64,000 bases of DNA. Origin: Echinostoma caproni (lineage: Eukaryota; Platyhelminthes; Trematoda; Plagiorchiida; Echinostomatidae). The first letter of the stretch is position 1. Each line of letters opens with the position of its first letter. The stretch is from positions 10,327 to 74,326 of the forward strand of contig UZAN01039725.1 in NCBI GenBank assembly GCA_900618425.1, read 5' to 3'. Positions 1 through 64,000 of this stretch are shown in pieces. The translations under genes were made by a program, and so were the position numbers. The notes beneath the pieces are model-generated. The model searched no databases and was not told where the DNA came from. It saw nothing but the letters and a program-made list of their open reading frames with translations.

Positions 1-240
1 TGGTGGTAAGCTATCCTAGCATCCTATCATACTCAAATGCGAAATTTCTCCGTCGTGATAGTTCTGAATCTATTATGAAGTCGGTTTACCTTCGGACTAC
101 TAGATGCAAACATTCCGTTGACGATAATCGATCTCATGATTACGTGTGCATAAGCTACCGATTCTAAAATTGAAATTTAGATGCTGATAAAAGTTAAAAT
201 TGCGTGCGCTTATTGTGCGTAAGTGCGTACATAGAAACAA

Positions 241-257
241 GTGTGTGTGTGTGTGTG
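241..257. repeat. (GT)n microsatellite
   Basis: Uninterrupted alternating GT run, seen directly. Confidence 0.9.
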
Positions 258-1899
258 CACCCCCTTTATTGGCCCCATAGGACCTGATGGACTCTACTCT
301 GGCTCATAGATAGTACGAAAAGCTTACCGGAAAATTTCGCATAAGTAAATACAGTTCCCTGGGTTTCGTATCCATTGGCAAACCACTCACAAAAATTGTG
401 CGAACCGGCTTCGAAAAATTCAAAAATGAGAAATTCGTAATATGAAAGCACTTTGAACCGAACTAAGAAGTAACATTGATATTTGATATTCAATTTATAG
501 AATAATCATTTCCTGTTATCGAAAGATTATTAACACACACAACTGAAGAGTAAATGGTTCATTTTTAAAATCTGCTAAGATTGTAGATCCAAAAAAATTG
601 CAGATATGTTCAACTATTCAACAATAATCATTCGTGTAATTCAAAACTCGTTTAAATATGCCAACACTTCTCGAACTTCATGATAACAATAGGCCTTTCT
701 TTTTCTGTTTGAATGAGACTACTCATGAGTAACATAATCGGGAATTGCGTAAATTGAGCGTTCTAATAAATGGCTTCGGGGAAATAAAGTATTCTGTTTT
801 TCGGGGCATTCTGTTTGTTTGGTATAGCAAAGTGACTCTGCAAAACGAAGTAAATCACTGTGGAGCACCAGATCACTTTTTGATTAAATTCAATCCATCA
901 TTTACTGAAGCTGCCATATATAAATTAACAACCATCGGTTTTCAATTTTATTTATAATAATGCACTGTCTCTTCTTGTTGGCTGGATGCGCGGTGGAAAC
1001 CTGTTAAGCTCATTGTATTTTCTGTTGTACCTTGAATCGAAAATATTTAACCACATGCGTATTCTGATCGTTCAATACAGCGTATCGAACAGATAAATAA
1101 GATGTGCGCCATCTGATCCGCGTTACTTCTGCTGATTAATAATTCTATGTACTAAAAGGTCAAGGTGATATAATAGGATATGAAAAGTTATGTGGAAGCT
1201 AATATTAGAAACCTTGAAGTGCCTTCTGTCGTATTCATCATCAATTAGCGTTAATCTGTCTGTCAACCATTGATGACTATCGGTAGATTCTTGAATCTAA
1301 TTACTCAACATGCGATTAGATAAATGTTAATTAACCAATCAACAAATGATTTATCATGTGTACATGCATTGCAAATAATTAGTTAACGTTGTTTAGCTAA
1401 TCGATTTTCTCGTGCCTTGCACTTTCTTCGTTAGATAAAGAAGAGAATACCACTGCAATCAGTGAAGAAAACGTAGATCAGGCTACTTCCGGGAAACTGA
1501 AATCTGTCAGTTGTACGACACCAGAAGTGAAACATCCAACGTAGATATGTTTACTGATTACATCAGAATTTTCGCAACAAAGATCGGTAAAAAAAATTTT
1601 ACGGAATCGGTAGACACAAACTATGCGAGGTTTTTAACCTTTTTATTGCCGTACAATCGGACAAGGGAAGCATCAGGGGAAAATTGATGTGGAATATAAT
1701 CATGAATATATAAACAATCGAACTGCCTACCTCGGATTGCGATGGATTATTCCATTGTTGATCGGAAGTCGGAGAGTTTGGTTCCATGATTTTCATTCAC
1801 CTTTGAAATATTTCAGAAGGCAGACTTATGTAAAGCATATAAAGCATATATATATTTATACCCCAGTAGTAATTCCATTGGTTGAATGTGTTGTTGTTA

Positions 1900-1901
<2 letters not shown>

Positions 1902-1964
<63 letters not shown>
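1902..1964. repeat. (TA)n microsatellite
   Basis: About 30 TA units with a single slip near the right end. It creates an artificial Tyr-Ile run in one reading frame, which is not a protein signal. Confidence 0.95.
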
Positions 1965-2061
1965 GCAATCATCAGGCTATGCGGAAATTTCGTTGTAAAC
2001 TTGTCACTAAACAGCTTCACAGTGTGCATTTTGGAACTCGGATTATACCAGGAAAATAGTC

Positions 2062-2108
2062 TGCACTACTGATGAGTCTCTACTGGGATGAATCAGCTAA
2101 CCGTAAGG
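2062..2108 (+). ncRNA. Weak hammerhead-ribozyme-like remnant
   Basis: The segment reads GCACTA, CTGATGA, then GTCTC / TACT / GGGAT, which can pair as a wobble-rich stem II, then GAATC where GAAAC is expected, then AGCT. The order and spacing match the ribozyme core of the repeats at 14.98, 38.2 and 41.4 kb. No GTC cleavage triplet or returning stem I strand follows. It is probably a decayed copy of the same superfamily, but chance cannot be excluded. Confidence 0.35.
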
Positions 2109-5100
2109 CACCACTAAAGAATTCAATTACTTTTAAANCCTTGTTTTTGTGAGTTCACATGAACACTACAAATAATATCTTAGTCAGTGTAAGGTATTGG
2201 TCAGAGTTGATAAGGTTTCTTGAGTCAAGTCTTGGCTGGGACGCAAAGCTTGCCCATCCAAAATAAGCGTGTTCTTACGGTAATCCAGGTGACTGACCTA
2301 TGGTAATCAGGTGTCCAATCGCTTTGCGCATTCCTCGATCAGCGTAAGCTAGCACTGATGTTAGCACGCATACGAATCAGTCACTGGAACTAATTATTTT
2401 GCATCAATAGAAATCTCTACTCTAAGAATGGAAAAAAGCTGTGTCGAATCACTGTGGACCAGGTGAACCTATCAAAAACTATTCGGCGATCAAGAGAAAT
2501 CTGGATGGATCCCCTTCGAATACTGGAAATTAATCTTTGTTGTACTCTCCGCGCGTAAAACTGCATTGAAATGATGTTAACCAAACAGCGTTGATCATGT
2601 GTAATTCCAGCTGTTATTCGTGATCACTTAGTCGGCATTAGAATCAAGTATATTTGGTTGGTTATATATCACTTTGGTTATATCACTTTTCCGGACCCCT
2701 AAATCTTAAGTTAATTTCGTCAGTTCCGTAAGTGGATTAAACTGAAATATCCATGTTTGAAAATTTCAACATACACCATCAATTTTTTAACTATAACATA
2801 AGTAGCCTAGCACAATGTTTTAATAAACCTATCCTATTCAAGGATTCCGAAGGATGATCTCAGTGGGAACGACTGTACAGCTTCATTCTTAAATAGAATT
2901 CATTAGTTATTGACACTCTGGGACAAGCCGTCTTAACTATTTTTCAGGCAGTCAGCTATTTCTCTGCAAAATAAATTAGTAAAGTATGGAAAATCACTTG
3001 CCTTAGCACGGGTTCATTATCAGAAAGTTTGTCTGTTCGCGGAACGGCGGACTTCATTAATCCCAAAAAATATATTTAGTGTTTATTACAATATAATTGC
3101 AATAGTTTGTGAAACTGAATGAACCAACGTTGCACAAACTCTGAGGGAACAAAGTAATGTTTAATTTTAAGTAAGTTACCACCTATCATGTGGATTCTTC
3201 CTACTTTACTGTAGCAATAGGTTTGAGGAAAATCCTCGAAAAAGACAGAACAAACTCTTATAAAAAATGCTGAAACAACAACAGACTAATGGATTATCTG
3301 GTAGGCACGAGAAAAGTCATTAGCATGAACAATTATTTGTGGTCCTAGATTGCGTTAAATGATTCATGCCAACGGGAAGGAGAGAAGCATACTCGGTTAG
3401 TCAACGTCAAAAGAAAAATAATCGATTTGAGATTTATTCATCAGTTACGCGGTTATCCATTATCGGGGTGCACTCACCTAATAAGTAAGCATGTACTGCC
3501 GTGCCACGGCGAGAGAGGAGGGGAGGGGGGGGTGGTGAACGTACGTCAACACAGAATACGCAAACGTATAATCATATTGCATGTCCAAATGTCTGTTGTT
3601 ATGGTACCAAATATTATTGTTCGTCTATCACTATGGTGATTCAGTCAGAAATTGTCAATCATAGTCAATAGTTTGACAGAACAAATGGGAATGCATAAAT
3701 CTTTTTTATTCTGAGTAAAAACGGCAACATCATATAGAATGGTCAAACAGGGATACAGTACATAGTACACAGTAGTAACTGTTGTGAGGTACTACACCCA
3801 TTTGAGAGTAGTATGTAAAATAGTTCGTGATTTCTTCCGACGATCAGAAATTAAAAAGACCACCAAGGGCAAATTGCTGTATCTATAAGAATAACTATCG
3901 ATTGCTACATTCATTACGCATTGTGAGGCCAGGAACTGTGATTATATGTTTCTGATGAGATTTCTGTCATGTATGCCAAATGAGTGATGTCCCATCTGTG
4001 ATCCTCAATAAACGACTATCCTGAACCAAGCACCGATTTGTGGAATTACAACAGCGACAAAACCCACTGTTTTCACGCATGCATCTATTAGACCCTAAAT
4101 CTTACGAATAAAGTGATATATTTCTGAGATAAACATTTATAAGTTAATTGCTATGGGTGCTCACAGAGGATGAACACTTTCTTTTACAGCCTCTCGAAAT
4201 GTTCCTTGAATTCTGACCTGTTTGTTGACAAATGTGTTCTATGCGTTGTTTTGGTTTTCAAACGTATCTTTCTCGCCACTCTTAGCCAATAAAGTCTCGT
4301 GACCACGGATATCGTCAAATAAGTCACGCGACTGCCAACATATATGGATAATATTCAAGTTTTTTGTTCATATGAGTTTTCATTTTCTAGTACTAGGAGG
4401 TTCATTCGGGTCATACTACTTTAACCCGGTTGGCTATTCCCAAAGGAACTTTTATCCCGGGCAGAGGTAACATTCAAAGCATTAGAGATAACGATGATAA
4501 ACACAGAGTGTTCCAATTTCAATCAGCTATTAATTAAAAATGTACCAAAAGGCAAACCCTCCTGGATGAGGTAAACCATGGGACACTGACTACCAAATAT
4601 AATGGTTGAGGTCATGTACTTATCTGACCACAAATAATCTCAGACCAGTTGAGACAAGACTAAGGAATTACCACAGCAAGGTGGTAGTGGTGTTGCTGAT
4701 GGTAGTGGTAATCGTTGTCGTTATTGTTGTTGTCGTTGTCGTCGTCGTTGACACAAGTAGGAGTGAACTTCATGAGTTCGGGAAAACCTATTATCCTGTT
4801 TCTTGAGATGAGATTGAATAATCAAACATGGTCTTAGACCGGATGAGAGCAGAAATTTATATCACTGACATGATTGACTATGGGGAAATTTATGATCAAT
4901 TTACGAACGACTAAGCTGCAACCGAGTAAAAAGACGAAATATTAACTTTCGTTAAATTACATTTTATCCGAATTTACAATTTTCAACACGATAAAGTATA
5001 GCAACAGAAAAATGGGTTCAGAAAACAAGTTTCCAGCTTGGTGGGTCAACGGTCGCTGAAATGTAGTAGACTATAGTCATGGGGCACCGTGTTAGCAGTG

Positions 5101-6670
5101 ATCGTACGCGTAGGTTATTCATGACGACCTTGAAAAAAATGAAAACGTCTAGGTGAGTCTCTACCAGGACACGTGTACGCACGGGGACACACGTATTGTA
5201 ATAGGTTTTGTGGAATCACAAAATCCGAATCGGATGCTTTTAATGAGGGCTATTTCAGCATATATGAGATGGTGAGACAGTGCAACAAAACCAAATCCAT
5301 GATAGATGAAGTCTAATCAACTACAAACGGGACAAAAATGGATGGGATGCAAGGAAACATTCTCGGAGAAAGTGTTCCAGAATGGTACGTATAGCTGTAA
5401 CCTCAATGAGTCCACCATTGGCTATCGAAAAGCGACTGTGTTGAGGGTTTCAGTGCAGCCTATACAAGAAGCCATCAAAACTTAACCTTGTATAAAGTAT
5501 AATATGTTCAGTATCTATAGTGCTCTAACAACTTTGCAAATGGGACAGTGTTAATTATGAGCTTAAAATCATTGTGCCTTGGAGAAGGAGTGCGATTTTG
5601 TCTACTTCAGACACGCGTGAAATGACTACTAAAATAATCTGTAGAACTGAAATCGATACTTCAATAAACGGATCACGGATAAAAATTCTATGATGTTATC
5701 TGTGGGTCTTGTTGGTTAATGGCCCAAGTGAACCCGCTAAATACGTAGGGTGCACGATTCTGATGTCGGGCCGATTCAATTTCGCTGTTTAAACAGTTCG
5801 CCAGCTTAGAAGTTACTGGAAAATGTGCCATTTTCTCCTGGTCAATCTTTGAGTTCCTTTGGCGCAAATATAACTTTTCCAATTTCGAGTTTTTATTTCC
5901 TCGCAATAACCGTTTCGTGTCACGGCTCACCGGTGATCATACACCTGAAATGTTACGACTCGGAAATAATTCGAAATATTTAAAGATACTTTCTACACTT
6001 TTCGGTCAAGAAGGATTAGAAAAACTTGCATCTCCTAGGAGCAAATGTATTTCCAATCTTATCCCCAAAACATTTCCATCTTTTCAAATACTACTTAGTT
6101 AGGACGTAAGTGTGAATTTACTTGAACAGAAACTTGGACAGAAATCTGTGATGTGGTTACCAAATCCGGTACATAATCAAATGAAAAGCAAAGGGATCCT
6201 TTTAATACCGCTTTCTGTGACTGACTTGATTTTTTATGGACACTCCAGTCAACTAGAATTGATGGGTACTCTTTTTTCCATGTGTGCTAACCAGTTTGAT
6301 GGTTGTATCGTATAATACCACACCCCTCCAGCCTGATCATCAAGGCTCGAAAATAGATCCCTTTGTCCAAAAGGTTGGTGACCACATGTTGTACAGTTTA
6401 CATCAGGAGCAGGAATCAACTGTCAACGTTAATTCATTCCAAAATCTGTTCAACATGCAATAAGCGGACGGCTTTTCAAGTGTATCCCACATATCCGAAT
6501 CTACGCTCAAAAATACTCGTTATAACCGTACTTAAAATCAAAAATAAAATACGATGAATTTATAGAATTATTCTTTTCGTGATATTCTCATTGTGCTTCT
6601 TTGATCTAGATCTTTATATTATTGTTTTAATTATCATGGATTTCCTTTTCCTTTTTGACTTTTATTCTAG
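2109..6670. other. Unrecognised sequence
   Basis: No domain-bearing frame or repeat family was recognised apart from the low-complexity tract at about 4.7 kb. The small frames near 5.7-6.6 kb lie on both strands and show no known motif. Confidence 0.45.
4680..4752. repeat. Degenerate GTN/GTT trinucleotide tract
   Basis: Imperfect GTG/GTT/GTC triplets that translate as poly-valine in one frame. This is low-complexity sequence, not a coding region. Confidence 0.8.
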
Positions 6671-7010
6671 AGCAAGGCTTCCTAAGACCCTATCAATATT
6701 TCTCTGATTACCGTATTCAGGAAATGATCAACTTGATGCCAAATGAGAAGGTGCAGAAGGTGATCGATAACGAACCAAAACTTGATAATCGTGTGCAAAG
6801 CGCATAATTTACCCCGACTAAAGTGGTCAATCAAAGATAGAAAATTCATCGCCGATGTGTGTTTAATAAGGCCACAAAGACAACTAAAAACCAGATCCAG
6901 TCCGATGCCTATCTGCAAGTCAATATGTGATAAGCTGCAGGAAAAACTGAACAATGTAACTCGCAAAGTTGATACGGAACCAACGACTGGAACCAGTCTG
7001 GTCCTTGGTG
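6671..7010 (+). other. Candidate exon or exon-derived pseudogene
   Basis: The left border is a strong acceptor: a long pyrimidine tract followed by TTCTAG. The right border is a consensus donor, GTAAGT at 7011. Inside, one frame runs open from the acceptor to a stop at 6805-6807 with ordinary amino-acid composition (it includes PYQYFSDYRIQEMINLMPNE). A second frame is open from about 6764 past the donor. No single frame spans the interval, so if this was an exon it now carries a frameshift. I do not recognise the peptides. It may equally be chance splice consensus. Confidence 0.2.
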
Positions 7011-10000
7011 GTAAGTTATCAAACTTACAGTTGTAGTTCGTGTCTTCACAAGGATGGAGGATCAGTACATTGCTTCTAATGCTCTCTACCGGTCGGCCTA
7101 TATGTCACATTGATGTCACTATCAAAATAGCAAACGCTGTCCTAAACACCAAAAACCGGGAGGACAAGTCATGTCGCATCAGACGCGTGCATACGATTAA
7201 AGCTAATCGCAGGGAAGTGTAAGCTTAATTGCATATTTCCTCGATTCATGCTTTAGGCGAAGTTCGCAGTCCACCAGTCCCATGAAAAAATAGCTGCCAT
7301 TAATAACCGTGTAATTAATCTGTGATTATTATGTACATTTTTCATCGGGTTTGCCCGGTCACTGGTGCTGGAGATAAGAACCCGCGTTTTATGCGCGACT
7401 CGACCCTAACATTCAAAATTTCATGAGGACATAATGGTGAAGCAGAAAACGAACCTTGAATTGAAAAGGTTGTGAATGATGTAGACATCGCCGATGGTAC
7501 TGTTGTGAGAATCAAATATCGTGGTATCACAATCATGGTTGGTGCTGCTGTTGCTGATGCATCTTATTTTGTTATTTCCGCTGTAGTTGTTGTTGTTGTT
7601 GCTGCCTCTGTTGTTGTCGTTGCTACTGTTGTTGTTGTCGTCGTCGTCATCGTCTTTCTACTGCTTTTACTGTCGTTCGATTGAGAAAGGACTGCGTGCA
7701 GTTGTATTACGTGAATTCACAAGGCACATGGATGAGTTGTTCATATTCAACATAATCTAGGTTAATCTAAGCCGACCAAACGTAAAACAATGAAATTCCC
7801 ATATTTACACAAATACAGCCTAGAAAGAACACTTTTAGGATCGAACACACTACACGTGGAATGATAGTTACACGGTAATGTGGTAAAATTTTGTTTGTGG
7901 TGGCCACTAAAGAGCACCGTACAACTATTTCGCTCTTGTTTAGACTGATAAGCAGCGTGCTCTAGGTTAGAACCTCATCCGATCTAGAACCGTGAACCTT
8001 CAGGTTTNCTCAACTACTTAACGCTGAGTTGCATCAACCATGACCGACGGCTTGAGCAAATGTTTACGTGAATTGAACATTCTTATTACAGTATTTATGC
8101 GAATTCACTGACATTAGGGTGCTATTTGAATGAATTGCTTGTTCCGTCGCATGTGGGAAATCAATAAACTATTCCAAGGGCTGAGACGAGCACCAGAACA
8201 CAGCGTATAGAACCGAATGAGTGTACAACAAAACAAGAATGAAAAGTTCGCAGTTCCTATAGCTGCCTTAATTTTAAATGGAAAATAACACCATTTGGAT
8301 AAAACTCGACTAATTATGTTTTAGGCATTTAGGATAAAAAGTAAACTTGAAGCTGACCAAACCCATGGTAGGATAGTGTTTTCAGTTCAAAATCATTAAT
8401 TTGTCCTGTGTGACCAGAGTCAATATTCTTTGTGTTCAACAACTTTCCGAAATATACAAAACTTCGAGTGAAAATATTTATTTCAATACTTGTACAGAAA
8501 AAACTGATATCATTGTTATCTTATCCATTGAAAACGTAAAATTCTAAAGGTATATTGAATTTCTCGGAATAGATTGAAGAACAAATTGGGGGCTGATTTT
8601 TCAGCTTTCATACGTATCAATTCTATCCACCATTCCAAAATTCACTTCAGTAATTGATAAACCATCAACCGTCGTATTTTCAGTTCTTTTCCCTGAACTT
8701 GGAATGCAATTGTCGAACCACGAGATCGGTGCAAGGAATAAAAAGTACCACGGTCCTCCATACAAGTGAAACTGGCGCGCAACTGCACATGAATCTCGCC
8801 ATCTCCCTATAATCATTCTTTTTCACAACATATTGAACAAAGCGCAATGAAATATTTACTCCCTAAGTTAAATCAAATCATGGAAGTAAACGAAAGTGAA
8901 TCGGTGAAGTTTACTTGTCAAAGTGATGAACTGGTACTGATTCTATGTAGAAAGCAGAATTTTCTCAAATAGACGTATGACATTTATTTACGAAACTTGG
9001 CATTCAGATGAAAACAAAGTGATGTGTGGGAGTAAAATAATAAGTGGTCAGGTTTATCGTCAGTTAAATCTTAACAAAACGGTCAAATTCGGTCTCTTTC
9101 TCATGGAGAGCCTCTGAGACCTTGTTTTATTCTTTCACTAAGACAGGATTTATTGTCTAGTCAGGTCAAACAACGGCTGATGGTCTGGGCCGAAAGTCTC
9201 ATGCCTGAATCGGGTTTAGGTTACTTTGGTACAAACAACAGACACCTACAGTCATTCACTCTACAGTCGTCTTTCAATTACATTAGGGTTCCGTTTGAGT
9301 TTAGCGGGAGACGAAGTGCGTTCCAATCTCAATGATACACAGGAGATATTGATCTAAGTAGTTATTGGGAAGTGAAACGAAGGGTACCACAGATCTAATT
9401 CGAAAACGTGGTTCAATGACTAGTTAGCAATCATCTTACTACTAAGAAAGCTCCCATGGATACTGTTTTATAAGAAGGACAAATTTATCAGTTTATTTTA
9501 TATATGTAGAAAAATACTTAGTCGTTGTCACGAAATCTAGTTAATACATCTACATGCTATGAACTGCATGTCAGATGACTGACAAAGACCAGCAGACAGC
9601 CATTTCGTGTTTGTTGGGACTAGTTAGCGGTGCTTGGGGGTACTCGAACTCTAGAAAAGGAAAAGGAACTCCTGAGGAGTGAAAACTGTAATCATATAAA
9701 GTTAAGACTACACCGAGTGTTTGGTGTCTACGCATATACAAATGAGGCCATCCAAACTTACCCTGCTGAATGTGATTAATGCAGTTTTCTATTATTTCTT
9801 TCTCGTTAGAGATTTTTTTGCAACTGCTTAAAATCCTCGATAAATTCAGTAGTATGGCTTCCACCTTTCACTGATACTCCATATCGTGGGGTGTAAGGTT
9901 TAGAGACTCACAAGCCCAATACCAAACAGTAGGCCAAAGGTAAACACTATTGTAATAAAGAATAAAGCTGTCGCTTGTCGAACAAGGGAAACGTTAACTG

Positions 10001-12940
10001 AAAACGAAATACGATCAGATTACTCCACTTTTTTACACCAGAAACATGTATTCCACGTGTCATCGATGATCGAATCTTTGGTCACACAGATAGAACGCAA
10101 GCGTGTACTCCACTTGACCAGCAGGTAGCTCGTTGAATAGTTTTAACATGTTCTCATATACGATATAACGGGATCTAGTTTCTTCAAGCTTAGAATTATA
10201 CTACAAATAATATTTTACTTACCTACTTTGCATAAATATATAAACAAATCTTCCGGTTAGCATATGCGGCCCATAGAAGACTGTCTTCAAATATTCGTAG
10301 TTAGATATGCTGGACATCAGTGTTGCGATTTAAACATAGGACCTCCTTGTGGATGAGTTGGTGACATACACATGTTGACTTCCTCCGCATCTAACCTCCC
10401 TTATCATTGTTATAGCTCCTGGAGATTTTGAGGAGATTAGTACAATTTCTAATCCAAACATTTGCTTTCATTGTACTAAAGGTCCACCCAGTAGTTTCTT
10501 CCGAATCGCTCTTAAATAACAGCTGCTTGTCATGATTTTGTATCAGTGATCTTTTCTGCCCACGACCCCTATCCACCCCGAATGCTCTTAAATGAAAGAG
10601 CGATGTTTGTGGGTTAAATTCTAACGGGATTTTCGGTCCTCTACTTTTGCTTGAAAATACCACTAATCGCTGAGCGAAATGATCGCAATTTCTAGCAGAT
10701 TACAACAAAAAAAATATTTGCAGAATGGCTTTCAGAGATGTTTACGGTTACACAAGAGCAGGCAGTCGTATGGCCAATTAAGCTGGGGATCACGAGAATT
10801 GTACAGGATAGACGGACAGGCACCAACATTTTCTACTTGTATCCTTTTGGTGAGTATTCGGTGTAGAGATTGAATGCTTCAGCACTCATATCCATGTACC
10901 TTGGAATTGTGTCTGATATGGCTCTCATTGTGGGAATAATATTTGATAGTTTGAGAACATTTGTGCTACTGGAATTAGCTGTGCTTTCATTTACGTGATT
11001 TATTCGATTTATAAAAATAACAATTACAAACTTCAAACTGTCAAGTTTGAATCTAACATGTTCAGGTATAATCAAAGGCTTGTGTAGATCGAAACAAGTA
11101 CAGCAACCCCTGGTAAACAGTTTTACAATGAGGATTTTCACTAGATTCAGTGGTCAATGAATTTGGTACACACAGTCAATCATGTGACGAATAAAAACAA
11201 TAGCAATGATAATAGTTGAAGTCAAAGAATTTCATCAGACCCAGGGGTGGGGCCACTGACAACAAAGACAAACTGATTCGAATTTGCGGTAAAACCTAGG
11301 CCTAACACTACAAAAACTACACAGTGCTTAGCGCTTAAAAAAGGGAACGTGCTAACCAAATAATGGCATTCTAAAATAATGGTAATTATGATCGTAAATT
11401 CCTTTGATTTTCTGGGGAAAATTCTCGGTATGGAATGAAAACTTCCTCAATACACAGAGTTATCTGTTTCATTTGCTGGTGATTGACCCATTTTGTGCAA
11501 TGATTGGTTGAGATATCGTTATGTACCAAATAGACTTGACTGTGCTTTTTGTCAAATTCTCCAGCGTTCAGCATTCATAAACCTGTAGGAGTTTCTGCTC
11601 TACAGCTCATTAATGGATGCATGAATTCACAAGAAGATCACATTATTTCAGGTCACGCGCTGTTTATGGAGTATCGTAGGTATTTTGGATACATCAGTCC
11701 GGGCTCTCCACTGCACAAAAATTGAAGTAAAAACATATTGCTTTTAATCATGTCCTTTCTAGTATTTTTTACTATAGGCGCTCTTTTTTACAATAATAAT
11801 CTCCTCTCTCACTTATATGAACTGCCTTAGATGAACTAACATCCACTGTGACATAACTGTGGGCCTCCTCTTGTGTGTTGATGTAGAAATTACCATGACA
11901 ATTGCTTTCATTCCTTCTTAGCTGTTTATATAAAAAGGGCATATGAGTAATAACTGTGTAATGATTAAATACACTTTGTGGGGCTTTGATTTTTTGGCAC
12001 AAAGGCCTAAATGCGCTGATTCCAACCCAACTCGCATGAATGCATAATTTTGCCGCTTACGATGAGGTACGTGAATGATTTATCCTTGTTGTGTTTCACC
12101 AATTTGCTTCTCGTTGCTAAGCAACCGATTAATGGAGACTTATTAAATGTTGATGCCGGACAAATCAATTAAACCGGTTCTCCTCAAATTTGCTCAGCGC
12201 AAAGCAATAGGCGAGCGTTGAATTCCAGTGTCTTTGGGAACAGAAAAATCTTCTTTTTGGTAAATCTGAAATGCTCACTTTATATTTCTTCTTTCCTAAA
12301 TTATTCACCATAGAACGCTCCATTTTATTATGTTAAGTCTACTTTATTCCACACGGAGGTGAACATCAAGCGGAAGCCACATACTCGAAGCAAGCGGAAC
12401 AAACAGACAATTATAGTTAATCCAGACGGATTTGCCGATCACCATAAATATATTCAGACTGAAAGAGGAACTTAGCAATTTAAAGTAGGATAAAGAAGAT
12501 GTGAAGAGTAATTCTTGCAAAACGTTGACCGGATTCCGTAAATATGCCTGATACTTATCAACATCATTGTGGTGAGGATATAAAGAGCCGCCAAAAATAT
12601 TTCGGGAAAATGTTTTCCACGCTTAGAATTACTGGAAAGTATTTATCTCCATAAATTGGCGGGGGGGGGGAGAAGTTAAATAATCCAAAAAATTGAGAAC
12701 TTAGGGAATCTAGGGATATGTTTGAAGCCTTTTACTAGTAGGCTAGATATGTAAAACCATCGAAAAAGGTGAAATGCAATCATCTTAAAAGCTTTTCATT
12801 AGAAGAGGATTCAGATAACACCATGTAAGACGAAGAATATGGAAAGAAGGCGTTCTCAGTTTATCAGAACATGGATGACATTATCAGACCAAGAAAGATT
12901 ACAGTGACATGCAATATCTATTCACTTTTCAGTTTGATAT
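7011..12940. other. Unrecognised sequence
   Basis: No recognisable gene. The minus-strand frame at 10391-10663 (90 codons, ordinary composition, GTG start) is the most protein-like stretch, but it has no motif and no convincing splice context. A run of ten G lies at 12661-12670. Confidence 0.4.
7573..7668. repeat. Degenerate GTT/GTC trinucleotide tract
   Basis: Imperfect GTT/GTC/GCT triplets giving a poly-valine shadow in one frame. It is similar in type to the tract at 4.7 kb. Confidence 0.8.
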
Positions 12941-13574
12941 CCGAGTATCAATTCAAGATGTCATGTTGCTATGTGGATAGTATCTTGCACAGTACAGAAT
13001 GCGAACGTTCGATGGGACTCCTGTTTACCCAGATCCATGTGCGTCCTACCTGCATACCGATCTATGGCCTCCGGAAATATCGTCCCACGCTCAACAAAAA
13101 TATGTACCGACGATTGCAAACGTTCAACTCCCATTTCACGTCGTCCGCTACCACCCCTTTTGTTACGAGAACATTTCATTCATTAGATAATGAACGTTCG
13201 TGGTGAGCACTGTTCAGTCAATTGCTCATTTGCTGGGTCAAGTGAGAAACGTGGTCATCGAGTGAGAGACCTCACCAAACCCTAAAGCGCTACTTTTTGT
13301 TTCGTATTCAACCAAGCCTTCGTCGATTTGCACATGGTGGCATAGCTCTGGCTGAATTATGGGCTGCATTGTCTAATCCGTGTGTGTGCAAACAAGTAGA
13401 CGAGGTCATCGTCGATGCATATTTTTGTTGGGCGTGGGACGATATTTCCGAGGGCCATATTCAGGTAGAACGCACATGGATCTGTGTAAACAGGAGTCCC
13501 ATCGAACGTTCGCACTCTGTACTGTACAAGGTAGTATCCACATAGCAACATGACATCTTAAATTGATACTCGGA
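12941..13574. repeat. Foldback element with ~170-bp inverted arms
   Basis: The left arm (12941-13115) and the right arm (13408-13574) are reverse complements of each other at high identity over about 170 bp. For example, both contain the block around GAACGTTCGATGGGACTCC, and both end at GAGTATCAATT next to a GATGTCATGTTGC block. The loop is about 290 bp. The overlapping short frames in the arms on both strands have no recognisable motif, so I read it as a non-autonomous foldback or MITE-like element rather than a gene. The family is unknown to me. The right border merges with a 21-bp tandem array. Confidence 0.75.
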
Positions 13575-13635
13575 CATCTTAAATTCATATTCGGATATCT
13601 TAAATTGATTTTCTGACATCTTAAACTGAAAAAGG
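13552..13635. repeat. Four tandem 21-bp units at the foldback terminus
   Basis: Units start at 13552, 13573, 13594 and 13615. All begin GAYATCTTAAA and differ mainly in their last eight bases. The first unit is also the outer tip of the right foldback arm. The left arm carries only one matching unit (12941-12966), so the array grew on one side only. Confidence 0.85.
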
Positions 13636-14734
13636 TCTATTTAAGGATGTCCGATGGATCAAAGGTTCAATAAAAACAGGTATTGGATACACTTGAGAAA
13701 ACAGAAGACTGACCTCGGGGAATTTAAATGGGTTCACAGGCAGATTGACATTTGCAAAACATCCGGTAATTGGAAAAATTTTCTCCAGAATTTTAGAAGG
13801 AATAGATCCATCAATAGAGAGTAGTCGATAAATGTCATCTTCGGCGTGCTTTACGATTGGGGATTCTGACCTCGGTAATTTAGGCCATTACAAATTAAAC
13901 AGAAAAGGCACCAGTATAACACCATATAAAATCAACAGATGTGAAAGAATTAGGGACTTTACAATGCAAATTGACTAATTGCAGGCGATTTGTGAGATGG
14001 TTCTGTAGAAGGTAGATTCAGGCTGAAACAGAAGTCTATCTCTCATAACACTACCAAAAGCGTCGCTATCATTAAAGAAAGAAATTCTGACGTGTTCACA
14101 ATCTGTTGCGTGTAAAATTTTACATGATTATAAGGTAAAGACATTAAATGTGAACCGGCAGGGTTGTTACACAAACTGATTGGGGTTAGAGGTAAATGTG
14201 ATACTGAACGCTTAGATGCCTAGAAGAAGCTTTTCAAATAATTTTAGGGCTAACGCGGTTTGATCAATGGAGCGGAATTTCAACGTACTCTTCCCGGGAA
14301 CTGGCATGTTACCGGAAATCCGCCAACAGTTGTCACACTTCCTTCCAGATAAATTTTGATTGAATAGATTTAAAAAGCAGAGGAATCAGTGTTACAGTTC
14401 AGTAAATTAACAATGTTTTCTGACGAACATCAGCTCCATCCATTTTGTTAGTATTTAACAGACGCAATTGAGTAAAGATCTCAAACTGATCGAAGTAGAA
14501 TTATAGGGGACAGACAGCCATTTATTAGGTTGATTAGTCAATTCATTGTTAAAATCACAGCGAAACGTTTTGTGTTCACGTTAGGTAACAGTTCCTAATT
14601 GATAGCAGGATTTAAGCGTACACCAAATGAAACTAGGCTCAAGTGTCTATTGGTGATTTGCGGGCAGTTCTGAATGATGACTGTTTATGCTTCCTTCATG
14701 TCCGATTCTTCTTCCAAACGGTAAAGGAAAGAGG
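13636..14734. other. Unrecognised sequence
   Basis: No gene or repeat family was recognised between the foldback element and the ribozyme repeat. Confidence 0.4.
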
Positions 14735-15090
14735 ACGAATTCCCAATTGAAATTTGACCAAATCCTCACATGAAATAATCAGTCAGGTTGTGAATGTTTC
14801 CAACCGAGTCATAACCCCGGAGTTGGCCCGGCAACAAACTTTCAAAGATAGGTTGAGCTATATCGTGTAAATGGAAAATGAAAAGCGGTCTCATCGGTTG
14901 CTCGGTGGCGTAGTGGGTAGCACTCTTGCGTTCTGCCTATGAAGTCCCAGGTTCGATCCCCAGTCGGGTCGATGAATTCGCACTGCTGATGAGACCCAAC
15001 CAGGTCGGACCAGCTGTTTAGTGCTTCCGAGCTTTTCAGTCCACGCTTCATTTGCTATATACACGACGAATTCCCATTTGAAATAAAAGA
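14735..15090 (+). repeat. tRNA-headed hammerhead repeat, family 1 (copy A)
   Basis: Order along the plus strand: a tail segment (ACGAATTCCC at 14735), a linker (14788-14870), box A TGGCGTAGTGG (14906-14916), box B GGTTCGATCCC (14950-14960), a hammerhead core (14980-15024), then the tail again (ACGAATTCCC at 15066). The two tail occurrences are 331 bp apart, suggesting a monomer of about 330 bp and a former tandem array. The A and B boxes imply RNA polymerase III transcription. The layout matches the schistosome Sm-alpha satellite or SINE type. This is the best-preserved pol III head in the window. Confidence 0.85.
14980..15024 (+). ncRNA. Hammerhead ribozyme core, family 1 copy A (mutated)
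   Basis: Stem I 5' strand GCACTG, then CTGATGA, stem II GACC with hexaloop CAACCA and GGTC, then GGAC where GAAA-C is required, then AGCTG-TT and the stem I return TAGTGC. The CTGATGA box, stem II and stem I are essentially intact. The GAAA box is changed, so self-cleavage is unlikely. It is a type I layout with a one-pair stem III, as in Penelope and satellite hammerheads. Confidence 0.75.
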
Positions 15091-15318
15091 ACACCAAGAA
15101 AAGTTAAAAATCAGTGAAATGATAATAGAAAGTCGTAAAATCAGGGTAGTTGAAAATAGAAAAATCTGTCTGTGAAACCACGTAGCTAAGTTTTGTGATA
15201 TCTCTGGGTCTCAGTATCTTATGGTTGCGGGTCAATTACGAATGTTTTTTCTAGTTGAAATTACCATATGCAGCTAGAAAGATTACAAGGTCCGATTTTA
15301 GGCCAGTGCGATACACAA

Positions 15319-15989
15319 NNNNNNNNNNNNNNNNNNNNNNNNNNNNNNNNNNNNNNNNNNNNNNNNNNNNNNNNNNNNNNNNNNNNNNNNNNNNNNNNNN
15401 NNNNNNNNNNNNNNNNNNNNNNNNNNNNNNNNNNNNNNNNNNNNNNNNNNNNNNNNNNNNNNNNNNNNNNNNNNNNNNNNNNNNNNNNNNNNNNNNNNNN
15501 NNNNNNNNNNNNNNNNNNNNNNNNNNNNNNNNNNNNNNNNNNNNNNNNNNNNNNNNNNNNNNNNNNNNNNNNNNNNNNNNNNNNNNNNNNNNNNNNNNNN
15601 NNNNNNNNNNNNNNNNNNNNNNNNNNNNNNNNNNNNNNNNNNNNNNNNNNNNNNNNNNNNNNNNNNNNNNNNNNNNNNNNNNNNNNNNNNNNNNNNNNNN
15701 NNNNNNNNNNNNNNNNNNNNNNNNNNNNNNNNNNNNNNNNNNNNNNNNNNNNNNNNNNNNNNNNNNNNNNNNNNNNNNNNNNNNNNNNNNNNNNNNNNNN
15801 NNNNNNNNNNNNNNNNNNNNNNNNNNNNNNNNNNNNNNNNNNNNNNNNNNNNNNNNNNNNNNNNNNNNNNNNNNNNNNNNNNNNNNNNNNNNNNNNNNNN
15901 NNNNNNNNNNNNNNNNNNNNNNNNNNNNNNNNNNNNNNNNNNNNNNNNNNNNNNNNNNNNNNNNNNNNNNNNNNNNNNNNNNNNNNNNN
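15319..15989. other. Assembly gap (671 N)
   Basis: Run of N. Reading frames drawn through it are meaningless. Confidence 1.
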
Positions 15990-16215
15990 TTGTGAACTGT
16001 CGAATGGACTATCCCAAATTTACTAATCTTAATTGTTTGAACCACCCGCACAAGAAGATGACTGCCGTCTACCGTGTATCTCAAGGATAAGGGTTTGAGG
16101 TCCAGACCCGAACATTTGATGCTCAAGTCCTGACAGGGACACAAAAAGTGCGCACTGGTGAAGAATCCCAAACAGGACGGACCAGCTGTCTAGTGTTGTT
16201 TGTCGGTCATCACAA
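15990..16215 (+). repeat. Hammerhead repeat, family 3 (copy 1)
   Basis: Matches the segment at 32026-32200: shared blocks include the AGGACT/AGTCCTGACAGGGACACA region and the TTTGTCGGTCA end. A hammerhead-like core sits at about 16154-16198: GCACT, GGTGAAG in place of CTGATGAG, stem II TCC/GGA around CAAACA, GGAC in place of GAAA, then AGCTGTC and TAGTG. The left end is cut by the assembly gap. Confidence 0.6.
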
Positions 16216-16658
16216 ATCTTTCCCTCACTTATAGGTTAGGATCAACTATAAAACAATAAACTAATTATTTCCGCTCCGAACTGTACCCATACAACGAAAT
16301 CTGCCCTAATAAAAATCTTGTATTCTTCAAGTTGTGACTATAATTTGCAGTTACATTTCAAGTAACAGTTCCGCATTGCTGACTCGTTCAGGCAAAAAAG
16401 AAACGGTTGTTCTGTGCTGTTTGTCGATCATTGCAAAACACATCTTCGTAAGAAAACCTGAAGAATTTGTGTTAAATCGATCTATCCCGGACTGTAATCT
16501 TTTGTTTTCGGTACAAACTGTACTGTCGCCTATGTATCGTATGATGCACCGCGATTAAAAACCAGTCAAAATCAATGGATACACTTGCGCAAATCTTCAA
16601 AAAAACAATATTTATATGATGGAATATTGAGCCATATAAAAATCTGCAAGAAATCGTC

Positions 16659-16826
16659 GGGTAAATGAAGCGTTAGTTGAAAAACTGGGAAGCATTTGAT
16701 AGCTGATTCGATCTGGTTGGGTCTCATCATCAGTGCACGAATTCATCGATCCAGTTTTTGATCAAACTCGGAACCTCACAGGTAGAGCGCAAGCATGCTA
16801 CCTACTGGGTCACCCAGCCGCTGACC
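16659..16826 (-). repeat. tRNA-headed hammerhead repeat, family 1 (copy B)
   Basis: Reverse-orientation copy containing the tail, the ribozyme region, a decayed box B and a decayed box A (GGGTGACCCAGTAGG on the minus strand). The core reads ATGATGA for CTGATGA and GAATC for GAAAC, so the ribozyme is dead. No linker is recognisable beyond the head. Confidence 0.7.
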
Positions 16827-19800
16827 TTACACTAGTGAATTTCCACCAGATAAATAGCTATACCCTTAGTGACGTCCTGTTGAAATGAGTAAATAATCCA
16901 CTCTAATGGAAACCTCATCATATATCGTGAATTAGAAGTCTTTTAGATTTTGTAAAGAATGTTTAAATTTGAAAGTTTTCCCCAATGATTACGGCTAGTT
17001 TCCATTCTCCTCATGCATATAAACGGTTACTTTTCCTCGCAAAATAGTGCTGATCGATCAATTGTTGACATTGTGGATCAAAGTCCGTACTTCCAAGGCA
17101 TTTCAATCAGACGCGGCCGAAGGAGATTCTGTGCCTCAGGACGGAGCATCAGAATGATTGAATAGTTATAATTGTTGCAGCTGCATATAATTTCATGTTG
17201 CCATTTCGAATTGTGCGTTCAACTTCGGTTACTGTTGAATAATTACCCTGTATAGACGATTAGGGACATTCATAAAAACATTTGCTTGCGCATTATACGT
17301 CACTTAGTCCTAGCAATAAAAATATTTAACAATAATTTTCACCAAATGATTACAATTAGCTATCGTGTGAGGTCCTTATGGAGAAAGAAACATGATCTCG
17401 GGGACACCTTAGTTTGACGTGTCTGATTTGCATCATTGAAGGGAACGAAGTTGTTGTAAATAACAGCAGTTTGTGAATTCGTGTCCCTTGGGAGCAATGA
17501 CTTGTTGCATAAGGCTTCATTGTTATTTAGCCAAATGAATGCCACAACGGTACACGTGCATATTGCAGTTTACGTGATCAACAATGTATGATCAGAAACT
17601 ACATAATGATAAACTGAGAACAATTGCTGTCAAATTCGCTCACCAAACACTTTGTTACCAAATCTATTTGAATCTATTAATTCAAGTGTGGAAGCTCAAT
17701 CATCTTCATCTGCAGAACCTAGAGGCAACTGAATTATCGAATTTGATCAAGCCCATCCCGCTCGGGCTTCAGAAAATAACGAGTAGAAACTTTGGAAGTA
17801 CGATGCCATCGATGACCCGTGGAAAACTCAGTTCACCCATAACACTACACCTGATTAAAATAAGGCACCGTGAGTTTAGCGTGTTTTACTATATACTGAA
17901 CACCAGGGTTCCGAAATATGTCGAAATACACCATTCAAAATCATAATCCCCAACTGTGTAAATAGCGCTCAATCATGGTTACATCTGCAGTCCGAAGTGT
18001 AGAGCATCAGATAAAGTTCCCGAACATTGGAACTGTTTACTTTGACAGCGTTGAATCCACCTCAGCTCGGATTTTTCGATTTGACGTATACGATAACTTT
18101 CGGAGCTATTTGGTTGTGAAGTTTAAAATCTTTTGTTTTGTTAACCGGGAATGCTATATAAACTCTCAGAACATCTAATTGCATTCCCAGGACATGCATT
18201 TGCACTCTGTTCGATATATCTGCTTCTGTTGTTGAAATACATGTTGGTCTTTGTGCACAGAACTTGAACTTTTATAACAAAATTTGTTATCCAAACGGTG
18301 TTGAAATAGTTCTCTTTACTACGTTATATTTAGGTAATCTTGTAGGATTTCTTATCCGGCTGAAAGTCTACATTTACGATATTGAGACATATCAACAAAA
18401 AACTGCATCTCGTATATCAGTGAATGTCTATGGTCACCGTACACCTGCAAGTCTAAGGTTCAGTGGCTAATTGAAAAGCTTACTGCATACCAATTTCACC
18501 TGTTGCTTTGCGTAACATGAACAGAAATAAAAATCAGACAAGCTCAAATACTTCGAGTGGTACCTTGTGTTTTCCAGCTCTGATGACTCTTTCCAACGTG
18601 TACACCGCCGTTTTAACCTAAGTTTATATTTTGATTTGTCTAGTCAGATCAAAGACGTCTACATCGGAACCCTACAATTTTCTTCAACCCGTCAGAGAAA
18701 CCTCTTGTTTCAAAGAGTACGCCCACGTAGTTGGTTAGGAGGATAATTTAAAATAAGCAAGAATAGAAATGCATGTTTAGACGTAAATTACTATCTAAAC
18801 TGTTTTGGGCGGAAAGACACATGGTTGGTTGCCAGCTACTTACAAGTAGTTAGGCCGCATATACTGCAGCCTCTGTTCTAATGCGGAGGCACTTAACCAC
18901 CAACTATCTTCTGTATTTGTAAACAAATTACAGCCTTCTTATTTACTGCACACTATGGGCAAACACGCATCGCTGTTTCACCAGAAATTTTTGAAACTTA
19001 GGAGCAAATCTACTGAATACTTAGATTATGATCTACCACGTCCCCTGACGGCCTATACCTGGCCTAAGGCCTATTTTGAACAGCCCAATAGTCTGCGAAA
19101 CGGTCTCTGCTAGTTTAAGACATTCTAAGATGAATCATGTTCCTAAAAGAGTTAGTTAAACGACGAACAACTTCTGTACTGATAAAAATTTTTGTAGCTG
19201 TCCAATCTGCACCAAAGTTGTCGAAGCGAAAACAGTGGAATGTTTCATCCTTATTATCTGTTTCATTCTACTCTCAAATCCTACCTATCCCCACGGTAGA
19301 TGTCAGTACACACAAACTATGCTTTTTAAGTAACGCCATTGGATTATCTAGCTGGCGTCTAAACTTATGTTGCTAATATCCACCTACTGCTACTCCTCAT
19401 TCAACATTACTTTCATTGTTTGACCGGCGGCTTGGTACGCCCTAACGGTATGATCACCTGCTTCCACCTACTCGCCGCTGTTACTGATGTCCTCGGTTTC
19501 ACTTCATCATTTCCACCCACCGTCTATTCTGATTCCTATCGTTATCACTAGTCAGAAGATTCCCGAAGGGGATATCATTAATTACCTAGTTTGCCAGTCT
19601 GTCTCGTATAAGCACTCCTTATCTGATCAGATTGACACTGATCAACTCACAGATAGCCTCGGTTTTATTCATTACACAATCTCAACCGTTTGTTTTAAAA
19701 TTTCTTACCGTCACCTTGTGCATCAATATCTCGGCTGGTACCAGTGTATTTTCCCCTGCTCAAAGGAAATGATCAAAGTCTTCTAGGTTATCTTTCTTCT

Positions 19801-20837
19801 TTCCATGTAGTATGTGATGATGTAACCGACGTTATTACCGGCAACGGTACACATTTTCCCCCTTTATAAACCTGTGTCAAATTACTGTATACGCTTAGAA
19901 ACTGAACTTCTCAGTGCCTAGAGTTTGGTAGTTCAGCCAGGTGGACGGTTTACAAATCTGAAGAAATGCCAAATAATCTACAATATTTTCGCTTTCACCA
20001 CGTCACATTGTATAACCACTGGGTTTTTTGCATTGTTTTGCACAGTATTAAAAACGCAAACCCTAATTGGACTGGCCTCATCCGGAACGGAGACAACCTG
20101 AAAAGTAAAAACTCACTGAGCTACGGAGAAACGCATGTACACTGTACAGTGTGCGCATTTGAATTACGCACCAAGCCGAATTGCAAAGACGCTATCAATG
20201 AACCTCCGACAACATACCTGACTGGGAATGAGACCGAACGACAGTAAGTGACATTTCATTTAGTAAAATGAGCAACATTTGATTACTTTGTGATATTATT
20301 TCTGTTAAAGCAGTTGTACAAAACCGAATTAGTGTTGAAACCAAAGTGCTTCAGCCAGTCCGTGTATCCGGGCAGTGATGCACTTAAATCGCAGACTTCC
20401 TCACCTTCACTCCAGTCGCCTTAAGCTCAGTGTATATGCCCCGCTAAAGACTATCAACAAGGCTTAACTGACTGCTCGGTGATTTCGAATCTTTTTCAAC
20501 GAAGGATCACTCCCTAATTCGTCCATCTCCTGCTATATTATCATTGATTCACCTCCTGAAACTAAGAATTAGTGACAGTAAGGTTCATACTCAAAATAGC
20601 CTAAATTGCTGATTCGTTTAAAAATTGAAATACACAATGCACAACTGTAAAAGTAGTCTGTCAAACATTAGTTTGTTTCTACAGTCGCTTTGCTATCAGT
20701 GAGGCAGTTTAACAGACATCTAAATCGCCAAGAACATAGGTGAGGTTTATTCATCCTCCCAAAATTTCCCCAAAACTGGATATCATTATTGTAAGAGTCC
20801 GGGGCCTTCTGCTTCTTCTGTGAAATTCCGGTCCAAA
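16827..20837. other. Unrecognised sequence
   Basis: Several short frames occur, including 120 codons at 17584-17946 on the plus strand and a cluster at 17975-18470, but I recognise no domain. Nothing ties them into a gene. Confidence 0.4.
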
Positions 20838-21353
20838 TACACTGCTGGCCGATTGTGATGCACTAAAATATTTTCTTTATGGTCAAATGGAGTTTCATTA
20901 TATTTATCACCTGTATTAATGCTTTAGGTATGGACGATAATTTATATCTTGTCTACTCCGATCTACGTAGTTTCTAGGCTGCATGAGTGTCAAGGTTAAA
21001 TGATCTCAATATGAAAACCACAAACTTTATCAAGTATGACGACGCAATATTTTCTAAAAGGAATGACTCAAGAATTATCCTAAATTGTTTCCATAAATCC
21101 CTGCCATCTCGGTTATTTATTATGACGCATCATTTTATCAAATATATATAATCCATTATGGCAATTCTATTGGATAACCAAATGGAATTCTTCTACAACC
21201 CAGAGAATTTGCATTAAATAGGTCTTCATAATACTAATCTACGGTTGATATCTAACTCACTGAATTTGAGAAATACCACTTCAATCAAAGTCAACCTTGA
21301 AATCAAAGTCATGTTTGTGCACAGCTTTGAATGTTCGTATTGTTGTCACTATA

Positions 21354-21694
21354 ATGAAGCAAGCAGCGCCCAAAACCAAAAGTTCTCGTTACCTCAATGA
21401 AGAGGACAGAAACAGAATTGCACGAGCACACAAGCTGAAATTTTGGACATCAAATTTTGCCCAATGCTTTAGCGTTAACAAAAGCACAATTTACAGGATC
21501 TCAATGTGATTGAAAATATGTTTTCTGTTTTGAAGAGAGAGGTCAATATGCTACCTATATATTGGACATTGAAGGCAAAAGTGCGTTACGTAATGGAGCA
21601 CAAAATAGAAAATGACTTTATAAAAAATCTGTATTCGACACCGAGGAGACTCGAAAAAGTCCCAAAGAAAAAAGACAGACCAATCGGCTATTAG
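21354..21694 (+). pseudogene. Tc1-like transposase remnant, core deleted
   Basis: ATG at 21354 opens the DNA-binding N-terminus (MKQAAPKTKSSRYLNEEDRN, then a helix-turn-helix-like region ending in NKSTIYRI). At 21497 it jumps to the C-terminal region, NVIENMFSVLKREVN, in a different frame (about 21506-21694), and ends at a TAG near 21694. The two catalytic Asp residues and the intron seen in the other copy are absent. The third acidic residue (the E of VIEN) remains. It cannot encode an active transposase. Confidence 0.8.
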
Positions 21695-21762
21695 TGTACA
21701 CAAACTTCATATCTTACTTATTATCAATGNATTTGTTGTTAATAAAAACTGTTCCATTCTCT

Positions 21763-21972
21763 TTAGTTACTTCTTAACTCATCATGGTCTGGGTCAACCA
21801 CTGCGGACAAATGGGAGTATCCGCTACATTCTGAACCATTCCATGTGCTGAATATAAACGAATCAGAAAAATCACGTCTATAAAGACTCACTAAGGCTTG
21901 TTTATTATTATTTGGAAAAAAATTTACCTCAGTATAAATGCTGTTGCCTATACGAACCGACAAGTGTTTCAC
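21763..21972 (-). other. Antisense open frame in the transposon 3' region
   Basis: A 69-codon frame opposite to the transposase contains VRIGNSIYTEVNFFPNNN and later DSFIFSTWNGSE. The other transposon copy has the same sequence (58280-58440, plus strand) with recognisable similarity, though broken by frame changes. I recognise no family. It could be a captured coding fragment or simply conserved element DNA that happens to be open. Confidence 0.25.
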
Positions 21973-22511
21973 AGGGACCCGTTTCTTCAGTTTCGATTAG
22001 ACCTGTATGTTGTGTGATCTTCACCAGGCACCCTGTGCGCTGTTGGGTGGAGCAACAGCCGGACAGATAAATTTAAATTATTGATTTTTTGGAAAGTAAG
22101 CAATAGTTACAATAAACAAACGAATCTGTTGTCCAACGAACGGGGCAGAGATGAACTCCATCCCCATTCAAACAACACTTAACGTAATAATGTGTAGAAA
22201 AAACTAACAACTATCGATGGAACTTTCCTCTGCACAAACTAGTTCACATATCCAAAATCGCATCTTAGTGAATATTTATCTACGTGTGTGCCAATCCAGC
22301 CCGCCTAGATCACAATACAAACTGTATTGTGTGTTGGGTTCACACACGCGGAATAAAATTTGAGCCACTGAGGATCGAAAGCTCAACTCAACTTAACTCA
22401 CTGTCTAATTCAGCCACCACCGACAAATGATGTAATAATTTAGTGCTCTAGTTAATCATCGCGCTGTTGCGCCCAAGACGCTCGTTCCTGGGACAAACCA
22501 CAGTCATTTAA

Positions 22512-22925
22512 ATGAGGCGTGAGATGAAAAGCTTGGAAGCACTGGACAGCTGCTTCGACTTGGCTGGGTCTCATCAGCAGTGCAAATCCGTCAATTCAAC
22601 TGGGAAGCGAACCCGGGACCTCACAGGTAAAACGCAAGCATACTGCCCACTCGGCCACCGGGCAGCTGATCAGACCATTTCTCATTTTGAATACACATGA
22701 TGTAGCACAATCCATCTATACGAGATTGTTGCGAGTACCGGTCCTGGCTCATTTCAGCACTAGTCTCCAGGGTTATGACTTGGTTGGAAACTTTCACAAT
22801 GGGGTTCAATTCCCAGTTGGGTCGATGGATTCGTGCACTGTTGATGAGATTTAACCAGGTCAAGGCAGGTTTCAAGTGCTTCCCGGCTTTTCATCCGACG
22901 CTTTATTTACACGCCGAATTACAGC
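22512..22925. repeat. Inverted composite of two family 1 repeats
   Basis: 22512-22690 is a minus-strand copy: tail, hammerhead, box B, box A. It is followed by the reverse of the family linker (22690-22797) and then by a plus-strand copy that begins just before box B (GGTTCAATTCC) and runs through the ribozyme region and tail to 22925. The same order of parts occurs at 35329-35705, so this is a recurrent composite and not a random pair of insertions. Confidence 0.75.
22539..22583 (-). ncRNA. Hammerhead ribozyme core, family 1 copy C (near-intact)
   Basis: GCACTG, CTGATGA, GACC-CAGCCA-AGTC (one mismatch in stem II), GAAG in place of GAAA, C-AGCT-GTC, CAGTGC. Stem I is a perfect 6 bp and the GTC cleavage triplet is present. 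The A-to-G change in the GAAA box leaves only a wobble at the base of stem III. Activity is doubtful but testable. Confidence 0.75.
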
Positions 22926-25900
22926 AGCTTTATACATAGCTCAATGGTCCTGCATTTACACGACGGATTCATCAAATGAACTCCTTCATTACTCTCATAC
23001 GAACTACAGTGTGAAGATGCAGAATCGCAGTGAACATTCACGGTGCACATGCCAAGTTGAATCTTTCTGTAAATCATTGCTATTTCTCAATTCATTCACT
23101 CGCTTCGATTTACTGAACCGTCAACCTTGTCTTTTAGTTATGATGCATAAAACACAGTGGCTTTGATGATTATGAGAAAAATGACAAATATCTCTCTTTT
23201 GTAACACACATTCAGTTTTATGCTCACCTTTTTACCTATGAATGCTATGCAAACATAACTGGAAGAAAGTGAAACTAACAGAACCACTGTGCTCCTGTGT
23301 TTAATAAACAAATGCTTTTGCACTGGCAACATGTTTCGTTTCACAGGAAGCATTCGGTGGTGATCGACTGATAAGGTAATCGAACTAATCGCCTGGAGGT
23401 CCTGAGTTCCTACTCCACCATCGCCGCCGCCCATATTCCCATTATCTGTACCTCCCCATGCAGCCTTTGTTTGGCCGTGGCTCTCTTCCCGAGATTTTAT
23501 TGTACACTTCTAGAATCATTTACATTGTTCTTCCTCGAGTAAAAATACATAAATAGTCTTTGGTAGATTGCACCGCTGCGCCAATGGCTTGTCCGGTTCC
23601 GACTGAAAAGTTCCCTCGTTGTCACTCTAACTTAAGACCTCAGGTGGCTTCTGACAACCCAGAGCATCAATAGCCCGAAAGTATTTTCGCAGATAAACGA
23701 AACATGCTGATACTAACTTGATTGTTTTAAATCTACTGGTGAGTTGGCAGTTTTTAGTACTTGTGAAGTAAGTTCAAAGTAGTTTCAGTATATCTACGAC
23801 GTGAATCGTTGACGTCTGAACGAGTTCCATTGTTATTGATTATGGTTTCAACAGTGAACAGGTATACGACTAGTGTAGACCAAAAATACGCCTTTTATTC
23901 ATATTTCTACTTTTCTACTCGTACACAGTGCCCTTGGGCGTTTCTGAAAGACCATTTTCCGTGCTGTCCAGTTCCAATCGGGTTTCTTCCGCAGCCTACA
24001 TATTCTGTAATGCTGTTCGTCTTTGATCAACACATCCATCCTAGGATTTATTTCATGGGCAAACACATCAATTGGTAATGAGTCATACATTTGAGTAAAC
24101 GTCATAGAATTCCGTGGTTCCATAAATGCACGGCTAATACTGTCAGCAAATTCTAGGTCTGTAATTTACATAACACGAACAAGTGGTGTGTTAGGATAGG
24201 CTTTGTCTGCTAAATGCAAGCAATCTAGTCCACAGAGTAACCTAATGGCACTAATGCTGAACAGTAACCACACAAGATTCATTATTCCAAGTAAGTGCTC
24301 CTCGCTCCCTACAACAAGAACAAGCAAGCGCCCTTGAGTTTGTTAGATCTTAGAAAATGCTTTGCTTTTCTCAACGTAGCAATAATGTCCAGGATAGAAT
24401 TTTTCGTGGTAACCACCAACAATGATTAAATCATGCGATGATTGGACACTAAGCCTAATTCAACATTTGATCTCTACATCAAATAAAACTGTATCTCTTA
24501 GATGAAGTGGACTGATGATTGCAGTACTTCAAGCACCACTGGAAGGCAAACCTTGGAGTCTTCACAAATACCACATCTTGAGATATTTCACAGCTTTGAA
24601 ACAGGATTACTGGGTACATGTATCTGATGAGCAGTAAGAACCGCGAAACCTATCGTGAGTTTCAGAGAATTTTTTATCATTGATAATTTTTCTCTCGTTC
24701 TGTAGGTTTCAGCTATACCTTTTTATACCTGCACTCTGACAGAATCCTTTGAATAGGTTACACTCCGCAGGGTAATGAACAATGGCGAGGGTGAATCTGA
24801 TACTCGAGTGGACGTACTGTTCGGTTTTGGTAACATCCAACCTCAGATCTGGGAACAAATAATACATCAAGAGACTAAACGCAACATTCAGCCGGAAAGC
24901 GACGAAGCTGTTAAAATTGTTCAAATATTCTTCTGTTTCTTGTTGCTTTGTTCCGGGAGTTTCTTGCGATGTGTTCCGGTGACATCTTCTTAGCCCAAAC
25001 GCGCATGGCCAGTTTTACCAGAGTAAGTAATGACCTTTCGAAGAAGGTGGCGATGATGACTTGACGATTTACGGAAATGTATTCGCCAAACAGAATCAAT
25101 CTATCAATTACCGCTAAAATGCCTCAGGAACAGAACTTGAGTACCATTTCAGCCGATTCATCGAAACATCCCACAACAAATGAGGCCAGTTTCTGGTAAC
25201 AGTTAATTTTATGTTTTCCTGCTGAGTTTGTAGCACGAAACTTGCACAGAACCCACACAAATTCCGATGAGGATTGGTGCACTGACTCCCCCAGCACTGA
25301 GTGGCTTTTGCTACTACATCCTATCAGGCACACTCCCTATCCACTTTGTGTATTCGTGGTTTTCTTTGTACACATTGTGAGCTTTGCAGTTGTCAGCGAA
25401 CTTCACTTTCCTGTGTCTTCTCCATAGAATGGTGATGTTTTTGAATGGTACCTATTTTCATCCCAAGTTTTCTAAAAAAGAAAACGCAGCGCGCTTAACC
25501 TGAGCACAAATTTTCGGACAGGTCTGTGACCCCCTTCGATTCTGGAGCCAGAGTGACGTCGTTATGATCTGCAAACGGATTAAGTTACAATTGTTGGCTC
25601 CGAGAGATCGAAAAGGAGTCAACAGCCGACCTTAATCGAACACACATAAGCATGACGTTCACATACCTGCGGATAAGTCAACAAAATACGGTTGAGAGAG
25701 ATTATTGGGATAAACTTTCCATTATTTGTGATGGATTTGGTCGCATACAGGACAAAGAAAACGTGAACTGAAAGGCTCGAGAACTGTACATTTATCTCAA
25801 ACCCGTTTGGATTAAGCACTCAATCTATGTTCAGATAATTCCTCGGGAATTAGGTTTCACGATATTCTTGTGGTCAGTCTCACCTTATGGAAACTCCAAT

Positions 25901-27770
25901 GAATACAGTTTGAATTAATTCAACGTTAATTGGGTATCCGTAGAACAGATATCTAGTTCATTCACTTAGATCGACAAAAATACAATACAAAAATACAAAA
26001 TACAATAGAATAGAATAGATGGTAGGCATTGGTATGATATTGATAACTGTGAAGGTTCCTCTCATAAAACGATCAGCATGACCGATGATGTTGTTCTGAA
26101 ATCGACTTGTTTATCCTCGACCTCCAAGCGGTTTTTTAAGTTTTGGTTATTGGCTCCTCAGGAAATGAAATCAAACTCATCGAAAATGTGTTCATTCAGT
26201 GATAAATTGAAAACTGTCGGTTTTGTCGATCTAAACTGATATCTTCCGTATTTGACCAACTGTAAGTTTATTCTTTAAAAGGAAATCTACCAAGTCAATA
26301 CAATATCCGACGTTTGATAGAATGAGCAAAGCGGAAGAGAGATTCATAAACTTCAAGAACGTAGTCAACTGAATAAAATAATTTACTTGACCGAATAAAT
26401 CAACATTACAAATTGTAAAAAGAACAAACAGTAGCGAACAAGCTCGCTTCCGGTGATTGATCTACAGACTAATACATCACAATTTAACAAACAAACTACC
26501 TTTCGTTTGAGATGACTGATTCCAAATGAATAAGGTCAATCCCTTCTGTTTGTATGCCTAAAGAACCCCTTGACTAACTGAATCCATTGAATTTTCCTTC
26601 AAAAAAAATCTGAATGTATTTTATTGCAGTATATTGTATTGAAGCTTTATCGAGTTATATACAAGCTTTCAGTGAGAGCTGTAGCTCATATGTCGTCTAT
26701 GGTAGTTAACATCTGTTCGCTTCAGAACATTAGCCACAGTCGGATTTTGTGCATTTCTGATTAACTGAGAGAACAGCATTTCTACAGAAACGGTGCACTC
26801 TGGCAAATTCATTGATTTCCGCTTCTCAGGCCGAATATGTTCTTTGATATTCCTCTCAGTGAAGGAGACCTCCTAGTTTACAATCCAAATGTGCAGCATA
26901 ATCTAAGCAACTTAGAATAACCAACCCAGTTTGGAATTAGATAATAACCGCGGAACAAATTTTCCTCTCCACGCACACACTCCGAATACGTACCGATCAA
27001 ACTCCTCAATGGTATACTAAATAACGAGTAAATAATGAAGTAATTATAAACAATTTGGGAAAAAGATTGCCCCGTTCGTGAGCTTTGATACTCATCAACA
27101 TCTAATCAGATTATTTGGTTGATAACGAAAGAGTCACCAATATGGCAGTAAATTCATAAGCAGGTGAAACACGGCTTTGTTGGTGATTGGACGGATGCAA
27201 TCACTGTATGCGCATTCTTGAGTTAAACTACGGCGTCTGAGATAAACTCAAGTGATAGCCAGAATGAAAACCAAGTCTTTTTAATTTATTTCTCTTCAGA
27301 TAAGGTCATCTTTCCGTTATGACCTAAGCGATCCCCGTTAAGTGTTTCTTGTGTTCAGATGGAACATCTTATTCACTAATAGTAATAACAATATTACGAT
27401 TGTTTATGCTGTTATACCTGTGTATTTTACTATTATGTCCATTTTTGAACAATTGTGAAAATCCTTGTATATACACGCTCACCTTCTTGTTCTATTGACC
27501 TTAATCCATGCAGTCCATGCACGTGAAAAAAGGTCCAATTTAGTCCAAGTGTAGATTGGTAGATTGGGAGAATACCGGCGCGACAACACTATTCCGAAAC
27601 TGGTATTCACATATCCCCCATCGAAGGCGCGTTGAGATGGAAAAAAATGTGCAATTGATTCGTCACGTTTAGCAATTACTGATTTGTTTGTTTGTTTGGG
27701 TTGGTTTTTGCCTGAGATATTCGTTGTGCTAGGACAGGTAATACGCATGCTTGCCTGCATGTAGTTGTAA

Positions 27771-27772
<2 letters not shown>
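22926..27772. other. Unrecognised sequence
   Basis: The start (to about 22990) still resembles the family 1 tail. Beyond that, small frames on both strands around 24.7-25.4 kb show no motif I recognise. No gene is supported. Confidence 0.4.

Positions 27773-27821
<49 letters not shown>
27773..27821. repeat. (AC)n microsatellite
   Basis: About 24 AC units, with an isolated N two bases beyond the right end, suggesting an unresolved consensus there. Confidence 0.95.
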
Positions 27822-27822
<1 letters not shown>

Positions 27823-28215
27823 NCGAGCTTATCAATATGCGAATTGATGCGTCCCGGCCGAAAGTTGACATCAAGACGGAGGGCACTTTGCCCCAGGGCG
27901 TTGATGTACACGTACGAGATGATGAATACCAATGAAAATAGGATCTCACATATCTCAACCAATCCGGGTTTGACTGTGCCACCCGCGTCACTATGACAAC
28001 AACGTAAACACATTGACACATGCACGCAATCACGTAACAACTACTCGGCAAGCAACGCTTGGCTGTCGGATGAGAAGGCATGTCGCACCTACACAAACAC
28101 ACACATGTATCACGGGACCTTGGATCAAATAAGGTGAAATGCATCGGTCTAGGGAAATGGACTAGAATCGGATGGAAGCGTCTGTTTCATACTCCGGTTG
28201 TCGATCTGATTGGCT

Positions 28216-28284
28216 AGTTTGTTTGTTTGTTTGTTTATGTTTGTTTGTTTGTTTGCTTGCTTGCTTGCTTGCTTGCGTGCTTGT
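28216..28284. repeat. GTTT-to-GCTT tetranucleotide tract
   Basis: A run of TTTG units changes into a run of TTGC units, so it is a compound tetranucleotide microsatellite. Confidence 0.9.
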
Positions 28285-28299
28285 TCTTTCGTTAGTTCG

Positions 28300-29034
28300 T
28301 TTCACTTGTGAAGCTTGACCTCTGTCTTGAGAAGCAGGCGCGGTCGATTGGTTTGTCTTTTGGACTGTTCGCTACACGCGCTCTACTAGTACCATGCACG
28401 CGCCAGCGTGTGAACTGTATGTTTGAGCTCCATGATGGTATGCAATTAACTTCGAATTATGCAACCGAAACCGAAGCACCGACCGAGTAGTATTTGTGCA
28501 TGGGTTTTATTTCCCACATCCAACTGTTCACAACCGTTCTTCTCTCATCCTCCCCTTAGGACGAATTCTCGCACATCGTTTGTATGTCCATCTAGTTCGA
28601 AGACAAACAGAACCGCCCCACCAACCACACCAGAATGGGTACACACGACAATAACGAGGTAGGGAATGGAACTCACAATTCGGACACCTACGGTGAGAGA
28701 GGAACTGTGAGGATCGGATTTGGGGCACACACCCATACACAGAGAGAGTTTCCATTCTAATCAGAACTGCCAACACAAACACACCAGCACGTGGTTCATG
28801 CTTGACCGATATCTTGGCCTGGGTCGGGGCTGGGAGATCTGTTGCACTACAGGTGAGACAACTTGTTATTCGGGCATTGGGTGTCACCCGAGCCCGAATG
28901 AGGTCATGGCTACCCGATTCACAAAGCCAAAGAGGATATGCTCAAACAAATTAGTTCATTTGTTATGGCCCTTTTGTCCTGATCAGGTTGATCACGTTCG
29001 ACTCAAATACACATAGACCTAGAGAAAAACCCTT
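28300..29034 (+). promoter_or_regulatory. Weak candidate promoter or first-exon region
   Basis: Composition is more GC- and CpG-rich than the neighbours. Inverted CCAAT motifs (GATTGG) occur at about 28207 and 28347. An ATG at 28798 runs open for 55 nt to a donor-like CAG|GTGAGA at 28853. None of this is specific, and no downstream exon was identified. Confidence 0.12.
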
Positions 29035-29523
29035 GTGGGGTGGGAGGTTAACTTGTTCTCTGTTGAACCGGCTAATGAATCGAATTCATGTCACATGACT
29101 TGTTTTTGTTCAATCCCTGTCGAATCGGCTAAGAGGATAGCTGCGACAGAACAGCACCCGGGTGTTAACATGAGACTATATATGAGACTATATAGTTCAT
29201 CCGATGCGGAATGTGTCGTCTGGACGGTGCAACGAGATGCAGCTGAACATGAATCAAGTGCCCTAAACAGCGGAATATCCCATCTATTTGGTACACACTT
29301 ATCAACGCAGACAGATTTCTCTGCAAATCAGCCTCTAAACACAGAGTCCTATTGCAGTGCCTATAAGAGGCTAATAATCTATTTGAATAAGATCGGAAGC
29401 AATTGGTACGTGGTCATTTACAGGAAGTTCCACGTGGAGGCAAATAAAGTGACGACCTGGCTGCATTTTAGACACCATCGATTGATGGATCCTATTTCAG
29501 ATGTGACTCGAAATTGCTTGTGA
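29035..29523 (+). other. Unrecognised open frame, 162 codons
   Basis: One of the longest gap-free frames in the window, starting from GTG rather than ATG. It contains an internal MRLYMRLY duplication caused by a short DNA repeat. I recognise no domain and no splice structure. Probably a chance frame. Confidence 0.12.
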
Positions 29524-32025
29524 GTGTGAGGTGACTAGCACTCCTGGCTTCTATGCCAAATTGAATAGATCTTAATTCAAATCCAAGGGCTATATTTTCC
29601 AATTCGCATATTGACCTCAATTAAATTTCCCCAATGGTCTGCGATAACCTTTGCTATTAGATTTCGTCTTTTTACACTCCTCGCTGAAGAGTACTTGTGA
29701 GAACAAAACTCAAAGTTGTTGCATCCTGACAAGATGTATTTGGTGTATGTTCGATAGGATGTATTGATGATAGTGCGCGTGGCATCGTTGATCAGATTCA
29801 AGAAAAATGAAATTCACCTTATACTCGACCAAAGATGGTGTTAAATAATACTCTGGGGAAGAACAGTACAACTATTTCCACCAGTTAAACTACTAGTGTG
29901 AAGCTATCCACCCTACTGGGAGCCAAATTCCAGATCTGTCCGGTAGAATACAAGCGGGTTACTTCCCTGAAGAATGGGATTTGATCACGCTGTGTTCACT
30001 TTCTTTCACTTTCCTTTATATTAATGATGGAGTTTGCTACGTCATATTACTTATGGAGAATTAGTGAAGTATCCTTTGAAAGTTAATAACATTTTGCTGA
30101 TTAAACTAGAATCGAATCAAAACCGAAAGTGTTTAAAAGAATACTATATTTTAATAATATGTCCTCCGATGGTCTCGGCTTCAAAAGTCCACTCAAAGTG
30201 AATATAACTAACTGGTCTTTTGGTTTAACTCTTGTTCGTTCGTCTGTCTCAGGTTCCGATAGTTTTTCCCCTTGTTAAAAACCTTCTTCATGGAATTCGT
30301 GGATTTCCACCCTATTGAATATATCTCATTTTTGATGGAATTATTTTGAAGGTTGATAAGGGGCACCAGAGAGCTGGTTCGTCCTCGTCGAAACTCGTCA
30401 CATAAGTGTGCTATGCTTATGGCCGTGTGGAGGATAGAACCACAATGTTTCGGCTTGAGGGTTGACAGGATGAGACAAACAATCTATGTTTTTTGCTAGT
30501 CATTATTGTTGGCATGAATATGATTTGTGCTCTTTGTAGTAATTGGGTAGGGTTTACTTCTTACCCCTTTCTTCATATTACATCTATAATCAAAATAAAA
30601 TTAGGACAGTGCTTCAACATTTCAACTTCACTTTTTGATAGAATTAAAATGTTATAAGCAAACTCGTTTTTGAAAGCGTTATTACGGGTTGATAAATCCT
30701 AACGTACATGGCTATTTTGGTCAATGTGAAATCCAAAGCAAAATGGAATTTTTCCCTTTTACGATTGAATGTTACTAAGTTGCATCAAAAGAAAGTGGTA
30801 CTCATGAACATGATAAGAGACAGAAGGAATTGCGGCCGGCATGGTCAGGCGATTTGCCCATCAATGGACATCAATGGACACCTCGTCCATGGAATGCTGC
30901 GTGGGCGGATCCTGTCGTTTCCACCCTTATCAAAACGCAGTTACTAAACACGAGCCGGACCACGGACACCGAAGGCTATTGTTGCATAAACCGCGTGCTT
31001 GGAGCTCACGATTTGACAAACGAATGAATTACTTTTGAACTTCGTTATATCATTTTTATTAAACGAAATTCGTTCTAATGCAATCAGTGATGGCTGTGTC
31101 AAAGAAACACTTGAATGGGCATATGCCAGCAGGAGCTGAAGGTAAAGGAAATTTATCATTGAACAGAAAACACCGAACTCACCTGAAGATGAAAAGAACA
31201 GCTAGCTTGGTCACGAAAACATTTCATTGCAACATGTATTGAGAATTTTCAATCCACTATCTCGTAAAATTCTTCTAATAATACGTGGGTTCTTTGCTTC
31301 ATTTGACGGCCATTCGACGACGGGATATACTATCCACAAAGTGTTTTGAATTAATTATGGTACAAAAGCGTCTTGAAGAAATCCAAGTTCGTAACCAAGA
31401 GCACTTTCCACGTAAGTAGTGGTTGACAGGTACTGGGCTGAGATTGATTCAAGATGTTTATTGTGAACAAAAACGAGAGAGAGAAGTTTCGTGTACAGAA
31501 GTGATTACTGCATTGCACTGAATAAAAGCAGGCTAAATAGACCATTACGCACTATCATCCGAACAAAAGAATCATCACTTCTATCCCTGTTTTCTGTCTA
31601 TTATAAAACTCTTTACTCCCAGTATTTTCAAACTCCGGTCCTATTCATAACTAAGAAGTCCGAATATTTACACAAATAATTTGGACCACAAGTGTAAAAT
31701 TGTGAAATCAGAAAGTGCTACTTTGTTCATCTATCCTACCAAACCAGTCTAGCGCTCATAAATCTACCAAACTCCACGCAGCGGAAAATGGGTAGCCTGT
31801 CAAACGCGATGAAACCACATGTTTCACCTAATACATGCATTATTTGCATTCAAGAATCTTGGTCAAACCAATATGTTGGGGGGTGGGAGGTCTTTATTGT
31901 GCGTATAAACAGGCTCGAATATCTCGAGAAGGACAACATAACACAAGAATAAAAAGAGTGATGATAATGTGGATTGTACCTATCAATTCATTCTAGTGCG
32001 ATAAACCCAAGGGGTAGTTTTCAGT
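29524..32025. other. Unrecognised sequence
   Basis: No gene, RNA or repeat family recognised. Confidence 0.4.
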
Positions 32026-32200
32026 GGAACTGTTTGTGGTAACCGACAAAGAGCAACAAAGACAACTGTTTCATCCTGTTTGTGACTTGTCAGCAGTGCG
32101 TACCTTCTGTGTCCCTATCAGGACTAGAAACGTTAACCTTCATCAGCAGTGCCTAGTGCCTGTGAAAAGCCGAATGGGCTAACCCAAACATTCGCCATCT
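32026..32200 (-). repeat. Hammerhead repeat, family 3 (copy 2, rearranged)
   Basis: 32026-32135 is the reverse complement of 16105-16210. By contrast 32158-32192 matches 15990-16016 in the forward sense, so the unit is internally rearranged. The ribozyme core (32053-32099, minus strand) reads GCACTG, CTGACAA for CTGATGA, an imperfect stem II around ACAAACA, an intact GAAAC, and AGTTGTC. A second partial core (GGCACTGCTGATGA) lies at about 32136-32155 on the minus strand. Confidence 0.6.
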
Positions 32201-35200
32201 AGGCCTCTGTGGTGATCCTAGTCTACGGGATAACGTTAGCCACGGAGCTATGCGTTACAGTTTCTGTACAACGAACCACAGGCCAAAAGTGCCGATCAAT
32301 CAGAAGTCGTGCGGTCTAGACAAAAGCTGTATGAGGTCAATAATGCAATCAGGCAATTAATGGATACCCGAGTAATCAATAAAATTCATTTGTACATGTT
32401 ATTTAACCCCACTGATTTCTTTCATTTAACGTACTGCTACTTCTGTTGCTTTTTTGCATCTGGGTGACGGGAGACACCAGAGTTCTAGTGCTCGCATGAT
32501 TCAGTGTTTCAGGTGCGTCCGTGATTTTTTATTCGTAATTCGTGATCTATTGTCCACTTCGACTACTACAGTTTCATGCCAGTTTCGTGACAGTTTCTAT
32601 TGTTAGAGTACCGTTGTCACTAAGCGGTAATTACTAGTCATCCTTTTTTCTCTACCCGGATATTTTTTCACTTGTAGTCAGTCATGTCCATCTACTCACA
32701 GAATGCGTAGGACTTATAGGCACAGAGGACTCAAATGACGATCTGCAATCTATCGTTTGATAATGCATGTTAATTAAAATAGTTTCTCAATTTTGTTCGT
32801 TTAAGACCTACATTTAACTCTTCTCTTGTAAATGGAATCTTCACTTTGTGGAGGTGTGTAACCTCCCAAATACCGTTTTTGTTTGTTAACTCCATAGAAG
32901 TTGATCGCAACTCTTCCTGTACAAGATCTGTGTTGTTACACGCACTGAACTTTTAACCCTCAGTTTGCAATCCACATCCTCAATTTAATTCCGCTTTCTT
33001 TCGTTAATATTGTCGGTTTTCACATGTACAACTTTAAAGTTTCAAGAATTGAGATAATGACCATCAATGATGCAAACTACATCTCATAAAAAATCGTTTG
33101 CTAAACGGGACAGGCTTCATACTTACGTGATAACCAGCTATGAAAGCCTTTTAATTGCCCCTCATTCATTGGGTATAGAGTTGGTGCTCGCATGTATCGA
33201 CCCGGTCCCACCTCATACAGACCCTTAGCCACTCTTTGTTTGACACAAATTTCGATTTAAAGTGGATAACTTGAGGAATAGCTTCCGAAGAGTTTTCAAG
33301 TATAATGATTATGATTTTTTTATCTTTTCACCGCTTTTTGATACTAAGATTATCTTTTTTAATTTTAGCTGAAATTTTGGTGTCATGCAATACTCATTAG
33401 TTACCATCTTCGATGCACCCAGATGGCCAAAACCCTCACGTTAAACATTTAACAGCTACCGAAATCAATGGTCAGTGGCAGGTATTGAACTGAATCATTA
33501 ATCCAATGTATCAGACAGGTGATAGAAGGAAAAATCAGCTTTGCCGACCGTGACCAACTGATCAACTTTAACAGTCGGCTGTTTATGACGTAATCCATAT
33601 CTAACTACTCGTTAGTAGTTAGTTATTTAACCCTCAAATTCACCTGACCGGAAACTGTGCATATCGACAAGCATTACAGACATCATTCTTGATGCAAACA
33701 CATTATCAGGTAAAATAATAAAGCCAAAGCAGTAATTGCTACGACCGAAACACACTTTGCTGTTGGATGTTCGTGTGCCTATGAAACTCTTCATGACTGT
33801 CGTTAAGGATCGCGTAAGCATTACGTTACGACTTTATTGATACCATAATTCAAGCTGGAAGTAATGCGTTGGTTTGGAGCATCCTCCCTCAGCCATTATA
33901 ACAAATTACAGAAAAAATGCATCAAGTTTTAGAAAAAGCTGGTAAAACTCATTTACTTGAACGCTCATACTATTCACACTTTTTCTGAACTCGAGTCGTG
34001 CTTTTAACGTGCGGAGAACGGGGTCAAGTGTTGGTACTGAGATTCGAACATATGTAAAGTAATTTTGTATAGGATTTCATTCATGATTGTTCAGTCTACA
34101 TGTTTTTAAAGAAAATAACGCCACGGTATTTGGTGAAACTGTGACTTCCTCAAAGCTGAGAAAACTGTTTTCGTGTATTAGACTTAACAGCTCTTTCTGT
34201 TATCGACTCATCGTGTTAATTTATTTATCGTAAATGACTCGTCGTCGAAAAAGATGATGCAACAATAATGAAAGATTTTGTTCCCTCTGCATCTTGAAAG
34301 TAGTAGAAAAACAGAATATAAGTATTGATCCTTGTATTCGCCGATACTATGTAATAAAACTTTGAAGGTCATTGAAGGTCACCCTATTTGAAAATCATGC
34401 AAACGGCTATTTGGTTCAGTATCTAGCAATATCTCATCCGCTGTTTTAAGATACCGAAACATTTAGCAAAACCCATTTAATACACAACACTGAGCTTTAA
34501 ACTAAGGGATTAGGTCTCTGAGAAAATCAAAGGAACTTTGTTGACCAATAATCTCCATTCAGAAGGTATTTGAGTACACTTGTTAGAAGTCTCATAAATC
34601 TAGCTGGTTTTCTGTATGCATTTTTAGCGTTTAGTGAATACGAGATTTCTTTTCTCCTGTATGCAAATTAAGTAATGTGATTTGCTGAAGTGTTTTTAAG
34701 ACTGCCAAATTTTTTGTTTTATCTTTCATTTTTCAATCCTTTTATAGAGTAAACAATAATACAATTTTCAGGAATGTGGAAGCGGCCAATCAGACGGCTG
34801 TCATACTACACACAATGAGGAGTCAGGTAGTGGTAGTGATGGTGGTGGTGGGTTTCGTTCCAACACCTCATCCAGTATGATAATTTGGAGACTTTTAACA
34901 CTCGACCGCTACCGCTCTGGATAGAGAGTACAGATTTGAAACATGTCCACATTTTAAGTACGAGGATTCATGTTACTGACGTGACCTACTTCATTTAAGT
35001 TTTTATGGAATTCATATCACATAACACAAATGATTACACATATACATCCCAAACATGAGTGCACTCATCACTGCTTCATAATGTATCCTCTGTGTCAATA
35101 GTTGGTCAGCGAGAGACCCACTAATTTGAACTTCCGAAGGCAAACATTTTGAATCCAGCGCACAATATCCCGCCTTATTCTAATTTCACTTCACTTATTT

Positions 35201-35328
35201 GCTCTAAAACTCCTGCTCATTTACAAGTATTGGTCACTAACTAAAATGGGTTTAGCAAAAATTGGTTTTATGAGAATACTGGAGGATTTGGTTTGTTTAT
35301 ATGCCGAATCCCTTGTGTAAATGAGGCG
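32201..35328. other. Unrecognised sequence
   Basis: No gene or repeat recognised. The minus-strand frame at 33627-33821 is short and without motif. Confidence 0.4.
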
Positions 35329-35705
35329 TGAGTTGAAAAGCTGGAAAGCACTAGACTCCTGTTTCCACCTAGTTGGGTCTCATTAGCAGTGCGAATCCAT
35401 CGACCCAATTGAGAATCGAACCCGAGACCTCACAGATAGAACGCAAGCATACTGCCCACTCGGCCACCGGGTAGTTTATCCGTTTCTCATTTCGATTATG
35501 CACGATATAGCACAACCCCTTTTATGCGAGCTTGTTGTGAGTGCCGGTTCTCGATAATTCCAGCACTAGCCTGCAGGGTTATGACTCGGCTGGAAACTTC
35601 CACAACATGCTTGCGTTATATCTGTGAGGTCCCGGGTTCGACCCCCAGTTGGGTCGATGGATTCGCACCGCTGACCGGACCCAACCAGGTCGAAAAATTC
35701 TTTTT
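35329..35705. repeat. Inverted composite of two family 1 repeats (second locus)
   Basis: A minus-strand copy (35329-35490, with tail end, ribozyme, box B and box A) is followed by the reversed linker (35490-35613) and a plus-strand copy that enters at ATGCTTGCGTT, just before box B (GGTTCGACCCC at about 35636), and stops inside the ribozyme after CGAAAAATTC. It uses the same linker-to-head junction as the 22.5-kb composite, but retains more of the forward head. Confidence 0.75.
35348..35392 (-). ncRNA. Hammerhead ribozyme core, family 1 (35-kb copy, mutated)
   Basis: GCACTG, CTAATGA (one change from CTGATGA), GACC-CAACTA-GGTG, GAAAC, then AGGA-GTC and TAGTGC. The GAAA box and GTC triplet are intact. 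The conserved G in the first box is lost, so it is probably inactive. Confidence 0.7.
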
Positions 35706-38040
35706 AGATATCTAGTACAAATTCACAGACAGTACTAGGCAATTCATTCTATCAGTAGAATGGATGCTGCCGTGCAACTGACCAGAATATCAACGCCGTC
35801 ACACGAGCAATATGTTGGCACTATAGGTCTTATAAAACCCCTTACACCCGAGTTTTGGTTACAATGGCTTAGGTAACCGGGTTCTAGTGTAAAATCCTTA
35901 GTTATGAAACAGTTGGACAGTACTTTCATGGTTTTTTTTAGTAAGACACACAAACGGGGACAGATAGATATCATAATGATAGTTTTTATACTGCGCCTGC
36001 TCCATATATTCTATTCTGCAGTCTATTCCATGGACGCCAATTCTCGGTCTGATAACGATCCCCTCCCCCAATTCCCCCATGCACTTTATGGATATTTCTC
36101 TCTCTCTCGCACACACACACACACACGCATCTTCTTTGTCATCCATAAATGATGAGACAATTAGTTTGTACTTTTGGGGCCCAAACGTCATCCCTCTGAT
36201 AGGCACGAGCCAGCTCGGCGGTGAAACGTGGGATGCTCCATTCACTCAACCGCGTAGTCCATCGTCCACTCCAATGCCACCGTGCTTACTCCCACCCAAA
36301 AAGAGAAATGTTCGTGTAAATTATAAACAGGATTTTTTTTCTCCTCTGTCTTTGAACCCTTGTGCTGCACATTAGAACACCTGTGTACCTAAACCTCACA
36401 GGTGGCTGTACTTTGTCAGTAGAATATACTAGTGGAGTATACTAGCGAGTGTGTAGACAAGTCCATCTACCCCTCACTGATCAGTCTAGCCATTTTGGAG
36501 AACACAATCTTTCACTTGTCCTACAAGCCTGTATCAGCAGTCCTGGAATCGAGAGGATATCACCTCCGATGGCGGAGACAGTTTCACCAGAAAAGGGTAC
36601 GTGTGAAACAGACAGGAGAGCGGCTGGGGGAGGGGGAGACAATAGCATAAAATGCGCATGTCTGACATATTTTGATTGTCACTTTTCGTTTTTTTTTCTC
36701 TTCTCCAGTTCGGCCAGATTACCCTGGGCCCGTGTTGTTTGTTCATTGTCGGCATTGCCGTGTGAATCGTAGTGGACTGGATTGAAGTGAAACTGAACGA
36801 TTGGTTAGGATAATTTGCAAGAAAAGTACAAGCTCGAATTGCACGATCCACACGAGTGAAGGACACGAAGCGTCATCGCGAGGCCACACCGACCAGCCTG
36901 TTTGAACTCGCTTTCCGTATCAATTCGGTTCACGTGTGTGTGTGCCCGCAATACACGTGCCCGTGGAACGAAAACGGAAACTGGTAGAATCATTCTCTCA
37001 TTTGTGTGTATAGTCTTGGTCACTGATACACTGAACAACGTGAAAAGTGCTTCCATGTTAACCAAAAGCCTCGAAACTTTGATAGTCCAAGATAGGGTTT
37101 AATACTCTCCTAATTCATTGAAGAAAGGCTGTTTGAAGAGGCCGAACCGAGTTTAGGGGTCTACCAAATCTATGACCAGTTTTACCTCCGACAAAGACAT
37201 AATTTCCAGTAAAATTGACTAGCCTGGTATCAACATTGACAGACGAACGATAACATTCAAATGAATTGAATATAGTACATCTCAGTTGCTATTTCAAGTG
37301 GATCGACATTTTTCGTGAAATCCTGATAACTTAGACATTAATAGCATCTAATTCGTAATTTAGGTAGACAGTAATTCTTTACCTGGAGGAGACGCATTTT
37401 TGGTTAAAAAAAGAGGACCTCACTCCACCAATCCCATTCATGCATAACCGTATGGAGCTGTGGTTGCAACTTGTAAAGTACAACGAAGTACAATCGGACT
37501 CCCACAAGTTCGTGAACGATACTCAATAACATTAATTCACACTCGATACGTTGGTCGTCTACGGTAAGGGGAAGGCTACAAAGAGGGATATTTCGATGTT
37601 TTCAGAGGAACTAACTGCTTTGTAATCCCATCAATCTTAAAAAAGGGTTATGTCTTTCTCGGTTTGGGATACACGCCGCCATACTTACTGAACAACTGTG
37701 GTCTGAATGCATGACAGCTGATAGAAATTCTCTATGGTTGACCGATCGCCATTGAAAAACGTACATGGAGTGGATAATGCGCTGGTGCAACTATCACGGA
37801 ACGTAATGGTGTAATGCCCTATGAAGCGATAAATTATGGCTTCAGTTAAAAATGGCGGATTGAAATCGAACGGACAGAGTTATACAAACCGTATAAGTGT
37901 ATCAACATTGCAAGGATCTGGGGCTGATTAATGGGGTAGGGAACTATTTGGCTTGGTTGGAAGATTGAGCTGGTTCTCACTGACGGGACTTTGAATGGTT
38001 CTAGGTACATAAATGTTGATTTATTTGAGCTAGCTATCCT
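35706..38040. other. Unrecognised sequence with a possible first exon
   Basis: Holds a short AC tract (36111-36126), the candidate exon at 36569, and a CA/CG-rich block at about 36900-36970. No gene model can be built. Confidence 0.35.
36569..36596 (+). other. Candidate first coding exon
   Basis: ATG in good context (CCGATGG) opens nine codons, MAETVSPEK, followed directly by a strong donor, GTACGT at 36597. The upstream 500 bp is CT- and C-rich. Only the combination of start context and donor suggests an exon. No acceptor or downstream coding exon was found within the window. Confidence 0.15.
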
Positions 38041-38370
38041 TAGGACTTCACCTTCACGAACAATTCTCAGTTCATCGATTCAATTATACACTCAATCAGT
38101 ATCAACCATCCCACACCACTAGTCACAAGTAACTGTAATGGTTTGCACACGTCTTCCATGCTATCGGTCCGGAGTTCAAATCCCGGACGGTGGATATGCA
38201 CTACTGATGAGCTCTATTAAGAACAAAACTCGAGACTAGTGCTTCCTAGTGCATGGCTGAATCGATGAACTGAGGATTGTGCGTGAAGGTGAAATCCGCA
38301 GGGTAGTCAGCTCAAATCAATCAATATCAATAATCCCACACCACTACTCACAAGCAACTGTGAGTTAAAT
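38041..38370. repeat. Hammerhead repeat, family 2, inverted pair
   Basis: 38041-38090 is the reverse complement of the 3' half of the unit that follows (compare GGACTTCACCTTCACGAACA with the GTGCGTGAAGGTGAAATCC block at 38279). A forward unit occupies 38139-38370: a tRNA-like box B (GAGTTCAAATCCC), the ribozyme core at 38198-38242 and a tail. A 40-bp segment (ATCAACCATCCCACACCACT...) lies before the forward unit and again at its end. Confidence 0.7.
38198..38242 (+). ncRNA. Hammerhead ribozyme core, family 2 copy a (mutated)
   Basis: GCACTA, CTGATGA, GCTC-TATTAA-GAAC (one stem II mismatch), AAAA for GAAA, C-TCGA-GAC, TAGTGC. The first box and stem I are perfect. The G of GAAA is lost and the cleavage triplet reads GAC instead of GTC. 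Confidence 0.7.
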
Positions 38371-40042
38371 GGGAGTAAATAAGTGTATTGAATAATCGAT
38401 GAAAGTCAATGCTACAGTGGATACCAAATGCATCTGGTGTTTCACGCGAGTAACGCCAATGGATCGCCCATTCGAGATACGCCATTCAATGACAGCAGGT
38501 TAAACAGAGAATCGCTACCGGCAGCCGTGTATCCGGACCACAGTTGCTTAACACTCATGTTATTCCAGATCGTCATAGAATGATGTTATAAACGGAGTCC
38601 TCCATAAACATCGAAATATTCCTCGGTGTGGCCTTCCTCCTACCACGGAAGATCAACCACTACCATAAATATGGCGACATGTACTGAATGTAAAGAAAGG
38701 TTAACTGGGTGTTGCTCACGAAACCGCGTCCGTGCGATTGCACCTCGTTGTACTTTTGAAGTTGCTAGCACAACCCCATATGTACACAGATCCTTTTGCC
38801 TCTAAGCTTGTACTTGGTTGTTCACAGACTCAAGGCACGACTTCGAACAAAAGTTGAGTTGATAGGGACAACACTTTAAACATTGTTCCCAAGGCCCTTC
38901 AAACAGTTTACACATTTCAACAGCAAACCATTCGAACATGTTTCAGTTCTCCAGTGTATGGACTCCTCGATTCTTCAACTTGTTCAAGTGAAAAACTTTG
39001 TTCAGCTGCGTATAAATAATGCCAGAATAGCAGTTCTACATATTCACTTGCAACCTGATCATTCTTCACGTTGAAAAACGAGTTAGTTGGTTAACCACCC
39101 ACCGAACGCTAGCCCATGATTGCGAGACTCAGGCAGCAATTAGAGAGGTATTTGACCACTGGCACCTATAGTGGATCTGTATATTTAATTGGTGAGACAC
39201 TGAGCGGTTGTAGCAGTCTCTAAAACGAGGACGGTTTCAATAACGCGGTCACCTTCCACGTCGTTCAGTTACAGAACTCAAAATATATTGCTTTGTCCCC
39301 GTGATTCGGGGAATGGTATTATCGATGTGGTGACGACTGACAGCATCGCTGAACTGGATGCAGAAGCTTTCTGCGACATTCGGTGCCGCAAAAAGTGCTA
39401 GTTCTTGATCTGCCCCGATTTCACCTACGACTGTCTTTCGTGGACAGCTAACGTTTACGATGAGTACACAGCCCGGTTTATCCCACAGTGAGAGTAGGTG
39501 GCATAAAATAATGATAAAAGTTTGACCTTTTACTTCTTATTCCAAACAATTTTTACGCGAACAATATAATGGGTTAAATGGGCATAAACCCATATCAAAT
39601 CCCATAGACAAGAACAATCAGACAGTTGAATTTATACGCATTAATCGAACTTTGCTTCCATCTGGTAGTCGAGGGACTTTTCGTGTGCTCAAAAGTTGCC
39701 GGCTCATGCGTTGAACTGCAAGTCTTTTCAGATTAACAGATAAAAAAATTCGCCAGTTCAGTAATTCGCGCGTATCGGTCTCGGTGTGAACAAGACATCA
39801 CATGTTCGGTAATTCTACTTCATGCATTCGATTTCACGCTATCCGGAACCAGAAGCAGTTTGGTTTTCGAGATAAGTGTGTCATCGGTGTATCGCCTACT
39901 CGCACCTAAAGCCTAATAAAACCACTTAAAACCATCATTCACACGTGGGTGGAACCCATGCTAGTTGTACATATTTTCACTGCAATAAATATCGCCAACA
40001 AATATCTATGCGTGTTCCATCAGAGATAGTGAGAGTCATGGN

Positions 40043-40093
<51 letters not shown>

Positions 40094-40730
40094 AATAACC
40101 ATCAATCCAATTTTCTTATTCCCGAGTGACATCCGCTGGAAATGCGTCGGCTGAAAACCACAAAGACGATTCACCGAGATGTGCACCGCAGCAATCATTT
40201 TGGTTAAGTTTGGTAAGTCCGATAAAGATGACTGAAAAGTGCTATATCACAAGATGATATCCAGCGAGTCCTTAGTGGTCAAAAAATTGAATCCCCCCTC
40301 CCAACTCTGTTGGATCCGCTGGATATGCATTGTTGATGCTTCTTGAAAAAGGCGAGAGGGACGATTTCTCACTCCGTGTTCTGTTCCCTTCAATTATCTT
40401 CGTTTATGCTCAATGAGGTCCTTGAATTGACTAGGCCATTTGCAATCAAAAGATGTATTCACCATATCAGTTCAAAGTGTGATGCCTAAGCGGGAGTCCC
40501 GGAAACCATGGTGTAGTGGAGGATATCTGTGGAAAGGAACTCAATCCTTTGCAAACTACGGTAATCCAAGCCCGTTGGTAGATTTAAATCGATGCCATAC
40601 GGTTCGAGTAATATTGTAGCAACTCATGAAACCGGCAACCCATTGGTCAACTTCGGGGTCAGAATACCGAATGAATGTGAAGTTCCAATGCAGCTGTGAT
40701 ATAAACTTTCGAGGATATTCAAATTTTGAT
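38371..40730. other. Unrecognised sequence
   Basis: Apart from the AC microsatellite, nothing is recognised. A faint core-like trace (GATATGCATTGTTGATG at about 40323) may be another dead ribozyme repeat. Confidence 0.35.
40043..40091. repeat. (AC)n microsatellite
   Basis: About 24 AC units. The base before it (40042) is an isolated N. Confidence 0.95.
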
Positions 40731-40840
40731 TTGAACTGCTCATCCTTCAGACTTCACCGCCAGGCACCATTCTCAGTTTATCCAGTCACAACCATACAAT
40801 CGAAAGCACTAGACTCGAGTTTCACTCTTATTAGAGCATG
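40731..40840 (-). repeat. Hammerhead repeat, family 2 (copy b, 3' part)
   Basis: Minus-strand copy truncated inside the ribozyme. On the minus strand it reads GCTC-TAATAA-GAGT, GAAAC, TCGA-GTC, TAGTGC and the tail. This copy keeps the intact GAAA box and GTC triplet that copies a and d have lost, but it lacks the CTGATGA box. Confidence 0.7.
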
Positions 40841-40860
40841 TATAGTACAACTATACAAAC

Positions 40861-41095
40861 CAATTCATGCCACAAGCACATCCCTCCAAGTGATGAGTCC
40901 GGAGTTAAAGCCTGGACGGAACGGGGAATATTAACTTCTGATGAGCAGCTATATTGGGGGAGCGAAACTGAAATCTAGAGCTTCCCAGTGTATGCTTGGC
41001 TGGATGAACTGAGAAAGGTAAACACTGAAGCACGGTCAGTGCAAATCACTATCAACCATCCCACACCACTACTCCCAAGAAACTGTAATTTAAAT
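40861..41095 (+). repeat. Hammerhead repeat, family 2 (copy c)
   Basis: Forward copy with a decayed box B (GAGTTAAAGCC), a decayed ribozyme (CTGATGA and GCGAAAC present, stem II and cleavage site lost) and the family tail ending in the ACCATCCCACACCACTACTC block. Confidence 0.65.
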
Positions 41096-41304
41096 GTGAT
41101 TTACTAATTCAGCCTAATAGGTTCGTGGCCAGTTAGCCCGTAACCTGCACCGAAGACCTGACTTCGTGAGAGGCTTTCAATTACAGTTAACGAATAGTCA
41201 ACTGTCTCCCATCGTTGCTATCGGACCAAAATGAACTGATTGACTTTCACTGAGGGCAACACCTAAACAAATATGAATTGGCAATTCGGCTCAGCCCTAG
41301 TATG

Positions 41305-41505
41305 AGCTGATTAGCACAATGACAACACACGCCATCCATGCGATGGATCCGGAGCGTAAATCCTGGACGGGACGGTGGATATGCACTACTGATGAGCTCC
41401 AATAAGAGCGAAACTCGAGGCTAGTGCTTTCGAATGCATGGTTGACCGGGTAAATTGAGGATTGTGCGTAAAGGTTAGGTCTGAAGGGTGGTCAGTTCAA
41501 AGCAA
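41305..41505 (+). repeat. Hammerhead repeat, family 2 (copy d)
   Basis: Forward copy in the same orientation as copy c and about 440 bp downstream of it. It contains a decayed box B (GAGCGTAAATCC), the best family 2 ribozyme core (41383-41427) and the tail up to TGGTCAGTTCAA. Confidence 0.7.
41383..41427 (+). ncRNA. Hammerhead ribozyme core, family 2 copy d (one change at the cleavage site)
   Basis: GCACTA, CTGATGA, perfect stem II GCTC-CAATAA-GAGC, intact GAAA, C-TCGA, GGC and the returning stem I strand TAGTGC (perfect 6 bp). The only core lesion I see is T to G in the GTC triplet, which removes the NUH requirement for cleavage. This is the most nearly complete ribozyme in the window. Confidence 0.8.
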
Positions 41506-43577
41506 TATATCTGCCTGCGTGGTAGTCACTAATAATGACTTGCATCCACTTTATCTGCTTCTTGTGAAAGAATCACATCCGGCTGCTAAGTTCATCTTAG
41601 CAGAGGATCTTATACTTTAGAAATCAAATGACAAATCATTAGCCAAAGATACATTTTTTTGTCAGTGAAAGTTGCAGGCTTCTATTTCTTAGTTTGACGG
41701 TTAGACTACATAGAACTTGTCCGAAACATTCAGGGTCCCAAAGACAGTTAAATTTTGCACCGTGTAAGACGTGCGTATCTTCATTTGTAAGTGTTACATT
41801 TATAGGCACTAACGGAATTCGTGCGTCAACAAGTTTGCTGGTGTTTATTCGCATAGGTTTCTCTGGTCAAAAAGTGTACATTCACATAAAGTGAGAAAAC
41901 TAACGCATTGCACGAATGCTCGTGAAAAACTAAACTTTATTCCGTAAAAATCGCAAATGTTTGGCGATCAATGAATGAAATCAGTTTCTTTTCGAATGAC
42001 TAACTTCAGACTAAAATTGTTACAGCCCAAAGTTGAATCATGGATACGTGGATGCTACCTAGTGTTTACAAGCATTTTACTAAGTTACTAATGTTTATGA
42101 TAACTCAATTCAAAATAACATTTGAGTATCTCTCTTCTTCTGTGTTTATCAGATATGGATTCTGTTTGATGAAGTTGATTCGGACAAAGGACTTGACATT
42201 GAGACCAATCCGATTTGCCAACTATCAGTTCGGTGTTGGCGTGTTTAAAGGAGAGACCGATAAAAATATCATAGACATGGTGGATAAGAAGAGGTAGAGG
42301 ATAGCGGCTACCAACAATGCCAGCGTTTCTTCTGTAAATCTGACTCGAATTTCTATCGACAACAGGAACACAATTTCTCATATAGTTTCACATAGGTTTT
42401 CAAAGAAAACGTCTGTAGATGAGTTAGAACCACCAACTAGGCTGACTATTTGGTTTGAATCGATAATCAGCAAGCTTTATAAAAAACCAACCACAGATAT
42501 AACAAAGAAAACAAATCATCGAATTTCAGTGGTAATGGTTTTATTTAGAGGAAGGCTGATTTTTGTGAGTTTCAAACGACGTAACCCACTGGTGAAACCG
42601 GTGAGGTAGCCGAATGATCTCGTTCACTGTGATCAGTGGGCACACGTTTCATGAAAAACGGCTTGACGTTCACCAATTTCATCGGTTTGTCGTGCGTCTG
42701 TTTTAGATAAATCTGAAATTGAGAGTATGTGGAAACGCTGACTTAACTGAGTGTGTGATTCCAAACATGCTATAAGGATTAACATAAAAAAGAAGAATAG
42801 GGTAAAAAACGAAATTTTGGGTAACAAATAAAAAGAAATGGACAGTGGCGTCCAAGTGAACAGTGATGATGAAAGAAACTGAAAAATGAGTGTCGCACAC
42901 GTTTGATAAATTCGGTAAATTCATCTTAAAATAGTACATTCTATAAATTAGTTTTCGATATGCTACTGCAGTATTTAAGTTTCCGGGGGTTAAATATTTC
43001 AAGTCGCCAACAAACTAGACCAAAGGTTGTATGTTCAAATCCCACACCTGTCACATGCATACCCTAATTCTGTTTGGACAGCTTCTGAATGGCCACAAAC
43101 TCGTTTCCGGAGATTGATGGCACAATTGTCTATTCGATAAAACATGCCTATCATGATTCACCTGTAGACCGACGATTCAACTCCAGACAATGACAGAACT
43201 TGTGATTTTAAGTTGCTTTTTAAATTTCATCAATATGGAAAGAAGACAAATATCGTGAGAAGTTAACATTTCGTTTAGTCTTCTCAATCGTTTACTGAAA
43301 ACAAACACGTACATGGGGTTGTTCAATTATGGTGCATGAATGTGTACACGCGTACAAAGATCAATAAAACATAGAAGTAGACGATCAGCTCCACGGTAAG
43401 TGGATTGACTGTATCAAAAATTTTGTGTGCATAAGTTCGGATGATGTAGTCGAATAAGCAGCGCTTCACTAGTTGCCAAGAGTTTAGCATTGCGATTACC
43501 TAAAAGTGGTTTGAAAGACGAATTGGAGTCAACTGTGTCTTGTTTTCATCAGATGTTTTGCAACAGATGGACCTGGA
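41506..43577. other. Unrecognised sequence
   Basis: Only short frames on both strands. No motif recognised. Confidence 0.4.
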
Positions 43578-43637
43578 TTTCATAGAAGGAATTCGTCGTG
43601 CATAGAGTAAATGAAGCGTAGACTGAAAAGCTGGGAA

Positions 43638-43682
43638 GCACTGTAAAGCTGTTTCGATCTGGTTAGATGTCATCAGCAGTGC
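43638..43682 (-). ncRNA. Hammerhead ribozyme core, left palindrome arm
   Basis: GCACTG, CTGATGA, CATC-TAACCA-GATC (closing C-C mismatch), GAAAC, AGCT, TTA in place of GTC, CAGTGC. Both conserved boxes and stem I are perfect. The TTA triplet still fits NUH but cannot form the usual C-G pair in stem III. Confidence 0.75.
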
Positions 43683-43914
43683 GCAAGCATGCTACCCATT
43701 CGGCCACCAGATTACCAGACCGTTTTTTCATTTCCTATTGACACGATATAGCACCATCCATAATTCGTAATCAACTACGACAGAAATGGGCGTTTCTCTT
43801 GCTTCCAATGCGGTATCGTGTAAATGGAAAATGAAAAACTGTCTGGTAGTTTGTCCGGTGGCCTAGTGGGTAGCATGCTTGCGTACTGCCTGTGAGGTCC
43901 GGGTCGATGGATCC

Positions 43915-43959
43915 GCCCTGCTGATGAGATCTAACCAGGTCGAAACAGCTCTACCATGC
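43915..43959 (+). ncRNA. Hammerhead ribozyme core, right palindrome arm (mutated)
   Basis: GCCCTG, CTGATGA, GATC-TAACCA-GGTC, GAAAC, AGCT, then CTAC where GTCC is expected, and CATGC. Both boxes are intact, but the cleavage triplet and stem I are damaged. Confidence 0.7.
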
Positions 43960-44048
43960 TTCCCAGCTTTTCAGTCTACGCTTCATTTACTCTATGCACG
44001 ACGAATTCCTTCTATGAAATTGAATCAAATCCTGCATTACTCACATGG

Positions 44049-44600
44049 AACCTGGATTTCTTGTAATAACTTGACCATCGACTATCGGTTGTCATCCATT
44101 TCACCAACCTCTTTGGAATATGTTCAGCCATCCGTGGCGAGAGCTGGCAGTTTGTTTTACCTAGATGTGCGTCACCGCAACTGCAGGTGAATTGATATAC
44201 AGTGTGGGAGATGGAACAGGTTTTCCAGCCATGTTTACTTTTGTGCAAATTAACTCAACGAGCAGAGGCATGAGTCTGAATTGAGCAGCTGTGGAATGTA
44301 CGGTCTAGAGCTGACCTCAACTTATGGCGCACATCATTGTAAGTGTGGTCACCTTTGAACGCAGGCTTTAAGTAGGTGTTATTTTTGCTTACGTTTTGGA
44401 TTAGGTCACTATTTGGGAATGGTCTACTGTGAATGTCCATAAACCTATCTGTGTAACCACTGTTTAGCAGTGTTTTCCTCAGGAAATCCTCTTCTTCCTT
44501 TAGTGTGTCTGGAGAACAAATGTCTATCGCCCGATGAAATAGGGTTCTCACAAGCCCACGTTTGTAAGCCATGGGGAAAAAGCTGGAAAAGTGTAGGTAT
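44049..44600 (-). pseudogene. Penelope-like element fragment: linker and GIY-YIG domain
   Basis: From about 44600 down to 44255 the minus strand encodes the conserved segment between reverse transcriptase and endonuclease (YKRGLVRTLFHRAIDIC, then KGDHTYNDVRHKL). From about 44248 it shifts frame into VYQFTCSCGDAHLGKTNCQL, the start of a GIY-YIG endonuclease domain with a cysteine pair, then AEHIPKRLVKWMTT. The reverse transcriptase domain upstream and the rest of the endonuclease downstream are missing. The frameshift is near 44250. The 3' end abuts the tail of the palindromic hammerhead repeat. Penelope-like elements are known to carry hammerheads in their terminal repeats. Confidence 0.85.
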
Positions 44601-46089
44601 TAAAGACAGGTATTATCTGTAGTATTTTTGTGCATCTAATCCGTGCAAAATCAATTTGTTTTCACTCTATTGGGTGATCGCATCACAAATGCACTCAGAG
44701 AGCTTCAAGCCGGGTTTGGGGTGAGATGCAAATTAAAAGACAGTTAGATTCGAGTTTTACTGCGGAAATCCTGTGTGCGCGTCGGACAATTGAAACATGT
44801 GAGCGCTATTTGCTTTGATCGCCGAGTTGAAACTAGCATCGAGTAATTCGTTGTTGGAATAAAGTGATTTCATATCCTTCCAATAAAATTGTTGAAGTCT
44901 GTTTGGAGCAATACTTGCGAACGTAAACGTACAATGTCACCGCTTTAGACTAAACTTATCAGTAGTCAATCATGAACCTCATTCTTCAGTTATGATGAGA
45001 ATATTAGTCTCAGAAACCAGAAACAGATAGTTCCATTCTTCTTCGGGTTCAGGACTTTTAGATACAGGCCGTCAGTCAGTGATGTAATCAATCGTGTGCT
45101 TGAACCCTACTACGGCCATCCCAGCTTTCATCTCCATGGATTGTCTGAACAGTCACCGAGTGGCTATTTGTGGCTCATTGTGTGGTACTGACTAAGCATT
45201 CTAATTATATCAAATAACTAAAAACAAAAACGTGATTTTTATTTATTTATTTACGTGGATAGTGCATAATATCTGACTATTGAATGCTTCCACGATCTCG
45301 AAAAAGTCAGATATATGAACACTACTCACTGGGTAAATCTTTCAAGTGCATTAGCTGAGGTAAGGAAACTATAAATTTGACAGTTTAGTAATTGCTCAAA
45401 CATCAAGTAAATTAAAATGTCAGCTTTTTGTATGTCCTAGAAAAAAAGCATTTTAAACTGTAACTGAAGCGGCAAAAACTAATGCTTTATAACACATTTG
45501 GTTGATGATAGCTTTCTCCCATTTTATGCAGAGATTATCGCTTCAGGAAGATTAGTTGTTCTCATGATTGGTCTGTTCCACGCAGGGCGGTACTGCAACT
45601 TTATGCTTCTGTAATCGTTCCTGCAATTTATATATATATATATATATATGACAATAAGTATTCCAAGATCAGTGATAGAGAATGGACCATATCCGTTACG
45701 TTGGTAATTTGATATTCTTTATCCAGGTCAGACCGGAAACTGGTCTGCGGTTGCATGCGTGCACAGAGTAAGGTGGAACGGCAGAAAACAAGCGTGCAAT
45801 CAGAAAATGATCTTGGATAACTGCATGAACGTACATCGTGAACCACCTGTCATCCCTTTTTGTGTGTACCTGCACCGATTTTAGCCTGACGCGTGCCATT
45901 ACGAAATACGTTTAAGTTTCAGTTCTTACAACCATTACCAATGCACTTACGTGCGCCGGTTTTGTTTGGTGTCTTTTAATTGCCCATTTGTATAAAATAG
46001 CAGAATGATGATTAGAATGTTGAGAGTAGAGTAAGGCGGAAGGTAGCACATTTTGATAGACTGAAGTTACAAGAATAATGAGTAGATGC
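44601..46089. other. Unrecognised sequence
   Basis: No gene recognised. Includes a short TA microsatellite at 45629-45649. Confidence 0.4.
45629..45649. repeat. (TA)n microsatellite
   Basis: About ten TA units. Confidence 0.9.
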
Positions 46090-46639
46090 ATGAGCGACAC
46101 CCAGCCATATCGCTCAGCGTCTCAAACCACCGGTGACCGTCATCCTGGGGTCCCTAGCCAGGGAGCCCAACGGGACCTATGTGACCCAGTCTTCTGGTCA
46201 GGGTTTTCATACCCTCATGCCAGGTCTTAGCTTGACCGCCCTTGAACTTTTTCCAACCGCTACCTGCCTCGCCAAGCGTCGCTCGACGTGGCAACCTATT
46301 TGGTGACATGCGTAGCACATGTCCCAATCAGCGTAATATATGGAGATCGACTACCTATTCCAGTGGACGACCGCGATTACCTAAAACTCTGTGTCTAACC
46401 TCAGCATTGTTCGTCCGGTTATCCCACCAGGCTCATGCAGTGCTACGTAGACAGCGGTGTTCGAACATCGACAGTCTATTTCTATCCTATTCCTGTAATG
46501 GCCAAATCGCTGCGCCGCAAAGCAGAATTGGCCGAACTGCTGCAGCATATACTCGACCCTTCATAGACAACCGGATGTCGCGACGGCGCCACAGATGTCT
46601 CAAGTTGGCAAATGCCAACCGAGCTTTCTGTATGTGAGC

Positions 46640-46943
46640 NNNNNNNNNNNNNNNNNNNNNNNNNNNNNNNNNNNNNNNNNNNNNNNNNNNNNNNNNNNNN
46701 NNNNNNNNNNNNNNNNNNNNNNNNNNNNNNNNNNNNNNNNNNNNNNNNNNNNNNNNNNNNNNNNNNNNNNNNNNNNNNNNNNNNNNNNNNNNNNNNNNNN
46801 NNNNNNNNNNNNNNNNNNNNNNNNNNNNNNNNNNNNNNNNNNNNNNNNNNNNNNNNNNNNNNNNNNNNNNNNNNNNNNNNNNNNNNNNNNNNNNNNNNNN
46901 NNNNNNNNNNNNNNNNNNNNNNNNNNNNNNNNNNNNNNNNNNN
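46640..46943. other. Assembly gap (304 N), probably artificial
   Basis: The 20 bases before the gap (46620-46639) and the 20 bases after it (46944-46963) are identical, and the protein on either side repeats AHIQKA. Joining at this overlap would give a continuous element. Confidence 0.95.
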
Positions 46944-46963
46944 CGAGCTTTCTGTATGTGAGC

Positions 46964-48175
46964 CGATACTTCATCTATGATGTGTCCGCCAGGTGAGACA
47001 TAGCTGCACAGGTAGCAAAACTTGTCTACTTTCTCTACAACTTCACCGGTCAGTGTGAGACTGGGATTTGGTCCAACCGAATCTTGGAGAAGGTGCAAAG
47101 CGCATGCTGAAGATCTCTGCAATAGCACTCAAACTATCCATACAAGCTTGCAACTTACCTGAATCTTCAATTAGTAGCACAATGTCGTCTGCATACTCTA
47201 GATCAGTCTGTCACCTGGGAGTAAATCGATACCACTATCCTCACACGAGGATAGGGCGGTTTCAAGAATTAAATCTATAACAAAGTTAAACAGAAATGGA
47301 GAGAGAGAGGGTAACCCCGTTGAACACCACTTTCCGTGGTGAACTCGAGTGAAAAAGTACAGTAAGCTCGGACTCGACTTCGGTTATTATTATAGAGGGG
47401 TTGTAATATTTCAATAAACATTTCGGGCACACCCTTCAGGGAAAGGCATCACCAGAGTTTAGAGCGGTCGACTGAGTCGAAAGCTGCTTTCAGGTCGAGG
47501 AAGATGGAAATGGTGGGTCTACAAAAAGTGTCTGTGTTCTAAGATTTGACGAAGAGTAAAGATGTGGTCGATACAACCTCGACCAGGTCTAAAACCAGAC
47601 TGGTTCTCACGTGTGCACTCTTCACGAGCGGTAGACAATCGACGGAGTATGATCCCGGCGAGAAGTTTAGGGATGATGTTGATTAAACTAATTTCTCTGT
47701 GTTCTCACAAGAGAACCTGTCGCCCTTCTTGTAAATCGGTATGATCATCGATGCACACCATTCAGTTGGAACCCGTTCATTTTCCCACACTGAACCCAGG
47801 AGTGTTATTAACTCCAAAACAAAGGCTAGACCTCCATCCTTACAAAACCGATGGGGATAGCCCGTCTGGGCCGGAAGCCTTATGCCTTTTGAGATAACTT
47901 ATTTCCCGGGTTACCTCCACTTCAGATGGAGGACTGATGTCAACTGGCAGTAGTTGCACAGTTGAATTGGGTGTAGGGAGGTCTCCTGCTGACGAGAGCC
48001 AGCTGAAATGAGCCTTGAAATGTTCTGCCCATCGATCTAGACGGCGGTGCTGAATATGGATCAGTGTGCCGTCGGACTCGTTAATTACCTCACTTACACC
48101 TGTTTTCCTTGGACCTGTACTCCTAATTATTCGGAAAAGATTGCAACTATTACCGATAGTCGCAGCCTTCTCCAT
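46964..48175 (-). pseudogene. Reverse transcriptase domain of the RTE-like element
   Basis: Motifs in order on the minus strand: RHKASGPDGLSPSVL, IIPIYKKGDR, QSGFRPGRGCIDHIF (47560-47640), motif A FLDLKAAFDSVDRS (about 47461-47517), motif B GVQRGYPLS (about 47301-47339, with RQ of the usual GVRQG swapped), motif C YADDIVLL (about 47180-47200), then VEKVDKFCYL and YVSPGGHI. The catalytic Asp pair survives, but there are stops after SVDRSKLW and around the YADD block. Confidence 0.85.
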
Positions 48176-48599
48176 CTCTCCGCAGTTTCCTACCCACCAC
48201 TTCTCGCGGTCATTCCTCAGACTCTTGATGAGCTGGTTTTTAAGGTATTTGCGCGCTTTGTCGTAGTTTGAACCCGAAGGAATGGCTTTGCGAGCGTCCA
48301 GCAGGGCAACCGAAGTCGGGGAGATCCATCGTTTTTAATTTGATCGTGAGTCAGAATTTACTGTTGTTTCCATTGACATTTTGATCGCTTCCTTGATTGC
48401 CGTCCAGTGCTCACTGAGTCCTCCGGCTGATGGTTGTGCTGAGAGACGATCTGATAGTTCCGCTTCGAAGGCCGATTTGCAACCATTGCTGACATTGTAT
48501 CTGGAGCATCCGTTTTCGGTGGCTTTCCTGCGTTTGTTTACTAGGCGTAGAGAGAATCTTGCTCATAGCAGAGCATGGTCCGTGTCTACGGTGGTTGGT

Positions 48600-49572
48600 C
48601 AGTAGGAGCGGTAGTCTTCAATGGATCCTCGCCAGCGGTAGCTGATGGCAATGTGGTCGATTTGAGTCCAGCGCTGTGAAGCGGTTGGCGGTCTCCATTT
48701 AAGGTGGTGTCTTTAGTGCGATAAGTTCGTGCTTGACAGAAACAGTTGGTGGTCAGCACAAAGTTGGAGTAGGCGTTCTCCGTTGTCAGTCCTGTTGACT
48801 GGGAGTGCATGTGAACCTCCAAGTAACCTCTCTGATTCATCCAGGGATCTTACTTGAGCATTGAAGTCTACAGCGACCACCACGATGTCGGTTGACCGAG
48901 CACTTCGGATTAGTTGAGAGAAGTCCTTGTGGAATTCATCCTTCAATTCTGATGAAATGCAATCTGTCAGTGCATACGCGGATACGACAAATAAGCATCG
49001 ACGTTTCGTTCTGTAGCTGTCGACTCGTACTGATCCATCCAGACGTACGGCGCAAAGTCGGCTGTTAACCGGGATCCAATCGAGAAGTGAGCGCTCGGCT
49101 TTGACACTCAGCGCAATCCCAGCACCAGCAGCACCGCGAGCTTCGGATGTCGCCTGACACCGATATGATTGAAGTAGGGTCTTGTATGTGTGTTTCGGAG
49201 ATACAGCATACATCTATCTGTATGGAAGGTTTCAAGGGTTCTAGCTAAGGCGGCTTGTTGATCAATCTGATAGAGTGTGCGGACATTAAATGCGGCTAAG
49301 TGGAAAGGAGATGTTGACTTCAAAAATCTGATAGCCTCTGAGTGGTTGGCCTCATTAGTTGAACACTGAGTGGCATCCGATGGGTGGCGAAAACAGGATG
49401 CATCTCTCAAGGTATGGGACTGAGAAGAGGAAATAGACAGTTGAGAAAGACGGTTCTCCGAATGGGTACCTAAGACTTTTGAGCACGGCATACTACGCGG
49501 TTGCCCACATCGACGAAGGGGTTTTTCTTTGGGAACCACAACCGGAGCCTTTGACTCAAAAATCTGACCCAC
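48600..49572 (-). pseudogene. AP-type endonuclease domain of the RTE-like element
   Basis: Pieces in order: AAFNVRTLYQ (N-terminal beta strand), CISETHIQD in a separate frame carrying the catalytic Glu, LLDWIPVNSRLCAVRL, CLFVVSAYALTDC (the Y of the usual SAYAPT motif is kept), DIVVVAVDFNAQV (the usual AGDFNAQ has lost its Gly), RTDNGERLLQLCADH, and QIDHIAISYRWRG with the terminal Asp-His pair. At least three frames are needed, so there are several frameshifts plus stops. Confidence 0.85.
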
Positions 49573-49720
49573 AAGGCAAAGGGGTTATGAAATACGTGCT
49601 GGTTCCGTTCTCTCTCCCGCGCGTATCCGAGCGTTAGCGTGATGTGCTGCTGTGCGCTGAGGTTTAACCCGATCAGTTATTTTTTCGAAACGGTTCCCAC
49701 TCTTCGGTTTTGCGTTGAGG

Positions 49721-52700
49721 ATTCATGACCACGTTAAAGTATTGCTTGAATGGCTGGGCATGAATTGCCTGAACTTGGGAGCCACAGTTAGACTGAATAT
49801 GCATATTGCCACTTCTCTTTGGAATACAGAAAGGGAAAAGATTTTTGATCAGCCTAATATTCAGACTGGCAGCCGATAAAAGTATAAATTACACCCCAAA
49901 ATGCTTCACGGTCTCGATGGTCTAATGACAAACAGCGGTAAGTGGATGAATTCTTCTATCAACGGCCAACAAACCTAGAGGTAGATGTTTCTTAGTACGC
50001 TATTCTGGAAAATCATCAGTGTTTCACAGCAACGTTTTGTAGATGCATTCAAAGCGATGCTGTCATTTGCGGCTGTTACACATTTCGCACTATTTACAGG
50101 GTCTTTGGTAAGGGTCTATCTATATAAATGTTGGAAGATTTGCCAGAGAAGTTTATCCCACTGAATAAAAAAAGTCAATTTCATCTGTCTGTTTGAAAGC
50201 CTATTCAGAAAATAACCGGAGATGCTAATTAGAAATTTATAACGAAAACGTACATGTCATTGGTAACTACAACCTGTCAAATCTTTGCTTACTGATAAAT
50301 TGTAACAAATAACTCGAAGGCATCCACTTTCCAGGTCCACCGTTTCATTACGTTCTCATGCGCTTGGTCCCCGCAGTGCGTCTGTATCCTATTCAGGCGT
50401 AGTGTGAAACTTCCCTCGGTCGACTGACTGCTATCGCACGTCCAACCAACAGTCAGTTACGTGCTACTGCGCTAATACAATGACGCTTTACCATAGCCAA
50501 AAAATCATCGAGTGTGAGCACACGTTTTCGCATACGGCTTTGCTACAAGATTATTCATCCTCCTTCTCCCTCCCCCATTGCGACATCCCTTTTACGCGTC
50601 CTTCCATCACCTATTCACTCAAATGGACGACGACGCACTTATATGGTCAACTCAGTGGATACCTAATCTAGATGTGTGTATCAATTTGCCTCGATTTCAT
50701 GATTCAGCAACTCGATAACGGACACGTGATCGGGTAGCTGAGTGAAACACGATGCCCATTAGAGTCAGTGTCTAGTCAGTAGAGGAGGTAACAATCTTGA
50801 GTGAACAAAAAAGAGTCCATTTTGGTATTTATATGACCTCTTACTTTAATAACGTTGTTTTGGACTCTCCATCCTATAGACTCCTTCTTCGCACACAATC
50901 CTCGCTTCATTCAATCAACCGTACAATTGGGAAGCAGAACTCTCGTGTTTTGCTCTTGTTATAACCCAGCTGTAATTTATATCCACTATCCCGTCTGCTA
51001 CTTGAACTCCGAGCTAACCTGACTCGCCAATTCAATTTGGTTCATTTGTTGTTTTCAAGGACAATTCGTCAGTTATTTTAACATGACAGTAACAGCTTCT
51101 ATAACATACAACGGAATCATCAACAGCATCATCATCTTTATCATCCCCGTTATCGTCATCATTACCATCGCCATCAGCAGCAGCAACAACAGTAGCCTCG
51201 TGAACATGATACTTTAACAATACTACCTAATCCGTTATTGTTGCATTTCACGGAATCTAACCACAGAATCAAGAACAAGGAGAATAATGCGCGCAACCCG
51301 TTTATAGTCAAACAGTTTAAGCCATACAGTGGTGTATGGAGTCTAAATCAGGCTCAACACGGGCGCCATTTGGCTATTATGGCTTAACCATCATAATATT
51401 TCTCTTTTTGTATCTTATAGTAGCGACGGAGCGCTTGGTACCCACGCCGGTATTAGTTGAGTAGGAGTGCTTGCATCTCACTGAAACTTCTGGGTTCATG
51501 GTGCTTCGTTTATCTTAACTTGCACAGTTGTCGTAAACTCTGACTGCCAGTAGTTCCTCTCAATTCCCTTTCACCGTCGTCCGTACCACCGATCCTCGCC
51601 GTTCCATCATCCGTCGTCCGCGAAGCCATAAATCACATGGATTAATCGCGAATACAAGACAGAGGACATCGTGCCTCGCATTGATGTCATTTCCACCGTG
51701 TTGTGAGAGCCCGATATACGTTCGCATCACAGTGAAATTGTAATTCAGATTGTAGCAACTTTTGTAACTGAGGCTAGCTCACTATCATTTGGATGCCAGT
51801 GATCAATCAGTTTTCCTATCGACTCTGAGATTAGTTAGCGATCCAGTATGGCATTGATCTGTACTTATTTCATGTTCATCTTTTAAATCGATTAGATACA
51901 ATCACAACTAACCCCTTATACAGCTCCTTCCGATCAGGATATTCAGATCAGGTGGTCTGATACAACAATATATTTCTGTAGAGCGAAATGCCTCACTTCT
52001 ACTTCGGCCGCATATTTCATTGAATCACTGCGCTAAAGCTATTTATACCGGGTCAGATATCGACTCGTCGGCCCCAACTATCCGCGATTTCCAACTGTTG
52101 ATTCCTACTGTGTTTTTTTAATATGGTGGCACTGGTAACAAATATTTGCTAACACCTTTTTGAATGAAAGGTGTCCGCATGCGGAATGTGGAACTAATGT
52201 TATCCTCACTCGTCCCACTTACAAACAGTCGTGCACTCACTAAAACTCCACATTCATTTAGTCTGCTTTACCACAGATAATCTGTCATACTTTTTAAATT
52301 CACAGATTATGCTAAATAATCAGAGTGAAAACAATAAGTGAAGGGTTGCGAATACGTCGGATCAGAGTGTGCAAAATCTCAGAATAAAACTGGCCTTTGA
52401 GGTATCATTAGGCTTAAATATTTATTCAGGTCTCTTAAATCCACTTGATATTTGTCCCTATTCAAATTGTGAGGACTGTTTAACTATTCGCTTTTATCCT
52501 ATATATTTATGCCGTTAGACTATCTTCAGATTGCAGCACCATTTTTCTTAATCCATTGGAATTTGATCCCCGGCTGCGAGGTGTCCATTCAATGCACCAA
52601 CAACATCAACTTTCGGGTTCGATCATTAACAACCTACTTCCCGTAAACAAAACATGACAGTGTGCGACGAGTAATATGTTACTGAGCTGCAACGCTCTTC

Positions 52701-52784
52701 GACTTGATGGGCTGCAAGTGTACCAAGTGTACAAATTACTTAGCTCGTTGCCGGCAATTCAGACCTGTCATATGATCAGTCGCA
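49721..52784. other. Unrecognised sequence
   Basis: No gene recognised. Includes a degenerate ATC tract at 51112-51190. Confidence 0.4.
51112..51190. repeat. Degenerate ATC/AGC trinucleotide tract
   Basis: Imperfect CATCAT/CAGCAG triplets. They give an Asp-rich shadow on the minus strand. Confidence 0.8.
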
Positions 52785-53095
52785 TGACGAAAAGTGAGGT
52801 GAAAGTCCACGAAGCCCCGTGCAGCTGTTTCGACCTAGTTGAATATTATCATCTGTGTGAACCTTTTGACCCAACGGGGTATCGAACCCAGACCTCACAT
52901 ATAGGACACAGTCCTGATACTAACTTTGCCATCGAATATTTAATCGGACTGTTTCACTTTTTCTATAAATGATCAAGCACAAACCATTTTTGCGAACTTT
53001 GTGCAAACAACTGAATTAGTTCAACTTAGCATTAGCCTACAGGGTTTATGGTACTGTCGGAAAATTCCTAACCTCATCGCTTAGTAGGACAGAGT
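52785..53095 (-). repeat. Family 1 hammerhead repeat with linker, strongly decayed
   Basis: Minus-strand copy: tail remnant, ribozyme region (AGGTCGAAACAGCTG intact, CTGATGA changed to ATGATAA), box B (GGTTCGATACCCC-like, about 52878), head, and then the reversed linker with the ATTAGCCTACAGGGTTTATG block (compare 35563-35580). Confidence 0.6.
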
Positions 53096-53439
53096 AACGG
53101 AGTAAATGATCTAGCAGGAGCGCATTCAGCTTAAGAAGTGGAACAGTTTCAATCATAAATTAGAACCACACCCTTCCAAGTTGGCACTGAACATGACGTG
53201 GATTGAACGGTTATTATAATGTTTTCATTATTGATTTCAACTGACAATTCTTTAAACTTTATCTACACATAAAATGCTCAGTTCATCCAAACAATTTGGT
53301 TTAGGGGAAGCAAATAACAGTTTTGGTCTGATTAAGTTTTACCGATGCGCTAATCAGTGTGTCCAGAAGTTTCGCTTTCGGCTCTTTCCTTCATTCGAAA
53401 ATTTTCACGATGTATTAAACGAATAAAACCTGAAACAAA

Positions 53440-53600
53440 AACTAAGTGGATGAGTTCAATGTTGTTTATCAAATCATATCCCCGGACTAAGAGGGTTTCG
53501 GTTTTCAACTCGAACGTTCGTGGTTTGAGACCCGGTAGGGCCGCGAAAAACAGTATTCACTGCTGGCGAGCCCCATCAGCGTTCAGCATGTGAGAATCAA
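53440..53600 (+). repeat. Possible tRNA-headed repeat fragment
   Basis: A box B-like GGTTTGAGACCC at about 53522 is followed 25 bases later by TTCACTGCTGGCGAGCCC, which resembles a decayed stem I plus CTGATGA core. Too short and diverged to assign to a family. Confidence 0.3.
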
Positions 53601-56189
53601 CGCACAACACGTAAAAACCAGAAAATCAATACTTATTACTTGAGGCTGATGAAACGGGATAGACTAACCCAAATGTCATACTACAAGTCATCTATCATTA
53701 TTTCAGCATTCGGAAGACAGCTAGTGATATCGCAAAACTATAGACAATCTTTAACTGTGTATATTTGCTACACGGTTCTGTTTCCCTGTGTGTATTTTCA
53801 CTCCAGAAAGACGATGGCGAAAGTCAAATCAACCCTCGAGGGAAGGAAATGTCTATAAGAAAAAGAATACCGAAACCATTGGGTTGAAGGTAACCACTGA
53901 AACAGAAATCGCCCAAAATATCAGTGGACATGACGGTCCGGAACGGTTTAACTACTGTTGGTGAGTGTTTTCAGTTTTGGCTGTACTATAGAGACCAACA
54001 CAGTGAACAGCTCCATCAAATTTAACTTGGTTCACACTACTTTTAAATATCCAACTTTTCTGTATCATACTAACTGTTGACGGCATAGTTACTAGAAGTA
54101 CACGATTTTGTTTGGAAGGGGGAACTCTAAATTGGAGTAAATGTAAATGAAAATGTTTTGACTGACTAGCATTAAAGGTGATAATTGAAACAATCGGGAA
54201 TTGACAATTCTGGTCAGCTTGGTTTCGCACAGCGTTACGAAATGAATGTGTGCTCTGCTGCCTGTTTCGACAGACAACTATCCGTCCTGACAATGTAGGA
54301 TGCATTCTGACCAGCTGAACTTCTCCAGCAACGATGGAGGCCTAATTTGTTACTTGTTTCATATCCACGTGATTGTCTGAACATGTAGGCGTTTTTGAGA
54401 GCAGATTTCGAACAATAAATTACGCATTTGAGTAGAAAGTCTTCTTCAAACGGCAAATCATATTGAAATCAGCTATTTTCTGCTATCGAAATTTGTGAGG
54501 TTGCAGTTACTGACGCACAATGTCGTTCTTACCGAAACGTTGTTACTTATTATATGCAAGATCCCTAACTTCATTGTGGTCCCCGGTTCAACTGGAGCCG
54601 AGGTCCATGGATGTGCACTATTGATGGCAATCGGAATTTGTTATAAGTAATGGTTTACACACTCTCCTGTGTTTTCGCGACGCAGTTTGGTTGCTGTTCC
54701 ATACCCTTCTGTTAATGTATATTTGACTGCTGTCAGCATCCCTGAATAGGATATAATTAATGAAACAGGTTGATTGTACGCCTATTTTCTTCACTCTCAA
54801 AATGTTAGCCCAATATCAAGGGGGGTGGGATAATGGAGGTTAACTTCCAGGACGAGACTTAGGCGTCGGATATTATTTTCATTCATTTAGTGTGAACCAA
54901 CGGTAGGGGTATGACCAAGGCCCGATTCTTTCTAACGATCAACAAAGATCATCATAATGCTACGTTTTGTGGCAGTTTTTTTCTATTGCTATTACATGTT
55001 TCCCTGTAGAATGAAGCTAATCACAATTCTTAATGCAGATCTCATCCCTCTTGTGACATTACAGATCATAAAATGTAGTTGTTAATAGTCGCGAGTGAAT
55101 GAAGGCTTGCGATGTGTTCAAATCTCAAGCCGAATTTATGAGAAATTGTGCATCAAACAAATCAGTGCCAAGTGCTCAAGCCTTGGCATACAAGTTTTTA
55201 TTGAACTCGTGAAACAACGGAGTTTTCTTCGGACTACTTTCTCTCCGAACCTAATGAGTAAAGCCTCATGCACGGGAACGGGTGTAGCATTTATAAAATA
55301 GTAACCCCTTGCTTGGCGGGTTCTACTATACGGGTATCCTTATAATCACAAGAATTATCGATTTCAACGACCACTGGAGGTGTACCATTCGTGAGCTTAC
55401 CGAACTTCAATTTAGAAAATATGAAAGATTTATTTCCAAAAATGACGAATATACATGAAACAGATCGCGCAAATCCATTTTCTCGATGCACCATGTGCTC
55501 TCTTCGAACACTTGGATCCGTCATTTTTGCATGGAATCCATAAAATTGGCAATGAGATCTCTTTTGTCAATTTACTTCCGTACATTCCACAATCTGATCC
55601 CGGAAACCACTCCCGACGTAGTTCAGATGTTTCCGTCTACTCTGTGTTTTCAATTACATTCCAATTCGGAATGTTCATTGACAACTGAATGAAATTAATT
55701 TTGGAGTTAAGCGGTACAGAGGTTTCACAAAAAAGAACGTGCAATATGTAATAAAGTATACATGGTTTCCATGTTAAACCTTCCACGAGATCTGACAAGG
55801 AGCGTTAGCTTGAAAAATTACGTGATGGTTGACGAAAACCTGTTTGATCAATAAAAAATAATTTGCACTATCGAGGGTGCCATATGCGGAAGGAAGCTCA
55901 TCGTCCCCGTGCCCGATATTCAATTCTCATCCAAGTCATTGATAAGAGGATGGGGGCTGGGCGGATCTTTCCCTCTGGTAAATGCATTGCTTACGGAATT
56001 TAGGTCCATAATTAATATCTCTTTAACTCATGTCTAGCTCCGAAAAATGAGGCGAATACCAAATCGACGAACAATAACGTTATTCTCATTCATTGGTAAA
56101 ATCAGAAAGTGGCGCCCCCCCCCTTTGCTTGGCGTCCAGCGATGGTGTCACATAAACCGATCTCTGACTGCATTTGAAAGTCAATCATA
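53601..56189. other. Unrecognised sequence
   Basis: No gene recognised. A fragment at 54575-54635 (CCCGGTTCAACTGG ... GTGCACTATTGATGG) resembles a decayed repeat of the hammerhead superfamily. Confidence 0.35.
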
Positions 56190-56530
56190 ATTTATCGAAC
56201 CAGTCAGGTCTCATGTAGAAAAATGCCTTTATGAAGAACATTCACTTCATTCACTATATCAGGAGGTTGCATGATTAGGAAGATATTCAAGCGATTGCAC
56301 AAATGTTTTGCCACGGGTGGCTGAATGTTGTCAAACATTGATTCTGACCACATAAAGGAGGAGATTATGCAGGGGATACAAGACAATGGTGTCCAGCGGA
56401 CCCTGCATGAATTAGAAAATATTATCACATGGTGTATTAAAAAATACTGTCTCAATAAATGTGCATAGTTATGCACGAATAGACACGCAGACAACAAGAA
56501 ACATGATAGCACAGTTTCTCATTCGGCAAA
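56190..56530 (+). pseudogene. Possible non-LTR reverse transcriptase fragment
   Basis: The plus strand encodes EEIMQGIQDNGVQRTLHELE, then NIITWCIKKYCLNKC, which resembles the helix after the catalytic Asp pair in CR1-type reverse transcriptases (spacing to the WC-K-L-N-K-C segment). No catalytic motif is present in the fragment, so the assignment is tentative. Confidence 0.3.
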
Positions 56531-56774
56531 ATCGACCCCTTAGTTGCTTGTTGTGTTGTATCTCAATCAATCTGTTATATCTGCATACCTGTCCATCATC
56601 ACTTGATTATGTCAAATTCTCGAGTGCACACACGCACACATATTCAAACGATACCTTGCTCGAAGTATCATTGTTTACAAACAAACTACACACCTTAAAC
56701 GACGAGACACGTGCTCATTTAACACCCGTGGTTATCGATCCGGTTTACAGGGATCGAAAAAGAGCCACCGCGGA

Positions 56775-56796
56775 CGCGAGCGTGCACACGCTCGCG
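56775..56796. other. CpG-dense perfect inverted repeat
   Basis: Ten-base arms CGCGAGCGTG and CACGCTCGCG around a 2-base centre, within a locally CpG-rich stretch. It could be a protein-binding palindrome. Function unknown. Confidence 0.5.
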
Positions 56797-56967
56797 CACG
56801 GATTATTTCACTGTGTGTCAGTCACACTTTATCTTGCATTGGTTTTTTGGTATTTGTCCTGATTTTAGGTTGTTTTCCACAAAAACGTGACTGCCGACTG
56901 GAACAGCCCCACCGAGGAATGACCATATTTGCTTTCCCAAATCCCTGGAAGACGTCTAATGCAGGAC

Positions 56968-57010
56968 TGGTGGTGGTGGTGGTGATGGTGGTGGTAATGA
57001 TGATGATCTT
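56968..57010. repeat. GTG/ATG trinucleotide tract
   Basis: Imperfect GGT/GAT triplets giving a Val/Met shadow in one frame. Confidence 0.8.
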
Positions 57011-57180
57011 CGCCCACTGCCTTCAAATCATCCAGTGAAATGTAGTCTTGAGTTTATTCATCGCTATAACATTACGTACATTGTGAACGAAATATCAAAT
57101 TCGATTTGTATGAAATATTTTTTTATTTTTCAAATCTCATTACCATTCGTTCCATTCTGCCAAGAGATCATACACCACTG

Positions 57181-58170
57181 NNNNNNNNNNNNNNNNNNNN
57201 NNNNNNNNNNNNNNNNNNNNNNNNNNNNNNNNNNNNNNNNNNNNNNNNNNNNNNNNNNNNNNNNNNNNNNNNNNNNNNNNNNNNNNNNNNNNNNNNNNNN
57301 NNNNNNNNNNNNNNNNNNNNNNNNNNNNNNNNNNNNNNNNNNNNNNNNNNNNNNNNNNNNNNNNNNNNNNNNNNNNNNNNNNNNNNNNNNNNNNNNNNNN
57401 NNNNNNNNNNNNNNNNNNNNNNNNNNNNNNNNNNNNNNNNNNNNNNNNNNNNNNNNNNNNNNNNNNNNNNNNNNNNNNNNNNNNNNNNNNNNNNNNNNNN
57501 NNNNNNNNNNNNNNNNNNNNNNNNNNNNNNNNNNNNNNNNNNNNNNNNNNNNNNNNNNNNNNNNNNNNNNNNNNNNNNNNNNNNNNNNNNNNNNNNNNNN
57601 NNNNNNNNNNNNNNNNNNNNNNNNNNNNNNNNNNNNNNNNNNNNNNNNNNNNNNNNNNNNNNNNNNNNNNNNNNNNNNNNNNNNNNNNNNNNNNNNNNNN
57701 NNNNNNNNNNNNNNNNNNNNNNNNNNNNNNNNNNNNNNNNNNNNNNNNNNNNNNNNNNNNNNNNNNNNNNNNNNNNNNNNNNNNNNNNNNNNNNNNNNNN
57801 NNNNNNNNNNNNNNNNNNNNNNNNNNNNNNNNNNNNNNNNNNNNNNNNNNNNNNNNNNNNNNNNNNNNNNNNNNNNNNNNNNNNNNNNNNNNNNNNNNNN
57901 NNNNNNNNNNNNNNNNNNNNNNNNNNNNNNNNNNNNNNNNNNNNNNNNNNNNNNNNNNNNNNNNNNNNNNNNNNNNNNNNNNNNNNNNNNNNNNNNNNNN
58001 NNNNNNNNNNNNNNNNNNNNNNNNNNNNNNNNNNNNNNNNNNNNNNNNNNNNNNNNNNNNNNNNNNNNNNNNNNNNNNNNNNNNNNNNNNNNNNNNNNNN
58101 NNNNNNNNNNNNNNNNNNNNNNNNNNNNNNNNNNNNNNNNNNNNNNNNNNNNNNNNNNNNNNNNNNNNNN
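57181..58170. other. Assembly gap (990 N)
   Basis: Run of N. The very long frames drawn through it are artefacts. Unlike the 46.6-kb gap, its flanks do not overlap. Confidence 1.
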
Positions 58171-58211
58171 CTACCACAAGCAGGAAGGGGTAGACGTGTG
58201 TGGTTCTTGCG

Positions 58212-58213
<2 letters not shown>

Positions 58214-58254
<41 letters not shown>
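58214..58254. repeat. (TA)n tract left of the Tc1-like element
   Basis: About 20 TA units ending directly where similarity to the other transposon copy ends. Confidence 0.95.
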
Positions 58255-58560
58255 TCGAAAGTGAAGCAACGGGTCCCTGTGAAACACTTGTGGGTTCGTA
58301 TAGGCAACAGCACTTACAGTGAAGTAAATTATTTTTTCAGATAATAATAAACAAACCTTGATGAGTCTTTATGGACAAGATTTGGCTGATTCGTTTATAC
58401 TCAGCAGATGGAATGGTTCAGAATTTAGCGGTTACTTCCATTTCGTCAGCAGTCGTTGACCTAGACCATTATAAGTTAAGAGCTAACTAAAGAGAATAAA
58501 ACAATTTTTATTTAAAACAAATTAACATTGATAATGATTAAGATGTAAACTTTGTGTACA

Positions 58561-59444
58561 CTAATAGTCGACCGGTTGCTCTTTGTTCTTTAGGATTTTT
58601 TCGAGTCTCTTCGGCATCGAGTTCAACAATTTGTTATGAAGTCATTTTCTATTTTGTGCTCCATTACGTATCGCACTTTTGCCTCCAATGTCCAATGTAT
58701 AGGTAGCATATTAACCTCTCTCTTCAAAATAGAAAACATATTTTCAATCACATTGAGATCCGGGCTATTAGGAGGAAGTTGCATGAACTGGACCTTAGAA
58801 TCACGCATCTTTTCTGAAGTCTAAAAGCAAATATTAAGTGAATCAGTTTCCTTAAGTAAGTAAATTTACTAACCTCTCGCGAAACATGACACGGAGCGTT
58901 GTCCTGAAAAACGACAACTTCTTCCAGATGAATTGTTTTCATGAAATTCTGAAAACATTACTGATACGAATTTCCCACTATTCATGGTACCTTTGACTGA
59001 TGTCCACCGACAAGGCTGTGAGTATGTTTCATTCCTGCCCAGATGAATTCTCTCCACGGGTGAGAAAGTCTTTCATTTGGTGCAGCAAGTCCTTTTAGAA
59101 AACCGGAATCCTGGAACATTTCATTTTTTTATTCTTCTTTGCCGAAGGGAACATGAATGGTGGGGAAGATCTTCTTGGTGGATAGATAACAACGATTTTC
59201 TGCAATGTTTTTTTTCAGAGTAATACGAATTAGATCGTCATCCTGTTTGGATGTACTCGTTTGCGGCCTCCACAAGCTGTTCTGTTTTTTATATGGATTA
59301 TCCTGTAAATCATGCTTTTGTCAACGTTAAAGTACTGGGCAAGATTTGATATCGAAAATTTCAGCTTGTGTGCTCGTGCAACTCTGTTTCCGTCTTCTTC
59401 ACTGAGATAACGAGAACTTTGTTTTCAAATGATACCTGCTTCAT
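58561..59444 (-). pseudogene. Tc1-like transposase pseudogene
   Basis: Start ATG at 59444 (MKQ, as in the other copy); stop TAG at 58561-58563. Recognisable parts: the N-terminal helix-turn-helix region (59400-59300), IHLGRNETYSQPCRW, GTMNSGKFVSV, then after a +1 shift near 58943 MKTIHLEEVVVFQDNAPCHV with the second catalytic Asp, then after a 53-nt intron PPNSPDLNVIENMF with the catalytic Glu. Exactly 34 residues separate that Asp and Glu, the Tc1-type spacing. The first catalytic Asp is lost (FSPVERIHL where FSDES-type is expected). A one-base loss near 58626 stops the C-terminus early. Not functional. Confidence 0.85.
58821..58873 (-). other. 53-nt intron within the transposase
   Basis: On the minus strand it starts GTTAGTAAATTT and ends TTTGCTTTTAG. 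It lies in phase 0 between the codons for SRE and TSEKMRD. Removing it joins two conserved parts and restores the exact D34E spacing, which argues for a real intron rather than a random insertion. Confidence 0.7.
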
Positions 59445-59967
59445 TATGGTGACAACATTACGAACATCCAAAGCTGTACACAAACATGACCTTGATTTCA
59501 AGGTTGACTTAATTAAAATGGTATTTCCCGAATTGAATGAGTTAGCTATCAAACATAGATTATTATTATGAAGACTTATTTAATGCAATTTCTCCGGGTT
59601 TCGTTTGATTATTCAAGAGAGTTGCTTTAATGGATAAAAATAGATAATAATAATAATAAGATTAAATAATGCCTCAAAACAAATAACCACGATGGCAAGG
59701 GTGTATGGAAATAATTTGGGATAATTCTTGAGTCACTCCTTTTGGAATATATTGCGTTTTCATACTTTTCATATTGAGATTATTTAATCTTGGCAGCCAA
59801 GGTCAGTCACGTTTAATTGACAATAATGTAGCCTAGAAACTATCTATATCGAAATAGACAAGGGATAATTTATTGTCCATACCTAAAGCATTATTATAGG
59901 TGACTAATATAATGAAACTCCATTTGTTCGTAAAGAAAATATTTTAGTGTATCACAATCGGTCAGTA

Positions 59968-59970
<3 letters not shown>

Positions 59971-59999
<29 letters not shown>
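59971..59999. repeat. (TA)n tract right of the Tc1-like element
   Basis: About 14 TA units between the transposon and the adjacent hammerhead repeat. Confidence 0.95.
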
Positions 60000-60002
<3 letters not shown>

Positions 60003-60003
<1 letters not shown>

Positions 60004-60430
60004 AAATGAGAAACTATTTGATAGGCTGCCCGGTGATCGAGTGGATAGTATCTGTGCGTTCTACCTCTCGTCTTTTGTCTTCTTTTTGTCGCTGTCTTTT
60101 TACTTCCTTTTTTATTTACTGAACATACAAATGTACAGTCAACATTCAGGAAGGGGGCGCAGCCATACAAAGGCTGCCTGGGAAGACGGATGACGGTGGA
60201 ACGGTTCGATTCCGGGACTTCCAGGTCATAAGTTGGTGACCTAACCCCTTGGCCACCACCACCTTGTTTCTCGGGTTCGATTCCCAGTTGGATCGATGGC
60301 TTCGCGCTGCTGATCAGACCCAACCAGGTCGAAACAGCTGTCCAGTGGTCCTCAGCGCTTCATCTCACACCGCAGTTACATGACGAATTCATCACATAAA
60401 CAAATCAAATCCTCCACTGATCTCATGTTT
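60003..60430 (+). repeat. Family 1 hammerhead repeat split by an insertion
   Basis: The head (AAAAATGAGAAAC, then a box A region GGTGATCGAGTGG) stops at about 60066. A foreign segment of about 200 bp follows, and the repeat resumes at about 60268 with box B (GGTTCGATTCC, 60274-60284), the ribozyme and the tail. The inserted segment has its own box B-like GGTTCGATTCC at 60203-60213. Confidence 0.75.
60304..60348 (+). ncRNA. Hammerhead ribozyme core, 60-kb copy (one change in the first box)
   Basis: GCGCTG, CTGATCA (G to C at the catalytic G of CTGATGA), perfect stem II GACC-CAACCA-GGTC, GAAA, C-AGCT-GTC, CAGTGG. Everything but that G and the outer end of stem I matches the family consensus. 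Confidence 0.8.
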
Positions 60431-61039
60431 CATGTTCTCTAAACTGCCGAGCGAAACCTTCATCATACATATGATAATCAGTCTTGTTGATCCGTAAATA
60501 ACCGACCATATTTCTTCCAACGAGAAGACGATTGTGAATGATTGTAGTCGTCTGAAACGGCCTGGAAGATTAGCCTTCTGATGCACGTTTGTTTGTCGTA
60601 GCTCCCAGCTCAAGTATGGCCCGGCAAAGCACAGCCGTTTCACCTTGGTTGGAACTCGTCAATAATGCATATCCACTGAAACCGTGAGGATTCGAACCCG
60701 GTGAGGAGGAGTTGTCCGATATTAGGTATTTCTCATGGACTGATTGATCAAGCTGCAATCGACATACACATTTCATTCGCGTGCGAAGTTCAAGATAAGT
60801 TATTGTTTCCTCAACATTGAAAGTGCTTTGACTCAAGCAACTTAACAGTCCATAGCAGTACTGGTTTATTCACATTTTAGAACGATGGTTAGACACTGAA
60901 AGATGTTTTATTTCTACAACGGGCTCTGACCTATGTTCTACATAGACACAAAGGTTGCCCAAACTGAGGGGAGAAAAATAAGATAAAAATTTGTACTCGT
61001 TTACCTAAAAGTTTTTACCTTTCTTTGAGTACGTGCTAA
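60431..61039. other. Unrecognised sequence
   Basis: No gene or repeat family recognised. Confidence 0.35.
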
Positions 61040-62860
61040 AAATCAAATACTATTGCTCCTGGAGTGCGCCGGACAGACTTCACAGGCAGACTTCTCTCGA
61101 TTTGTAAATAATGATCCCTCAGTCTTTTGTGATATCCTGACCGAATCGATGAAGTTTTACAATGCCCGTGAGAAGCTTGATACGCACAGTCTGATTGTTT
61201 CTTCTCTACCACACTTAAACAATTACGTCAGAACGAAAAAGAAGAAGCCGAAAGGCACGCTTTGGTGTGTGAGGTTTTGAAGGCTATCATGACGAAACTA
61301 GGAAAACTAAATGCTGTTTAGGTACTTGCACTGTTGGTCAAAGGGATTCGTGGTAATACGTGGGAAACGGTGTTTCAGTTTTGCTGTCTCAAATGGACGG
61401 AGATTCTGTCAACGCGGACAATCTCAATCACCATTTCCGTATTGTGGTTACCGATACCCCTGTACTATCCACAGTAATTGCCCCATAATACTCCATAATG
61501 CTAGAAATTTACATACTTTGGGACCAAATCGAAGTTTCCAAAATTTCTTCAGTCTGAAGTCAAATAAAGCATAACGTTCCAATGGACTGCCACCAGTTGT
61601 GCAATATCTCACTCCCCTGTTTTTTTCATCGATCTACTCCACCAATGCTTATCTCAAAACTGTATTCTGGACTGTTGGAGAGTGCCTTTTATCACACCGA
61701 AGAAGAGAACTTCTTAATTTCGCCTGATTGCTGGCACACCTTTTGTATGGAAGTTCTATAATACATTTTATTATCGAAGAGGTCCGCTTAGCTAGACACA
61801 TTTGATCCCAATCAATCTACCCATTTTAGCTCCCGATCAATCATCGAAGCGCTGGTGTTCATCATCCACTATGTTTCCCCTTCTTAGGTTATGTTCTTTG
61901 ACCACAGTGATGTCTTCAGTTGTGTCGGTAGAACGTAAATTGTTCGTAGTCTGTGTGAGAAGGATATTCAGCTGCAAGTAACCGAACTATTGCGTAATTA
62001 CTTCACCCACCGCATACAGTGTACTAAGTATAAGGATAACAACTCTTCGCCTGTCCTCCACTCATGGAGTTATTTACGTTACCGTTCTATCTCCTTTCCT
62101 GTTCTCTACTTCCATGTCTGCTTTTGATGATTGTTTGCCCAGTAAGTATACTGCTCATCGACTGGTCTTTAGATTGCCATCTTGCTATGAATCACTCCAC
62201 CTGTACATATATCATATTTTCTTTGCAGAAATATGACAAACACATTGATGTAATAAACTCTTGTCATCATGTCGTTATCAACGAAGAACAAGTTTTCATA
62301 AAGTATTCTGTATATATCTCGGAGTTACCATTTTCCGTGATCTCTCTTGGTCCTCTCATGTCGCCTAGATATAAAAAAATGTCAGAAAACTCACCATTTT
62401 TGTTATCCGTGCTGTTTACTCCCAGCCTACTTAGTAAAATGTTTTGTCCCCTCTTGCATCTTTCCCCACTATCTTTATTCACCCCCAATTATCTTTCCCG
62501 TTCTTATTATCAAGTAAGGACTTCAGGCTCATTCGTAGATTCACTGAAGCCATATGTCGATACAATGGCATATCTAGCGATCTTAATGTCACCCCACTTT
62601 ACTGCTTACCAGGTACTTTGTGTTAAGATACTGTTAGGCCGCAACCTGTTCACTAACTTCTTAGAAAACGTATTCCCACGAATATCACTTGCTTCAAATA
62701 TAAGTCAATAGCCACGCGCATCGCAACATACATGTCTTACGTAATATCGTACCTTGCACGGTTTCTTCTTCGTATCATTGAAGCCTTAACCTCAAACTTT
62801 GCTGAGTGCCAAGGCAGTTTATTTGTGGTTATCGCAACCAGACCACAGACACACGCACAG
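61040..62860 (+). pseudogene. CR1-like non-LTR retrotransposon, reverse transcriptase pseudogene
   Basis: Fragments in order, in shifting frames: DPSVFCDILTESMKFYN and SLIVSSLPHLNNYV (end of the endonuclease-to-RT connector, 61100-61240), PMDCHQLCNISLPCFF, CWRVPFITPKKRTS followed by FRLIAGTPFVWKFYN (RT motif 2a-like, about 61675-61760), LLRNYFTHRIQCTKYKD and SSPVLHSHGVI (about 61985-62075), YLGVTIFRDLSWSSHV (about 62312-62357) and a C-terminal block SYVISYLARFLLRIIEALTS (about 62735-62795). Multiple stops and frameshifts. The catalytic Asp pair is not recognisable. CR1 assignment rests on the NYF-S-R and LGV-I-DLSW-SHV motifs. Confidence 0.75.
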
Positions 62861-62959
62861 AAACCTATGGACACGAAACAACAGAACACCACACTGCGGT
62901 GTCGGTGGTCAACCTGACAGCCGACAGGATTTGGCTAGTCTGCCCCGCGCCTATTGCTT

Positions 62960-63300
62960 CCATAATTTCTCGGCTTTTCATGTGATGGTAGCCAATCAGC
63001 ATGACGGTGGTAGAAATCTTGACTACCGATTGGTCCACGCGACTGGCTCTCGCACGCACATTTGTCGTTCGGCCGTCCTCGGTACCCGCGTTTGGTGCGT
63101 GTGTGCGTACACGGGTGGTTTACGAAATGNTGAAAAAGGTTTGTGTTTCTATGTCCAGGTGCCGTACAGGAGGAGCGTGCGTGCGTTCGTGCAACCGGCC
63201 GAGATATCGTCGGATGAGAGTGAGAGAGAAAGAAAGAAAGGCCACGATAGCCAAACCAGAGGGCGAAGCTGAGCGTGAATATCATTGTGTTGTCACACCA
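62960..63300. promoter_or_regulatory. GC-rich block with opposed CCAAT motifs
   Basis: Two CCAAT-type motifs in opposite orientation (GTAGCCAATCAGC at about 62989 and GATTGGTCC at about 63027) lie in the most CpG-rich 300 bp at this end of the window. It could be a promoter, possibly for a gene beyond 64 kb. No TATA box, start codon with donor, or transcript evidence is visible. An isolated N is at 63130. Confidence 0.2.
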
Positions 63301-64000
63301 CATCACAACTGATCGAGCACGGGCACACCTTACATTTTGACTGTGGTAAGCTGAAATTAATGAGCATTTATCCTTACGTATCATACCGTTAACCTGGCTG
63401 ACATTCTTCTGACCGGGATGTGGAATATACACGCCTAATCGTGTACTTCTTATACATGGATCAGATTAATGATCTATTCACACTGTAGTTGACAAGGTAT
63501 CGTTAACCAGACAAACAGATCTATCACATCAAGTAATAATGTAATAAGTGTTTCCAATCGTCGTTTTACATTGTAACTAATCAACTCCGAACATAATCAG
63601 CGTGTATTTGGAGTCTATTATTATTACTACAATTACTAGACGAGGCATCGAGTTGCTCATTTGAACAGTTTGATCTAACCGCCTAGCCACTGATTCTCGA
63701 AGCACGTACAGATTTATCAAAGTAATAGATATTATCCACTTGTATATTGTTATTATTATCATCATCATCATGGTTATTATTATTATTGTGATCTCATGAA
63801 ATTTTGTGGTGGAAATTATTGGCACTCAAGAACTAAACTTGTTTTTGGTAGTGCAAACTATGGATTAGGCGTAGTGCTAGAAACTCGGATCTTACCGCCG
63901 GCCACTGGAAGTGTTTGTTATTCACCCGGTTTTTGTTTTGTTTTACGAATTACTTGATCAATAAACCCTCCGCATCTGTCCCAGGACCTATGATTCTGTC
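63301..64000. other. Unrecognised sequence with a trinucleotide tract
   Basis: Contains an ATT/ATC tract at about 63738-63790. No gene recognised. Confidence 0.4.

Follow-up and report, generated by a model that had tools for sequence, protein, structure and literature searches.

Results

The window, that is the whole 64,000-nucleotide stretch of Echinostoma caproni DNA analysed here, carries dispersed copies of short elements with a type I hammerhead motif, together with part of a Penelope-like element (PLE) gene. An earlier note had listed the motif at 13 places, in three repeat families. It is present at all of them, in some badly decayed, as judged from Rfam, a 45-nt descriptor, DNA matches within families and a covariance model built from window copies. 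The features are as follows.

2063..2107, plus: decayed hammerhead without family and without B box (descriptor, model)
7914..7958, minus: weakly family 3-like hammerhead, beyond the earlier list (covariance model)
9589..9633, minus: family 3-like hammerhead, beyond the earlier list (model non-member)
14734..15084, plus: family 1 locus with a 20-nt tail repeat at both ends (14734-14753 and 15065-15084, 331 nt apart), enclosing 5' module, tRNA-like head, hammerhead and tail
14898..14972, plus: tRNA-like head (ARAGORN tRNA-Gln, 95% threshold only), with a 44-nt spacing of A and B boxes and its end 7 nt before the hammerhead
14980..15024, plus: family 1 hammerhead with A13G and A15.1C (Rfam below gathering, model)
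16152..16196, plus: family 3 hammerhead, decayed (Rfam below gathering, model)
16373..16417, plus: family 3 hammerhead, decayed, 221 nt after the 16152..16196 copy on the same strand (model non-member)
16692..16736, minus: family 1 hammerhead, decayed (DNA match, model)
22539..22583, minus: family 1 hammerhead with A15.1G, left arm of a divergent pair (above Rfam gathering)
22835..22879, plus: family 1 hammerhead, right arm of the pair with 22539..22583, apparently of another subfamily
30363..30407, minus: decayed hammerhead without family (descriptor, model)
32055..32099, minus: family 3 hammerhead with G8A (DNA match, model)
35348..35392, minus: family 1 hammerhead with G5A, left arm of a divergent pair (Rfam below gathering)
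35400..35474, minus: tRNA-like head belonging to the 35.4 kb copy (ARAGORN tRNA-Pyl, 95% threshold only), ending 7 nt before the hammerhead
35665..35718, plus: family 1 hammerhead, truncated right arm (covariance model, non-member)
38094..38382, plus: family 2 locus with an AC-rich direct repeat (38094-38157 and 38319-38382, 225 nt apart), with B box, hammerhead and tail in between; 38013-38092 holds a piece of the tail in inverted orientation
38198..38242, plus: family 2 hammerhead with G12A and U16.1A
40806..40848, minus: family 2 hammerhead with an intact 3' half that includes the GTC site; it forms a divergent arrangement with a decayed 40.9 kb copy
41383..41427, plus: family 2 hammerhead with U16.1G (Rfam below gathering)
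43567..43581: left target-site duplication of the 43582..44044 pair
43582..44044: head-to-head family 1 pair, inserted together as a single unit in the PLE gene (flanking direct repeat; uninterrupted PLE copies)
43638..43682, minus: family 1 hammerhead, full core, A17, with one mismatch each in stems II and III
43915..43959, plus: family 1 hammerhead, full core, A17, stem I with 3/6 pairs
44015..44599, minus: Penelope-like reverse transcriptase gene, C-terminal part, with a GIY-YIG-like motif by eye, carrying the 43.6-44.0 kb insertion
44045..44060: right target-site duplication of the 43582..44044 pair
52814..52858, minus: family 1 hammerhead, decayed (DNA match, model)
60304..60348, plus: family 1 hammerhead with G8C (above Rfam gathering)
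60624..60668, minus: hammerhead without family, full B box match 19 nt upstream (Rfam below gathering)

Rfam Hammerhead_1 exceeded its gathering score at 22583-22539 minus (37.5 bits) and 60305-60348 plus (36.2 bits), and matched below it at 41.4, 14.98, 35.3, 16.15 and 60.62 kb; the last was absent from the earlier list, which held the other four. The descriptor found eight strong type I hammerhead sites scoring at least 31 in the window, whereas 60 dinucleotide shuffles averaged 0.10 such sites; chance or low complexity as the source of the motif was rejected. The copies at 16.7, 52.8 and 32.05 kb scored only 27-29, near noise; their DNA matches to their own families have E-values of 6e-29, 1e-12 and 4e-16, respectively. 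The covariance model, made from 17 window copies and run unfiltered, detected 21 sites, 17 of them its own members, and 12 of the 13 listed places match it by construction because they are among these members. Its four non-members (E <= 0.0044) are 35665 plus, 9633 minus, 16373 plus and 40848 minus, the last being the listed 40.8 kb copy, where the motif is present but only the 3' half is well kept. In the genome, all 74 scored matches, out of 66,429 first-look candidates, lay above the Rfam hammerhead gathering score. The 68 genome loci that were fetched were chosen by ribozyme score, and families 1 and 2 lay outside the genome-wide search. A scan of viral contigs found no exact core like that of families 1 and 3.

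A three-stem junction with CUGANGA, GAA, A15.1-U16.1 and H17 identifies these motifs as type I hammerheads, which are predicted to cleave themselves. Many copies depart from the CTGATGA/GAAA core of the earlier note: all core letters are kept in 2 of 18 scored window copies, and most window copies look like inactive, decayed relics. All are kept in 72 of the 90 fetched genome copies, from loci chosen by score; together with 2 of 17 window copies these make 74 of 107 full-length rows. Stem III is very short and palindromic, ACAGCTGT in families 1 and 3 and ACTCGAGT in the 40.8 kb family 2 copy, and is palindromic in the Rfam hammerhead consensus too.

Stem II covaries, as had been claimed. Its pair 15-26 is AU in nine of the 17 window copies, UA in four, UG in two, CG in one and unpaired in one. 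In this set, none of 500 shuffles reached the observed covariation score or proportion of paired cells, but the counts of pairs changed on both sides (288/500) and of further pair types (164/500) stay within the shuffled range. When 94 distinct window and genome rows were aligned to the model, the covariation score was 0.192 versus 0.130 in shuffles (0/500), the figure for pairs changed on both sides being 33/500. From these alignments we judge compensatory change in stem II to be real. Folding of whole elements gave z scores of -2.46 (14.9 kb), +0.53 (22.6 kb) and -1.14 (41.4 kb), which are mixed in sign and size and therefore give no general support to a whole-element fold.

No protein code was found in the hammerhead elements. 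By eye, some family 1 copies keep an open frame that begins at the core ATG, but family 2 does not, and a coding tail was set aside. The units of ~220-330 nt leave no room for a reverse transcriptase with GIY-YIG, and none was found inside them.

Upstream of the ribozyme, a tRNA-like head was recognised. At the 95% threshold ARAGORN made exactly two calls in the whole window and was silent in 20 shuffles; both calls stop 7 nt short of a family 1 hammerhead. Its default setting called no tRNA in the heads, its 80% threshold gave 42 window calls, hardly above the 17-39 in shuffles, and the Rfam tRNA model found no tRNA in the heads of the three copies tested. In four family 1 copies the A and B boxes are 43-44 nt apart, at tRNA spacing, and families 2 and 3 are related to such a head by their B box. 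A B box of at least 9/11 lies within 60 nt upstream in 12 of 20 copies (family 1 7/10, family 2 1/3, family 3 3/3, unassigned 1/4), with a background of 3.3% per random place and copies of one family sharing descent, so that they are not independent. On the reverse strand it was found in 3/20. A clear B box is missing in 8/20 copies, including 2/3 of family 2, the family in which the evidence for a head is weakest. The A and B boxes suggest that the head acts as a Pol III promoter.

Since a tRNA-like head or B box adjoins the ribozyme upstream, the three families look like variants or branches of one Sm-alpha-like tRNA-hammerhead SINE design. Three unrelated families are ruled out by the shared upstream head, and the repeats can no longer be called otherwise different, as each of the three includes copies with an upstream B box. 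Of the several parallel ribozyme retroelement families proposed for this lineage, what remains is the presence, in several repeat families of one fluke lineage, of type I hammerheads with a very short, palindromic stem III and with covariation; the families themselves look like branches of a single design.

Copies tend to lie back to back. Among 23 close pairs (gap at most 450) in the 68 fetched loci, 20 are divergent, two convergent and one tandem. A short and a long 3' end are combined in 15 of the 20 divergent pairs (one of them, L019, is the source of the reference tail), and five do not fit this pattern. Target duplications scoring at least 10 flank 7/20 divergent pairs versus 2/380 (0.5%) mismatched flank pairs; the other 13 have no clear duplication. 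Four of the five divergent pairs in the window are without significant duplication; for the 43582..44044 pair, none of 194 random flank pairs matched as well as its flanks do. Copies are dispersed and some bear target-site duplications, as in tRNA-derived SINEs; head-to-head copies with target duplication and optional tail, as in Penelope-like elements, occur as well.

Same-strand tail repeats are spaced 307-322 nt in nine cases, the tail of a preceding unit lies upstream in 31 of 96 ribozyme copies, and repeat spacings in the window are 225, 331 and 221 nt. Hammerhead units of the retrozyme size (~170-400 nt) thus occur as partial tandems; no long tandem arrays were seen. Some arms exceed one ~315-nt unit, so the templates appear to have been multimeric or circular.

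The pair at 43582..44044 lies in the PLE gene. Out of 23 PLE loci compared with this site, 21 match both flanks and 19 run across it. Once two loci that cover the same places as others and one with a 53-nt gap are set aside from the latter, 16 clean and distinct copies remain. Given the flanking duplication and these uninterrupted copies, the pair reads as a single insertion that arrived as one unit. The PLE is abundant, with 150/150 scored matches among 4292 first-look candidates in the genome. Its piece in the window reaches 24.9 bits with RVT_1, under the cut-off of 29.6, and the GIY-YIG seen by eye was not called by Pfam. No homologues of the piece were found in a protein collection whose length limits exclude full-length PLE proteins.

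Discussion

We think that these fluke elements are probably non-autonomous, Sm-alpha-like retroelements, whose multimeric or circular RNA is copied at both target strands, most likely by a PLE. Each element would consist of a tRNA-derived head, a few nucleotides, a type I hammerhead and a family-specific tail, and would be transcribed by Pol III. In tandem units, the RNA would cut itself at the GUC site into unit-length pieces, which may be circularised; the palindromic stem III suggests that two paired motifs form the most effective ribozyme. Both strands of a staggered target cut would then serve a reverse transcriptase, for which the abundant PLE is the likeliest source, in copying RNA that is multimeric or circular; it would start near the ribozyme on one strand (short end) and roughly 100-130 nt further on the other (long end). 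This would leave two diverging arms whose tails face outward, together with a target duplication of ~12-19 nt.

Movement by PLEs has already been proposed in print, where they are named a strong candidate for moving animal hammerhead SINEs and retrozymes (PMC7229834), and the likeness of our divergent insertions to published PLE insertions suggests it here as well. PLEs are reported to cut and extend both target strands with an internal start (PMC11167929), and to leave pLTRs in an inverted, head-to-head arrangement, with duplications of 8-10 bp and in some cases a tail (PMC3846280). On the other side, cleavage by the PAc HHR was dispensable for insertion in vitro (PMC11167929), and no PLE end matching the SINE tails was found in loci that span ~1.5 kb either side of the C-terminal piece; an RTE-type LINE is a further candidate for the enzyme.

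Instead, an RTE or CR1 LINE could have moved the elements as ordinary tRNA-derived SINEs, with divergent pairs arising by twin priming on the RNA. The window does contain an endonuclease gene that we take to belong to an RTE-type LINE, inverted arms would be expected, and GAAAT is common to the end of the 43.7 kb minus-strand arm and the target duplication. However, the arms overlap and both carry the ribozyme, instead of being consecutive pieces, and their ends lie mostly at two preferred places and not at scattered annealing sites. We consider this unlikely, though deserving some weight.

It is also conceivable, though we find it distinctly unlikely, that the elements descend from a PLE pseudo-LTR, which would make them non-autonomous PLEs with an acquired tRNA-like promoter and not SINEs that a PLE had borrowed. 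Pseudo-LTRs have type I hammerheads, head-to-head copies and an optional tail (PMC7761336, PMC3846280, PMC11167929), and the family 1 3' end, ~117 nt after the start of stem II (43928 to 44044), is close to where PAc has been reported to start, at 111-118 nt. In 20 PLE loci, with 5' ends outside coverage, no hammerhead or tail was attributable to the PLE itself; the matches there look like inserted elements, those of family 1 in several loci and in both orientations, that of family 3 in L080, and that of family 2, by an HH9 match, in L073. A PLE origin of the tails was rejected: in loci spanning ~1.5 kb either side of the C-terminal piece, PLE 5' ends lying outside, no PLE end matched the SINE tails and no shared terminal sequence was recognised.

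Fold-back of a single cDNA might have produced the divergent arms. Arm identity is 0.763 within versus 0.739 between loci (29/5000 permutations), a mean likeness slightly raised over 15 pairs that does not decide between two templates and fold-back. Three of these 15 pairs have arms clearly more alike than those of other loci (L018, L027 and L013, with 0, 0 and 1 of 28 comparisons scoring higher), and the 43.7 kb minus and 43.9 kb plus arms are 94% alike. In most other pairs, however, the two arms resemble each other hardly more than arms from different loci do, the 22.6 kb minus and 22.8 kb plus arms share only 72%, and a second preferred 3' end is not predicted, which makes fold-back improbable to us. 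Remnants of tandem satellite arrays broken by inversions and deletions, which same-strand repeats of 307-322 nt and the published Sm-alpha satellites might recall, are hardly credible when divergent pairs are far commoner than tandem ones and several have target duplications.

Returning to copying by a PLE at both target strands, we tentatively extend it, with slightly less than even confidence, to hammerhead SINEs and retrozymes of animals in general: they would be mobilised in trans by PLEs, in one RNP with dimeric or circular RNA and two start sites, leaving the divergent pair as footprint. Any fluke genome can be scored for this footprint, two preferred ends plus target duplications, which offers a direct test of the moving enzyme. 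It fits the in vitro report of a PLE extending both strands (PMC11167929), and the back-to-back landing hints at which enzyme moves ribozyme-tRNA SINEs. The structure of the insertions is the new part; the literature searched, which omitted most subscription papers, yielded no report of divergent hammerhead-SINE pairs.

Among known systems, Sm-alpha and Sj-alpha of Schistosoma are likewise tRNA-related SINEs with a type I hammerhead and a very short stem III, including the 335-bp element W36.2_W001, with tens of thousands of motif matches (PMC2770079, PMC8490949). Here stem and tail sequences differ, three families share one window, and divergent insertions have two kinds of 3' end, of which the Sm-alpha texts covered gave no description. 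Parallel ribozyme families in one fluke are already known from S. mansoni, whose W25, W26, W27 and W36 are also weakly alike and have a minimal stem III; unlike those satellite-like elements, mainly of the W chromosome with autosomal copies (PMC8490949), ours are dispersed and tRNA-headed. Metazoan retrozymes are non-coding repeats of ~170-400 nt with a type I hammerhead (PMC7229834). The present elements resemble them in their signs of multimeric or circular templates, read from DNA alone, and differ in the tRNA-like head. With Penelope-like elements they share type I hammerheads, head-to-head copies, short duplications and an optional 3' tail (PMC3846280, PMC11167929), whereas the tRNA-like head, the lack of any protein code found and duplications of ~12-19 nt versus 8-10 bp (PMC3846280) set them apart.

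Hammerhead ribozymes and stem III

The earlier note had claimed that three repeat families of this DNA (families 1, 2 and 3), which we read as variants of one Sm-alpha-like tRNA-hammerhead SINE, share one hammerhead core, and the covariance-model check it proposed bears this out. The gathering score of Rfam Hammerhead_1 is exceeded at 2 window sites, weaker hammerhead matches cover 5 further sites, and a plain descriptor finds 8 sites at a score of at least 31 vs 0.10 per shuffle (60 shuffles). A covariance model built from 17 window copies, whose recovery is by construction, detected 4 additional window copies at E <= 0.0044. Covariation of stem II, also claimed, is seen: a compensatory change occurs at pair 15-26 among the window copies and in the window plus genome alignment, which was fitted to the covariance model itself, but 2 of 5 covariation measures for the 17-copy window alignment were not above shuffles. 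Parallel ribozyme families stand as an observation but not as a novelty, since ribozyme SINEs were already known from flukes, as was the presence of more than one such family side by side in a single fluke (PMC8490949).

Activity does not follow from a high covariance-model score, because the copy at 60304 lies above the gathering score yet carries G8C. All core letters are kept in 2 of 18 window copies, the pair at 43.7 and 43.9 kb, and both have stem mismatches. The core is complete in 74 of 107 full-length aligned copies from window and genome, and in 72 of the 90 from fetched genome loci, which were selected by Rfam score. At 43927-44040, family 1 tails are open in the frame of the ribozyme-core ATG in some copies, as judged by eye, which may be chance.

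The stem III sequence is an 8-mer complementary to itself: families 1 and 3 have ACAGCTGT, the best half-copy of family 2 has ACTCGAGT, and the Rfam consensus is likewise palindromic. That such an 8-mer leaves no space for a loop suggests that two hammerhead motifs may pair with each other. Hammerheads of Penelope-like elements (PLEs) reportedly cleave as dimers (Lunse 2017, as cited in PMC7761336).

The tRNA-like head

A tRNA-like head is located upstream of the ribozyme. At its 95% threshold ARAGORN made two calls in the whole window vs 0 in 20 shuffles.

ARAGORN calls at the 95% threshold; both stop 7 nt short of a hammerhead
14898-14972, plus strand, tRNA-like gene labelled tRNA-Gln
35400-35474, minus strand, tRNA-like gene labelled tRNA-Pyl

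At 80% the calls are uninformative (42 vs 17-39 in shuffles). The cloverleaf is degenerate, because ARAGORN at default threshold made 0 tRNA calls in the window and the Rfam tRNA model had 0 matches in the 3 copies tested. Four family 1 copies have an A box to B box distance of 43-44 nt; both boxes occur at such spacing in 24 of 3855 random stretches. An upstream B box matching at least 9 of 11 positions, mostly 14-21 nt from the ribozyme, is present in 12 of 20 window copies (family 1, 7/10; family 2, 1/3; family 3, 3/3; unassigned, 1/4), vs 3 of 20 on the reverse strand. In family 3 copies from elsewhere in the genome, a clear B box precedes the ribozyme by about 20-22 nt. Sm-alpha-like SINEs of S. 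mansoni are related to tRNA-Gln (PMC2770079).

Divergent two-ended insertions

Close same-family pairs of the window are mostly divergent, that is, head-to-head with tails outward.

Arrangement of neighbouring copies (position in kb; m, minus; p, plus)
22.6m/22.8p, minus/plus, divergent pair
35.4m/35.6p, minus/plus, divergent pair
43.7m/43.9p, minus/plus, divergent pair
40.8m/40.9p, minus/plus, divergent pair
38.0m beside 38.2p, minus/plus, tail piece in divergent arrangement
16152/16373 (nt), same strand
14.9 kb, same strand, partial repeat
40.9/41.4 kb, same strand

The 43.6-44.0 kb pair lies in a PLE gene, between ATGG-ACCTGGATTTC and ATGGAACCTGGATTTC. Both flanks are matched in 21 of 23 PLE loci, and the site is crossed in 19. 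Setting aside L091 and L092 (repeats of L076 and L071) and L090 (a 53-nt gap), 16 distinct clean PLE copies run across it, their two flank matches overlapping by 7-13 nt, which argues that both copies most likely came in together, in a single insertion. At the remaining 4 divergent pairs of the window there is no significant target duplication.

The genome searched comprises 426.5 Mb in 12,689 contigs. We fetched 68 of 74 scored Rfam hammerhead matches, a sample selected by ribozyme score and mostly of family 3 (its stem II in 76 of 107 aligned copies); the covariance model finds 98 hammerheads in these 68 loci. Neighbouring pairs at gaps of at most 450 nt number 20 divergent, 2 convergent and 1 tandem (18, 0 and 1 at up to 300 nt; 20, 4 and 2 at up to 800 nt). 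With the 160-nt tail of a single copy, the plus arm of L019, as the reference (longer ends being capped), 15 of the 20 divergent pairs have one end 2-44 nt and the other 141-160 nt past the ribozyme, the exceptions being L004, L057, L028, L051 and L047; long/long combinations number 0 of 20. Target duplication scores reach at least 10 in 7 of 20 divergent pairs vs 2 of 380 mismatched left-right flanks; an earlier choice of flank windows gave 7/19 vs 8.2% at this score and 5/19 vs 0.3% at 12 or more. The open-licence literature searched yielded no report of such a divergent two-ended footprint in tRNA-hammerhead SINEs.

Template and arms

In 9 cases among fetched loci a piece of the tail is repeated in the same orientation 307-322 nt away, and the distal tail of a preceding unit lies upstream of 31 of 96 ribozyme copies. 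These repeats indicate that some cDNA arms exceed one unit and that the template is multimeric or circular.

Window counterparts of the tail spacing
Family 1, 331 nt
Family 2, 225 nt
Family 3, 221 nt

The family 3 repeat, shorter than the genome's unit, perhaps contains a deletion. In 15 pairs, mean arm likeness is 0.763 within vs 0.739 between loci (29 of 5000 permutations) and is clearly raised in 3 (L018, L027 and L013). This likeness does not discriminate between two RNAs and fold-back. Against fold-back at the 22 kb pair, provided that it is one insertion, the arms of 22.6m and 22.8p are 72% alike and seem by sequence to be of different subfamilies.

Other mobile elements in the window

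46487-49584, minus strand, LINE remnant with endonuclease and RT-like pieces, protein matches in flukes

We take this remnant and its endonuclease to be of RTE type. The endonuclease has 42 protein matches, with Schistosoma, Clonorchis, Heterobilharzia, Paragonimus and Echinostoma (88% over 50 aa) as the named fluke sources; one match is labelled Marinifilum, a bacterium, probably through contamination, and the remainder bear no source name. These matches are the basis for assigning the DNA to a fluke (trematode). An AT-rich repeat is present as fragments of two copies in inverted orientation (20837-22008 and 58243-59973, 81-95% complementary) and is perhaps a Tc1/mariner-like DNA transposon, its ORFs having been judged by eye.

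A Penelope-like element as the likely enzyme

A PLE is abundant in the genome (150 of 150 scored matches, from 4292 first-look candidates). Its RT scores 24.9 bits against RVT_1, under the cut-off, and a GIY-YIG-like motif was spotted by eye. Cervera and de la Pena put PLEs forward as strong candidates to mobilise retrozymes (PMC7229834). By inference, a PLE is likely the enzyme moving the SINEs here; in the PLE loci, which extend about 1.5 kb to either side of a C-terminal piece, SINE tails and PLE ends had no recognisable sequence in common.

One PLE locus (L073:946-1084) contains two opposed sub-threshold Rfam HH9 matches, perhaps another divergent family 2 insertion. Two copies of family 2 have an optional AC-rich extension beyond the tail (38319-38382 and 41044-41107), which resembles the AC-rich RT start site described for a PLE (PMC11167929). 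The anole PLE PAc was reported to cut both strands in vitro, to extend each of them and to start internally to its RNA (PMC11167929). Rotifer PLEs form head-to-head inverted repeats that come with an optional tail and with 8-10 bp duplications (PMC3846280). The SINE insertions seen here, divergent and two-ended, resemble these PLE insertions.
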